Positions 1 through 64,000 of a DNA stretch of 64,000 bases are shown here, piece after piece. Source of the DNA: Hygrocybe punicea (Eukaryota > Basidiomycota > Agaricomycetes > Agaricales > Hygrophoraceae); assembly GCA_963556145.1 (NCBI GenBank), contig OY744463.1, positions 1,426,001 to 1,490,000 of the forward strand. The letters are read 5' to 3'. The notes under the pieces were generated by a model that worked only from the letters and a program-made list of their open reading frames with translations, was not told the DNA's origin and made no database searches. Position numbers and translations under genes: made by a program. Within the stretch, counting starts at the first letter, position 1. Each line of letters starts with the position of its first letter.

Positions 1-2474
1 TGATCTACATCTCGCTGTGGATCTATTCATTGAAAACAGTGATACAGCTTACACTAAAATCTGACAAGCTATTCTACGTCGGCATCCTGAAGATGATATA
101 CCTTCATATGATCAAATGACACAGAAGATCATTGAACTTACAGGCGTCGACTCAGTTGTGAATGATATGTGTCCAAACAGCTGTGTTGGATATACCAGCC
201 CATTTTCAAATCTTGAACACTGTCCCAAATGCAGAGAATCTTGTTATGATCCTATCATCCTTGAGAGGACCAATGGTGAGACGAAAAAGGCTCAGCAACA
301 ATTCCATATCATTCCAATCATTCCCTAACTCCAAGCGCTTTGGCGATCGCCAGAGTGTGCCAATCTCATGCGTTACCATCTTCATCGCACCAAGGAGATC
401 TTAGGCCATCGAGATCTGTAAGGCCATGTTGATATTCAGTGCTACAACATCTACATTGGATCGGACTACCTCAAAGCTGTTGATGCTGGCTTCATCAATC
501 TAAACAACATGACCCTTATGCTATCAATCGATGGTGCACAGCTTTATCGCAACAAACAGTCAGATTGTACCATCTTCATCTGGGTCATTTTTGATCTCTC
601 GCCTGACTGTCAGTACAAGAAAAAGTATGTCCTCATTGGTGGGATAATACCTGGCCCCAATAAACTGAAAAATAGCGACTCGTTCATTTTCTGAAGCCTC
701 TACCATCTTATCACCCTCCAAAAAGAAGGATTATGCATCTGGGATTCCATCTCCAACACCGTTTTCACATCTCAACCGTTCTTTTTGTTTGGTATAGCAG
801 ATTTTGTTGGCATCATCCACTTAAATGGCCTTGCAGGTCATTGAGGAGCATATGGCTGCCGGCTCTATTATGCTGTCAAGGGGAGACAGAAGCAGAATAC
901 TAGGCATTACTTCTCTGCTTTGCTGAAGCCTGACAACTATGATGTCTCAGGCTGTAATCACCCTGACATTGACATTCGCAATCTCCCCCCTGCAATTGCT
1001 GCCGATTACAACCACAATCTCAAATTCGTCATTGCCACTCTGACCAACATGCAGTATAAGATCCGCTGGCTTAACACTGGTATCAGAAAACCAAGCATCA
1101 CAAGCGTCATGTCTTCTGAACGATGCCTTGGTATTTCTGCCTGCTTTGTTGCCAACTTGATGCATCTCACTGCTCTCAACATCACCAATCTCACACTTGG
1201 TCTCTTTCATGGGACACTCGATTGTCATCCCCATGACAACAAGCGGACAAGGGATTGGACAGTATTGCAGGATGACATATGGACTCAATACAGGAAAGCT
1301 GTTGCTGATGCAACTCCATATCTTCCTGGCTCATTCGATCATCCTTTCCATAACCCCGCTGAGAAGATCTCGAGTAGATACAAAGCATGGGAATTCCTCA
1401 CCTACGTCTTTGGTTTAGGGCCGGCATTGTTCTACAATGTATTGCCTGAGAAGTACTGGATTCATTTCTGCAAACTCGTGTCTGCTATTTGTCTTTTCTA
1501 CCAATGGTCAATCACTCCTACTCAACTCATCACGGCTCATCAACTCATTCTCAAATATTGCGGAGAATTCGAGCTTCTGTACTACCAATGCAAACAAGAA
1601 CGTCTCCACTTTTTCCACCCCAGTATCCATGCTCTTCCACACCTCACTCCTGAAGTACCTTGAGTGGGACCACAAGTTTATTATACACAATGGACCATCG
1701 AATGAACAATTGGAAACCTTGGTGAGGAGATCAAACAACTATCAAATCCATATGGCCATCTCTCCCAGCGTGCTGTCTGTCGTTGTCAGATCAATTCTCT
1801 GAAGGCTGCAATACCTGACCTAGACCCGGACACAGCTAATATTCCTTGTGGTGCCAAAGATATTGGTGATGGATATGTTCTCCTATGTGCCCGGGATGAA
1901 TATGCACAGAAGCTTCCTAACGTGAAGACAACTGCCATCAAGACATATTGTTAATGAGAGACTAGTGATGTAGCAGCCAACTGGGTCCCTCATATAAAGC
2001 GCTGGGCTCGTCTTTGCCTTCTGAATGGTCAAATTGGTCGATCAGGCTGGAAGGAGAAAAACAAGCCTCTCAAGCAGGTACGAATGGCTCAAAATGTTAA
2101 GGTAAGTTTTAAGCATCTTTCATTTACTCCTCATTTATTCCATGCAGTTGCTATTGCAGGATCAGATCTGATTTGTGGAGGTGAACTACTATTTCCAAGC
2201 TCAGATACAGGAGGAAGAATGCACCCTCATTCTCGTGACACTCTATTCAACTCCTGATGAACATCTTCTTTGTCTTTCACACAACACCCTACTTGTTTAC
2301 GCTCACCAACCCAATTCCATGATTGTTGTAGATGTGCATGCTCTTCAGTCTGTGGTCACTATGGTCCCTTTCCAATAAATTCCTGGCCAAGAGAACACTT
2401 TTTTTGTCATGGAGAAGTTGGGTCTTGAAATCAGTGATCTTGGAGGGGATCGGGAGGTGGTCATTCAAGAGTAG
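1..2474 (+). pseudogene. Plavaka-type (CACTA superfamily) transposase, decayed, 5' end outside window
   Basis: Fragments in several frames together give the order of a basidiomycete Plavaka transposase: a Cys pair region (CPNSC ... CPKC, about 171-237), the block MLSIDGAQLYRNKQSDC (about 518-568) followed by GGIIPGPNKLK (about 640-672), a long central part (920-1663, containing KYWIHFCKLV), and a C-terminal part with EEECTLILVTLYS (about 2209-2250) ending VVIQE and stop TAG at 2472-2474. A GT-AG intron fits at about 2102-2160. This family is a DDE transposase acting in the nucleus. Several frameshifts and stops separate the blocks, so no functional product is expected. The N-terminus lies before base 1. 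Family assignment is from recognition of the conserved blocks, not a search. Confidence 0.85.
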
Positions 2475-2560
2475 GTACCTAGGTATGCTGTATACAAAAA
2501 TATATGTATTATATTACTGTGACTTGGACATGACAACACTGTTCTCTCCCACCAACCGCC

Positions 2561-5500
2561 ATGTCCCAAGTCAAGCAAGTAAAGTCAAGCACTGCTGCTT
2601 CTACAACATACATCTAATTCGACAATGCGATCACTGTCCAAGTTGGAAATGTCACCAATGTTCGAAAATATGTCATAGATGTTGAAGTCATGGAACCAGG
2701 AATATGGTGGGTGCAAGACCATTGTATTGTATGTTTCCCTGACCCAGTTACCTTGTACTACAGACTTTTATCATCTACGTCAAGCACCAGGTCAACCTAT
2801 GCAAGCTCAAAAAAAAGAATGAGGATCCTGATTGTACATTGGTGTCGAATGCCAATCTGATCATGCCTTCATAAGTCCAGCACACTGGCAATTATCATAC
2901 AATGGAATTACCACTGCATTACAGGCCAGGCATATATATCAAAGCCAAGCCTATTCAACATGAATTGCAACAAGTTTCCAAGAACCCAGTTGTTATGGCT
3001 TCCCCTGCAAATATACTTCCCATGGGCTCCCCTTTCACACATGTTCATCTCATCTCGGACTCAGTATACCCTCCTGGTCTTGCCAGCATCCATTCATATA
3101 AGATTCGCCACTTTGTACCTGAGACCAACAACAATGAAATTAGTGACTGGGACAAGGAGAACATTCACCCACAGAAACATCGTAAGTTGGAGATACAATA
3201 CCTCTAGGTTTTCCTCCTCTTCATGAATTGTTGTCATAATGCTACATATATGCACCTGTATACCTCCCATATAACCATGCAAGCAAAATACGAGGCTCTC
3301 TAGTGCGTCACTCACCAGATTTCTAGTTTATCAGTTGCTACTGATGCAAAAATAGGTCCATGTATGACAGCATCCTGAAGACAAGGTTGCCAACTTCAGA
3401 TCAGTATGCAAGCTTCGGGAATGGAATGAGTTCCATTCGGCCAAGCAATCCATTCTTGATACTGCAGGAAGGGATGGCCCTGATCGCTTTGCAGCTTAAC
3501 TGGAGAGATTATCCTAGAGTTCATTACTAGTCGACAAAGGACTGGAAAGAGGATGGTTCCAATGCAACGGTCGTCAACGAGCTTCCAGCAATCAAGGGCA
3601 AGACCAGGGTAACCAAAGGTATCAACGTTACGGGAAGATACATTGAAGAAGTTGATGGCACAGTTGTCAATGGACATCAAATCAGCAACATGCACTATCT
3701 TGCTATGCAAGTTTTCAACCAACTCCTCAAACACAATGCTGCTCCCCTGAAATTCAAGTCAATTCCGCACCACGCATTTCAATTCTTTCTCCATGAGATG
3801 TACACTAATTTCCCAATACTATGTTTCTGTGAAGATCACTGAAAGGCTATCCATCTTGGCTTCTCGACCTATTCAGGCTGGTATCGCAACCACGTCAGTG
3901 ACAACGAAGGAAAGGCAGTCAAGGCAGAAGAGACTACACAAGAAAGCTTAGCTGTACCCAAAAAACGCCCCACCTTGATGGTTTTCACACAAGTGCTCAA
4001 GAAGTCTTGGCCAACACCAGCACCATTACCAACCCCCATTCGCTCACTGATGTCGAGGGTCCTCGACCCTCTGAGGCCATAAACTCGATATCTCATGAAT
4101 CCGCTCGAACCCGACATCTCTAGCAATCCATGCTCGAACCCAATGTCTCTAGCGATCCACGCTCAAACCCGACACAACCCAATGCACACCAACTAGCACG
4201 GCCACTCACGTACCTGGTCGGTCCACCTCCTAAACTCATGGAATCCCAATTATCGTAGACAGATCTCATCGGACTCGATTCCCAACTTCGGACTTGCCTT
4301 ATATACGCATCCTTTCATCCTTTGGAGATATTTTTGTGGATATTTACTTTTCCCTTCATTTTCCTGTCACCGTCATGTCGCAACCCTCTTTTCATTTCCC
4401 CATTTCTATTCCTCTTTGTTCTCTCTCATCAGCCAAGGACTCTCGTCCAAATCTAGATAGAGAATTTTGTAGTATAAAAACGGTGCCCAAGCGCCGTGTC
4501 AAAATAAGAAATCAGTTCCCCCGTTTCCTCTCTCTGAGAATCAGTCTCTCAGTAAAATCCATCGCACATATTGCTCGTCAGTTTCCTCGACACTCTCCCC
4601 GTCATTCTACCATCTTTATTTCTACATCTCTCAACACCCGACACACGACCCGCCGTACCCAACATTGTTAGTTATCAGTAGTATTACGCGGCGGCTTTTT
4701 ACTATTAGTTTCTTATCATTTCTTTGAAGCTTGCTAAACTATTCCCAGTCACTTCTATGCTGACACCACAGGTTAGGATCATTATTCCGCAGCCACCCCG
4801 ACCTCGCCACTACACCGACACCAGATGAGTTGGAGTATGCTAATGAACCTTTGCCTGAAAGTATTTTGGATCCAGAGCCAGTAGAGCTTGGAACTCCTGT
4901 TGACCTGTTGACTCCTGTTTCACCACCAAATCCCATTCTGCTATTCCCTGCTACAACTCCTGTTGACCAGCCAACTCCTATTTCACCGCCAACTTCCATT
5001 TCGCTATTCCCTGCTTCAACTCATGTTGATCTGCTGACTCCAATTCCACTGCTGATGTCTCCCAAGACCTCTTCAAATGTTCTCAGTGTTACAAACCCAT
5101 TGTATGTATCTTCCCTTGTTTGATCTTCCCTTATTTGATTGTGTACTCACTTTGTCCCATGATAGAGAAGATGCATTTGATGTGCTAGCAAATGGTGGTT
5201 TTCAGAACATTACTATTGATCAAGGTATGTTATACTATTGTGACAAGGTTGCTTCCTACTCATATCTAACTAGGTCCTTCTACGTCCAAGGAGAAAGGGA
5301 AGGGGAAGAAGAAGGTGGCTGTGGGAGAAGAGAAGGATGGGCCAATTTATCAGACCAAGTTGACGAGTGCCAGGTATGTGTGAGGTTTTGACATCATCTG
5401 TTACTTAGCAACTGCTTTACAATTATCAGGAATCTGTTTCTCAAGGACTACAAGGCAAAGCATCCCAAAGTAACGATGCTTGAATTCAATGCTGTGTGGG

Positions 5501-5658
5501 AGAAGCTTCCTCTTGAGGACCCAGAGATAATTGCAGTTTGCTCCCCAAGTTTCTCTTCTGATGGTGTTGCTGATGCTCCGCCCACACAGCGTTACACACA
5601 GATGAGCAACGGTCAGAAGCAATCTGCTAAAAATGCTAAAAACACTGCCAGCGAATAA
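2561..5658 (+). pseudogene. Unknown Pro/Thr-rich protein, split by a solo LTR
   Basis: Start chosen at an ATG in good context (CCGCCATG, 2561) followed by MSQVKQVKSSTAAS. An in-frame TAA about 18 codons later and later stops break it. Recognisable stretches: VGNVTNVRKYVIDVEVMEPG, then after an intron-like gap LHEMYTNFPILCFCEDH and STYSGWYRNHVS (about 3785-3900), then KKSWPTPAPLPTPIRS. The solo LTR 4051-4814 interrupts it; removing the LTR and one 4-base duplicate continues in frame as PTPDELEYANEPLPES. A repeated PTPISPP-like stretch follows and the C-terminus is at 5658 (KNAKNTASE). I do not recognise a function. Lying just behind a Plavaka transposase it could be a passenger gene of that element; this is inference. 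Confidence 0.5.
4051..4814 (+). mobile_element. Solo LTR, family A
   Basis: Starts TGTCGAGGGTCCTCGACC, ends CGCCACTACA. The same sequence recurs at 16079-16866 and, inverted, at 20101-21546. It contains a TATA-like TAGTATAAAAACGG near 4482-4496. Flanks CTGA (4047-4050) and CCGA (4815-4818) fit a 4-bp TSD with one change. No internal retroelement sequence follows, so it is a solo LTR. Its removal restores the frame of the gene around it. Confidence 0.85.
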
Positions 5659-6790
5659 TCCAATGCACATTTTCATCTCACACTATCGTTGCAAAAGTTT
5701 TCGTGCATATTAATTTTGTTTCACGCTTCTCAAGTCACACCATGGTTACCGGTTACTGTTGCACTGCGCCACGTCATTTTTCAAGCTACCAGCCTCTCGT
5801 AAGGTTCAATCATGTCTCTCGGAATGTCTAGGATGGATGATGGAAGATGGCTGCAAAGTCAAGGGGGTGGGAGTGGGGAGGGGCAGTGGGGAGCTGGGGA
5901 AGGGAGCAGGGAGCAGGAAGCTGGGAAAGGGGGAGTGGGGCTGGTGAGTATAAGCCAATGGACTCCAATCAGCTGTAATACAATGGAATTGTTCTTTTCA
6001 TTGTCTACAATATGAAACAAATACACTAAACAGCCAAAAACTGTATTGGAGACATTCTGGTGGTATATGTGGTGACAATTTGCCCTGAATGGACCCAATA
6101 GACCAGGATTCTGACTGGGTATGATGAGTGGTGGATAAAATAAAGAGGTAAAGTAGTATTTTTGATGCCCAATATAATATTGTAAAATTATGGTGTTAAA
6201 AGAGCTCCTATGAAGAAGATTGTAGAGAGAAAATTGTTCAGTTCCACAAATCACCATACACTAAATATTGTCCAAATATAATTATAGGAGTAGATACCCT
6301 TTAGAAATAGTACAAATTTCTTTTCATAACCATCTCAATCCCTGCAGTACTTCATGAGATATAGCTGAATTATCTTTATTTTTCTAAACTTCAAAAAATT
6401 TGAGTTAGTGTCAAGCTTGTTGCAAACAGCTGTAAAAGAGAAGACAGATATTTTAGACTAAAAACATAACTTCTTGGCTAAACTGGCATCAAAAATTGAA
6501 CTTCTCCTTAAATATAGTTTATGTAGCCCTGCAACCAACCTCATTATAATTTTATTAGCTTTCAAATCTCTAATAGTAAGACATCATTTACTGAGTACAT
6601 TTTACAATGGTTGAGCAGTTATCTTGAGGTCACATGCATGACCATTATAGCTGAGTGTGACTAAGTCTTTGTAAGCATTATTTATTTGCAAAAAAAAAAA
6701 AAGTTGTATGACAAGTTTTTCTGAAATCGCTGTAAATTTTAAATAATTATATATATCTGAGCTATTGTATCTTACAATTATTCCATATAG
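5659..6790. other. Non-coding stretch, no gene seen
   Basis: No gene recognised. About 5860-5945 is a G-rich purine run (repeated GGGAGTGGGG-like words); from about 5990 the DNA becomes AT-rich with poly-A runs (about 6690) and no recognisable coding or repeat structure. Confidence 0.5.
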
Positions 6791-7373
6791 TGAAGAGGGC
6801 ACGGTCCCTCTATACACAAAAATCCATCATATACAATACAACCCATCTCCATACAGTGACTCGTAACAAACCCCATCAACATACGTTCCAAAATCCATCA
6901 AACCCAGATCCAGACCTGATCCACAATATAGCTCGACACTCAATCCAACTATATACATTCTCATCGTGATGATCATTGACACCAATTCACTCCTATACTA
7001 CAACTCCCTGAGAATCCTATCGCATTTTATAGAGACATTGGTCAGTTAGATATAATTTATTAGATTTGATATTTACCATCTTTCCTCCAAACTAGCCTGT
7101 GTAGAACACCACCTCATTTAAGTACTATAAAATGTAGGGATAGTTGTACCAACAAATACAAGTTGACTCTTCACTCCAAAACAAGCTAGTCTATACTTTA
7201 TATAAAACCTCCCTATCCGATTTATGACCTAACTGGATCTGATTCCCAATTCACTCCAGAAACCAACCTGACTAACCAGACAGGCCCAATTCTTGCTACT
7301 CCTCTGATCATTTCTACTTACTAATCACACCCTTCATAGTAGATTTGAGTCTACACCCCCACTCACCATCACA
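6791..7373 (+). mobile_element. Diverged LTR, family B-like (5' LTR)
   Basis: Starts TGAAGAGGGCACGGTCCCTC, resembling the 5' hairpin of the TGTAGAGG LTRs in this window, and ends CACCATCACA. Length (583) is close to the 595-bp LTR at 53509-54103. It is followed by the same tRNA-primer-like tract, AACTGGAGTCCACTGCGAGG, as that LTR. Diverged, so an old copy. Confidence 0.6.
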
Positions 7374-7375
7374 AC

Positions 7376-7393
7376 TGGAGTCCACTGCGAGGG
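7376..7393 (+). other. Primer-binding-site-like tract
   Basis: TGGAGTCCACTGCGAGGG begins two bases after the LTR end CA. The counterpart after the LTR at 53509-54103 differs by only one or two bases in this block. Position and TGG start fit a tRNA primer-binding site of an LTR retrotransposon. Confidence 0.55.
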
Positions 7394-7669
7394 GTGTTCC
7401 AAGTACAAATCAACCTAGGTCTCCTATTACTACCTGACTCCGATCACATACACAAACCCTTCAAGAAAAACCTTCACTTTCAGTTAATGACCCAACAAAC
7501 CAAGAAGTATTATTTGACATACCTGATCACCTAACCTCACACATTTGCATACCCACTTGTGTCAGGATCCAGTACCCCTTTATTTACTTTGTCCAATAGC
7601 CTAGAACCTATCAATTTACCCCTCAAAATCCTGGTCATCCGCATCTCTTCAGATGATTCTTCTGAATTA

Positions 7670-7880
7670 CAGCCATTTGTAGAACCTAAGGAGCACATGA
7701 GAATTTCCTTTTTTTGAATAATAAAATACATGGGGAGTAAATTGGCTATAGCACGGTCAATATCAGTTGGATTACTTGGATATCTATAGCAGTGTATTCT
7801 CCTGGGCTGCCCACAGGTGCCCATCTCTTTAGAATTTTTGGATTCATTATTTTTCACATCTGACCAAATGTGGTATCTGG
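7670..7880 (+). repeat. Left TIR of Tc1/mariner-like element
   Basis: Matches the reverse complement of 10742-10952 with scattered substitutions. Ends TGTGGTATCTGG, 40 bases before the transposase ATG at 7921. Confidence 0.85.
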
Positions 7881-7920
7881 TTGACAGTCTCTTATCCCAA
7901 CAGCAATTGAACTCACTCCT

Positions 7921-9119
7921 ATGCCTCGTAAAGCTCCCCTTATGCCTGCCCAGGGCTTATATTCTCGGGATCTCAAGCGTGCTGTAATCCATCAAGCCTA
8001 CACTCTTGGTAGCAGCTCCACGGCTATAGCTATTTCACTCAACATGCCACTTCAAGTCATTCAATGAGTGCGGAAGCTCTGGGGTGAAATTGGGGAGATG
8101 TGCAGAGATAGGCAGCGGTTGGAGAGAGTGCTCCTGATGACCCCAGATCACATTGATGTCAGCTAAATGTTCACTCCTTGATAGAATGCTAACGAGTATC
8201 CAGTTCTTGCTTGCATTGCTTGAACACAGCCCGGACATCTTTCTTGATGAAATTCAAGAACAACTGCTCAATTTGCATGACCTCGATATCTCCTTGGCAA
8301 CTATTTGGTGTACATTGAAGTGGCTTGGCATTAGTTTCAAAAAGGTAAAACTTTCTCCCTCACATCGTGCTGTGTTGTAATCCAACTACTTCCCAGCTCT
8401 CTAAGGTTGCTTCTGAGTGGTGTGAACATGCCTGCCGCGAGTTTGTGCTGCAAATTGGCCATGAACTTATTGGATGGCTCGTCTGCGCTGTTGAAAGTGC
8501 CGTCAACATCTTGACATTGTATCGCGACAATGGATGGGCATACACAGGAGTTTGGGCCAGAAAGAGATGTAATTTTGTTCAAGGCTTGCGGTACGTTCAT
8601 TCTGCTGCTTGTCAAACTGATCTGACATTTCTAATAACTAGATACTCTCTGTTACCTGCACTCACCGTCAACAGCATCATCTATAGCCACATAAAACTTG
8701 GTGGATACAAGGGAGACGAGTTTTTGGAATGGCTGGGAGGTCTGTTACTCGTTATGAACCCATACCCTGGTCCCAACAGCATCCTCATTCTCGACAACTG
8801 CCAGATTCACCATGTCCCTGGTGTGGAGGACATGTGTGCCGCAAGGCAAGCATTACTACAACTTATGTTTCACCTAGCTAATCACACATCTGCCAGGGGT
8901 GTTCAACTTGTTTATCTTCTGCCCTATTCTCCTGACATGAACCCAATCAAAGAGTCTTTCTCATTTGTCAAGCAGTACATTCGTCATCATGGCTTACAGT
9001 TTCGCAATGCCGTTGAATTCGGTAACCCGGCCGATCCATACCTGTTTCTTTATGCTGCATTAGAAGCCATTACCGCCAGCAAGTGTAGGTCGTGGTTCCA
9101 TCATTCCGGTTATATCTAG
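7921..9119 (+). pseudogene. Tc1/mariner-like DDE transposase
   Basis: Start at ATG 7921 (MPRKAPLMPAQG). The N-terminal part LYSRDLKRAVIHQAYTLG and SSTAIAISLNMPLQVIQ looks like the helix-turn-helix DNA-binding region. A TGA at 8065-8067 interrupts it where Arg would fit (CGA to TGA). The catalytic part is 8367-9119: CAVESAVNILTLYRDNGW (the first Asp expected in VxxDES appears as Val), ILILDNCQIHH (second Asp intact), YSPDMNPIKESFSF (usual Glu after NPI replaced by Lys), and the typical end SWFHHSGYI. Introns fit at about 8346-8397, 8592-8642 and 8847-8898; the last starts GC, possibly a decayed GT. Dead transposase; family assignment is strong. Confidence 0.85.
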
Positions 9120-9206
9120 CTGTTGTTCTGTAGTTCCTATGTACCTTGTACCCGGTTCCTCAATAAATTCCTGTAGGTCGGTTTGACAAACTTGTTGTAT
9201 TCTATG
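9120..9206. terminator. Short convergent intergenic region
   Basis: Only 87 bases separate the stops of the transposase and the opposing gene. They contain AATAAA (9161-9166) for the plus gene. Shared 3' ends are usual for compact transposons. Confidence 0.4.
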
Positions 9207-10722
9207 CTAAGTCCAAAAGTATCTAATCCAGGTGCCTCCGCTTCCCATTTGCCCTGTCAATGCGTTTTGTTCTGCCCTAATCTCCTTCAGCAAAAATAAA
9301 GCATTTCCCAATGTCATTTTGAAGTTGGTTACAAGTTCCTGGCTACTGATCGGTAAGATGTCGTCAATGTGGTAGAAATCGGCATCAGTGAATGTATTGA
9401 TATATCGGGTAAGTAACCAATGATGGTGTTGCACATTGAGAGCCTGAAGGAATGTTGATATCGCTGGGTAAATGCTTGGTGCAGCACCATCAGGTGGATC
9501 ACTGGAGGGCAAGTTGTCAGGCACTGGCATCGTGGACGGTATGACTTTTGCCAAAGATGCTGGCGTCCCACTCGTCCCACTCCAAGCATTCGCCATTATA
9601 AATGGCCAAGCCCAAGGAGGTGGGCACCTTTCATTTGAAGGCATTGGTGGCGAAGGATGAGAATTGATGCTTGATTTGTGACTGGTATGACCTGAGAAAT
9701 CCGTGAAGAGTTCACTTTTTGGAGGGCTATGTAGCATGACACCATATGTGCCGGAAGCCTACAGTGGTCAGAGCCAATGAGAAGATAAGGATCAAGAGAA
9801 TACTTACCAGAGCAACTGCCCAGCCCCGTCATTGTCCAAATGTCATGGCAACGTGGACGCCATGTCGATTGATCTTGCAGAACTTGCTGGGTCCACATTT
9901 TTGACATTCAGAGAGCTTCTTGTCGAGCTGGGCCATGCATGTATTCTCCTATTCTGCAATCCCACCATCTTCTTGCACATCACTTAGATCGTTGTTATTG
10001 AGGTCAAGTAAAATAGGCTGTGCTTTTCTCCCCTTGCCAGTGGTCGTGCTGGTTGTTTTGCTGTGAGCACATAAGGAACCCAGATACTAGGCCATGCAGC
10101 ATTAGTAACCAAAGCAATACATTGTACATCCATACCTGTTCAGGAACAATAATTAAGATGGAGACAGGTGCAGCTTTTGCAGCTTTAGACTTCTTCGCAT
10201 GTGTGCCAATGACATCCTCAATCAAACCCGACCAGTCATCCTCCGAGGCCAAACTTATAGCCAAAGACTTGACGGTTGCCGTTGAGAGCTTGTATGAAAT
10301 TGTTGGCTTGCATGCCAGTGAGAGGCATCCAAGAGCTTCATATATAATCTCCAAAGCATCCACTAGGCTATCAGTCACAGACATACTGCGACACTGAGCA
10401 CCCAAGTCAGTCGGAATGAGAATGGAGAACTCTGAAAACATAGCATTATCAGTTTTTATGGAGGACTCAGATGTGGGGACTCACTTAGCACCTCAGCTGG
10501 CTTGTTTTCTTCCTTGGGATCAGGAGAAGAGGCACTCTTCGAAGGTCGTCCACGCTTTCTGGTGAAAGCAGGTGGTAACTGCAATGTAACACTAGCATCG
10601 GATAAGTAATTAGCATCATCTTGGGGTGATTCGGCAGGCAAGTCAGTAGCATCAATAGTTGCTGCCTTAGCAGCCGAGATTTTGGGTTTGGCAACCTTGC
10701 GCTTTGCCTTTGCCTTGGGCAT
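9207..10722 (-). pseudogene. Transposon partner protein with AT-hook, Cys cluster and SAM-like end
   Basis: Minus-strand gene starting at ATG 10722 (MPKAKAKRKVAKPKISA), 20 bases inside the right TIR. Order: basic N-terminus; AT-hook KRGRPSKS (about 10545-10560); intron; a hydrophobic/helical domain (FSILIPTDLG ... LVDALEIIYEALGCLSL, about 10100-10440); intron; an acidic stretch, then KKLSECQKCGPSKFC; intron; a Pro-rich linker; and a C-terminal helix set (PAISTFLQALN ... DFYHIDDILPISSQEL ... TLGNALFLLKEI) that resembles a SAM domain. At least two in-frame stops (a TAG before ENTCMAQLDKK, and FGQ*RGW where Trp is expected) break it. I recall proteins of this build as unnamed repeats in Agaricomycete genomes. 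Its place between the TIRs suggests it works with the transposase, perhaps in end binding. Function is inferred only. Confidence 0.65.
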
Positions 10723-10741
10723 GGTGGTCGTGACAAGAGTG

Positions 10742-10952
10742 CCAGATACCACATTTGGTCAGATGTGAAAAATGATGAATCCAAAAATTCTAAAGAGATG
10801 GGCACCTGTGGGCAGCCCAGGAGAATACACTGCCCTAGATATCTAAGTAATCCAACTGATATTGACCATGCTATAGCCAATTTACTCCCCATGTATTTTA
10901 TTATTCAAAAAAAGGAAATTCTCACGCGCACCTTAGATTCCGCAAATGGCTG
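10742..10952 (-). repeat. Right TIR of Tc1/mariner-like element
   Basis: Inverted copy of 7670-7880; ends GCAAATGGCTG followed by TA. Confidence 0.85.
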
Positions 10953-11106
10953 TAAGCTCACTGCCTTCCACACCAACTTCATCATCTTCAGCTCAACAAC
11001 AATTGGCTTCTGCTTCTAGTACCTTTTCATCTATTGTTCTGTCTTCAATTTTGTCTCTCGATCCCATTGCAACATCTATTATCATTTCATCTGTATTCTT
11101 GACTTC

Positions 11107-11941
11107 TAGGGATGACCACGGGTCTTGAACGGGTCGGCTCGGCTGACACCGCACCCGTACCCGTGAACACCTTACCCGGGGCAGTTTTGACCCACACCGC
11201 ACCCGAACATCCACGGGTCATGACGGTACACCTTACCTGTGGTGTACCGTCACGTCCCGCCGTCCACCACAGCCCCCGTTCTGCTCTGCAACCTCACAGA
11301 TGCAGCGCCGGCATCAATTGACGCGACGTGCTTGTCCACGAGGTGATCAACATGGGGAACAAGGGGGGCATGTGCCGTCGGATGCGGCGTTGTAGCGCAT
11401 CTGCAAGGTGGACAAGAGGGGGACGAGAGGGGGACGTGTCGCCGTCGTCGCTGTTGCGTGTCCACAAGGTGGACGAAGGGGGACGCGTCGTTGTTGCGTG
11501 TCCGCGAGGTGGACAAAGGCCCGGGCCGGGGGACACGTTGTTGTTGTTGTTGCGTGTCCGCGAGGTGGACGAGAGGGCGACGCGTTGTTGTCGTTGTGTG
11601 CTGTTGCCCCATGCTGTTGTTGTTGTTGTTGTCATAGCGTAGTTAGCTACAGTTCATTACTTGATCAGAAATTGAGACTTACCCAGGCCGGGAAGTGGGA
11701 GCACCACCCCCCGGCCGCTTCCCTGCTCCTTCCTTTGACTGTTCCAGTCGGTCGTCTGGTCGCCCTTGGTCGTAGCCATCGAGGTGGTTGTGGTGGTTGT
11801 GTGATGAACCCATGACACACCGCCAAACCGTGGGTACGGGTCACGGTATGGTCACGGGTGACGAAACCAAACACCCTACCCATACCCGCGCAACCCATTT
11901 TGGTAATACCGCGGGTTGACCCAAACCCGTGGTCATCCCTA
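11107..11941. mobile_element. hAT-like non-autonomous element (TAGGGATGACC family), copy 1
   Basis: TIR TAGGGATGACCACGGGT at 11107; inverse at the right end (ACCCGTGGTCATCCCTA). Perfect 8-bp TSD TTGACTTC (11099-11106 and 11942-11949), the size used by hAT elements. The middle holds a minisatellite of about 43 bp with CAA/TTG runs (about 11400-11640) and, on the minus strand, a short exon ending GGAPTSRP before a splice donor (complement of ACTTACC, about 11680-11730). Second copy, inverted, at 23197-24115. No transposase. Confidence 0.9.
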
Positions 11942-12158
11942 TTGACTTCATTATCTATGAATTTTAGTGTTCTGCCTCCCGATTTGTCAAATCTTGCAAT
12001 CTCATCTCCTATAGTCTTTACATCATTAATTCCAGTTCCTATCATTCCTGTTTCATCTACATCTATGTCCTTGGTTCCTGTTCCTACACCCATTATGACT
12101 ACTACCCATCAAATGCCTACATGTGGCCAGACCACTAGACAACTGCACAGATCATCTG

Positions 12159-13052
12159 TAGGTGCCAAATATGGTATCTGTATCTGTATCTGTCAATATC
12201 CATACCCAAGCCATGGATATAGATGGATCGGTGGGCATTTACCTCATGTTCACTGTACCAACATCAATTGACATTGCGGCGTGCTCACATGAGGTAAAAA
12301 GGTCTATACCTGTGGTAACCACACCTGTCCCAGTGACAGGTACCAAACCACACCCATTGATGGCAGGTGCCCACAGTTTCTATGTCGGACACCACGCGAA
12401 CGCCATGCGCATGTCAATTGATGTGGATGTGCATTTTCGCAAGGATGAGCCATGGAAATGGGAGCATGGGTATAGTCAACACTCCTATCATCCATCTTGG
12501 TACCATTTTGCTGCATCCATCTTTGTCCTTACCAAGCCAAATACCTCACAAACAACATCTGCATGTCAGTCGACGCGTCAGCCCATGTTTACGAGGTATG
12601 AGGTTTAAGGGTGCATGGGAGAGGACAAGAAGTTCTTGTCCTTGTTCCTCTTGTTAGCTGATGTCAATGGGACTGATTTTGGGATGCACCTGGGCCAGTA
12701 GGTGGGCACACCACCCTCCTGGTCATTTTTCTTCAAGTTCGGTGTTATCATTGTCGTCATTGTCTGGTTGTTGTCATGGTGTAAGTATTTGTGTCATGGT
12801 TGTGACAATACTCTGGTAGTTAGTAAACTAAACTTGAAATAAAACGATGAAAGCTTACCTTTGAGGCCCTTTGGGGCCCCTCTGTGCACACCTGTGCATG
12901 TCCATAACTCATATGGCAAATATGACGATTCGATTTGATGAGTGACATAACATCATGGGGTACCGTGACATTCCAAAATAGGGACCCATGGATATGGATA
13001 CATGAATTGGCAGTGTAGAGATCCATATCTCTGTAGGCACGTTGATGCAGTT
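12159..13052. mobile_element. Putative TIR element, boundaries approximate
   Basis: The left part (GTGCCAAATATGGTATCTG ... CAATATCCATACCC) and the right part read backwards (GTGCCTACAGAGATATGG ... GTATCCATATCC) form an imperfect inverted repeat. Inside, on the minus strand, is a short exon-like piece ending GGVPTYWPR before GTGCAT (about 12685-12715), beside TTG-rich triplets, as in the hAT-like elements here. I could not find a convincing TSD, so the ends and the class are uncertain. Confidence 0.4.
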
Positions 13053-14007
13053 TCCACATCTATGACCCCGGATAAAGAGATAATAAAAGATGAAAACGTC
13101 GCAAAGGTGCGAACGGGACTTGGGACACCCCCGAGTATAACGCGATAATGCGCGATAATATGCGCGATCAAATAAACAAATGCAGAAAGTCGCGAGATAA
13201 CGCTATATCGCAATGCAGTGATAAACAAGAATCGGAAGGCTTAGCTGGGTGTCCTAGATGACAGCGCGATGCGCAGCGATGACGCGACGAGACGAGGGTT
13301 CTACGCTACGACTTAGGTCGCGATAGCGGAGAGTGCGCAATGAGAAAAGACGCAGATTTGAGTAGGAATGACTGGATTTTTAAACTTAAGACGCAAACAA
13401 GTGGGGAGGGGAGAACTGGGTTCTTCTTCTTTTATTTTCTACTACAGGACATTTTTTATATCCTAAAGGGATAGGGGGAAAGGGTGGATGAGTGAAATAG
13501 AAATGCAGCAAAATATCGCATGAAAGCGACGAAATGGGAACGGAATAGCGAAGGATTTGAAATAACGGCGAATATCACATGAAAGTCGGCGAAAAGATGA
13601 AGATAAACCGGATGAATTACATTTCTGGTATCGGACTCGGTGTCCGAACGTATAGGACGTGTTTAACGGTCGTGTTTCAGCGTATTGAGACCGGGCTGCA
13701 TGGTTAAGATACAGCAAAAATGTCGCAGTCACGTGCGCGTCGATCGGCATAAGTCGCGCAAGTCGCGGGCGGTGCGCTGATGTTTCGCATGTACGCGGGA
13801 CATGGAAGAGTTGTAGGGAAAGTAGAATTGGATCTTATGAGAGATTCCGTGCCCAAAGGGAGAGACTGCGTATCAACGTATCCTTCTGTTTTTCTTTATG
13901 CCCCTTCCCTCTGCATTCTCCATTTCCTTATCCCTTTTATAGATACTATACAGTACCTATATAGTGTTTTGTGTACATACATACATACAAGCTGAGCTTT
14001 GGGTTTT
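13053..14007. other. CpG-rich unassigned tract, possibly an LTR
   Basis: Many CG words (GCGCGAT, TCGCG) between about 13090 and 13790, then a pyrimidine-rich run and TATAGATACTATACAG (about 13938-13953). No coding sequence recognised. It precedes the Ty3 gag remnant once the solo LTR 14008-15641 and the palindrome 15775-15907 are removed, so it may be that element's LTR or leader. Its second copy was not found here. Confidence 0.35.
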
Positions 14008-15641
14008 TGTTACATTCTACAACTCCGCAACTCCGATTCCAACTCTGTTACCTACCTGCCATGACGATTCCACATTACCACAGCTTCCTTTTTGTTCCCT
14101 TTTGCCTTTTGTCTTCTTTTGGACATCATTGTTTATTCTCGCTCTTGTTCCCTTTTCTTCCCTTCTTCTAGAACAATCTAGACCAACCATGAACACATCC
14201 CTACGTGACCTTGCTGTACCTGAATAGTCTCCTTGCTGACAGACATCATTGCCATTGTCTTTTCCCTTGCCCCGACATATTGTTTACTTCATCCCACAAC
14301 AAACTGATACACAATGGCTGTATTCCCAACACAGCTAATTACCATAATCATCATTGGCAGCATTGCCATCACTTTCTATATTGGTTTCTACCTTGTTATG
14401 ATCTATCTTTGGCATCAGCACCGAAACCCTTCTGCCATCAATACATCTGACTTCCACCTCAACAATATCTCACCACACAATTGACAATTGCCATTCCCGG
14501 ATATATGGTTTCCACTTTTGTATTCCATGCCTACCATTATCCTCCCTGAGCATCTGACAACATTCCTCACCTGCATGCATACTGTGAACAATCCTTGATC
14601 ACAAGACATTTCACTGCCCCTTCCAATCCGATCATCACCAAAGCACATTCCTTTGAACTTTGACCACAGACCATACGACTTCCCAATAAAGTGAACCGAC
14701 CCCTATTGTGTATTGTTCACATGACATTGCTTCAATGCAGCACCCAACATCTTATTCCCACAGCTTTTCACTTGTGCCATGACTCAAAACCTGGACCCAC
14801 ATTCATTTATCCTTTTCCATCTATAACCTTAATACCTCCCACATTCATTTACAACAATACCCTTTCTTGGATGAATACTGACATCAGGTGGACCACATTG
14901 TTCCACAGACAGGACAAGACATCGCCTCTCGATACATCATTGACAAAGACATCGTCATCCGGTACAGCTTATGTTGTTCGCATGTCTGACCTCAACTAGC
15001 CCACTGTCTTAGTTGGTTTTCCCTCCATACATTCCTTTGTTTTCTTTCATACCAACCTTGCCGCTATATCCACACTATCTCAAGACACTCCCTTCACCAA
15101 TCCCACGCTGGACGATACCCCTCTTCCACCCAGACTGCGCACTTGCCCATTACAGCAAGTGTAGACCCTGAATAGGCAATTCTGCAAATCACATGATCTG
15201 ATGACAAATCATCCGAGTCATCTGGACCTCTTCTATCCTCAATGACACCCGGGCCCCCAGTTGGATTGCGAGAACATCGACATGAGGACACCTCATGTCC
15301 ACCTCATGGTGAACACATGGTGTAGTTGGACTTGCTATAGCTTCATGGTTGGACTTCTATTTACCTCCCCTCAAGACCAGTCACTATATCTACTGTTCTT
15401 GTTGTTGGTTTGGACTTTTTCTTCTTTCTTTTCCTTACATTTAGTCTGGTTGTTGGGACAGACCCTCTTGTCTTGGGTAACCCCCACGGCTCGCAATGAC
15501 ATTAGACCTTGACCTCCCCTCCACTTGTAGCAGTGTTGTCTTAGTTGTAAGCAACAATGAAACTGCTATTCTCTCTTCTAGAAACCCCCTCCTAGTTGAG
15601 TTGATTGTTGCCAGAGCCCGCTGCAGAAGCGATCTGTAACA
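14008..15641 (+). mobile_element. Solo LTR, family C (1.6 kb)
   Basis: Starts TGTTACATTCTACAAC, ends GATCTGTAACA, with perfect 5-bp TSD GTTTT (14003-14007 and 15642-15646). An inverted copy of nearly equal length is at 26093-27708 with its own TSD. Short open frames within it are fragmented and differ between copies. No retroelement interior adjoins, so it is a solo LTR. Confidence 0.88.
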
Positions 15642-15774
15642 GTTTTCACCTCAATGACAAGGACTTGCACACCACAGTGGATATCAAAAATGGTATCTGG
15701 ACCCGTATCCAAGGCAATCTGTATCCGTGATTCACACTGATCCACCATATCCATGCATTTGCCTACATACCACA

Positions 15775-15907
15775 TAGTGTTGCCCTGACCAGCTTTTGGG
15801 TTTTCGGTATTTTTGGAATAATGCATGAGAAAATGATCGGATCGATCATTTTCTCATGCATTATTCCAAAAATACCGAAAACCCAAAAGCTGGTCAAGGC
15901 AACACTA
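15775..15907. mobile_element. 133-bp palindromic mini-element (hAT-like ends)
   Basis: Almost perfect palindrome with arms of about 66 bases. Ends are TAGTGTTGCC ... GGCAACACTA and the centre is GATCGGATCGATC. Flanks ATACCACA and TTACCACA (15767-15774 and 15908-15915) fit an 8-bp TSD with one change. The termini are the same as those of the larger hAT-like elements at 32235, 44644 and 49074 and of the hairpin at 60865. Confidence 0.88.
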
Positions 15908-16078
15908 TTACCACAGCTCCGACTTTTGATGGGAACCTGTTAAACCTTAAACGCTTCTTCAATGAGGTCGATCTCTTAGCAGACAAGGCCAAACTCAACA
16001 ATAGGGGCAAAATTAAACATAGTCTTCAGTATACCAGTATAGCCGACTTCAAGATCTGAGATCATTTACTGATAGCGG

Positions 16079-16866
16079 TGTAGAGGGCTCTCAACCCTCT
16101 GAGACTGGAAACTCAATATCTCATGAACCTGTTCGAACCTGACATCCCTAATGATTCATGCTCAAACCCAATGTAACCCAATGGATACCAACTAGCATGG
16201 CTGCTCACATACAGGATCGGTCCAACTCCTAAACTCACGGAATCACAAATATCGCAGATGGATCTTATCGGACTGGAATCCCAACATCAGACTTGCCCAA
16301 TTCATGTGTACCATCTCACTTATGGAGATACATAAAAGTATTTTACATCTTTTCACGGATTTTCACTTCTCCCTCTCATTTTCCTGTCATCATTGCATCG
16401 CAACCTTCTCCTCATTCTCCTATTTCTATTCCCCTTTGTTCTCCCTCATCGGCCAAGGACTCTTGTCCAAAACTAGATAGACAATTTTTGTAGTATAAAA
16501 ACAGTGCCCAAGCACTGTGTCAAAATAAGAAATCAGTTCCCCTGTTTCCCCTCACTCAGAATTGGTCTCTCAGTAAAATCCTTCACTCGTACAACTTGTT
16601 GGTTCTCTCGACTCTCTCCCCATCGTTCTACCATCCATATTCTTATATTGCTCATCACCTGACACCCAACCTGCCATACCCGACATTGTCAGCTTCATTG
16701 GCTTAGAACAGTCTCAATAGATAGTTGTCGCTTTTACTCAGTGGCTTTCCCCACTCTGTCACTTATCACTTTACTAAAGCTAGCTAACTATTCCACTGTC
16801 ACTTCTACGCTGACACCCCCTTGGTTAAAATCATTGTTCCATAGCCACCCCAACCTTGCCACTACA
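16079..16866 (+). mobile_element. Solo LTR, family A
   Basis: Starts TGTAGAGGGCTCTCAACC, ends CCACTACA, with TATA-like TAGTATAAAAAC at about 16491-16502. Flanks GCGG (16075-16078) and GCAG (16867-16870) fit a 4-bp TSD with one change. It sits inside the gag remnant and its removal joins the codons on either side. Confidence 0.88.
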
Positions 16867-17638
16867 GCAGCTGATGGCGATTTTGATGCATTTTGAAAAG
16901 CGGTTGTACAATTATATCCTGGTGCTCAGGATAATCATCAATATTCGGTCACAGTTCTCAATCATCTTACTATTACACAATCCCGACATCAGATCCATAC
17001 CCAGGCTGAGTTGGGAGAATATTATAGAGAGTTCTTCTGTATTGTGAGTTTCTTACTTGACAGGAAATGGATCTCAGAACATGAATGGGATCTGGCATAC
17101 AAAGCTGGATTCGATCCTGACCTCAAGCAGCAGGTCAAAATGAGGATACAATATAGTAAGCCCAATCATTTCCACAATGATCCTTATGATTGTAAGAAAT
17201 TTCACAATTGCACTCATTTCTTATTGGCTGGAACCACAGCTGACCAAGCATCTTTTACCACATATACTTGTCCCACTCCCAACCCGTAGCGCCGAAAGTT
17301 GAAACACCCGATAATGGCATAGCCGATCTTATGCAACTTATGACACAACAAATAGCAATGCTTACCCAGACCATGGTCACATCCAAATCCTTTGCCACAT
17401 CCTCTGGCTCCCCATCTTAGTGACAACAGATCTGTGCTGTCACCAGCAGAAAAATCTTGCCATTTTTGTCACAATCTGATGCACCTGATTCCGCAATAAC
17501 CTAGTATATCGGAGATGGAAATGTATCCAGAATGTTGCCCAATGGATATTTTATCCCTTGTCATATTGTCAGCCAGACTCTTTGAGAATGCTTCAACCTT
17601 TGGCATGCCCAGAACCCCAGCCAGAAAGCAGCTGTTAT

Positions 17639-17958
17639 TAGGGAAATGCAGGGATAAGGGTAAATCCTTTTCCGCAGGTATCCGTACTCTTAAGAGTACG
17701 AGTACGGATACAGATTCTCGTATTCGTGGGCTTCAAAATGAGCCGGAGATCATCCAAAATGGTCAAGAATTGACTGAGATAGAGACTAAACATTGATTGG
17801 ACTCTATCTCAGTCAATTCTTGACCGTTTCAGGTGATCTCCGGCTCATTTTGATCGCGAATCCATGGGTAAAATCCGTGGATATTGCATCCGTATCTGTG
17901 GGGAGTACGAGTACGGATACAGACAAATGTATCCTGGGATTACCCCTGCATTTCCCTA
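17639..17958. mobile_element. 320-bp MITE (TAGGGAAATGCAGGG family)
   Basis: Ends TAGGGAAATGCAGGG and CCCTGCATTTCCCTA. Perfect 8-bp TSD GCTGTTAT (17631-17638 and 17959-17966). The inside is a second long inverted repeat around about 17790, so the whole can fold into one hairpin. hAT type by TSD size. Confidence 0.9.
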
Positions 17959-18869
17959 GCTGTTATGCAGCAACGTGACCCGCCTCCCCATATGGAGGTC
18001 AACATTGTGGAAGTTGTTGATGTTCCTGACGAAGATGCTCCGCTCTCTTTTGTTAATGAGGTCTATCATTCCACAGTCCAGGACTATGTATGTGTTCCTG
18101 ATGAAAATGACTGAAGAGGAAATTCAGGTCTTGGAGGCAGAACTTCAGAGGGTGAAGAATAAGTATGTCCAATTTGACAGGGTCGAGATTCTACCCTGCT
18201 ACTCATCCAAAGGCAAAGGAAGAGCACCCAATCCATCTTTTAAGCTCATTCCTTCCATACCTGTGGACTTACCAGTAGCTGATGCTTCTTCTGCCTTCTC
18301 TGCTTCTCGGATCACCCCCTCCCATTCCCATGAAATGTGCTCCCAGCAGTTCATGATCCAGTGTTCAATCTCGGCCATCAACATTCCCATGCTCCTCTAT
18401 CTGGCAGTGACATGACCTCAAATGGTTTTGGGTGTAATGTCATAGGTTTACCTTCTGACCACAGACTTAAATATTTGAGTGCAAGAATATGGATGCACAC
18501 CTACACTCATTACTCATTATATGCATTTCCACATTATGCATGCTGGTGAACAGACATAAATAACAAATATGCTACCTGCCATATCAATTGTTATAGCTTC
18601 ACTAGCAATGCCCAGACCTAACATTTTATGTCTAGTGCACAGAGGCACATTCCCTACTCATTAGTATTTATTATATATTTCTCTGCATTATGCGTGTAAG
18701 GAGACAAGCACAACTAGTATTCTTACCTATATTAGCAGTAGTGGATTGATTACAAATCTTGTTTACTTGTATTGATCAAAAGTGGCTCAGCTAGATAATT
18801 GGAAATAATTAGATAAGATGTGAACAAGAGGATGATAAGATAGTAATAAGATAGGATGCATCAGAGAGT

Positions 18870-19660
18870 CAGAAGTCCCATTGACTTGTGGTGGTGTTCT
18901 TACCTATGCCAATCTTTACATAGGAGAGACAGTGCCATTTGATTTATTACTTAGAAGATGATGGCAAAGAGGCAACTTTATTCCTATTGATGAAAGGATA
19001 GATGATACATAGTTAGTATTCAAGAATCCTGAAGATTTGACAAACAGATTTGAACTAATGGTCACACCAAACCATTCTGAAGTTAATCACATCAAAGAAG
19101 CTACTACTGCTCATGCCTCAGCATCCTATGTATGCACCTTACCTATGGAACTTGAAGAAACCACTACAATTCCTTTAACCAAATCTTTTGACCAAAACAA
19201 GGCATTTGTCCGCTATAATCCATCATTTCAAACTCTGCCTGAACCAAATGATTTTACCGAAATGAATAGATGCTTATAGGAAAAGCCTTATTTGGATAAG
19301 GATAAGTCTGAAGTAAAAGGAGATAACAATATCTCATGCTTCAATATCCTCAATAATGCACACAATAGCTCGAAACATTTTGGATTGTCCATAGCCCATT
19401 ATGCTGACATGAATAATAAATATTCTGAATTGTCTGAAAGGAGAAAGATAAGAAATGGATTTTCTCACCAGGGAAATTTAGATATGAATTGCTATAACAA
19501 CTCTGAAGAAATAGGAAATACAGTGGCTATGTCTGCTGTACAACCCCCCAGATCTCATCTTTCATAGTCAATAACCATCCCCTTCCTCTCCCTGTAAAAG
19601 GGATTTATTCCAATGGTCATCCAGATGCTGGACGACTTATCGCTTCCTTTTTAGGAAATC
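18870..19660 (+). pseudogene. Ty3-type aspartic protease / Pol N-terminal remnant
   Basis: Reads TYANLYIGETVPFDLLLGR, WQRGNFIPIDERIDD and KNPEDLTNRFELMVTPNHSE (about 18900-19080), the region just after the protease domain of basidiomycete Ty3 Pol, then ETTTIPLTKSFDQNKAF and later NGHPDAGRLIASFLG (about 19614-19658). Stops and AT drift break it. Presumably part of the same element as the gag at 15908-18480; the 400 bases between hold no readable block. No reverse transcriptase seen. Confidence 0.65.
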
Positions 19661-19810
19661 TGCTTGATTACCAATCACCCCATTTTGAGTAAATTTCTGA
19701 TTGCAGCCACTGTTAGCTAGAGGCTTTCTCTGGGGATTGATCTCCTTAGTGTTTCTTTTGAGTATGGTATTTTATTGAGTGCTTCTTTGGCTACTATTAA
19801 TTCCCTAAAT

Positions 19811-20100
19811 TAGTGCTGCCAAAGTTCAGTTCAGAACTGATCTGAACCTGGTTCAAACTCCAAACCGAACCGGAAGTTTGGTTCAGTCCAGCACCTTGCA
19901 CTGAACTGAACCCCGGGTCCAGTTCGGGGTTCAGGCAACCCCCAGGTTGTCTAAATGGTTCACAAGCGGTTCAGAACTGCTGAACCGATGTCTGCAGGCA
20001 TGTATATTTTGCTCACATGAAAGTTGTACTCACATGCCGATTTTGGCAAACTTCTGTTTTTAGTCACCAAAGTTTAGTCTCAGCCACGACAACACCCCGA
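19811..20100 (+). mobile_element. Truncated hAT-like element end (TAGTG-TGCC family)
   Basis: Begins TAGTGCTGCCAAAGTTCAG, with the repeated GTTCAGAAC/GAACCG words seen just inside the ends of the elements at 32235, 44644 and 49074. It stops at 20100 where an LTR begins; no right end is found. Confidence 0.65.
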
Positions 20101-21546
20101 TGTAGATGCGGGTTCTTGGTGGCTTCGGAACAATAAAGAAGGTCCTAACCAGAGCGGTGTCAATTGACTGTGGATAAGTCAGTGTCAGGAATATTGGAAA
20201 TGGAAGTGGAAATAGAAGTAAAAGTAAAGCCACCGCAGAAAACTGGATGAATAATAACAAATCCGGCGATGAACGGAATGAAAATGGATAAATAACGATG
20301 AACCCAATGATGCCGACGATGTCGGGTACGGCAGGTTGGGTCGGGTTGGGTCGGAAACGATGAACGAGTAAGGGAACAACGATAAAGACAATGAAGTGAA
20401 CTATAAAAATCTAAGGGTCTACGAGGACGAGCATTTGAAATGATTAAAATGATTCTGACTATAGGAAACAGGGACTAAGGGTATCTCTTTTTTTGTACGG
20501 TCGTCAGGGACTGTTGTAGAGGCTCCAGGCCGTCTGGACCTGAATCCTCTTCATATCCCACTTCGTCCCCATCCATTCCCATTCATGTATCGTCGATTTC
20601 ACCCGTTTCCGCTCGTTTCCATCGATTCCGCTCTGGATTCCGCCTCCGGATTCGTTCCTACATGCACTGCAATGTCCCTAATGACCCGGAATCAGTATGT
20701 TTCTAGTTGTATCTTCGTTTCCCGTCTCCTTGTACATAGCACCACTACATCATTCCTCCACTCCACTACCCCTATCAGTTACAGCCTTCACTTGTAGTAC
20801 ATAGTTACTATAGCACAGGATCCCTCCCAGTAGTATAAAAGATGTACCCTTATACTACAACCATATATTATTATTCCACTTCAGTTCTACACTTTTAGTC
20901 CTCGCTTCGTATTGTCTCCATTCCATCTTCATAGTTCCCCTACACTTTCCCTCTAATCTGGAACCCCGGATTTGGGTTGGATTGACTAGACTACATAGAA
21001 ACACTTTACTCCTTTGATCTCTTTCTAGCAGATCACCCCTTCTAGTAGATTCCTATTCCGGTCTACAACTGAACTTGCCGTCACACCGTTTTTATAGTAC
21101 ATGAGTGTGTAGTCTACTTTCGGACATGTCTATTTCAGCCGATAGAAACTACAAAGAAAAGATGGAATGGAGATGTGGAAAGGGGGGTTGCAATGTGACG
21201 AAGACAGGAAAATGGAGGGGAAAACGAATATGCAAGGAAAAGATCTAAAATCTCATACATATCTCCATAAGGACAATGGGATGTGTATATTTGGCAAGTC
21301 CGAAGTCGGGAATCTAGTCTGATGAGATCTGTCTCCTATAATTAGAACTCCGGGGCTTCTGAGGCTGCCGGATTTGGTCTGAAAGTGGCTGTGACAAAGC
21401 AGCATATGTCGGGTCATGTCGGTTACGTTGGGTCATGTCATGTCAGGTTACGTTGGGTTGGAATGGGAGTCGTTTGGAGGTGTCAGGTTCGTCTAGATTC
21501 ATGAGATATCGACGATATGGGCTCAGGGGAACATTGAGTCTCTACA
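20101..21546 (-). mobile_element. LTR, family A, inverted, split by another LTR
   Basis: Read on the minus strand it starts TGTAGAGACTCAATGTTCCC (21546) and ends GCATCTACA (20101), following the 4051-4814 and 16079-16866 copies. Its middle (at the TATAAAAACGG block) is broken by the family B LTR 20515-21085. Flanks CCGA and GTGG do not match, so one side may have been lost or rearranged. Confidence 0.75.
20515..21085 (+). mobile_element. Solo LTR, family B, nested
   Basis: Starts TGTAGAGGCTCCAGGCCG, ends CTTGCCGTCACA. Flanks CTGT (20511-20514) and CCGT (21086-21089) fit a 4-bp TSD with one change. Same family as 53509-54103. It lies inside the family A LTR, so it is the younger insertion. 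Confidence 0.85.
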
Positions 21547-21739
21547 GTGGAGTTGAAAAACATAACAGGAGAATACATGAATGCAAGCATATGGACATAC
21601 AAACACAAGTCCAACCCATCACCAAACTAACCTGCCCACTTCAGAACCTCCCAATCTCCCAATCTCCCAATCCCCCCTGTCTGTCCAGCACATCACAGCT
21701 CATTCACACACGACAGTGAGTATGAGTGGGAATTACTCA

Positions 21740-22077
21740 AGACATACTAATATCCTTGATAGATACTCAGTTCTGCCATTACTCTCCATAAATCAAGGTA
21801 TCTTACATTGTGACATTATTGAAGGCGCATTTGATTCCTAACTATTTGGCCTCTTCATTGAGCATCTCTTAGACCAAATGCAACCATTCCCTGGCCCAAA
21901 TTCCATGATTGTGATGAATAATTGCCAATTTCACAAGAATTTCACTGTGTTGGAGCTCATAGAGGCTCAGTAAGCATTCCTCTATCAATATTACAGTAAA
22001 CTCACACTTTTTTGACTCAGAGGCATGTAGTACAAGTTCTTGCCACCCTACTCGCTGGACTACAACCCAATTGAGTT
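21740..22077 (+). pseudogene. Tc1/mariner-like transposase, left half (continues at 47638)
   Basis: After an intron-like GTGAGT ... CTTGATAG (about 21719-21766) comes YSVLPLLSINQGILHCDI. Then EHLLDQMQPFPGPN, IVMNNCQFHKN (the catalytic Asp of MDNC is Asn here), a second intron, and PPYSLDYNPIE, where the sequence is cut by the giant CACTA-like element after GTT. The frame resumes at 47638 as LEFSTMK. Stops (GAFDS*LFG) show decay. Distinct from the mariner at 7921-9119. Confidence 0.8.
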
Positions 22078-22579
22078 CACTGCTGACACTGCACTATTTT
22101 GCAGGATGCAAAATGATTGCAAAATGATTGGAAGCCTGTTAAAGTTTTGCATTTGATTTTAAACCATGCAAAATCCAATTAAAATTTCACACATAATAAC
22201 TCGTGAAATTCTATTTAAACACAAAGATTTGTGGGAATTTATCTCGACACAAAATTAATCAAATTCAAAAGTATTGTTCTGAGTGAAAATGTAGACAAAA
22301 GTGAAAGTTTTCCCATACCTTGTCAGCTGTCAAAATAATTGTAAAAAATATCAAATTCAATCAATTTTGCAAGACGTCAAAATCTTGTTTATTCAACCTC
22401 ACCAAATGCAGAATTTTGGCCAAGGATTTTGCAAGTCACAACATTCCATATTTCACAATAAGATTTAGCCTTTGCAAAATATTTCGGAACTAAATCATTT
22501 TGCATGGCCCATAATGCTTCACACACTCAAGTGTGTCACTGATCACACACTCAGCACACACTGAGGAGGCACTTGAGTG
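22078..22579 (+). repeat. Left 502-bp TIR of giant CACTA-like element
   Basis: CACTGCTGACACTGCAC ... GGCACTTGAGTG; aligns with the reverse complement of 47136-47637 over its whole length. Rich in TTTTGCA words near the outer end. The inner end carries CACTCAAGTG / CACTTGAGTG in inverted order, able to form a small hairpin. Confidence 0.9.
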
Positions 22580-23196
22580 ACAAAATGATAACATTCACAC
22601 ATGGATGACGCCTTGATATTCATTTAATTTAATGCTACGTCATACAACTAATTGGGCCCTAAACCTGTGCTGGCAGATCAATACACCTGAAGTTGAGTCA
22701 GCACCATTCACCAAGGCAGGATATGGCTGCTTACACGTGACATTGATATAACGACCTTGACATCCTGCTCCTCCCAGTTTGATAACAGGTAGGCGAAGTG
22801 GGCATGGATGTGATTTATGGAGATGATTTCCAGATCAGCCAGTTGCACACCCCACATTCGAGCACGGAGTACGGGAAAGACCTCAAATGGATCATCAACT
22901 GCTGATGCAGGCCTAAGGTGTTGGATGGTGACGTGGGTAGCTATGCCTTGTGGGGTGGGCAGTTGCACAATGTATTCAATGTGAGCCGGAACTGGATCAC
23001 TTTCCACCTCTGTCTGTACAAGAATGCAGGAATTACCCTCATGTTTAGATGACACAGTATAGGTGATGCCATGGACCGTCAGATGGGAGAGAAGCTGTGC
23101 CTTCTTTGGCGGGCCAGAGCCTAAGGACACAGCCAGAGCATGACGGAGGCCTGCAGGCATAGAGTGGGCTGTGTTTTCATTCCAAGTAGCTGCATC

Positions 23197-24115
23197 TAGG
23201 GATGACCACGGGTTTGGGTCAACCCGCGGTATTACCAAAACGGGTTGCGCGGGTACGGGTAGGGTGTTTGGTTTCGTCACCCATGACCATACCATGACCC
23301 GTACCCGCGGTTTGGCGGTGTGTCATGGGTTCATCACACAACCACCACAACCACCTCGATGGCTACGACCAAGGGCGACCAGACGACCGACTGGAACAGT
23401 CAAAGGAAGGAGCAGGGAAGCGGCCGGGGGGTGGTGCTCCCACTTCCCGGCCTAGGTAAGTCTCAATTTCTGATCAAGTAATGAACTGTAGCTAACTACG
23501 CTATGACAACAACAACAACAACAGCATGGGGCAACAGCACGCAACGACAACGACGCGTCGCCCTCTCGTCCACCTCGCGGACACGCAACAACAACAATGC
23601 ATGCCCCTCTCGTCCACCTCGCGGACAAGCAACAACAACAACGCACCCCCTCTCGTCCACCTTGTGGACACGCAACAACAACAACAATGCGTCCCCCGGC
23701 CTGGGCCTTTGTCCACCTCGCGGACACGCAACAACAACGCGTCCCCCTTCGTCCACCTTGCGGACACGCAACAGCGACGATGGCGACGCGTCCCCCTCTT
23801 GTCCCCCTCTTGTCCACCTCACAGACACGCTACAACGCGTCCGACGGCACATGCCCCCCTTGTTCCCCATGTTGATCACCTCGCGGACAAGCACGTCGCG
23901 TCAATTGATGCCGGCGCTGCATCTGTGAGGTTGCAGAGCGGAACGGGGGCTGTGGTGGATGGCGGGACGCGACGGTACACCACAGGTAAGGTGTACCGTC
24001 ATGACCCGTGGATGTTCGGGTGCGGTGCGGGTCAAAACCGCCCCGGGTAAGGTGTTCACGGGTACGGGTGCGGTGTCAGCCGAGCCGACCCATTCAAGAC
24101 CCATGGTCATCCCTA
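23197..24115. mobile_element. hAT-like non-autonomous element (TAGGGATGACC family), copy 2, inverted
   Basis: Same TIR as 11107-11941, opposite orientation. Perfect 8-bp TSD GCTGCATC (23189-23196 and 24116-24123). Internal minisatellite of about 43 bp built on GTCCACCTCGCGGACACGCA plus CAA runs, about six units (23560-23830). An exon-like piece ending GGAPTSRP (about 23430-23455) precedes GGTAAGTC. Inserted in the transposase gene. Confidence 0.9.
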
Positions 24116-26092
24116 GCTGCATCTTCTTCATGGGTCACGTCCCAGCCCAAGGATGCAGTGAGCATGTCGGTGATGAGTGAGTCGCAGACCTGGGGGTTCA
24201 AAAGCTTCTCAAACATTACTTGGCAATGTTGCAGGGCTTGTGGGCACTGGGATTTGCATAAAATGCTGCATAGGTTTGCAGATCGAGTATATGACCTGGA
24301 CAAGGTCTCCTCTAATTCACCTACGAGTTTATCAGTACATTTGGGGCCTACAGGTTACTTACTGCAGTGCTCACCCATTTTGCTGCTGGTAGGAATTCGA
24401 TGAAGCGTACCGATAATCCGCTCAAAAGGAAATGTCCACCATGCGTGGAGAGGGCCGTAGAGTAACAGGTACTCATGTAAATGAAACGCCACATGATGAT
24501 TTGGGTGGAAATGGTATTCGGGGAACAACTCCTGGATCCCGTGAAGGTATGACTACAAATGCTGCAGGTACAGGCCAGCGTGGCGGTGGGAGGTTACTCG
24601 AGAAGAGACAATGACTAAGGCTGAAAGAAGGGATATGGTGACAGAAAGAATCTTGCTGCATCGTTCTGAGCGCTCATTCCCACTGTGGACTTTAGTCCAA
24701 AGGCGAACGAGTGACACGGGCAAATAGGTCATTCCCAGTACTCGCCATTGATCTGCCTTTACCTTTCCATGAGCAGAAGAGCCCAAATTCTGGGGAAACG
24801 AAGTCACCCAGCTTGGTGTCACCATATTCCTGATATCAGACCAGATCTCCTCCATCTCCTCCGTCGTCAATACATGGCCATGGGCAGTTGATGTGTTGGC
24901 ACCAGTCTCTCGCTTTTCTGGTTGAACTTGACACTGTGGGGTGAAGATAAGCAAGCCATTCAGGTAGTCAGGAAGGGCAACCTACCCAGGCGAGGATGGC
25001 GTCAACCCAGTCAATTTTTGAAGCCTTTCGATGCAGGTCCAAATGCACCACTGGGCACTTGAGCTTGGCACAGGCAAATTCAAGGGCACGCGCATGGCAT
25101 CTCATGAACTTTTGGACAATCTTTGGGTGGTCGGCCACCAGTTCAGGTGTCATGGGGCCTTGTAGGTATTTTTGAAGCTTTTGGACGCTCTTCTGCTCAT
25201 TGGGAGAGAATTCCTGCCAAGTGGAAGAAAATTCGATTGTTACCACCGGCAGTTCCTCTGCTTTTTTCAGGCGAATGCCAAGAATCCCTTCAAAGTGCTC
25301 TTTGATCAAGCCCAGGAAGAGGTTGTGCATGCCATCAACTACCACACAGCAGCCAATGTCGAAATAAGGCAGTCGAAGTAATTCCGACCAATGAATGCCT
25401 GACTTGTCGAAGAGTGCCTGTCTCGCCTTCTCATCACCTGCACTGCAGTACTGTTCAGCGCAAGCCTGGCAGTCAGCATCGGAGTGTCGGATCCAAGAGT
25501 CGTAGTCCGTGTTTTCATAGCCATGTGTGGCTCGAGTGCAATGACAGATGGAGCAGAAGTGATCATGAGAGAAAGCAGCAAATCCCCCCACTTTTCTTGC
25601 AGCAGGGAGGTCACAGATCACTACGACCAGTGCACAGCGCACCAGTCGGCCACCAGGATGGCGGTGAGTGCACGAGAATTTGACCCCAGTCACCCAAAAG
25701 TCCAAGAAGTCATCGATGAGTGGGGTCAGGTAATGGTTGATTGCAGCGAGTGGAGGTTCTTTGGGGCCAGGAATGATGCCAGCCAAAAACATGTTCTCTG
25801 GCTTGTAACGCAATTCAGGGGGAATGTTGAGGCAGACCAGGGATATGAGGCCAATGGAAGCCTTCTTTCCGGCCTGTTTATTGGTATACGGGTTGAAGAA
25901 GTCGACACAAAGACTAAATACGTAGCGGCCTTCGTCACCCCCAACACTGAAATGCTGCTTGTCAGGGCATTGGAATTCACGAAGGAATGCGCCGTCAAAA
26001 ATGTCATGCATTTCATCCACACTGCCAGCTTTCCTCATCCAGGAAGAATCCATGCAATCCTCCAACCCAGGTCGAGAAGTCAGCCCAGCTAC

Positions 26093-27708
26093 TGTTACGG
26101 ATCGCTTCTGCAGCGGGCTCCGGCAACAATCAACTTAACTAGGGATCGGATTCCAGAGGAGAGGAAAGCAGTTTTCATTGTTGCTTACAGCTAAGACAAC
26201 ACTGCTAAGAGGAGGGGTCAAGGTCTAATGTCATTGCGAGCCGTGGGGGTTACCCAAAACAAGATGAGTCTGCCCCAAGAACCAGACTAAACGTAAAGAA
26301 AGGAAAAGAAGAAAAAGTCCGAACCAACAACAAGGACAGTAGATATAGTGAATGGACTTGAGGGGAGGTAAATGGGAATCCAACCATGAAGCTACAACAT
26401 GTCCAACTACACCATGTTTTCACCATGAGGCGGACATGAGGCATCCTCATGTCGATGTTCTCGCGATCCAACTGGAGGCCCGGGTGTCATTGAGGAATAG
26501 AGGGGGTCTGGATGACTCGGATGATTTGTCATCGGATCATGTGATGTGCAGAATTGCCTATTCAGGGTCTACACTTGCTGTAAGAGGCAAGTGCGCAGTC
26601 TGGCAAGTGCATTGCACGGTCGGGTCGAAGATGGGTATCGTCCAGTGTAGGATTGGTGATGAGAGTGTCCTGAGGTAGCGGGGACATAGCGACAAGGTCG
26701 GTATAAAGGAAAACAAAGGAATGTATGGAGGGAAAACCAACTAGGATGGTGGGATAATCGAGGTCAGACATGTGAACAGCATAAGCTGTACCGGATGATG
26801 ATGTCTGTGTTGATGACGTATCAAGGAGCAATGTCTTGTCCTGTCTGTGGAACAACGCGATCCACCTGATGTCGGTATTCGTCCAAGAAAGGGTATCATT
26901 GTAAACGAGTGTGGGAGGATAGATGGAAAAGGATAAATGAACATGGGTCCAGGTTTCGAGTCATGGCATGAGTGACAAGCTGTGGGAACAAGTCGTCGGG
27001 TACTGCATTGAAGCGGTGTCGTGCGAACAATATACAATAGGGGTTGGTTCACTGTTTGGGAAGTCGTATGGTCTGTGGTCGAAGTCCAAAAGAGTATGCT
27101 CCAGCAATGGTCGGATTAGAGAGAACAGTGAAATGTCCTGTGATTGAGGATTGTTCAGAGTTCGCATGCAGGTGAGGAATGTCATCGGATCATCAGGGAG
27201 GATAATGGTAGGCACAGGGTATGAATATGGAAACCAAATATCCGGGAATGGCAATTGTCAATTACGTGTCGGTATACTGTCGAGGCGGATGTCGGTTTTA
27301 TCAATGAAGGAAGGTTGCCTTTTCCAGAGGCAAATCATGACGATGTAGAAACCGATCAGGAAGGTGATTGCTATGGCACCAATGATCATTACAGTTATGA
27401 ACTGTTTGGTGAGGATAGCCATTGTGCGTTGGTTTGGGAAGACAGTATGTTGTACAGCGAAGACAATGAAAGTGACGTCCGTTGGCAAGGCGACTATTCG
27501 GATACAGCAAGGTAACGTGGGTGTGTCCATGGTCGGTCTGGATTGTTCTAGAAGAAAGGATGAAAAGGGAACAAGAACAAGAACAAACAACGATGTCCAA
27601 AAGAAGACAAAAGGTAAAGGGGAACGAAAAAGGATGGTATGGTAAAGTGGAATCGTCATCGTGGGTAGCGGAGTCGGGATCGGAGTTGCGGAGTTGAAAA
27701 ATGTAACA
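26093..27708 (-). mobile_element. Solo LTR, family C, inverted
   Basis: Plus strand starts TGTTACGGATCGC and ends AAATGTAACA. Perfect 5-bp TSD GCTAC (26088-26092 and 27709-27713). Inverted relative of 14008-15641. Its removal rejoins DFKDWVA to GLLTSRPGLEDC of the TNP2 transposase. Confidence 0.9.
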
Positions 27709-28939
27709 GCTACCCAGTCCTTGAAGTCGAAGGAAACAAATGTTTTGATGGGAACCTGGATCTCCTCACCCATAATCGCCTGGGGCTTGGTCAAGCGTTC
27801 CTTGCAACGTGGGTTGCCACGAAACTCCTGGTGAGTGCAGTGTTGTGGGTATTGAGCAATGGGTGAGTCGCCTTCGAAAGTTGGCTTGTAGGTGCGGTGA
27901 CATTTTGGATTCGGGCAGACCGCATAAATGACGCTCTTCCCATCCAGATGAAAGTGGTCCACGGCGGAGCGAGGATCGACTGGAAAGTCGGACATAAGCT
28001 TTTGTTCTCGAGGTGAAAGGCGGGGCCCAGCCCTCATCAGGGTGAGCTGGATGACGTACTGCAGCATTGAAAGCATGAAATGGCATCCGCGACGCCCAAC
28101 GTTCAGCACCACCTGGCAGGCAACTACCAAAAAAAGGGAGACTTGAAGAATGGGGTCGACATGCTGAAGGAAGGGTGTAAAGTGATGGTCGGTTTTCAGT
28201 TCGTGGTTCACCTCCCTGCGGTGCTGTGCCAATTTCTGTTTCCACTCCTGTTTGCCTCAGTCCAGCTGATGCTGGACTTCATCCAGTCACTCGCCAATGG
28301 ACCTCTTGGTTTCAACCACCGCAGCTTGCTTCCCTTTGACAGTGTCCAATTGATTTCGGAGCTCGGTGCAGGTTGACAACAGCGGATTCAAAGGAGGGGG
28401 CGATGGCAGCTCCCCAGGGTGGTTTCGTAGTTCCGTGAGGGCTAGGGAGACCTTCCGAGCCAAGTCCTTCACAGACGCCTCGATCCCGACCAGGCGACGG
28501 ATGTGTGAATCCACTCGGCTGCGTTGAGAGGGTTGGGGACTGGAGGGGCTGGGTGCTTTCGGAGCATGGGGGCGAACGTGGGGGTGGTCTGCTGCGATTG
28601 AGGGTTCTGGTGAACCGAGTGATAAATTCTGCGAGGTCATCGCCGAACCTTGTGAAGCTGGGTTGGATTTGGACCAAAGCCATCCGCCTGGTTGAGTAAA
28701 CGCCCCGGAAACTTGGTCTGCGAGGGTCATGGATGCCATGTATTGGGCGATGTTGGCATCGCGGGCATCTATGGCACGCCGGGTGGCATCGCGAGCAATC
28801 GTGGCACGGTCTTGGAGCTGGTGGGATTTGAAGGTGTGGTGGTCCACTGGTACTCCTTGTGGAGAATTCGTCGTGGGGTCGAGGCCTCCCTTCGTGGCAC
28901 ACCCGAAGGAGGCACAGAAGCAGGTCAGCATGCGGAGCT

Positions 28940-29800
28940 AATGAGGCGAAAGCGGTGGTTCTTGGCAACTCAGACGAGAGAGTATGGCTCGGGAAATAGA
29001 GCAAGAAGACCCGTCCTTGGATGCCAAAGCCACGTAACGAGGAATCCGGGAGGAGCACTGAGGTACAGGAAGTGGGATTGGTGTCTGGGGAGCCCAAAAC
29101 ACGTCAGGGTGTGAGTCTGGAGAAAAAGATCATGAGCTCAGGAGCGGGACTTCGGCCAAGCATCTGCGGTGTCTCAAAGCTTGCTGGCCCACTCGGTCCC
29201 AGGGTTGATCCCTGAGTGGCCCAACGAGCGGCAAGAGGCCAGCAGAAAAAAAGCACTCACGCGCAGGAATGGGGCGATGAGACCACGCCAAAGCCGTGTA
29301 GGGAGGAATCCGGGGGCGCTGACGCGTAACGGGGAATCCGGGGGGAGCACTGGTGGAAGAGGAAGCGAACAACATGTCTGGGAGCCCAAAACACATTAGA
29401 TAGACAATGGAGGAGGCAGTGGGCGCGTGTCTGGGAACCCAAAACACGCTGAGGAGAAGGAGAAAAAAACAAAAAGCCCCAATAAGGCAAGCCCACCCAA
29501 ACAAAGACAAACAACCAAAAAAGGTCTCAACGCCTTGCCTTCTAAGTTCTTCATCAGCGTCTTATGGGTTCCCAGAGATGCTGAGCCCACCCCTCATTCC
29601 CTCGTCCGTTGCATGACCCGGGAACATTTGCCATCTGCTCCCCATCACTTTGCTCGAACCGCTGGCCATACATCCTCGCTCACCAAATCTTCAGCATCTT
29701 ATGGGTTCCCAGAGATGCTGAGTTGGCTCCTCACTCCCCTTCTTTGCTTCAGTCACGCAAGTACTTCATTTCATTATCATGCCATGCACTTTAGTACAAG
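28940..29800 (-). promoter_or_regulatory. Intergenic module P1, upstream of the transposase gene
   Basis: Contains repeats TGGGAGCCCAAAACAC and TTCCCAGAGATGCTGAG found also at 34200-35430 and 42030-43120. In each place the module lies between the stop of one gene and the start of the next; here, between the WD40 stop (29806) and the transposase ATG (28931). Probably promoter plus transposase-binding repeats; inference from position and copy number. Confidence 0.55.
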
Positions 29801-29805
29801 TCGTT

Positions 29806-31631
29806 CTACGCCTCCACGATCTCTGCTGTTCCTTCAACAATCACTAGCTTTCTCAGTCCCAACAGTTGCCTAAGTTTGTCTTCGTCCATGTCAGCGAACG
29901 GCGTCCATGGGTCTTCGAGTTTCTTCTCGAAGACGGGGATTTTGTGCAATTTGAGGTTCTCCTGAATGACGGCGGTGACCGATCCCGCACCCTACCCATG
30001 CTATCAGAGCAAGAAAGAGCGAGATGGATCAAATGTACCTGCACAAATGGCGGCATCCAAAAATTTGACGTCAGGTATAGAATCAAGAACAAAACCAACC
30101 CATTTAGCACAACCAACCAGTCTGAGAGCGTATGGTCCGCCTTCTTACGTTTGTTGGTGGCCTGCTTGGTCTGAGACAGTGAGTACTGAGCACATATGGG
30201 CATACACGGATACTCACTGGTTTCTCCCAGATGCATATGTCGAAACAATTTTCTGACAAGCCGGAGGCAATTAGATGACGCTCAGGAGAGGAGATGGCCT
30301 AAATCCAATCTAATGAAGAGACTTAAATTGACTTCTCATTGGTTTACGTACCTCAACTGTCTGAATCAACGCCTGGCCTGAATTCATCTCCATTCATTAT
30401 TGCTGTGCAGTTTGACTGATGAACAACTCACCTCCATCGTGACACAAGGTCTGGACAACCCCTTCCGAATTTGTGTTGAAGAGGTAGACATTACCGTGAG
30501 CACTTCCACATATGACCACATTGGCCTGCTCGGCGAAAACCCCCTTCTTCACGTATCTTCGAGTGACTGCCACGCTGAAGGATCGCATGGGAGAAGTCTG
30601 AGTTATGTTATATAAATCAAATCCTGTGCTCAAGTTGTCAATGAGGACGAATTTTTCTGATGGGCAGACACTAGCATTCCCTCTATGAAATTCACCTCAG
30701 TTTGCTGGACATTCTTCACATCAAATCACTCACATGCCAGACTTGAACACCTTGGACCATTTCTTGATGGATGTCTCTGCATCTTGACAGGAACTAGCCA
30801 AACGAGGATCAGCAGGACACTGTGGCCAGTATATACGTTCACTCACACTTCTCCGGACTCCAAACTGAACACCAATAGGTTCTGATAGCCACTCATGAAG
30901 TGGATAGTGCGAGGGATGGTCAGGTCCAGCACGTGCTTATTCCATAGGCTCGTGAGAGTACCTGTATTTATCTAAGCATTCTTTTGAAGTTTCCTTTACT
31001 CCGAACTCACCGTTCTTCTCCAGGCAATAAACCTGAACCTGACCATAGTTACTCGATGTTGCAAGTCGGCTGCATGTTGGATCAAATGCCAGGGCCTCGA
31101 CACTGTCACTAACAGCAAATGCGTGGGTGTTTGACAACTCCAAGAACTTGCCCTGACCTTCATCAGTGCCACCGTTGAATGAAATGAGGGGTATACTCAC
31201 CCCAAACCTGCTTTGGCGATATACTGACACCATTCCTCTTCCAGTTCCGAAGCAAAGTGTTTCGCCCGTGACTCCAGCTTCAGAAGCTAGCCACTTTATA
31301 CAGGTGATTTGCCCCTACTTTCCTCCATTGTCATGGATCACCTGGATGCATTTGTATTTTTCTAAGATCCAAACCTGAATGGCTTCATCATCTCCTACAT
31401 CACGTCATCAGTGCTGTGTTCCCAAATCACTGGTCTCCCTACCTCCACTTGCAAGTTGTTCACCATCGTGAGCGAAGGCAAAGCAGTTGATGGCCGCAGT
31501 GTGGCCAGCAAGCTGTCTAGCTAGTCGATATTGCTGTCTGGAAATAAGGCAATGAATAAGCTTGGAGGAACCAGACGTACATCTTTTTGCACAAAAATTT
31601 GATCCCAAATTTCTTGAATGGTTGACGGCAT
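29806..31631 (-). pseudogene. WD40-repeat protein with C-terminal membrane helix
   Basis: Minus-strand, several short introns. Possible start MPSTIQEIWDQIF at 31631. Blocks in order: QYRLARQLAGHTAAINCFAF then DGEQLASGG (first WD40 blade, about 31440-31540); EAIQVWILEKYKCIQVIHDN; LCFGTGRGMVSVYRQSRFG (about 31200-31256); VEALAFDPTCSRLATSSNYG; IPRTIHFMSGYQNLLVFSLE; STGFDLYNITQTSPMRSFSV and ANVVICGSAHGNVYLFNT (about 30460-30640); a hydrophobic helix VVLNGLVLFLILYLTSNFW (about 30050-30110); and a tail ending LVIVEGTAEIVEA, stop at 29806. A TAG at about 31342-31344 replaces the Trp expected in GKWGQI, so this copy is probably broken. WD40 propellers bind protein partners. I recall this build as a common Agaricomycete repeat family; its role in the element is unknown. 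Confidence 0.72.
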
Positions 31632-31987
31632 GAAAGAGTATTAGGATTTTCTGCACCGATGGCGTATTCAGTATATATACTCAAAATATATAATTGTGTT
31701 CTCCATTCTTTTGTGAGGATGAACAATATCATTCTGTTGTGACGTCGTGTTGGCACGCTTATGAGAACATAACAAGGACACAAATAGTTCACCATTTAGA
31801 GAATTATCATACAGAAAATGACTCAAAGGGGAACAAGGATCATAAATAATAAATAGGGACTCCATGAAAGTGCACCTCAGAAATAATGCAGACCGCTGGT
31901 ATTATTTGCCGACATCTACCACTCATCACAGGACGTATTATATTCACAACCCAGAGACTTCCTGACCCACCAATGATCACCCCACAG
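31632..31987. promoter_or_regulatory. Divergent promoter region
   Basis: About 350 AT-rich bases between the diverging WD40 gene and the gene starting at 31988. No coding. Likely holds both promoters; no specific site recognised. Confidence 0.35.
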
Positions 31988-34142
31988 ATGGATTTTTATG
32001 CAGAAGAGCGAGACTTGACCTCCTTTGCAAAGGAACAAAGCGAATGCAGTGACGAAGCCATGTCGGAACTATCCGTTCTAAAAAGCGACGAGGAACCCAT
32101 CAGCGGTCACAAAATCCCTAAACCACCAGGTGAGGCAGGCCGCCCAGGCAGTGGCGGTTACAACTTGAAGGATGTGCTGGGATGGGCCAAGGCAGAATTT
32201 GACCAAGTGCAGGTAGCATGAATATTGCGTGATGTAGTGTTGCCGTAGTTCGGTTCCGAACCTAGCCGAACCCAGTTCAAACCCCGAACCGAACCCTAGG
32301 TTCAGTCTAAGTTCAGCCAAGTGCTGAACCGGACCGCGGGTTCAGTTCCAGGTTTCGAGGCCTGCCGGATTTCCTGAACGGCTCCAAACTGCGTCCAAAC
32401 CGCGAACGCGGATATTTTTAAGGTATTTATTTCATTTGTTTTTCGTATTTCTTTACTTACTTTTTCGTGGTAAACAGTATCATGTGACCATTACACGTAG
32501 GTTTTCTTCACCAACACCGCAACAACGCAAGGCCAATGAACGCGACACATTGTCGCGTTCATGAACACAGGTAAGTCTCATAAAATTTCTTAACTTTACT
32601 AATATTATCTGCCACAGGCAACTTGACCGCGACGTACACGACCCGGCACAACATGGATCTCAGCGCCAACGCAATGCCAATGGATGCGGGACGGCCGCAA
32701 CACCACCACCACCAGCGGTGGCAACGGCAACGGCATCAACGACGATGGCAACGGCCATCAGCAGCGCCGGCAGCAGCAGAAGCGCCTGCAACAGCAGCAG
32801 CAACGCCGGCAACAGCAGCAATGCCGGCAACAGCAGCAATGCCGGCAGCAGCAGCCGTGGCAGCAACACCACCGCGACCATACCACCACCCGAAGAGGAC
32901 AACAGCAGCAGTGCCGGCAGCAGCAACAGCGGCAGCGGCAATGGCGACAACAGCAGCAGCAGCAGCAGCAACGGCGACAGCAGCGGCAGCAGCAGCAGCC
33001 ATGGCAGCAACACCACCGCGACCATACCACCACCCGAAGAGGACAACAGCAGCAGTGCCGGCAGCAGCAGCAGCTGCTGCTGCTGCACCAAGCCATCCAA
33101 TGCCAACGGACACGGGACAGCCGCAACACCACCACCACCAGCGGCGGCATGGCAATGACGACGGCGACGGCCAGCAGCAGCAGCAGCAGCAACAGCGGCA
33201 GCGGCAACGGCGACAACAGCAGCAGCAGCAGCAGCAACGGCGACAGCAGCGGCAGCAGCAGCAGCCATGGCAGCAACACCACCACAACCATACCACCGCC
33301 CTGACGAGGACAACGGTTGGCAGCAGCAGCGCCGGCAATGCCACACAGGGACCACGGGACAAGACCCCGTCCCTCCACATCCCTTGGGGACACCGGAGGG
33401 CTCCCCCGCACCCATCTACCTCGCGAAGTGCAGCGCCGTATCTATTGATACGTGCCTGCCATTCGTGAGGAGAATGGATGGGGTGAGCCCACCTCGGTCT
33501 GGGTTTCAGACCACGTCTGAACCCAGACCAAACGCGAAGAGACGGTTCGACGCCGTCTGGGTCCGGGTTTGGCCATGCGCCAAACTGGACCCGAAGTTCA
33601 GTTCGCGGTTCCGCCAAAAAGGGTCGGAACCGGACCGAACTGAACTTCGGCAACACTAGCGTGATGAATTGAAAAAAAGGAGTTGACTTTGAGTCGTAGA
33701 AATGTGTCCGCTCCCAAGCCAACAAGAAGCTGAACCGGGATAAAAGCTACGCACGTCAAAAAGACAGCACGATATGTGCCATTTGTCTTCAAGTAAGCAA
33801 CTAACCTCAGCTAAACTTGCCCTCAGGAGCTCACACACTGCACAGGCGTCCAAAAAGCATCCGATTTTAGACCAATACGTCAACCATTGGCCAGTCCGGT
33901 CTATGCTGAAACTTCACCTCAAGTACACCTCAGAGTCAGCTCGACGCACGAAGGAGAAGGCCATCGCCAGGAAGGTGGAGCAAGTCGTTGGAAAGGCGGT
34001 CGCCGCAAGAAAGGCCCTTCCCAAAAGGAAAGGAGCAGTGGCAGAGAGAGACCAGGAGGACGAGGATGACAATGACAATGACAATGACAATGGTGATGGC
34101 AATGGCAATGGCGACAATAGCGACGGCGAGGAGATGGCTTAA
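31988..34142 (+). CDS. Unknown cargo protein (PKPPGEAGRP family), with a transposon in an intron
   Basis: Start taken at ATG 31988 (MDFYAEERDLTSF); the frame is open upstream, so an earlier ATG (31886) is possible. Exon 1: SDEAMSELSVLKSDEEPISG, HKIPKPPGEAGRPGSGGYN and LKDVLGWAKAEFDQVQ. A donor GTAGCA follows, and the hAT-like element 32235-33658 lies in the intron. Then CVRSQANKKLNRDKSYARQK, a further intron near 33792, and KKHPILDQYVNHWPVRSMLK LHLKYTSESARR, a Lys-rich stretch and an acidic Asp/Asn tail ending NSDGEEMA. I recognise the motif set from unnamed Agaricomycete proteins; no function is known to me. The last exons need an intron whose ends I could not fix, so it may be a pseudogene. 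Confidence 0.5.
32235..33658 (+). mobile_element. hAT-like non-autonomous element (TAGTGTTGCCG family), copy 1
   Basis: TIR TAGTGTTGCCGTAGTTCGG and inverse CTTCGGCAACACTA. Perfect 8-bp TSD GCGTGATG (32227-32234 and 33659-33666). Inside: an exon-like stretch with intron GTAAGTCTC ... CTGCCACAG (about 32572-32618), then about 700 bases of CAG/CAA/GGC triplets (32700-33310) open in many frames. No transposase. Related copies at 44644 and 49074. Confidence 0.9.
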
Positions 34143-34154
34143 GTTTCTAGAGAT

Positions 34155-35431
34155 CGTCATTTTTAAATTTCTACGATCGGAACCGGTATGCAGCTAAGAA
34201 AGGGGTTGAGGCGTGGGTCCGTTTCCAAATGATGTGTAGTATGAAAATGAAGCATTTGCATGGCTGAAGCAAAGAAGGGACATAAGGCCAGCAGTTCGAG
34301 TGATTCAATGGGGTGAATGGCGCACATTCCTGGGCAACGCGACAGATGAGGGAGTGAGGAGCCGACTCAGTGTCTCTGGGAACCCATAAGACACTGAAGA
34401 TTTGGTGAGCGAGGATGGCGTGATTCAACAGGTGAATGGTGAACATTCCCAGGCGACTTGAAGACGAGAGAATGAGGAAAAGGAATGAGGGAAAGACTTA
34501 GTGAGCGAAAGGGACAGAGTGAGGAGCTGACTCAGCATCTCTGGGAACCCATAAGATGCTGAAGATTTGGTGAGCGAGGACGTATGGCCAGCGGTTCGAG
34601 CAAAGTGACGGGGGCAGATGGCAAACATTCCCGGGTCATGCGACGGACGAGGGAATGAGGGGTGGGCTCAGCATCTCTGGGAACCCATAAGACGCTGATG
34701 AAGAACTTAGAAGGCAAGGCGTTGAGACCTTTTTTGGTTGTTTGTCTTTGTTTGGGTGGGCTTGCCTTATTGGGGCTTTCTGTTTTTTTCTCCTTCTCCT
34801 CAGCGTGTTTTGGGTTCCAAGACACGTGCCCACTGCCTCCTCTGTCATCTATCTAACGTGTTTTGGGCTCCCAGACACGTTGTTCGCTTCCTCTTCCACC
34901 AGTGCTCCCCCCAGATTCCCCGTTACACGTCAGCGCCCCCGGATTCCTCCCTACGCAGCTTCGGCGTGGTCTCATCGCCCCATTCCTGCATGTGAGTGCT
35001 TTTTTTTCTGCCAGCCTCTTGCCGCTCGTTGGGCCACTCAGGGATCAACCCTGGGACCGAGTGGGCCAGCGAGCTTTGAGACACTGCAGATGCTTGGCCG
35101 AAGTCCCGCTCCTGAGCTCATGATATTTTTCTCCAGACTCGCACCCTGACGTGTTTTGGGCTCCCCAGACACCAATCCCACTTCCTGTACCTCAGTGCTC
35201 CTCCCGGATTCCTCGTTACGCGTCAGCGCCCCCGGATTCCTCCCTACGCAGCTTCGGCGTGGTCTCATCACTTCATTCCCCCTGCATGAGTACTTTTTTT
35301 TCCTGCCAGCCTCTCGCCGCTCGTTGGACCACTCAAGGATCAACCCTGGGACCGAGTGGACCAGCAAGCTTTGAGATGCCGCAGATGCTTGGCCGAAGTC
35401 CTGCTCCTGAGCTCACGATCTTTTCTCCAGA
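34155..35431 (+). promoter_or_regulatory. Intergenic module P2, upstream of the oxygenase gene
   Basis: Inverted relative to P1 and direct relative to P3. Contains TTTCTACGATCGGAACCGGT (about 34168), a remnant of the 3' end of the SSDES gene (compare 41928), then the CATCTCTGGGAACCCATAAG and GTTTTGGGCTCCCAGACACG repeats. An internal tandem duplication covers about 34860-35120 and 35150-35430. Ends just before the ATG at 35432. Confidence 0.55.
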
Positions 35432-36407
35432 TGCTCTGGTTTCCCCATGCTCGACTGGTAAGCCTCCCACCCTTTGGGAAACCCTGGCTGACGTTGCCAG
35501 TAGACCTGCTGGAGAATGGATCTCCGGACCTCAGGGGAAGAGCTCAGAGGGAGCCACGGCTGGGAGGGGAAAGCTAAGGAAAACCCTAAGATGGATGACT
35601 AAGCTACTAAAGGAAAGGGAATCTACTGGCTAAGGGTCTCCGGGGTCCTAGGGGCTAGCAGCTACTGCTGCACCGCTCGGGCAGGCCCTTCTCTCCTTAT
35701 GGCGTTTCCCCTCTTCCCTGCCCAGATTCTGTCGATTTCGGCCGCCTTTTGGAGGAGGCCACTTTGTGCGACTCCGAAGAATTGGAGGAAGAAGGCGCCG
35801 AGGTTGATGCAATCGGAGTCACGGCAAAACGTCCCCCCTCACCCCAATGGCTGGAAGCGCCTGAGGCAAAACCAGTTCGACAGAACAACCTGCAAGTGCC
35901 AGCATTCTCCACCTCTTGGCAACACGCGAAACGCTGCCGCCAGCTCAATGGACATGTGCCGCGAGCCAAGACCCTAAAAGCACACATGCAACCTGCCACC
36001 CTGGTCTTCACTGCCCTGGCAACATAGGGCCTTCCTGCGACGTCTTGTGGCTACCAGGCGGTCCCAAAGAGCTTTTTGGACGCGCAGAAGGCTTATACGC
36101 TGCCGGAATTGATGAGCTTGGGGCTTCATTTGATTCGCTGTGATCGCTAGTGAGCACTTGATGTTCTTGACCTGAAATAGGAGGCTGATTCCACTGCAGT
36201 GAGTCACGGCCCATTTATGACCTGCAGAAGCGAATCATCGCATGCCTGGCGGGGCAGCCGTGCGACCTGACCTATGCAGCTTCTGTAGAGGCCGTCTATC
36301 TATTCTTCTTGCTGAGAATGCCCAGCTCAAGCCTTCAGTGCATGCTCGTGGGCCATTTCCTGTCCTCAATGTGGGGATTACACATAGCCTGGGCACAACG
36401 AGGCCGG

Positions 36408-36563
36408 TGTAGTAGTGGTGCCTGTCCTATCACGTGACCTCAGTCCCACGGTTGGGTCCCTTATCTAGCAGTTGCCTGTAGTAGACAGTTCTCTATCCCA
36501 TCCACCTTGACCTTTCCATGCGATTCTGTCCCTGATCCCGAGAGGTCCCTCGGGACCACTCCA
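36408..36563 (+). repeat. 5' LTR, family D
   Basis: TGTAGTAGTGGTGCCTG ... CGGGACCACTCCA; direct repeat of 38010-38165. Confidence 0.93.
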
Positions 36564-36566
36564 TCG

Positions 36567-36591
36567 TGGTGATGAGAGCGCGATTCGAGCC
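36567..36591 (+). other. Primer-binding site
   Basis: Begins TGGTGATGAG three bases after the LTR; its 3' part GCGATTCGAGCC is the complement of a tRNA T-arm (GGCTCGAATCGC). A 25-base stretch thus matches the shape of a tRNA 3' end with CCA. I cannot name the tRNA. Confidence 0.75.
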
Positions 36592-36633
36592 ACGCCACTG
36601 GAGACCACACCATTCCACTCGCACAGACCCTTT

Positions 36634-37866
36634 TTGAGTACAGCAACAGAGATTTTCAAGCACAGAGAACACCCCCGAGAGCCCACCCGCGCGATTCCAC
36701 GCAGCACCCCAATGCAAAACCATATAAAAAACAGTCTCCGAAGGCCCAAGCGTTACGTCCGAATCATTCTACATGCCCCGCAACCATCTTCACGAATTTT
36801 TGCCCATCCTCACCAATCTGCACAGCCACCTCGCGCAGCCACGTCACCAACTGCATCCACCAAGAATCCGCCCACCCACGCGCACCCACAGCACCCCACC
36901 CTCGTTAAAACACCCCCAAGAGGTTGCCGAGCCGGACGACGTATCCAACAACGCCGTCGCGCAGCCAGGTGCGCCCTCGATATCACCGTCCCCGTGTTCG
37001 ACTCACCATTTTTCATTCAGACGCCCACAGGTTCACTACTGAATACACAGACGCTCGAGACCCCCCTGCGTTCATACAGCGGCCCCACGAGCCACTCCAT
37101 CACCTACCCCGTCTTCGGCATCTCCGTTTTCACGCCCACCCATCCGTTGCCACGTCGCCCAACCGCCACGTCACCAAATCGACTGGCAAACCTCGCCCGC
37201 ATCGGCACCTTCTTCCTCGATCCCATGGGCCCGGCGCAACACGCCCGCGTCCACTCCCTCGCGCCTGCCGTCTCCGTACCAACCCAACGGCCCATACCCA
37301 CGCAAACGATGCGTCCAAACCCACCCAACGAAACGCAACAACGGGCTACCCGCGCGAGAACCCACGAGCCCCACGCCGGCTCATTTCTCGGCCCCATACG
37401 CCCATTCCCAACGCGATCAAACGCCCCCACGCAGGAACCGGGCAACAAAGTCGACCCAACGCGACCGGCACGCCCCACCCCACCATACCCCATTTCCACA
37501 CACACGGCCCCACGTCCCACACCCCCACGAGTCTACGCACCACCACAATGGCCCATCCCCGCGATACGACGACCCCAAGCGATGTACCCGACGTCGCAAG
37601 TCCATCCGCAGCACCCCCGAAGTCAGATCCCCCATTGCCTCACCCACACGACGTACCACGACGGCCGTACCCCAAACGGACGCGTTCGCGGCCCTGCCCA
37701 CGCATCGTATGGCGGCCCCACATCCCCTCATGTCGACTCACGCCCAACGACCCACCCACCGACTCCGCGCCGTCTCATTCTGCCCCCTTTTCCACATTCT
37801 ACCACTGTTTCCCCACCTTTTTTTCACCATGATCCACCATTATTAGATCCATCTGGGGTAGACTAG
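36634..37866 (+). CDS. 410-codon Pro/His/Arg-rich ORF of the family D LTR element
   Basis: Open from MSTATEIFKHREHPREP to DPPLLDPSGVD. Very rich in Pro, Thr, Arg and His because the plus strand is C-rich and G-poor. No Gag, protease, RT or integrase motif. A second plus frame (36924-37832) is also long and open, which suggests the openness follows from base composition. It may be translated or may be only packaging/spacer RNA. Confidence 0.3.
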   Translation: MSTATEIFKHREHPREPTRAIPRSTPMQNHIKNSLRRPKRYVRIILHAPQPSSRIFAHPHQSAQPPRAATSPTASTKNPPTHAHPQHPTLVKTPPRGCRAGRRIQQRRRAARCALDITVPVFDSPFFIQTPTGSLLNTQTLETPLRSYSGPTSHSITYPVFGISVFTPTHPLPRRPTATSPNRLANLARIGTFFLDPMGPAQHARVHSLAPAVSVPTQRPIPTQTMRPNPPNETQQRATRARTHEPHAGSFLGPIRPFPTRSNAPTQEPGNKVDPTRPARPTPPYPISTHTAPRPTPPRVYAPPQWPIPAIRRPQAMYPTSQVHPQHPRSQIPHCLTHTTYHDGRTPNGRVRGPAHASYGGPTSPHVDSRPTTHPPTPRRLILPPFPHSTTVSPPFFHHDPPLLDPSGVD

Positions 37867-38009
37867 TCTGCCTGTTTTCTTTTCTTTTCTTTTGTGTGCT
37901 TTGTGTTCCCTTCTGTTTCCTGCTTTCCTTCCTCCCCTTGTTTCTGCTCTCTTTGTTTTGCTTGTCTTTTGCTAGCGACGAGGGCGTCGCTATGAGAGAG
38001 GGGGGCACT

Positions 38010-38165
38010 TGTAGTAGTGGTGCCTGTCCTATCACGTGACCTCAGTCCCACGGTTGGGTCCCTTATCTAGCAGTTGCCTGTAGTAGACAGTTCTCTATCC
38101 CATCCACCTTGACCTTTCCGTGCGATTCCGTCCCTGATCCCGAGAGGTCCCTCGGGACCACTCCA
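38010..38165 (+). repeat. 3' LTR, family D
   Basis: Follows the tract GAGAGAGGGGGG (37994-38005). Near identical to the 5' LTR. Confidence 0.93.
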
Positions 38166-38842
38166 CCGGTCCAGGTGAACAATCGTGAGCACACTTGGGC
38201 GGCTGAGTCGCTGTTAGGCAATCCACACCTCCAGCGACTAGCAAGCTCGGCCAGCGGTGAGTCCCAGGGCCATCATCTAGGGAACTGCATTTTGACCTCA
38301 TACTCCAGCTGCTTTTGCCCTGTGGGCACCCAAAATTTACCAGTACTACCAAAGCCATTTGGAACCACTTTACTCTCGGATGCCTCATCTCCACCGGAAC
38401 TTCAATGGCAGCATCTTCCCAAGCGCGGCCTTCAATTTTGGGCCCAACGTCTGGACATTTAAGCACCGGGACAGCATGAACTGTCCATTTGGATGGTATC
38501 CAGGCTTTGGGTCACTTCGATCCCAAAGCTGGAGGCCACCTAATTCTGTGGGATCTAGGGTTGGTCATAGAATTTCCCCCTGGTGCTCTAATCCTAATCC
38601 CATCAGCCATCCTCACACACTCGAACATCCCAGTGCAGCCTGGTGATACCCGGGCATCCTTCACCCAGTATTGTGCGGGTGGTCTTTTTCGCTACGTTGA
38701 CAATGGTTTCCGAACAGAGGCCCAATTGCGTGATGAGGATCCTGCTGCCCTGGCTCAGGCACTAGAAATGAAGAAAACTCGTTGGGAAATGGGCCTTGGA
38801 CTTTTCAGCACCCTGGATGAATTGTTGACTCAGGTAGAATAG

Positions 38843-39794
38843 GTAAGTGAAATCGACAGGTTTGATTTCACCACTATTGACCCTGATTCCAGTGATTTCA
38901 TGCAATTAATTAAAAGTTTTCAACACAGTAGATAAGAGCAATTTTGTAAGAATTAGAAGTCGATCAAAGTTGCTTTGAATGATGGACAAATCTCTTTCTG
39001 AATGCCAACCCCTTTGGAAACTGCAAGGGGCATTTCTGCTGAACACATTCCACGAAACTGAGGTGACGAGGTGAGCAGATATGAAGTGGCAAGGAGAGGG
39101 TAGTTCACCTCTTTACTGCAAAATCTGCCAAGGCGGCATCTCTACTGCGCATGTTGACTACTTTCTGAGTTTTTCCAAGTCGCATGACAATGATGTCGCC
39201 CCTCCAGCGGAAGCCAGGTGCAATTCCTACCAACACTTTATTGATGGGCAGAAGTCAATGGTTCTTGCAAAATATTTGGAAGGTATAGGCGTGGTTTGCT
39301 TCATAAATGGTGACCAGACAGTCATGGATGAATGGCTGGGTTTTTAAGTGGGCTAATGCCCCTTCGAGCAGAGGAAACTGGCGTGTGCCACTTTCATGGG
39401 TTGGGATCTTGGTGTAGATAGGACGGCGTGACGATGACGCATACAGACATGCCCGTATTTGGAAGTAACGATCCTATGCAGTATTGTATTGACAGGCTTA
39501 ACTAGCGGCATTGGAGACTTACTTTGCTGGTGGGTGACATGGGTGTGCGGAACGAAGGCATTTTAATTGACAGAGATGATGACCCACAGACCGTTTATTG
39601 TGGCCCTATAAGCTCAAAATTAACAATTATTACTATGCCCACAGGAAGCTATTGTCAATTCCTTTGGCTTGAAGAAATTTCCTCCTCGGTACCGCAATGA
39701 TCCGAAGAAAAATTTTCATCACAATTAACTGGCAACACAATAAGTAAGCTGTAGAAAAAGGCGATTTTTACGACAGAATCATCCTCCATTCACC
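38843..39794. other. Intergenic, no clear gene
   Basis: AT-richer DNA between the oxygenase and SSDES genes. An 88-codon frame at 39081-39347 contains LYCKICQGGISTAHVDYF but I recognise nothing in it. It presumably holds the promoter of the next gene. Confidence 0.35.
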
Positions 39795-42027
39795 ATGTTT
39801 AGCATGTTGAGATTTTCGGCTACTGCTACTACTGCTGCTGCTGCTGCTACTGCTACTGCTACACCTGTAAATGCGCCAGCTATGGGAGCAAGCTCCGGGC
39901 CCAATGCCACCATCCAGGTGAGAACCACTGAATCCACCAGAAATCTAACATATCTGATCCATCTTCATACCTGCAGCCACCACCACCCAACAACCCCATC
40001 GAGGTAGGTGCTAGTTGTAAGCAGGACCAGTCAGGCCACCAGGCCGTGCAGATGGATCCAATCAATGGTGGATCCGGCAGTGGGACTGCAACACCAGCAG
40101 CTGGGCCACAACTTTGACACCCTAGCCCAGCAGGGAGTGAATCCAATGACAGTGGCCGATGACGTGGTCAGGTGAGATGTGTCTTTCTGGTTCACTTGCA
40201 GTCAGTGCTGAAGGTAGTGGGAAGAGTTCTGCACAGAAGGTAATGGTCGTCGAACGAGAGTGTTTACAAACCAGGAATCGGTTGGCAGAACATGAGGCCA
40301 TGATCAAGCAGTTGCGTTTCGAGGTAAGCTGTGCTCCAGCGTTTGGGATGGCAACTCATGGAGGCACCCCAGCTAAAAAAACGTCAACAAGGCATCCCGG
40401 CGTTTGTTGATGCACTTGAGGAATGATTGAGAGTAGCAGAAAGCACAGCTCAACTGGCCGAAAAATGGGCGCAGCAGGTGGAACAGCTACTTCAGAATGC
40501 TCAGCAGGCCAGGAGCAGCCATTGCGGTGCAGAAATGCCACAGGATATTCGTGATGGCGACGACATGGTTATGAAAGAGGCTGCACAGGGTAGAGAGGAG
40601 CCCCAGGTAGAGTCTGATGATGACCATCATATGGTGAGAACCAAGAAATAAAACTAGCTTATGACTTATTTGTCGACCCAGGGTGCTCCAAATGATAATT
40701 CAGCGCAAAATGTGCCGCCGCCGATGTGGTTTTCAAGGCCACGGTTAGGGGCAGGACCTACCCTCAAGGCCACGTTCAAGCCACAGCCACTCTTTCACCC
40801 CTCGGCTTCACCTGAGCCAAATGCGTTGCCGCAGAAACAGGTTGGCACCAGGTCGTCAAATTAATCCCTGCTGATGAACCCGCCAATAGCTGGAAATGTT
40901 AGAGCAGAAAATGGACTGGTTGCTCGCCAGTGTTCAAGAACTGAAGTTTGGATGGCCTCAGCCAGGCGCCCCTAGGCCTCGAACAACCTGAAGACTGCCA
41001 GCCCACCGATTTAAGCCAGCACCAATGAGAAACTGCAGCCCCTTAAGAACCGGGAAACTGGTGAGTTGCTTCACACTGCAGGCGATGAAATGCCAAACCA
41101 GAACTTGCAGAAAGATGTTTGAACTGCCATGAACAAGCTGTTGGGCATTGAACATGACAAAGACGCATTGCACATCCTTCCTCCACCACCGGACAACCTT
41201 GACCGGTATGAAGATGACTGGGGTGGACCAGGACCCTCCATATGCCCCATGACGCCTGACTGGGGCAATCTCCGTGGAGAATGGAACTACCGACTATATG
41301 AATTGTTCATCAGTTATGTTGAAGCGCCACCTCCTGATGGCTGTGGATATGCCTTGGATGAGGAGAGTTGCGTTGAAATTCACGAGATGTTCTTCGGGCG
41401 ATTGTATCACCTCAAGCGGGAGATGCAGGCTGCATCCCCCAAATCTGGAGAGAGAGAACACCAAACCAGGGAACGCCTCGCCCAGGCCAAGAAGTCTGCC
41501 TTGACGCGGCAAAGGCCAAACACAAGACGCAAACAGGTGAGCAAATCCTTGCACATGGCGTAGCATAAATGCCAATCAACGGATAGCTGTTTGACAGCAG
41601 GCTCGAAATCACACTGAGCAACAGAACGACACCCTCTGGAGAGATTGAGCCAGCTTGGAATTGCATGTATGAGGTCATTGACCAACTCGATGCCCAGGGC
41701 ATGAGCTCAGATGAAAGCGATAACGACGAAGCAGGCAGAAAAGTCTATGTTGCAAGAAAGAAGGCTTGGCGTGATAAGGAAATTACAAGACTCCTGAGGT
41801 TAGTCGATCGGGATAACAACATGAAACATTGCTATGGCAACACCAGGGCTGGGAATCCCCCCCACCATCGTGTGGTTCGAGGAGGAAAGGAGAGCAGGCG
41901 CGAGGCACCTCCTGGCCTGCCATTGAATTTCTACAATCGGAACTGGTATGCAGAGCTGACAAACCAAGAGAAGAAAGAGCTTGGGGCCACGAAAGAGGTC
42001 GAAATGCCGGACATCATGGAGGCATAG
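39795..42027 (+). pseudogene. Coiled-coil / SSDES-motif cargo protein
   Basis: Start ATG 39795 (MFSMLRFSATATTAAAA), followed by several introns (for example 39916-39976). Blocks: a coiled coil VMVVERECLQTRNRLAEHEA (about 40243-40320) and QLAEKWAQQVEQLLQNAQQA; a Pro-rich part; TAMNKLLGIEHDKDALHIL; GEWNYRLYELFISYVE and PPDGCGYALDEESCVEIHEM (41277-41390); RQRPNTRRKQ then an intron; MSSDESDNDEAGRKVYVARK; YGNTRAGNPP; GLPLNFYNRNWYAELTNQ; end DIMEA at 42027. A TGA at 41120-41122 interrupts KDV*TAMNK, probably CGA to TGA. I recall this block order from unnamed Agaricomycete repeat proteins; function unknown. It lies in the plus-strand run of cargo genes. Confidence 0.62.
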
Positions 42028-42029
42028 GT

Positions 42030-43221
42030 CCGTTTCTGAATAATCTGTACTAATTGATATGAATATGGAGCATTTGCATGACTAAGGCAAGGTTTACCAA
42101 AAGAGAATGAGGAGCCGGGAACGACGCTGAGGACTTGGTGAGCGAGAACTTAAGGCCAGCGGTTCGGGGGTAAATGCGAACGTTCCCAGGCAACCCAAAG
42201 TACGAGGGAATGAGCGGTAGGCTCAGCATCTCTGGGAACCCATAAGACGATGAGGACTCAGTGGGCGAGGACACGTAAGGCCAGCAGTTCGAGTGATTCA
42301 ATGGGGTGAATGGCGAATGTTCCCGGGCGACTTGAAGATGAGAGAATGAGGAAAAGGAATGAGGGAAAGACTTAGTGAGCGAAAGGGACAGAGTGAGGAG
42401 CCGACTCAGCATCTCTGGGAACCCATAAGATGCTGAAGATTTGGTGAGCGAGGACGTACGGTCAGTGGTTCGAGCAAAGTGACAGGGGGCAGATGGCAAA
42501 CATTCCTGGGTCATGCGACGGACGAGGGAATGAGGGGTGGGCTCAGCATCTCTGGGAACCCATAAGACGCTGATGAAGAACTTAGAAGGCAAGGCGTTGA
42601 GACCTTTTTTGGTTGTTTGTCTTTGCTTGGGTGGGCTCGCCTTATTGGGGCTTTTTGTTTTTTTCTCCTTCTCCTCAGCGTGTTTTGGGTTCCCAGACAC
42701 GTGCCCACTGCCTCCTCTGTCGTCTATCTAACATGTTTTGGGCTCCCAGACACGTTGTTCACTTCCTCTTCCACCAGTGCTCCCCCCGGATTCCCCGTTA
42801 CGCGTCAGCGCCCCCGGATTCCCCCCTACGTGGCTTCGGCGTGGTCTCATCGCCCCATTCCTGCACGTGAGTGCTTTTCTTTCTGCCCACCTCTCGCCGC
42901 TCATTGGGCCACTCAGGGATCAACCCTGGGACCGAGTGGGCCAGCGAGCTTTGAGACACCGCAGATGCTTGGCCGAAGTCCCACTCCTGAGCTCATGATA
43001 TTTTTCTCCAGACTCGCACCCTGACGTGTTTTGGGCTCCCCAGACACCAATCCCACTTCCTGTACCTCAGTGCTCCTCCCGGTCAGGTCTTCAGTTTCCC
43101 AAGCATGTTTTGGGCTCCCAGACACGCCTTCCTTCTTCGCCCTGATCTTGCCACGCCCTTCAATCTTTTTGCGTACTTTTCCCGCCATCACCTCATCCCT
43201 TGTGTTGGTTATTTGGATGTC
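42030..43221 (+). promoter_or_regulatory. Intergenic module P3, upstream of the last cargo gene
   Basis: Third copy of the module. Repeats of ATCTCTGGGAACCCATAAG (about 42226, 42412, 42548), then GTTTTGGGTTCCCAGACACG (about 42682), TTTTGGGCTCCCAGACACG (about 42735 and 43107) and a related GTTTTGGGCTCCCCAGACAC (43028). Ends just before the ATG at 43222. Confidence 0.55.
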
Positions 43222-46200
43222 ATGTCTGCTCCACCACAGCCGCTGGACCACTCTGAAGGATGGGCGCACCTCCTGAATGGGGTGCTTTACTACTCCCCCA
43301 ATTCCTCCTGCAGTATATCCCCTCCTCCACCCAAACTGCCTCACCTCCTCATGACCAACGTTTTCCAGACCCGATCACCCGGCCACCTGCAGGATTACCA
43401 ACATCCCCGGTGGTGGACCTCAGCGTTCGGTTATCTGAGCTTCTTGCCAGTCCATCCCTCATTCAGTGGCTATCCATTCGACCACCTCGCCCACATGCCG
43501 CCCCTCAAGAAGGAGGAGGGGGGATTCCGCCTTCATCCCTACCTCGCCAGCCATTGGCTTCGGCTTGAGCAAAGGCTGGTCCACGCCATCGCCTTGTTGG
43601 CACAGAAATACCCTGTTGCTGTCCTACCGCCTTGGCACCCCTCTGCATGGGGCTATGGATGACCTCACAAAAGCCACTACATCGCGCGATGGCGTGCCAT
43701 CATTTCGAGGGACTGGTTTGTAGTTTTCATGGCTGCCCTCTCCTTTCTCATGGCTGCAGGAGAGTCACACTTCCGCGATGCCCTCATCCCGGACTGGTTT
43801 ACCCGGTTGGCAGAGGCTGGCTTTGACCAGTCCTGGTTGGCAGGGGTCGCTTCGTCTTCTGTCCACACCTTTTCGTCATTTGCTCCTCGTGTAGGGGTCT
43901 TCCTAGACCTATTAGATCCCGAAAAAACGCAACCAGCAGTGGAGTGGTTCTGTCATTACCACGTCCCTGTTTGGTATCCTTGGAGAGTGGAAGAAGCACA
44001 AGCCATTCGCCAGCACATCTGGCTCCAGGGTTTGGCTCCTCCTCCCCATAAACTACAGGACGCGACCACTTTCTTCACCTCTGCTCCCTCAGCATCTTCG
44101 CATCTCCTCACCACGGCGCCTTCAGCTTCACAGGACCCCCAGGACCGAGCAAGCCCAGCTCTTTCCAGCACCCATCCCATGAAGGCCCAGCCCACATGGA
44201 AGGACTTCTTTGCTGAGCGCGAAAGGATGAATGCTCAGAAGCTGGAGAAGGAATCCCCTTCAGCTCATCAGACTCGGTTGAATCGTGAGCGCAACCCACC
44301 CACCATCAGCACGAAAGTATTTGAATGGGTCAAAAGCGATGAGATTCCTTCGCAACTCATACGTAAGGCGGTTCTGCAGAGTGCAAGAGAAGAAACGTTA
44401 GGGAATTATGGGGCAAATCAGCGACGCTATGATGCCTTCTGGAATGAATGGGACTGTTGTGAGGAGTTTGGGCCAGAGGATGACCACAACAATGAGGACA
44501 ATGATTACAATGAGGATTTCTGGGGGCCACGGCAAGAGGAGATTCAACCAGATCCTGATCACAACCCTGGAATCCGAACCCAGAGGTCACTGTCACCACC
44601 CCTCATGGCAGATGACATTCAGCCCGTGAAGGAAACGCCAGACTAGTGTTGCCGTAGTTCGGTTCCGAACCTAGCCGAACCCGGTTCAAACCCCGAACCG
44701 AACCCTAGGTTCAGTCTAAGTTCAGCCAAGTGCTGAACCGGACCGCAGTTTCAGTTCCGGGTTTCGAGGCCTGCCGGATTTCCTGAACGGCTCCAAACCG
44801 CGTCCAAACCGCGAACGCGGATATTTTCAAGGTATTTATTTCATTTGTTTTTCATATTTCTTTACTTACTTTTTCGTGGTAAACAGTATCATGTGACCAT
44901 TACACGAAGTTTCTTCACCAACAACAACAACTTGAACGCAAGGCCAATGAACGCGACACAATGTCGCGTTCATGGACACAGGTAAGTTTTATCATTTATC
45001 TTAACTTTACTAATATTATCTGTTACAGGAAACTCGACCACGACCACATCGCGAGCACACCACTGCGGCACAAAATGGATCCCAATGCCAACGCGATGCC
45101 AATGGACACGGGACAGCCGCAACACCACCACCACCACCACCACCACCACCAGCGGCGGCAACGGCAATGGCAATGGCAACGGCAACCAGGCAACGACAAC
45201 GGCAATGGCCAGCAGCAGCAGCAACAGCGGAAGCAGCAGCGCCGGCAGCAACGGCAGCAGCAGCAGTGGCAGCGGCAGCGGCAACTGCAAATGCCATCCA
45301 ACATCACCACCAGCGGCAGCAACAACAATGGCAAGGACAACCACGACGGCCAGCAGCAGCAGCAGCAATGCTGGCAGCAGCAGCAACAGCGGCAGCGGCA
45401 ACGGCAACAGCAGCAGCAGGAGCACAGCAACAACAGCAGCAACGGCGGCAGCAGCAGCAGCAGCAACGGCCACGACAGCAGCAGCAGCATTGGCAGCAGC
45501 AACGGCGACGGCAGCAACAGCAGCAGTGGCAGCGGCACCGGCGACGGCAGCAGCAACGGCCACAACAGCAGCAGCAGCAACGGCGGCAGCAGCAGCAGCA
45601 GCAGCAGCAGTTGCAGCAGCAACGACCACGGCAGCGGCAGCAACAGCGACAGTGGCAACGGCAACGGCAGCAGCAGCAGCGCCGGATGGCTCCCCCGCAG
45701 CCCAACTACCTCGTGAAGTGAAGCGCCGTATCAATTGATACGTGCCTGCCATTCACGAGGAGAACAGAGCTCATGGGGTGAGCCCATCTCGGTCCGGGGT
45801 TCAGACCGCGTCTGAACCCAGACCGAATGCGGACAGACGGTTCGATGCCGTCTGGGTCCAGGTTTGGCCCAGCGCCAAACCGGACCCGAAGTTCGGTTCG
45901 CGGTTCCGCCAAAAAGGGTTGGAACCGGACCGAACTGAACTTCGGCAACACTACGCCGGACATGTACAAAATCGTGCACCTGTTATCCATGCACCACGGA
46001 TTCGTGCCACCAATACCGGTTCCCCATCAGGCTCGCCCCATGGAACCCCAGGCCATACAGGCCTTCCTTCACGCAGTCGGATTGACATGACAGGATGATC
46101 CCATCTTTGCGACGGGTCTCGATGCGATTGCCTTAAATCTTTTTGAAGCCCTTGTCTCGGGTCTGCAACCTGAGCAACCTTTGTGGGACTTGAGTCGGGA

Positions 46201-47076
46201 CAGCCGCCAGCCTGTGGTCCTCACAGATCACATCAAGCGCCTTTGCCATCTGCTGTCTTGGCTTTATTTCTTTGACTTTGGGCGAGCTGCGACCGTCCCA
46301 TGGAAGATCACTGTCTCTCAACCTGCTGACATGCTTTACATCTGCAGATTGGATGTTGGGTGTCAGGAAGTAGACATTGCTCGAAACCTTCTGCAGAGGG
46401 GAATTCAATTCCGAACTCTTCACCCCCTTAGGGAAATTCCCAGCTCGCCGTCATTCCACCCCTCCACCGTTCCCATTCGACTCTCCGGGTACAAATTCTC
46501 AAGAAGAGACCATGACGCATATCTGCACCAGCGTGCCATGATCTTGAGTGGTCATGGGGGTCGAGCAGCACTTCTCCGAGGCGGGGTTTTGTGGCGTCTG
46601 GCTGTGCAGGAAACAAGCTTCCACACCGTCTTACAAGGCCCGTCATCTGCGGTACTCCTGCATCGGGATGGGTTCTCGGTTCAAGATAGCAATTCGGTTG
46701 ATTGCCTCTGGGATGATGACTTGAGCGAGGATGAGATCCTTTTACTTTGTGGGACGTATATCTGTTACACCGGTATGTTTGTGCTTTTAATTTACCAAAC
46801 CTGATGGGCTCCCTGTTAGGCAATGGCGCCCAGACCGCCACGGTGTCTTGGTTTCCCCTGCCCTGGACGTATGATGCAAGTGGAGAAAACTATGGGCGCT
46901 GGACTGAGTGGTCTGAAATGGTTTACCAAACGTGGTTGACCAGAGTTGAGAAGGGAGAGCCACCACTTCCTCAACATCAATGGCGAGATCGATTAAGGGG
47001 GCACCACAAATCTCGCAAGCTCAAGCAGGCTATGTCTTCCATTTCCAAAGGTTTCCTCAAAGATGGTGGGTCGTAA
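43222..47076 (+). pseudogene. Unknown cargo protein (MSAPPQP family), split by a hAT-like element
   Basis: Start ATG 43222 (MSAPPQPLDHSEGWAHLL). One frame runs 43222-44643 except TGA 43660-43662 (GYG*PHKSHY, likely CGA). Blocks: NVFQTRSPGHLQDYQHPRWW, YPFDHLAHMP, LASHWLRLEQRLVHAIALLA, then RDWFVVFMAALSFLMAAGES (hydrophobic), VEWFCHYHVPVWYPW, a Ser/Ala-rich linker, KAQPTWKDFFAERERMNAQK and an acidic stretch. The hAT-like element 44644-45953 is inserted; without it the frame goes KETPDMYKIVHLLSMHHGF. A second TGA is at 46088-46090. Then YFFDFGRAATVPWKITVS, ILLLCGTYICYT, an intron 46773-46819, GNGAQTATVSWFPLPWTYD and stop at 47076. I recall this as an abundant unnamed Agaricomycete family; no function is known to me. 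Confidence 0.65.
44644..45953 (+). mobile_element. hAT-like non-autonomous element (TAGTGTTGCCG family), copy 2
   Basis: TIRs as at 32235-33658. 8-bp TSD CGCCAGAC / CGCCGGAC (44636-44643 and 45954-45961, one change). Same outer parts and intron (GTAAGTTTT ... CTGTTACAG, about 44982-45028). The middle is (CAG/CAA/GGC)n triplets (about 45120-45690) of different pattern from copy 1. Its TAG end supplies a stop codon to the gene it hit. Confidence 0.9.
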
Positions 47077-47135
47077 ATTTTAGTCCTCTTACTTAGCAAA
47101 TGAAATAAAAAACCTTTACTCCACTCTCAGGCGTG

Positions 47136-47637
47136 CACTCAAGTGTTCACTAAGTGTGTGCTAAGTGTGTGATGAGCGACACACTTGAGTGCGTGAAGCA
47201 TTGTGGGCCATGCAAAATGCTTTATTTCCGAAATATTTTGCAAAGGCTAAATCTTATTGTGAAATATGGAATGTTGTGACTGGCAAAATCCTTGGCCAAA
47301 ATTCTACATTTGGTGAGGTTGAATAAACAAGATTTTGACGTCTTGCAAAATTGATTGAATTTGATATTTTTTACAATTATTTTGACAGCTGACAAGGTAT
47401 GGGAAAACTTTCACTTTTGTCTACATTTTCACTCAGAACAATACTTTTAAATTTGATTAATTTTGTGTCGAGATAAATTCCCACAAATATTTGTGTTTAA
47501 ATAGAATTTCACGAGTTATTATGTGTGAAATTTTAATTGGATTTTGCACGGTTTAAAATCAAATGCAAAACTTTAACAAGCTTCCAATCATTTTGCAATC
47601 ATTTTGCATCCTGCAAAATAGTGTGGTGTCAGCAGTG
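47136..47637 (-). repeat. Right 502-bp TIR of giant CACTA-like element
   Basis: CACTCAAGTGTTCAC ... GGTGTCAGCAGTG; inverted copy of 22078-22579, same length. Followed by GTT. Confidence 0.9.
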
Positions 47638-47800
47638 GTTGGAATTTTCCACTATGAAATATCATCTATGCTGCAAGGGAGAATATGTTTGCTTGGCAAT
47701 GAAAAATCTTTCAAACACAGATGTTTACTGCACACTACTTGAATCGTATGAGATTAGTATGGCTGATGTTCTTGCTGTATTTATAACTCCCCTGGGAATC
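47638..47800 (+). pseudogene. Tc1/mariner-like transposase, right part (continued from 22077)
   Basis: Joined to 22077 across one GTT the frame reads DYNPIELEFSTMKYHLC, GEYVCLAMKNLSNTDVY and TLLESYEISMADVLAVF. This is the expected C-terminal course of a Tc1/mariner transposase after DYNPIE. The end of the gene is blurred near 47800. Confidence 0.75.
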
Positions 47801-48165
47801 CGCATGGAATCCACCTTCAGTCCACCTTCAGTCTACATTGTCCAGGTCCAGTCTACCTCCAGTCTACCTTCAGTCCACCTTTAGTCCTATCAAAAAGTTG
47901 TCCACCTCCAGTCCACTCCAGGTGGACTCCACATGGAGTCTGCATTTAGGACTGGACTCTTGGTGGACTTTGCCCAGATTTTTGATGGACTGATAAATCA
48001 TTTACAGGATAAAGCTTCCACATGGATTGCACATGGACTTCTCATGGACTAGACATGGACTATGGGACTAATGCAAGGACAGACTCAAGATGGACTCTAT
48101 GTGGACTCCATGTGGACTTTATCTGGACTTTTCATGGACTGATGAATTATGCTTATAACAAAGCA
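47801..48165. repeat. AGTCC / GGACT short-repeat cluster
   Basis: Left part holds repeated CAGTCCACCT/CAGTCTACCT words, right part repeated ATGGACT/GTGGACT words, so the cluster is an imperfect inverted arrangement around about 47955. Spacing is irregular. Possibly a foldback-type element; no ends fixed. Confidence 0.5.
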
Positions 48166-49073
48166 ACCATTATGTATTTCACAGGGTCAAGACATAAACT
48201 AGACATAAAGCATAAGAAACAGAAATCAACATTTAGCATACTTTTATGACTCCAGTGGGAATTCAGTTAGAAACCTTTAAAAAAAATTATACTGCTGGCT
48301 TTTGTCAACCATTTTGTAATTTACTAAACCAATTTTGTAGATAATGCAATTCTAAAACTGCCAGGGTTCTTAGAAGTAATAAGAATATTATTTATTTTAG
48401 GTAATATTTTCCCATACTCCATATTTAGTAACTCTCAAGTCCATGCAAAACTAATGGTCTCCTATCTGATTGTATTTATTATAGTCATATCAAATACCAG
48501 TATTATTATACCAGTTCTTGTAATTAGAAGTGCTCAATTCTGAAGGAAGGTTGCATGACAAGTCATGCATTCTTTAGTATGCACAGTCACAAACTGTGTA
48601 TACTGTTAAATCCACTAAATTACATAATATATCATATTAGTGAATACTATCACAAGCAGTATTCTATTATTTTTTTCATCATATAATTTTATGATATATG
48701 CAATGTTGGATATAACTCACTTCAAGCAGTTATTATATCTCACAATTTGTTCAAGATGATACATATATGAAGACAACATCTGAACGGCATAGTTACTGTC
48801 AACAAAAAACCTATCATGCAAGTTCTAGCCTTCTCTGTCAATGTCAATTTCATCATCAATGTCACTATCATCATCACTATTAGAATCCATTTCCTCTCTC
48901 CTCTTCAGCTTTTCTATCTGTCTTTTAATCACTCACTCTGTATGATGAAACAGCATTATATACATTCAGGGGAGCAGGATTTCACCATGTTCAACACAGA
49001 TAGTCTGATATATAATAATTGATATAATGATAGGAATCCACAATGTTGCTTTCCATGTGTTCCAACTCCCACT
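48166..49073. other. AT-rich, no gene
   Basis: AT-rich. On the minus strand about 48835-48910 reads KLKRREEMDSNSDDDSDIDD, which looks like an acidic coding scrap, but nothing around it supports a gene. Confidence 0.4.
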
Positions 49074-50432
49074 TAGTGATGCCGAAGTTCGGTTTGGAAC
49101 TGATCCGAACCCGGTTTGAACCGCGAACCGAACCAGAAGTTCGGTTCTGGTTCAGCCATTTGGCTGAACCGAACCACTGGTTAAGTTTGCGGTTCTGGCG
49201 CTGACATGCGGTTCAAACCGCGTTCAAACGCAGTTCAAACCGCAAACCGTAATGTATAGTTACCTACGTAGATACTCATTTACTTAATTTTTCACATTTT
49301 TTTCTATGCAGTCGCGTGAACTTAGGTCATGTGACCTTAAACATACTCGCGTGCAACTTCAAGTTCGACTCAACACTAACGTTACTCAACAACCACGGTG
49401 AGTAATGACTTTATTTCATATTTTACTGACATTTTTTTACATAGAACAGCCCCACAGGGCCCACCTTGACCACATAAATAAGGCGCCCGTGGTCGACTTC
49501 ACCCAACAACCTCCCTCGCGTTCCAACGTGAGTCGGAGTGAATCGATGGCAGCAGCAGCAGCAGCAGCAACTGCAGTGGCAACACCACCAATGCCACCAC
49601 CCTGATGACGATGACAGCGACGACGACGATGATGGCCAAATCATCCCCAGCGACAGCAACCGCAACAGCAGCAGCAGCAGCAGAGCAACACCGGCGGCAG
49701 CAGCAACCTGCCGCCTCAAACGCGGATGATCACGACCACTGCCGCCTACAACACCAACACCAACACGACGACGACGACGACGACGACGACAGGGAAGTTG
49801 AAGGCTGGTAGGGTGGTGCGCCCACCTACCAGCCCAGGTACGTACGCTAGCTTTAACCCGTCGACAACTTGCTAACCACACACCTCGCAAACCCGGGCTG
49901 ACGCGTCAACAGACGCGCAGACATCGTTTGCGAGGAATTTGGCATGGCAACGATGAAGAAGGACGTGGAAAGGGCCAACAACGGCAACAACCACGCACAA
50001 AAAAAACGCGGAAAGCGAGAGAACTGGCCGCGGAAAGCGAGAGAACTGGCCGGGAGAGTGGTGCACCCACCCCGGTCGCCAGGTAAGTCTTTTTTCATTT
50101 GCTGTCAAATTTTCCCCACCACCGCAGACAGGCACGGTCCACGCCTTTGACCATCCCGCCTCCATCCACCCGCCAATGCACCGTACCGGGCCCGAAGATG
50201 CCCCAGCCTGAAGCTACAACCACCCCACCTCCCATCCCACCTCCTGCTTCACGAGGAGATTTGGAGGTTGGTTCGCAGTTCGAACCGCGTTCGAACGCAG
50301 ACCGAATGCGTTGAAACCGTTCGACGCGGTTCTGGTTCCGGTTCGGCATTTGGCTGAACCGAACCAACGGTTTCGGTTCCGGTTTTCCAAAAAAGTCAAA
50401 AAACCGGACCGAACCGAACTTCGGCAACACTA
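49074..50432 (+). mobile_element. hAT-like non-autonomous element (TAGTGATGCCG family), copy 3
   Basis: TIR TAGTGATGCCGAAGTTCGG and inverse ACTTCGGCAACACTA. Perfect 8-bp TSD CTCCCACT (49066-49073 and 50433-50440). Inside: an exon with CAG and GAC triplets (49540-49800), a piece ending VEGW*GGAPTYQPR before GTACGT (about 49838), and a second exon-like piece before GGTAAGTC (about 50080). Divergent from copies 1 and 2, with the same ends. Confidence 0.9.
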
Positions 50433-50440
50433 CTCCCACT

Positions 50441-51409
50441 AGTAATGGCCATGTGGAGGATCATGCAGGCTTTGTCAATGCAAACATAGTCTGGTCATAT
50501 TTCAGAAGTTGGATAGGCCTTTTTTTGAAACATCTGGACCTTTATCTAAGGTTTTTTTTCATCTTTTTCATTGCCATTGTCAGTAATCCTGGCAGAGCTT
50601 GAAATACATACCAAATATCTGTGTTTTGTAAATAACCAATGAAATACAGGATGGATTGTTAAGGTGTTGTAGAACAGAAGTGGAGTCTACAAGATATGAG
50701 TCTATGTACTGGAGAGAAATAAAGGAAGCTGTCTCACCTCAGTCATAGAATGGAAAAGACTAAGGTGTAACAACAAATGAATAGAAGTATATGTACTACT
50801 GGGATAAGCATGTGAAAAACAGAAGTAAAACCTATGTCATAGGTGTTGCAAATAGGAATGACGATGAATGACAAACATGTGATAGTGGAATGAGAGAGAT
50901 GTGGTGACAGGTGACTCGGAGATCTCCAACAGGTGTGACAGGGAAAAATCATCTATTTTACAAGAGCTAGGCAGCCTCATGTTTAGTTCCTGAATAATAC
51001 ATGTATTACAAAACACATAAACAATTCAACTGTTTTCAGTCTGAGACAAATAACTCAGTAGCCAGACTTCAGATTCACAAGATTGTATGAGCAAATCCTA
51101 TCTATAGTTCCAGGGCTAGGCAGCCCCATAATTAATGTTGCACATTGTTCATTTTTACATGGAGTTATGAACATACTAAATAATATAGATTATCCAGGAC
51201 TTAGCTTTTGCTCTGACACAGGAGACAGACAATGATTTTTTGTGATCAAATAATATGCAAATATCCAGTCACAATTTAAAACCATTTGCAATGTTATCTC
51301 TCTTGTCAAAATATTGTAGAAAACAATGTTATCTAAATGTGGTATTCATACAGAAAATAGTGTACACAGAAAATACAATTATTTAGGCCTTTATTGTTTT
51401 CATTATTGT
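50441..51409. other. AT-rich, no gene
   Basis: No coding, repeat or RNA feature recognised. Confidence 0.45.
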
Positions 51410-51417
51410 GTACATGT

Positions 51418-51869
51418 TAGGGCAGGTCAAGGGTATGCAATACCCCCAGGGGTTAAAAGTATGGGTACCATGGATTAAGGGTATGAGTCCAGCCTCAGAA
51501 TACCCACAGTACCCATGCGGGTATGGGCTGTATTTTGTTTGGGAGAAGAAACATCAAAAACTCAATTTTGGGGGTATTTTTCGCTTTTTTTGAGGAATAT
51601 AATGAGAATCATTGCTTGTAAAAATATGTAAAAATGCTCTCAACACTTCCCACAGTATTCTAAACATTGTGGACCTTTACACTAAAGGGATCTGACCAGT
51701 ATTCCATCCACAATAATCATAAAAACCACCAAAAACAAGTAAAAATGTGGTATTTTGCATGTTTCTTCCTGTACCCCTGCAAAACCCGTGCCATACCCAT
51801 ACTTTTGGCCTCGGGTATAGGTCTGAGTACAGCCCCATAGCACTGTGGGTGTACCCCTGACCAGCCCTA
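51418..51869. mobile_element. 452-bp MITE (TAGGGCAGGTCA family)
   Basis: Ends TAGGGCAGGTCAAGGG and CCCCTGACCAGCCCTA. Perfect 8-bp TSD GTACATGT (51410-51417 and 51870-51877). Subterminal repeats of GGGTATGG/CCATACCC lie on both sides. hAT type by TSD. No coding. Confidence 0.9.
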
Positions 51870-51877
51870 GTACATGT

Positions 51878-53195
51878 ATTCAGAAAAAAGAACATGTCCT
51901 AAATATTTAGCATTTCTGGCTGGATGTCTGTAGATCTCATTGTGAGTCAGATCTTATTGTCAGACAAACTCATGCTTTGTGGGCATCTCGAAGGGGCTAG
52001 ATATATGAATTTACCAACTAGAATAGTCTCGTGCCCTATTTTTGGGCAAGAAGGTTCAGTACAGGAATCTGTCTGAGGATTTAAAAAGCCAAAGCAGAGG
52101 GATTCCTGGCTGAGCCATCTGGGTTATGCTGTGCAGGTGAAGATGAACCACCCAAAACCGAGGTGACAAAGGCAACTGACGAAAGGCAAAGCCTGCACGG
52201 AAAACCCAGAAAAACCAAGCCTAGGAGGCAAGGAATAGAAATGGGGTCACTGGCAAATAATCTTGACTGGGCTTAGTAATCAAGCCACAGAAGCCCCCAA
52301 AGGAGATGATGTCATAGTGACAAGAAAGTCAGAAGTGATTAAATTAGGATATAAGCCTTGAGATAATCCCTTCAAAAGAGGAGCATATGTACAAAAAAGT
52401 CAACAGGGCTTAGAACGAGCCCTGAAAATGAATAAAAGAAAGAGAGAAAGACCTGCAAGCAACAGACAGGATGACATCACTGATGTGAGCAGGTGTAAAA
52501 GGAAAACTTGTAAAAGCCCACTGTTGAAGAAGAATAGAGCTCCCTCATGTGAAAAGAAGGCTTCTCCAACCTATAAAGAGGAAGGACAAGGAGAGAATGC
52601 CTGGAGAGAAACTGAGAGAATCTAGGCCTCTCCTCCTAAGGAAGGAAGTGCATGGTGGTGGTTCCTAAAAGGGAGGCATTCCTGATGCCTAGATCCAAAC
52701 TCAGTGAAATCACTGAGTTTGGTTCCCATGCCCTGGGCACGAGTCTGTGCACTCTCCTCACACTGCATGTGATTTGAGTGCACCCAGATATTTGGTCTTG
52801 AGATAATTCAGGCACAAGCTAGAACCAAATTATGAAAGCAATAAAGGCATATTTTCTGTGTGCACTATTTTTTGTATGAATACCACTTTTAGATAATATT
52901 ATTTTCTGCAATATTTTCACAAGTGAGATGAGAACACAAATAGTTTAAAAATGTGACTGGATATCTGCGTATTATTTGATTGCAGAAAATCCTCATCCAT
53001 CTCCTGTGTGAGTTGCTACCTTTTTCACTCCTAGGCCATATTTTGTTCAGATCTTGGTCTGATCACAGCTGCCATACAATAGTGGGTCATCTTTGGCAAG
53101 TTTTTCAGGAAATTTCATGCTTTTGTTAGTTTTCTGTAACTACATCCACAAGAATTCTCTTATTATTCCAAAATTACTTAAATAATTATTACTAA
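51878..53195. other. AT-rich, only a lysine-rich scrap
   Basis: Mostly featureless. 52428-52625 is a 65-codon Lys/Arg/Glu-rich frame in a stretch (52060-52740) with less AT, perhaps a decayed coding relic; not assignable. Confidence 0.4.
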
Positions 53196-53449
53196 AGGAG
53201 GGGGTTGAGAAGATAAGGTGGGGAGAGGAGGAAGCAAGGGCAAGGGGAAAGCAGGAGAGGGAGGAAAGGGGGGGAGTGAGAGTGAGGGGAAGGAGAAAGT
53301 GGGAGGGACGGGGATGTGAGAAGGGAGGGAGAAGCGGGGGAGGGGAAAATGGGGGAGGCAGAGGAGGGGAGGCAGAGGGGAGAGGGAGAGGAGTGGAAGC
53401 AGAGGGGAGAGGCAGAGGAGGAGAGGAAGAGGGGAGAGGGAGAGGGTGG
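53196..53449 (+). repeat. Polypurine tract
   Basis: About 250 bases almost only A and G (GGAGGGGAGG-like words, AGAGGGGAGAGG repeats). Ends at the LTR fragment at 53450. Low-complexity DNA. Confidence 0.75.
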
Positions 53450-53508
53450 TGTAGTGGTGAGGTCAGGGTGGCTATGGAACAATGATCCTAACCTGGCGGT
53501 GTCAGCGT
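53450..53508 (-). mobile_element. LTR family A fragment, inverted
   Basis: TGTAGTGGTGAGGTCAGGG ... GGTGTCAGCGT is the reverse complement of the last 57-59 bases of family A (compare 16810-16866). It is cut at 53508 by the family B element; the rest should lie beyond the window. Confidence 0.75.
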
Positions 53509-54103
53509 TGTAGAGGCTCCGGGCCATCTGGACCCAAATCCTCTTCATATCCCACATCGTCCTCATCCATTCCCATTCATGTATCGTCGATTCCGCCCAA
53601 TTCCGGTCCTCTCCGTCGATTCCGCTCCGGATTCTGCCTCTGGATTCGTTCCTACACGCACTGCAATGTCCCTAACGACCTGGAATCAGTATGTTTCTAG
53701 TTATATATCATGTATCTTCGTTTCCCGTCTCCCAGTACATAGCATTCTTCCTACCCTCCACTCCACTCCACCCCTATCAGTTACAGCCTTCGCTTGTAGT
53801 ACATAGTTACTACAGCACAGGATCACTCCCAGTAGTATAAAAGATGTACCATCATATTACATCCTATCATATTACATCCTATCTTATTATCCCGCTTCAG
53901 TTCTACACTTTTAGTCCTCGCTTCGTATCGTCTCCATTCCATCTTCATAAGTTCCCCTACACTTCCCCTCTTATCCGGAACCCCAGGTTCAGGTTGGATT
54001 GACTAGACACTATAGAAAGACTTTACTCCTCTGATCACTTTCTAGCAGATCACCCCTTACAGTAGATTCCTATTCCGGGTCTACAACAGAACTCGCCGTC
54101 ACA
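53509..54103 (+). repeat. 5' LTR, family B
   Basis: TGTAGAGGCTCCGGGCC ... CTCGCCGTCACA, with TAGTATAAAAGATG (about 53832) as TATA box. The same start is at 63786 and 20515. Confidence 0.9.
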
Positions 54104-54105
54104 AC

Positions 54106-54122
54106 TGGAGCCCACTGCGAGG
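54106..54122 (+). other. Primer-binding-site-like tract
   Basis: TGGAGCCCACTGCGAGG, two bases after the LTR; nearly the same as at 7376. Confidence 0.65.
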
Positions 54123-54286
54123 AGTTTATTTCTTTTGTCTTTTCATACCCTCCCCACCGTCGGGTTTGACTTTCATGATGTTTTTCCTTTGTTCCTGACT
54201 CTAATTGCTCAGCCCCACTTATGACTTCAACCCCTTCCTCATACCTCCCCGACCTGACCCGCTTCCTGATTTAAAAATTCCCCGAC

Positions 54287-55753
54287 ATGACACATGGATT
54301 GATGCCTCTCCGAGGTGATCATTCAGCCCCGACGTTTCATGGTGACGAACATGACCTTCCCCACTTCTTTGACGAAATTGACATGCTCGGTTCCGACTGT
54401 GGACTCACAGACACTATGAAGATTTGCTACACGCTCCGGTACCTCGATAACGACAACTACGAACTTTGGTCTACCCTTCCTGCTGCTTCAGTAAAGGACT
54501 TCATCGCTTTCCGACATGCCGTTTTCGCCTTCTATCCCGGTGCCACAGACAGTATTCGGTATACGATCACGGATCTCGAACAATTGATTAAACGACAATC
54601 GGCTTATGGTATAGAGAACAAGACGGACGTAGGACAATATTTCTGGGACTTCATATGCATATCCGGAGTACTATACGACAACGGCCGTTTATCGGACAAG
54701 CAATGGAATGAGTATTTTGCCAACGGATTTGACTCAGATCTTCGTCAACGTGTTGAAGAGCGACTTCATTACCTTCTTCCCAGTCATTACCATGACGATC
54801 CGTACCCGGTTGATATTTTCCATGACGCCACATTGTTTCTCCTTTCTGGTTACCGTTCCATTCCGGAATCCGTTGTCACTGCAGCCCCTGTTGCCATTTC
54901 CAGTCCCGATGCCGGTCCCGCACCCGTACCTGTCGCAGTCATTTCACCTCCGGAACAGATCCCGTCCTTGATCCCGTCCTCGATCCCGCCCACTGTCGTT
55001 CATTCCATCCCCCATGTTCATTCCGGTCCTTCGTATACTCCATCCCCGTCATCGTGTTCCCCATCCCCGTCCGCTCTGGTGCCCATCGAGACCGTTGTTT
55101 GTTTACAGGTTTTGTCGTCCAGTCCCGTGTTGTTCCCATCTGAGCCCCTTCCCGATTTATCAATGCTGGTCATCGATTCCATCTTGCCTTCCAGTCCCAT
55201 TCCCAATTTATCCATTCCGTTTCCTATTTCGTCCCTGTTGTCTCCAGTTTCGTCCCCTCCGGTTTCCGTCCACGAACTCGTACCAGACCCACTCCCATTG
55301 TCCTCGGATTCTCCAGAAATAGACATTCCATTCCTGATATTGCTGCCATATTGTCCTCCGTCACCGTCTACCGAGATTCCGTTGACCTTGGTTGAGTATT
55401 CTGTACCCATTCCCATTCTGGACTCCATTCCACCCCTTTTATTTGATTTCAATTCCAGTTCTGATTCCATTATGTCGACCCCTTCGTTCCCGGTTCCCCT
55501 CGTCGTTTCCACTCCTGTATCGTTGTCGGTTCTGTCTTCGCCCGCTTGGGGCACCCCGTCGTTTTTAGACCCGTCACGTGGCACACCCATTATATGGGAT
55601 CGTGTTGGTGTCGGCACTCCAGTTCTCAAATTTTTATTGTTCCTTGTATCCATCTTCATTCTACTTTGTCATCGCATTTTGGACCTCCGCCCCCTCAACA
55701 CCTCGCTCGAATTTTTGCAAGAAGCTCTTCATCTCCTCGTCATTCCACTGTAG
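54287..55753 (+). CDS. Gag-like protein with Pro/Ser-rich half and C-terminal hydrophobic helix
   Basis: 488 codons from MTHGLMPLRGDHSAPTF. Residues about 12-190 follow the Ty3 Gag capsid pattern (HFFDEIDMLG, YTLRYLDNDNYELWSTLPA, FRHAVFAFYPGA, LSDKQWNEYFANGFDSDLRQ, DIFHDATLFLLSGY) and match the remnant at 15908-17240 block by block. Residues about 195-445 are Pro/Ser/Val-rich with no zinc knuckle. About 456-478 is hydrophobic (LLFLVSIFILLCHRILDL), possibly a membrane segment. The stop TAG at 55751-55753 comes from the solo LTR inserted at 55749; the original frame ran some 16 codons further. It would form the particle for the element's RNA. Intact reading frame. Confidence 0.75.
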   Translation: MTHGLMPLRGDHSAPTFHGDEHDLPHFFDEIDMLGSDCGLTDTMKICYTLRYLDNDNYELWSTLPAASVKDFIAFRHAVFAFYPGATDSIRYTITDLEQLIKRQSAYGIENKTDVGQYFWDFICISGVLYDNGRLSDKQWNEYFANGFDSDLRQRVEERLHYLLPSHYHDDPYPVDIFHDATLFLLSGYRSIPESVVTAAPVAISSPDAGPAPVPVAVISPPEQIPSLIPSSIPPTVVHSIPHVHSGPSYTPSPSSCSPSPSALVPIETVVCLQVLSSSPVLFPSEPLPDLSMLVIDSILPSSPIPNLSIPFPISSLLSPVSSPPVSVHELVPDPLPLSSDSPEIDIPFLILLPYCPPSPSTEIPLTLVEYSVPIPILDSIPPLLFDFNSSSDSIMSTPSFPVPLVVSTPVSLSVLSSPAWGTPSFLDPSRGTPIIWDRVGVGTPVLKFLLFLVSIFILLCHRILDLRPLNTSLEFLQEALHLLVIPL

Positions 55754-55906
55754 TAGGGACTAGGGGTCCCTACTGGTGCCTCAGTGGTCTCGGGGTGGTG
55801 TGACAAGCTGAGATCTCATAAGCTATCTACACACAAGGTAATCCTACGGAACGTGGGAACAGTCACGTGATCTACTAGTAGTAGTGGGGCACTACCCACT
55901 ACTACA
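55749..55906 (-). mobile_element. Solo LTR, family D-like
   Basis: TGTAGTAGGGACTAGGGG ... CCACTACTACA, 158 bp. The minus strand starts TGTAGTAGTGGGTAGTGCC and shares ATCACGTGAC with the 156-bp LTRs. Flanks CCAC (55745-55748) and CCGC (55907-55910) fit a 4-bp TSD with one change. Confidence 0.7.
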
Positions 55907-57101
55907 CCGCCTCCGCTCTTCTTTCAGAAACTCTTGTGGGGATGAGGATTCGTTTCCTTCTCCTATTTTTGCGTTTTCGTCTTCCGTTCCGCTTTCCATT
56001 CCCGCTCCCGTTTCTCATTTATTTATATTTTCATTTCCGTTTCTAGTTCTCTTTGTTTCCCGTCCTTTCCCTTTTTGTTTCCGCTGTATTCTGGTGCTGT
56101 CCTCCACCTCGACCTCCAGATTCTGGCTTATGTAGTTACCCATTTCTCCCTTTCCGTTATAGATTTTATTATGTACTCATTTTATTTTTATGTACATTGT
56201 CCCGCGGTTCATTTCCCTTCCCTTTCCGTCCATTTCCCTTCTACTCCCTTCTCCTTTCGTTGAGTTTCATATCGATCATGTCGAGTTGGCCGAAGATATG
56301 GGCTTGGTTCGCATGTAGTTGGTTCAGCTCCTTCATCCAATGGGTTAGCTTCAAATGGACCTCCGCAACATACTCTGAGAGGCCATCCACGATTGTCGAT
56401 ATCTCCCTCTGTGTTTTCATCGCCATCTTGCGCACTGCCCATATGTGGTCGTTGATTCCATCTCCGATCCGCAGGTGCTTGAACGGATTCCCTCGCCTCC
56501 CATCGTCCCGCTCTGATTCTGTATCCGGTTCGACATTGGTTAGCGTCTGTTTACTCGTCGATGCCTCTCCGGCCCGTAGCTTGGGCTTCTTCACCAGCTT
56601 CAAAATCCTCTTCACAACGATCTTTCTCTTTGGACGTCCTGCCTTCGCCTTCCCTTTCCGTTCCGCTTTCCCAGTTCCGGTGGCCAGTCCCTTCGTCAAT
56701 AACCCGCAGCGTCACTTAAGCCTTTTGCATCGATCGCACGCATATCCCTCAATTCCGTGACAAACCGCATTGGCGGTCACACACGCATCACATTGTCAGA
56801 TCCAGAACGACTGCATATACTATGAATGAGTTAGACACAACGGATATACGAGTCCGCGAGATATTACTTACCCCCACTATTGTACTCTCCGCAATCGGTT
56901 TCATTGTCCCGGTTGACCCTTTTATCCCGGTTGACCTTTTTGTTTTTGATCGCGTTAAGCGCTTGAAGCCTCTCGTATTTTCATAGTTGTTGGTCAGACC
57001 AGGTGCCCTCCTCGTCCTCGCTTCCATGATTGCTGCTTTGTGCGGTCTCCTCCCGGTCCCTTTCCGTGGCTGCATCAGCCCCCCTTTTCGTGGCCTCTGC
57101 C

Positions 57102-59156
57102 CAGTAGACCCAGTCGTTTTGGTTAACCCAATTGCAGATATAGTTGCAAAAGGTAGGTACCCATAGCACAGTTGCTTGCTGGGGGGGTAGGTTCACCCAA
57201 AAGACAGCTCTTGCTGGGGAAATGTGGTGTGGTAGGTTGACCCAGGTACAGCTCTTGCTGGTCAAGGGCAGCTGGGTGGGTCAACCTGGTGTCAGCTCTG
57301 CCATGGGGTAGGTTAACCCAGGGCAGCTATTCCAGGATGGTTGGGTTGACCCAGGCCCAGCTGTTTAAGCAATGTGGGTTGACCTGACTTCAGCTATTGC
57401 TGGAGCACTGGGTTGACCCTTGACCAGCTCTTGCTGCAGGCTAGGGTTGACCTGGGTCCAGCTGTTGCTGCAGAACTGGGTTGACCCAGGCCCACCACTT
57501 GCTGCAGGGTAGGGTGACTGGGGTCCAGCGATTGCTACAGCACTGGGTTGACCTGGGTCCAGCACTTGCTGTGGGGCTTGGATTGACCCGGAGCCAGATA
57601 TTGCTGCAGCACTGGGTTGACCAGCATCCAGATATTGCTGGAGCACTGGGTTGACCCTCGACCAGCTCTTGCTGCAGGCTAGGGTTGACCTAGGTCCAGC
57701 TGTTGCTGCAGAACTGGGTTGACCCAGGCCCACCACTTGCTGCAGGGTAGGGTGACTGGGGTCCAGCGATTGCTGCAGCACTGGGTTGACCTGGGTCCAG
57801 CACTTGCTGTGGGGCTTGGATTGACCTGGAGCCAGATATTGCTGCAGCACTGGGTTGACCAGCATCCAGATATTGCTGTAGCACTGGGTTGACCCTGGTC
57901 CAGCACTTGCTGTGGGGTCAGGTTGACCCGGATCCAGCACTTGCTGCAGCACTGGGTTGACCCAGGTCCAGCACTTGCTGTGGGGCTTGGGTTGACCCGG
58001 AGCCAGATATTGCTGCAGCACTGGGTTGACCTGGGTCCAGCAATTTCTGTGGTGTCAGGTTGACCCTGGACCAGCTTTTGCTGCAGGCTTGGGTTCACTG
58101 GGGCCCAGCTATAGCTGCACCGGTCCAGCACTTCCTTTAGGGTAGGTTGATTGGGGTTCAGCCCATCCTGTAACATTGCATTGATTCCAGACCCACTCAT
58201 GTAGCAGGATTGGGTTCAGGAGGGTCCAGCTATTGCTCCAGCATTGGGTTGACATGGCCCTGCCCTTGCTGCAGAATTGGGTTGACCCCAGCCCAGCTCT
58301 CAATGCAGGATTGGGTTAACCAGGGTCTACCGCTTGCTGCAATGTGGGCCCATGTTGGTCCACTGGATTGAGCCACATCCCACTTCGTCTGCATGTATTG
58401 CATGTTAACAACATTGACAGAGCTCACAACAGCTGAAGCCAATATTTATTCAGAAACTGCCGTATATATAAAGCAATCAAAATGTTTCAATCTGTACTTC
58501 AAGTAAATGTACCATGTAATATAATTTGAATGCAATTATTAAAAGCACAGGGAATAGCAAAATTACACAATTATTATTTTGACAATGCACAATATCTTAC
58601 TTTTACTATCAGCTATCAGCCATTACAGGAGCTACTTATCCCCAATGACCATCTTTGGCAAAATCAGAAATTACCCCACTTGGAATATTGTGCCTTTCTA
58701 TTTCATATTGCTCAATTCTCTATTGGAATCAATATATATAACCTCACCATTACTTAAAGTAGACACATAAATTTAATGATTATTAAAATACATAATTAAA
58801 TAGTAAAGGGCAGGAGGCAGGTGAGAGGAAGGTGTGGTGGGTGTGGAGTGGGAGGAATGGTGTGGGTGTGGGAGGAAGGTGGGTGTGGGAGTGGAGGAAG
58901 GTGGGTGTGGGAGAAGGGAGTGGGAGTGGGAGAAGTCGGAATGTGGGAAGGCAGCAGGGAAGGGCAGCAGGGAGAGGGGGAGAGGGAGAGGGAGGAGGAG
59001 AGGGAGGAGAGTGGGATGTACATACCTGTTGCATTCCCCTCGTCTTTGTTGTCTTCATCTACGTCTCCGCCATCCTCGTCCCCGTCATTCCCATCCCCGT
59101 CATCCCCGTCCCCGCATTCCCATTCCCGTTCCCATCGTTCCCCTCGTTGTCGTCAT
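57102..59156 (+). repeat. Left arm of Foldback-like element, with tandem repeat
   Basis: Tandem units around TTGCTGCAGCACTGGGTTGA (about 34 bp each) from about 57250 to 58330, grouped in a higher order of about 240 bp; AT-rich 58440-58800; G-rich 58806-59020. Long minus-strand frames here follow from the repeat and are not genes. Confidence 0.88.
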
Positions 59157-60864
59157 CGTCCTCGTTGTCGTTGTCATCCCCCGTAGTCCTCGTCGTCCAC
59201 TGGATTGTCGTCGTCATCGTCTCCGTCGTCCTGTCGTCTCTTGGCTGGCCATCTCCATCCCCGTTGTCTTCCCCTAGCTGGCCGTATTTTGCCCTCGCCA
59301 TCGCTGTCCTCATCGTTGCCGCTGTGCTTGTCTCGGCTGTCTGTCTCAGTCATTGGCGCATCCTCGTACCTGGCCTCGCGGCCTTGTTTCTGTGGCCGTT
59401 TTCATCGGCGTCCGTTCTGTTTGCTTGGGTGGCCGTGGCGTTGTCTTCTGGGCTGGTGTTGGTTGCGGTTTGGGTTCAACTGTGTTTGTCGTGGGTCTAG
59501 CTGCAATCATTATAATCATTAGCATACACCTCAGAAAAAACTAAAAAAGAAATTATTACCTTGGGCACCCGTTTCGTTGAAATTTGAAAACGAACTCCAA
59601 CCGGCAGTTGCCGTTTTCCCAAACGGGTCCGAGTTGCCATGGCTGAAGCTTTTGAATCTTCTGGCATGCACAACAAGGCATGTATACCCCAAGTGAGATC
59701 CTGAAAAGATGTAAATATAGTACACCTACTCTCACGTCAAACTTTGTATTTTATTCGGTCCTGCATAAAGAGTTATTCACAATTTATTCCATTCCTCTGC
59801 CAGAATTGGCCCCTTAATGATCTAACTTGGTCTGAAAAATCTGAAATTAATCTAAGGAGTACTTGAATAAGTAGTCATTGTGGTACACATAAGTGCCTGA
59901 TTGTTGGTGGACCAGGACCTATGTTGCAGCCAGCAAATGCACAGAATTGTGCATTGTGGCTGGGCCACACCTCAACCGAAGTCAAAACTAGCTGTCCAAA
60001 TTAGCTGTTTTACTTTGAACCCGTCAAAATTTTCTTGGCTACAACACATTCCTGGGACCACCAAGTGCCAGGCACTGATTATGAATACAATGGATACTTT
60101 ACATAGTAGTTTCAAAATTATTGTCATATTTTTCAGAGCAATATTGGTAAAGTTGCACTTTAAGGGTCTGAAATTGGCAGGAAGGTATCAATGAATCATG
60201 AATATCTCTCTATGTAGGTCACAATAAAATACAGAATTTGGGTAGGAGGTAGTTATAGGCTAATTCTATCCCCACATGGTCTTAAATGTGTTACAAAGTT
60301 GTTGTGCTCTATGCAATAACGTTGAGAAAAGTCAGATCATGGTTACATATAAGGCAACTCGCACCCATTCAGGCAATCGGCAACCTCTGGCGTGGGGTTG
60401 AATGGTCGCGTACTCCACGATGTGTCCACAAGAACAGCAACAGCAGCAAAATGAAGTAGAAGGTAAGTAGATTTCTTATCTATTACTATGCTAACTAATA
60501 TTGTTATTTTTATGTAGAACTTTCTCACTGCCACGCCAGGAATGGACCGCAACATGCATGCCTGCGCCACGTCACCTTAACGCCCAACTGAAGGGCCGAA
60601 ACGATAAATGGCAGGCAACGACAAGGACAAAGGCGACGAGGGCACATATGGCCAGCCAGGGGAAGACGACGGGGATGGAGACGGCCAGCGAAGAGACGAC
60701 AGGATGACGGAGACGACGACGACCATCCAGGGGATGTCGAGGATGATGTCAGGGACAGAGACAGCCAGCGAGAAGATGACAGGACGACGGAGACGACGAT
60801 GACGACGATCCAGTGGACGACGAGGACTATGGGGGATGACGACAACAACGAGGACGATGACGAC
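59157..60864. other. Spacer of Foldback-like element
   Basis: The inner edges (about 59157-59300 and 60620-60856) are still inverted relatives of one another but diverged, rich in GAC/GTC triplets. A plausible intron GTAAGTAGAT ... TTATGTAG (60462-60518, with TGCTAAC) follows an exon with CAACAGCAGC, as in the hAT-like elements. No transposase motif. Confidence 0.5.
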
Positions 60865-60930
60865 TAGTGTTGCCTCAAACCGGTCGACCAGGATCAGCTT
60901 TTCCTGGTTGACCGGTTTGAGGCAACACTA
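60865..60930. mobile_element. 66-bp hairpin element (TAGTGTTGCC ends)
   Basis: TAGTGTTGCCTCAAACCGG ... CCGGTTTGAGGCAACACTA, almost fully palindromic. Perfect 8-bp TSD ATGACGAC (60857-60864 and 60931-60938). The left arm of the host element (59149-59156) has the empty site. Confidence 0.92.
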
Positions 60931-62985
60931 ATGACGACAACGAGGGGAACGATGGGAACGGGAATGGGAATGCGGGGACGGGGATGACGGGGATGGGAAT
61001 GACGGGGACGAGGATGGCGGAGACGTAGATGAAGACAACAAAGACGAGGGGAATGCAACAGGTATGTACATCCCACTCTCCTCCCTCTCCTCCTCCCTCT
61101 CCCTCTCCCCCTCTCCCTGCTGCCCTTCCCTGCTGCCTTCCCACATTCCGACTTCTCCCACTCCCACTCCCTTCTCCCACACCCACCTTCCTCCACTCCC
61201 ACACCCACCTTCCTCCCACACCCACACCATTCCTCCCACTCCACACCCACCACACCTTCCTCTCACCTGCCTCCTGCCCTTTACTATTTAATTATGTATT
61301 TTAATAATCATTAAATTTATGTGTCTACTTTAAGTAATGGTGAGGTTATATATATTGATTCCAATAGAGAATTGAGCAATATGAAATAGAAAGGCACAAT
61401 ATTCCAAGTGGGGTAATTTCTGATTTTGCCAAAGATGGTCATTGGGGATAAGTAGCTCCTGTAATGGCTGATAGCTGATAGTAAAAGTAAGATATTGTGC
61501 ATTGTCAAAATAATAATTGTGTAATTTTGCTATTCCCTGTGCTTTTAATAATTGCATTCAAATTATATTACATGGTACATTTACTTGAAGTACAGATTGA
61601 AACATTTTGATTGCTTTATATATACGGCAGTTTCTGAATAAATATTGGCTTCAGCTGTTGTGAGCTCTGTCAATGTTGTTAACATGCAATACATGCAGAC
61701 GAAGTGGGATGTGGCTCAATCCAGTGGACCAACATGGGCCCACATTGCAGCAAGCGGTAGACCCTGGTTAACCCAATCCTGCATTGAGAGCTGGGCTGGG
61801 GTCAACCCAATTCTGCAGCAAGGGCAGGGCCATGTCAACCCAATGCTGGAGCAATAGCTGGACCCTCCTGAACCCAATCCTGCTACATGAGTGGGTCTGG
61901 AATCAATGCAATGTTACAGGATGGGCTGAACCCCAATCAACCTACCCTAAAGGAAGTGCTGGACCGGTGCAGCTATAGCTGGGCCCCAGTGAACCCAAGC
62001 CTGCAGCAAAAGCTGGTCCAGGGTCAACCTGACACCACAGAAATTGCTGGACCCAGGTCAACCCAGTGCTGCAGCAATATCTGGCTCCGGGTCAACCCAA
62101 GCCCCACAGCAAGTGCTGGACCTGGGTCAACCCAGTGCTGCAGCAAGTGCTGGATCCGGGTCAACCTGACCCCACAGCAAGTGCTGGACCAGGGTCAACC
62201 CAGTGCTACAGCAATATCTGGATGCTGGTCAACCCAGTGCTGCAGCAATATCTGGCTCCAGGTCAATCCAAGCCCCACAGCAAGTGCTGGACCCAGGTCA
62301 ACCCAGTGCTGCAGCAATCGCTGGACCCCAGTCACCCTACCCTGCAGCAAGTGGTGGGCCTGGGTCAACCCAGTTCTGCAGCAACAGCTGGACCTAGGTC
62401 AACCCTAGCCTGCAGCAAGAGCTGGTCGAGGGTCAACCCAGTGCTCCAGCAATATCTGGATGCTGGTCAACCCAGTGCTGCAGCAATATCTGGCTCCGGG
62501 TCAATCCAAGCCCCACAGCAAGTGCTGGACCCAGGTCAACCCAGTGCTGTAGCAATCGCTGGACCCCAGTCACCCTACCCTGCAGCAAGTGGTGGGCCTG
62601 GGTCAACCCAGTTCTGCAGCAACAGCTGGACCCAGGTCAACCCTAGCCTGCAGCAAGAGCTGGTCGAGGGTCAACCCAGTGCTCCAGCAATAGCTGAAGT
62701 CAGGTCAACCCACATTGCTTAAACAGCTGGGCCTGGGTCAACCCAACCATCCTGGAATAGCTGCCCTGGGTTAACCTACCCCATGGCAGAGCTGACACCA
62801 GGTTGACCCACCCAGCTGCCCTTGACCAGCAAGAGCTGTACCTGGGTCAACCTACCACACCACATTTCCCCAGCAAGAGCTGTCTTTTGGGTGAACCTAC
62901 CCCCCCAGCAAGCAACTGCGCTATGTGTACCTACCTTTTGCAACTATATCTGCAATTGGGTTAACCAAAATGACTGGGTCTACTG
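60931..62985 (-). repeat. Right arm of Foldback-like element
   Basis: Inverted copy of 57102-59156, same length. Confidence 0.88.
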
Positions 62986-63785
62986 CTCTGCCGCCTTTGC
63001 CCTTTCCGCCACCTTGACCCGTTATCTCCTCGCTTCCTCCTCCTTTTCCTCCTGCAACTGTGATGCTTCCTCAGCTTCCCAACGCACTGTCTCTTTCTGT
63101 CCCTGTTCATATTCCTCCCAGCTCCGTAACCATTCCTCAACCTCCACCCCCATCTCTCTGCCCATTGAGAAGTCCCTCAGTTCCGTCACATCGATTCCGT
63201 TGTCCCGGATTTCCATCAATATTCCCCTGTAGTTCCGCTGCCGGGTATCATTAGTTCGTGCTGTTTACGGGAATGGGATCTCCTACCATGGCCTGTCGTC
63301 GTCTCACCACCCATTGCTGTCCTTCGTTCTCGAATCCGTCGCGTATGATATCGATTCCAGCCACGTCGACTTCTAGTAACTTGGCTACGGCGCTCTCGAA
63401 GTCTTGCCGCGTTTCCGCATCGAGAGTATTGAGGAAATTGTCGTATTCCGTCGACATCTGGCCTTGGTATTGGTGTTTGTTGGGCTTGTTGAGGTTGCTG
63501 TCGAGATTGTTGAAGTCGCGTGGAAAAGTTTTCTTGTTTGTATTTGTTGCCCCATCACATGACCATTGTTCCTTTATCCAGCCGTTTCGCCCCACCCTCT
63601 TTTAGTAGCTCCGGACCACTGCTTCCCGACGCTTCGATACCCGCCGGCTTCGATCTCGTTCATGTTGTACCATCGTTTCCGGCCGTTTTCGACATCGCCT
63701 CCGCTCATTTATTCCCACGACCCCGGTATCTTCGTTATTTCATATGGATCGACCAGGGATGGTCTCTATCTGAGTTCTGACCGGA

Positions 63786-64000
63786 TGTAGAGGCTCCGGG
63801 CCGTCTGGACCCAAATCCTCTTCATATCCCACATCATCCTCGTCCGTTCCCATTCATGTATCGTCGATTCCGCCTGATTCCGGTCCTCTCCGTCGATTCC
63901 GCTCCGGATTCTGCCTCCGGATTCGTTCCTACACGCACTGCAATGTCCCTAACGACCTGGAATCAGTATGTTTCTAGTTATATATCATGTATCTTCGTTT
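63786..64000 (+). repeat. 3' LTR, family B, cut by window end
   Basis: TGTAGAGGCTCCGGGCCG onward follows 53509 almost base for base for 215 bases. Confidence 0.88.

Follow-up and report, generated by a model that had tools for sequence, protein, structure and literature searches.

A seven-gene CACTA-type transposon with inversion isomers in the genome of Hygrocybe punicea

Structure and boundaries of the element

The window is a 64,000-nucleotide stretch (positions 1426001-1490000 of contig C3) of the Hygrocybe punicea genome, which we searched as a 92.2-Mb assembly of 42 contigs. It contains a CACTA-type element, A1, with long inverted ends, seven genes (G1-G7), three internal repeats (R1-R3) and five nested insertions (Table 1). 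The original prediction had described equal-length 502-bp inverted repeats with CACTG/CAGTG, a perfect flanking GTT and a transposase pseudogene that is rejoined when the segment is taken out, and we reproduce each of these features. The terminal arms are 502 nt each and 96% complementary, the CACTG start and CAGTG end of the element lie inside them, and the same GTT is found on both flanks. Scripted removal of the element plus one GTT leaves a Tc1-like frame that reads ...DYNPIE-LEFSTMK..., which we consider a pseudogene because it contains further stops. An empty site had also been suggested as a check, and a genome search with 375 bases spanning the closed junction recovered two uninterrupted Tc1-like paralogs, at C35:924822-925171 (91%, query 6-352) and C34:4496916-4497270 (90%, query 1-352). 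Since the frame rejoins and both paralogs run through the junction at 90-91% identity, we take the boundaries to be exact. A paralog within the window, at 53.5 kb, was rejected as an empty site, as it does not span the junction. The motif TGCAAAA occurs nine times in the left terminal repeat, counting both strands, and 8-10 times per end in A1 and in a diverged relative, B1 (C35:3850787-3873125).

When compared to other copies, A1 carries five extra segments, whose two ends share a word of 5-11 bp in each case, and all five are absent at their sites in those other fetched copies that keep the segment. They hit exons of G1 (twice), G4 and G7, while the one in G3 lies in a modelled intron. Without these insertions (~7 kb), A1 reduces to a backbone of ~18.5 kb, and the related copy A5 is 18.6 kb long. 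The predicted 25.6-kb transposon thus stands as an element but not in its length, which includes the later insertions. Interrupted in this way, A1 would depend on proteins from other copies for any movement of which it is still capable. The insertions at 32234-33659 and 44643-45953 are two copies of one element that is rich in CAG/GGC-type triplets and has TAGTGTTGCCG / CGGCAACACTA near its ends. B1 has a 3.5-kb insertion of its own inside G6 (at about 6036-9559 of the element), with a long open frame that we presume to resemble a hAT-type transposase.

Table 1. Features of A1 (window positions) and locations of the subfamily A copies (contig:positions).
Feature	Position	Strand	Basis or remark
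Left target-site duplication, GTT	22075..22077		flank reading; empty paralogs
Left terminal inverted repeat, 502 bp, CACTG start	22078..22579	+	arm alignment
G1, Tnp2 (Transposase_21), approximate limits	22711..28937	-	PF02992 on ORF 24968-26134; gene models
Nested insertion 1, 11-bp shared word at ends	23197..24114		comparison with other copies
Nested insertion 2, 7-bp shared word	26092..27707		comparison with other copies
R1 internal repeat, palindromic sites	29033..29736	-	adjoins modelled 5' side of G1
G2, WD40, cassette X	29850..31640	-	limits hand-mapped from A5 model
G3, ~197 aa, cassette X	31988..34142	+	limits hand-mapped
Nested insertion 3, 8-bp shared word	32234..33659		inside modelled intron of G3
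R2 internal repeat, palindromic sites	34517..35220	+	related sequence reaches about 34310-35431
G4, TET/JBP-fold 2OG-Fe(II) oxygenase (predicted), cassette Y, approximate start	35650..38842	+	
Nested insertion 4, 159-bp direct end repeats, 5-bp shared word	36408..38166		inside G4
G5, small protein, ~134 aa, cassette Y	38970..39543	-	limits hand-mapped
G6, coiled-coil, ~578 aa, cassette Y	39786..42027	+	start hand-mapped
R3 internal repeat, palindromic sites	42391..43082	+	adjoins modelled 5' side of G7
G7, large protein, ~700-900 aa, approximate limits	43390..47079	+	split by insertion 44643-45953
Nested insertion 5, same type as insertion 3, 5-bp shared word	44643..45953		inside G7
Right terminal inverted repeat, 502 bp, CAGTG end	47136..47637	-	arm alignment
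Right target-site duplication, GTT	47638..47640		flank reading
A1	C3		window element
A2	C36:4520074-4532564		
A3	C41:2476269-2503535		
A4	C36:5958266-5974466		second end in two pieces, outermost bases unmatched
A5	C8:4972133-4990761		
A6	C36:5495030-5565991		
A7	C41:2575312-2608137		
A8	C2:2300743-2314742		

Copies and subfamilies

The left end has at least 43 matches in the genome, a lower bound obtained by scoring 40 of 59 candidates. Defining subfamily A by ends at least 95% identical, we resolve 18 near-full-length ends into eight inverted pairs (12.5-71 kb) plus three ends (one on C33, two on C40) left by truncated elements that retain neighbouring genes. The ends of subfamily B, represented by B1, are ~80% identical. 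An exact 3-bp duplication flanks seven of 11 end pairs (A1, A2, A5, A6, A8, B1 and a 0.8-kb element on C1) and is absent from the other four (A3, A4, A7 and C39:5534973-5566664). This count leaves out the C2:4272028/4337948 pair, because its flanks are reverse complements of each other, and does not include the pair at C7:2911754/2990136. At C2:4272028 and C2:4337948, an element end lies inside a large inverted duplication, and at C40:5084899 and C40:5156358 left and right halves of subfamily A elements are separated by ~71 kb and their ends are both on the minus strand, as would be seen had a rearrangement split them.

All seven genes are covered in A1, A3, A5, A7 and B1 (G3 and G6 of B1 only partly), while A2, A4 and A8 lack G4-G6. 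The expectation of further copies with the same ends is thereby borne out: the ends pair around a shared gene set, rather than lying alone at many sites with their own duplications or enclosing the set in a single copy. The further expectation that gene content and order would be the same in these copies holds for the set, or most of it; inversions change the order in some of them. Seven close copies are 0.24-0.95% apart outside CpG, and at least one stop occurs in the aligned exons of seven of the eight fetched copies, the eighth, A5, being the reference. Relative to B1, positions 43221-47637 of A1 are 88-91% identical, compared with 70-81% for the longer matches elsewhere in the element, and dS between A5 and B1 is 0.16 for G7 versus 0.42-1.51 for the other genes. 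On account of this low dS and high identity, the right third has probably been exchanged between the subfamilies.

Seven genes and their conservation

Gene models were built on A5 and B1 with a home-made codon-score finder that uses GT-AG introns and was trained on conserved ORFs, and these models, together with protein-level matches between copies, give the seven genes. Six had been predicted, among them genes for a WD40 protein, an oxygenase, a coiled-coil protein and two unknown proteins. The ORF at 24968-26134 identifies G1 as Tnp2 (PF02992, 55.7 bits against a cut-off of 28.6, E 5e-15), and G2 of A5 matches the WD40 family PF00400 (37.2 bits against a cut-off of 27). G6 retrieved nothing at E 0.001 in a protein search of 7992 candidates preselected on words shared with a query that contains low-complexity stretches. 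For G7, an AlphaFold2 model of the homolog P0121 (pLDDT 75.0, pTM 0.54) has no PDB match at E 0.001 by Foldseek, nor was one found by sequence. Between A5 and B1, with codons skipped where either copy has a stop, dN/dS is 0.20, 0.25, 0.23, 0.13, 0.25, 0.18 and 0.24 for G1-G7, respectively. Four of five control frames lie at 0.66-2.25, and one antisense frame is also low (0.27-0.34).

The association of these genes extends beyond the two subfamilies. A far, element-like locus at C39:4712-4737 kb holds relatives of Tnp2 (36% identity in the main exon), G2 (31-36%), G3 (29-55%), G5 (33%), G6 (27%) and G7 (61-73%) together with R-like inverted repeats; G4 is present there only as a 67-residue match to the R-side first exon, and element ends were not found in it. 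Outside subfamilies A and B, a Tnp2 place is found no more than 20 kb away from 25 of the 43 G6 places, compared with 0.75 expected from random placement with two assumed contig sizes, and this proximity suggests an old partnership of G6 and Tnp2. The G6 (n = 43) and WD40 (n = 5) places were entered by hand as all listed rows outside A and B minus second fragments (two for G6), while the Tnp2 (39 from 106 rows) and G7 (36 from 108) places were obtained by dropping A and B rows, second fragments and weaker rows by eye. Separately, inverted pairs of G6-like genes surround a WD40-like gene at C7:960459-969433 and C41:2101030-2117711, possibly a third architecture of the same system.

The predicted oxygenase and the trace of methylation

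A structure model of a G4 homolog has the TET/JBP fold with an HxD...H iron triad and the 2OG arginine. It is the fold search that decides this assignment: G4 scores below the Pfam Tet_JBP cut-off (PF12851, 14.8 bits against 34.9, E 0.017), and its sequence profile retrieved no TET from the PDB sequences, with three chance-like matches only. The nearest homologs of G4 are 48-49% identical. All 32 aligned homologs have the HxD, as do the A5 and B1 gene models, which rules out the PE type of TET/JBP (HxE, Kojima 2025). At the positions of CcTET 331 and 337, which are Gly and Asp in the AG type, G4 has N348 and C354 by plain offset from the HxD, and both are invariant.

Within subfamily A (seven copies, or four for the cassette-Y blocks), 67% of the 5783 pairwise differences are CpG transitions, and CpG cells change at 22.5 times the rate of other C/G cells, the pairs being non-independent. 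Other repeats in the window have the same bias, and hence it marks repeats in general. As a sequence pattern, it fits the expected trace of deamination at methylated CpG, with the element exposed to cytosine methylation like other repeats. The predicted G4 protein, which would erase DNA methylation, likely helps the element to escape silencing.

Internal repeats and inversion isomers

R1, R2 and R3 are ~95% alike and adjoin the modelled 5' sides of G1, G4 and G7. Counts of the palindrome TGGGNNCCCA are 15 in A1, where resampled sequence predicts 0.64, 15 in A5, 10 in B1 and 12 in the far C39 locus, and it was not found in the 38.3 kb of the window outside the element (1.16 expected). When one mismatch is allowed in the 10-base palindrome, the excess in A1 is much smaller (24 versus 18.3 expected). 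The 17-mer TCTTATGGGTTCCCAGA occurs 61 times in the genome, against none for its reversed control: 50 lie between paired ends (A1-A8 and C39:5534973-5566664), six in the stretches fetched for the far C39 locus and for a truncated C40 element, and five within 1 kb of those two stretches. The exact 17-mer is absent from B1, which has related sites only, and from most other B members. Some of the palindromic sites in A1 have 9-bp dyad arms. In a comparison of 17 R copies (one short copy excluded), the R copies within A1, within A2 and within A3 cluster with one another, which is not so for A4, A5, A7 and A8.

The gene order of the eight fetched elements, as assembled, can be described with two cassettes, X (G2 and G3) and Y (G4, G5 and G6). 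Tnp2-X-Y-G7 is the order in A1 and, minus Y, in A2. X is inverted in A3 and also in A4 and A8, the last two of which lack Y, and in A5, A7 and B1 the two cassettes are turned around together as a single block. Match coordinates suggest the A5-like state for A6 and for the B members on C39, C3 and C6, an A1-like state for the B member on C1, and an A1- or A3-like state for the one on C34. In the eight fetched copies, the intervals in which the order changes contain R or R-like sequence. Although A3 and A7 are sister copies (support 0.991 after CpG masking and 1.0 with all sites) and only 0.24% apart outside CpG, their states differ. A4 and A8 do not pair, although support in that part of the tree is weak. 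We infer that homologous recombination between R copies accounts for both the flips and the loss of cassette Y.

Discussion

The assignment of the element to the CACTA type is supported by Tnp2, the CACTG ends, the 3-bp duplications and relatives in the same genome that carry the whole gene set or most of it, in agreement with the original prediction. We think it probable that A1 is a CACTA-type transposon with 502-bp ends and a 3-bp duplication, whose fuller relatives share seven genes under purifying selection, which likely moves by Tnp2 cut-and-paste and whose predicted TET/JBP enzyme would oxidise 5-methylcytosine and thereby relieve silencing. Under this reading, Tnp2 would excise and insert the element, and the predicted G4 oxygenase would act on 5-methylcytosine in its DNA so as to lift silencing. 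G6, G7 or both are putative DNA-binding partners in a TnpA-like role, which would read the palindromes and the TGCAAAA-rich ends; R1-R3 would serve as promoters in common, and the flips and the loss of G4-G6 would result from ordinary homologous recombination between R copies. A bolder version, which we offer only tentatively, is of a self-regulating, shape-shifting CACTA lineage, in which a seven-gene programme (mover, anti-silencing TET, WD40 hub and DNA-binding partners) is wired to three private regulatory hubs, and recombination at the hubs flips cassettes and resets the co-driven genes copy by copy.

The same locus could be read as a nested pile, that is, a short CACTA element into which unrelated transposons later inserted and which picked up pieces of host genes as passengers. 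Plant CACTA elements are among those known to capture gene fragments. Captured fragments are likewise known in large DNA transposons such as Helitrons, as described in the part of PMC6431247 covered here, and A1 does contain five nested insertions. These, however, are missing at their sites from the other fetched copies that keep the segment, and what remains is a backbone common to the close copies and the diverged B1, with dN/dS of 0.13-0.25 on every gene; because the insertions are unshared and the backbone is shared at low dN/dS, we reject the pile, which is very unlikely also in view of the relatives of Tnp2, G2, G3, G5, G6 and G7, at about 27-73% identity, in the far C39 locus. Low dN/dS in all seven genes would also suit a set that the fungus had domesticated for its own use, leaving the ends as relics, but the seven close copies are young and scattered with target duplications, and with stops in seven of the eight fetched copies the pattern is that of a mobile family, making domestication extremely unlikely.

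For the isomers, the repeats might instead be the sites of a dedicated site-specific inversion system that switches, in a programmed manner, which genes face the promoters. The confinement of order changes to R or R-like intervals in the eight fetched copies, the restriction of the R palindromic sites to these elements, the 9-bp dyad arms of some A1 sites and the difference in isomer between sister copies would all suit such a system. No recombinase besides Tnp2 was recognised by Pfam among the scanned proteins, however, and the repeats are 0.7 kb long and homogenised in three elements, as homologous recombination or gene conversion would give; we therefore hold a dedicated system to be unlikely and prefer ordinary recombination between R copies.

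DNA transposons usually carry one or two genes, and the definition of CACTA/EnSpm includes a second, DNA-binding TnpA-like protein and repeated binding motifs near the ends. The claim that this gene set is far outside the usual range holds for a typical CACTA element but not in the sense of being unprecedented. According to the portion of PMC6431247 considered here, the red alga Chondrus crispus has 16-20 kb En/Spm families with 4-5 ORFs (Kojima et al. 2013, cited therein), which resemble our element as large CACTA elements with several ORFs, in an algal rather than a fungal host. Kojima 2025 (PMC12730594), in the sections covered here, reports TET/JBP genes within EnSpm elements of Agaricus bisporus (Agaricales) and Puccinia; these elements share with ours CAC..GTG ends, 3-bp duplications and an EnSpm-type transposase. 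According to the same sections, EnSpm elements outside rusts have the PE type (HxE), and the AG type with HxD is confined to Kyakuja and Zisupton, whereas here an HxD oxygenase resides in a CACTA element. A WD40 gene is present here, while the term "WD40" is absent from the main text of that paper, and inversion isomers and internal site arrays are not described in the sections covered. Fungal TRC/CACTA elements (DeMarco 2006, PMC1636069) are similar in having Transposase_21 proteins, in Coprinopsis and Phanerochaete, but in the part of that paper covered here no fungal accessory gene set is given and the animal elements have 2-bp duplications. A literature search that left aside subscription papers, preprints and supplements found neither a published seven-gene CACTA element nor published inversion isomers of a fungal CACTA element. 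As far as the literature covered goes, the seven-gene set, the HxD TET in CACTA/EnSpm, the private site arrays and the isomers are new.

Starships are also many-gene elements of fungi that reach tens of kb, moved in Pezizomycotina by tyrosine recombinases (captains) and carrying variable cargo. Our element instead has Tnp2, long terminal inverted repeats and a gene set that its copies have in common and that is under selection; no tyrosine recombinase was matched by Pfam in 10 ORFs and six gene models, and Starship membership was rejected. Plavaka was rejected on PF18759 (15.8 bits, below the cut-off of 26.3) and on the ends, which are CACTG and not TGT..ACA or CATCA..TGATG. Kyakuja, Dileera and Zisupton are also fungal DNA transposons with TET/JBP genes, but their transposase is different, as far as the relevant sections of PMC12730594 go, and membership was rejected on the 3-bp duplication, compared with 7-8 bp in those families.

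With seven genes under selection and one of them a predicted methylation eraser, the element makes an arms race between transposon and cytosine methylation testable, as copies with and without the TET cassette, less than 1% apart outside CpG and marked by CpG decay, coexist in one genome. A search for the DNA-binding partner can start from the palindromes confined to these elements, and the isomers illustrate how a transposon can reshuffle the genes that it carries.

Other repeats in the window

Upstream of A1, positions 11106-15643 contain inverted relatives (82-98%) of the insertions at 23197-24116 and 26091-27716. Downstream, 57102-62985 is occupied by a 2055-bp inverted repeat whose arms are ~99.8-100% complementary and separated by 1774 bp, with repeats spaced 34 bp, and which is possibly another young element.
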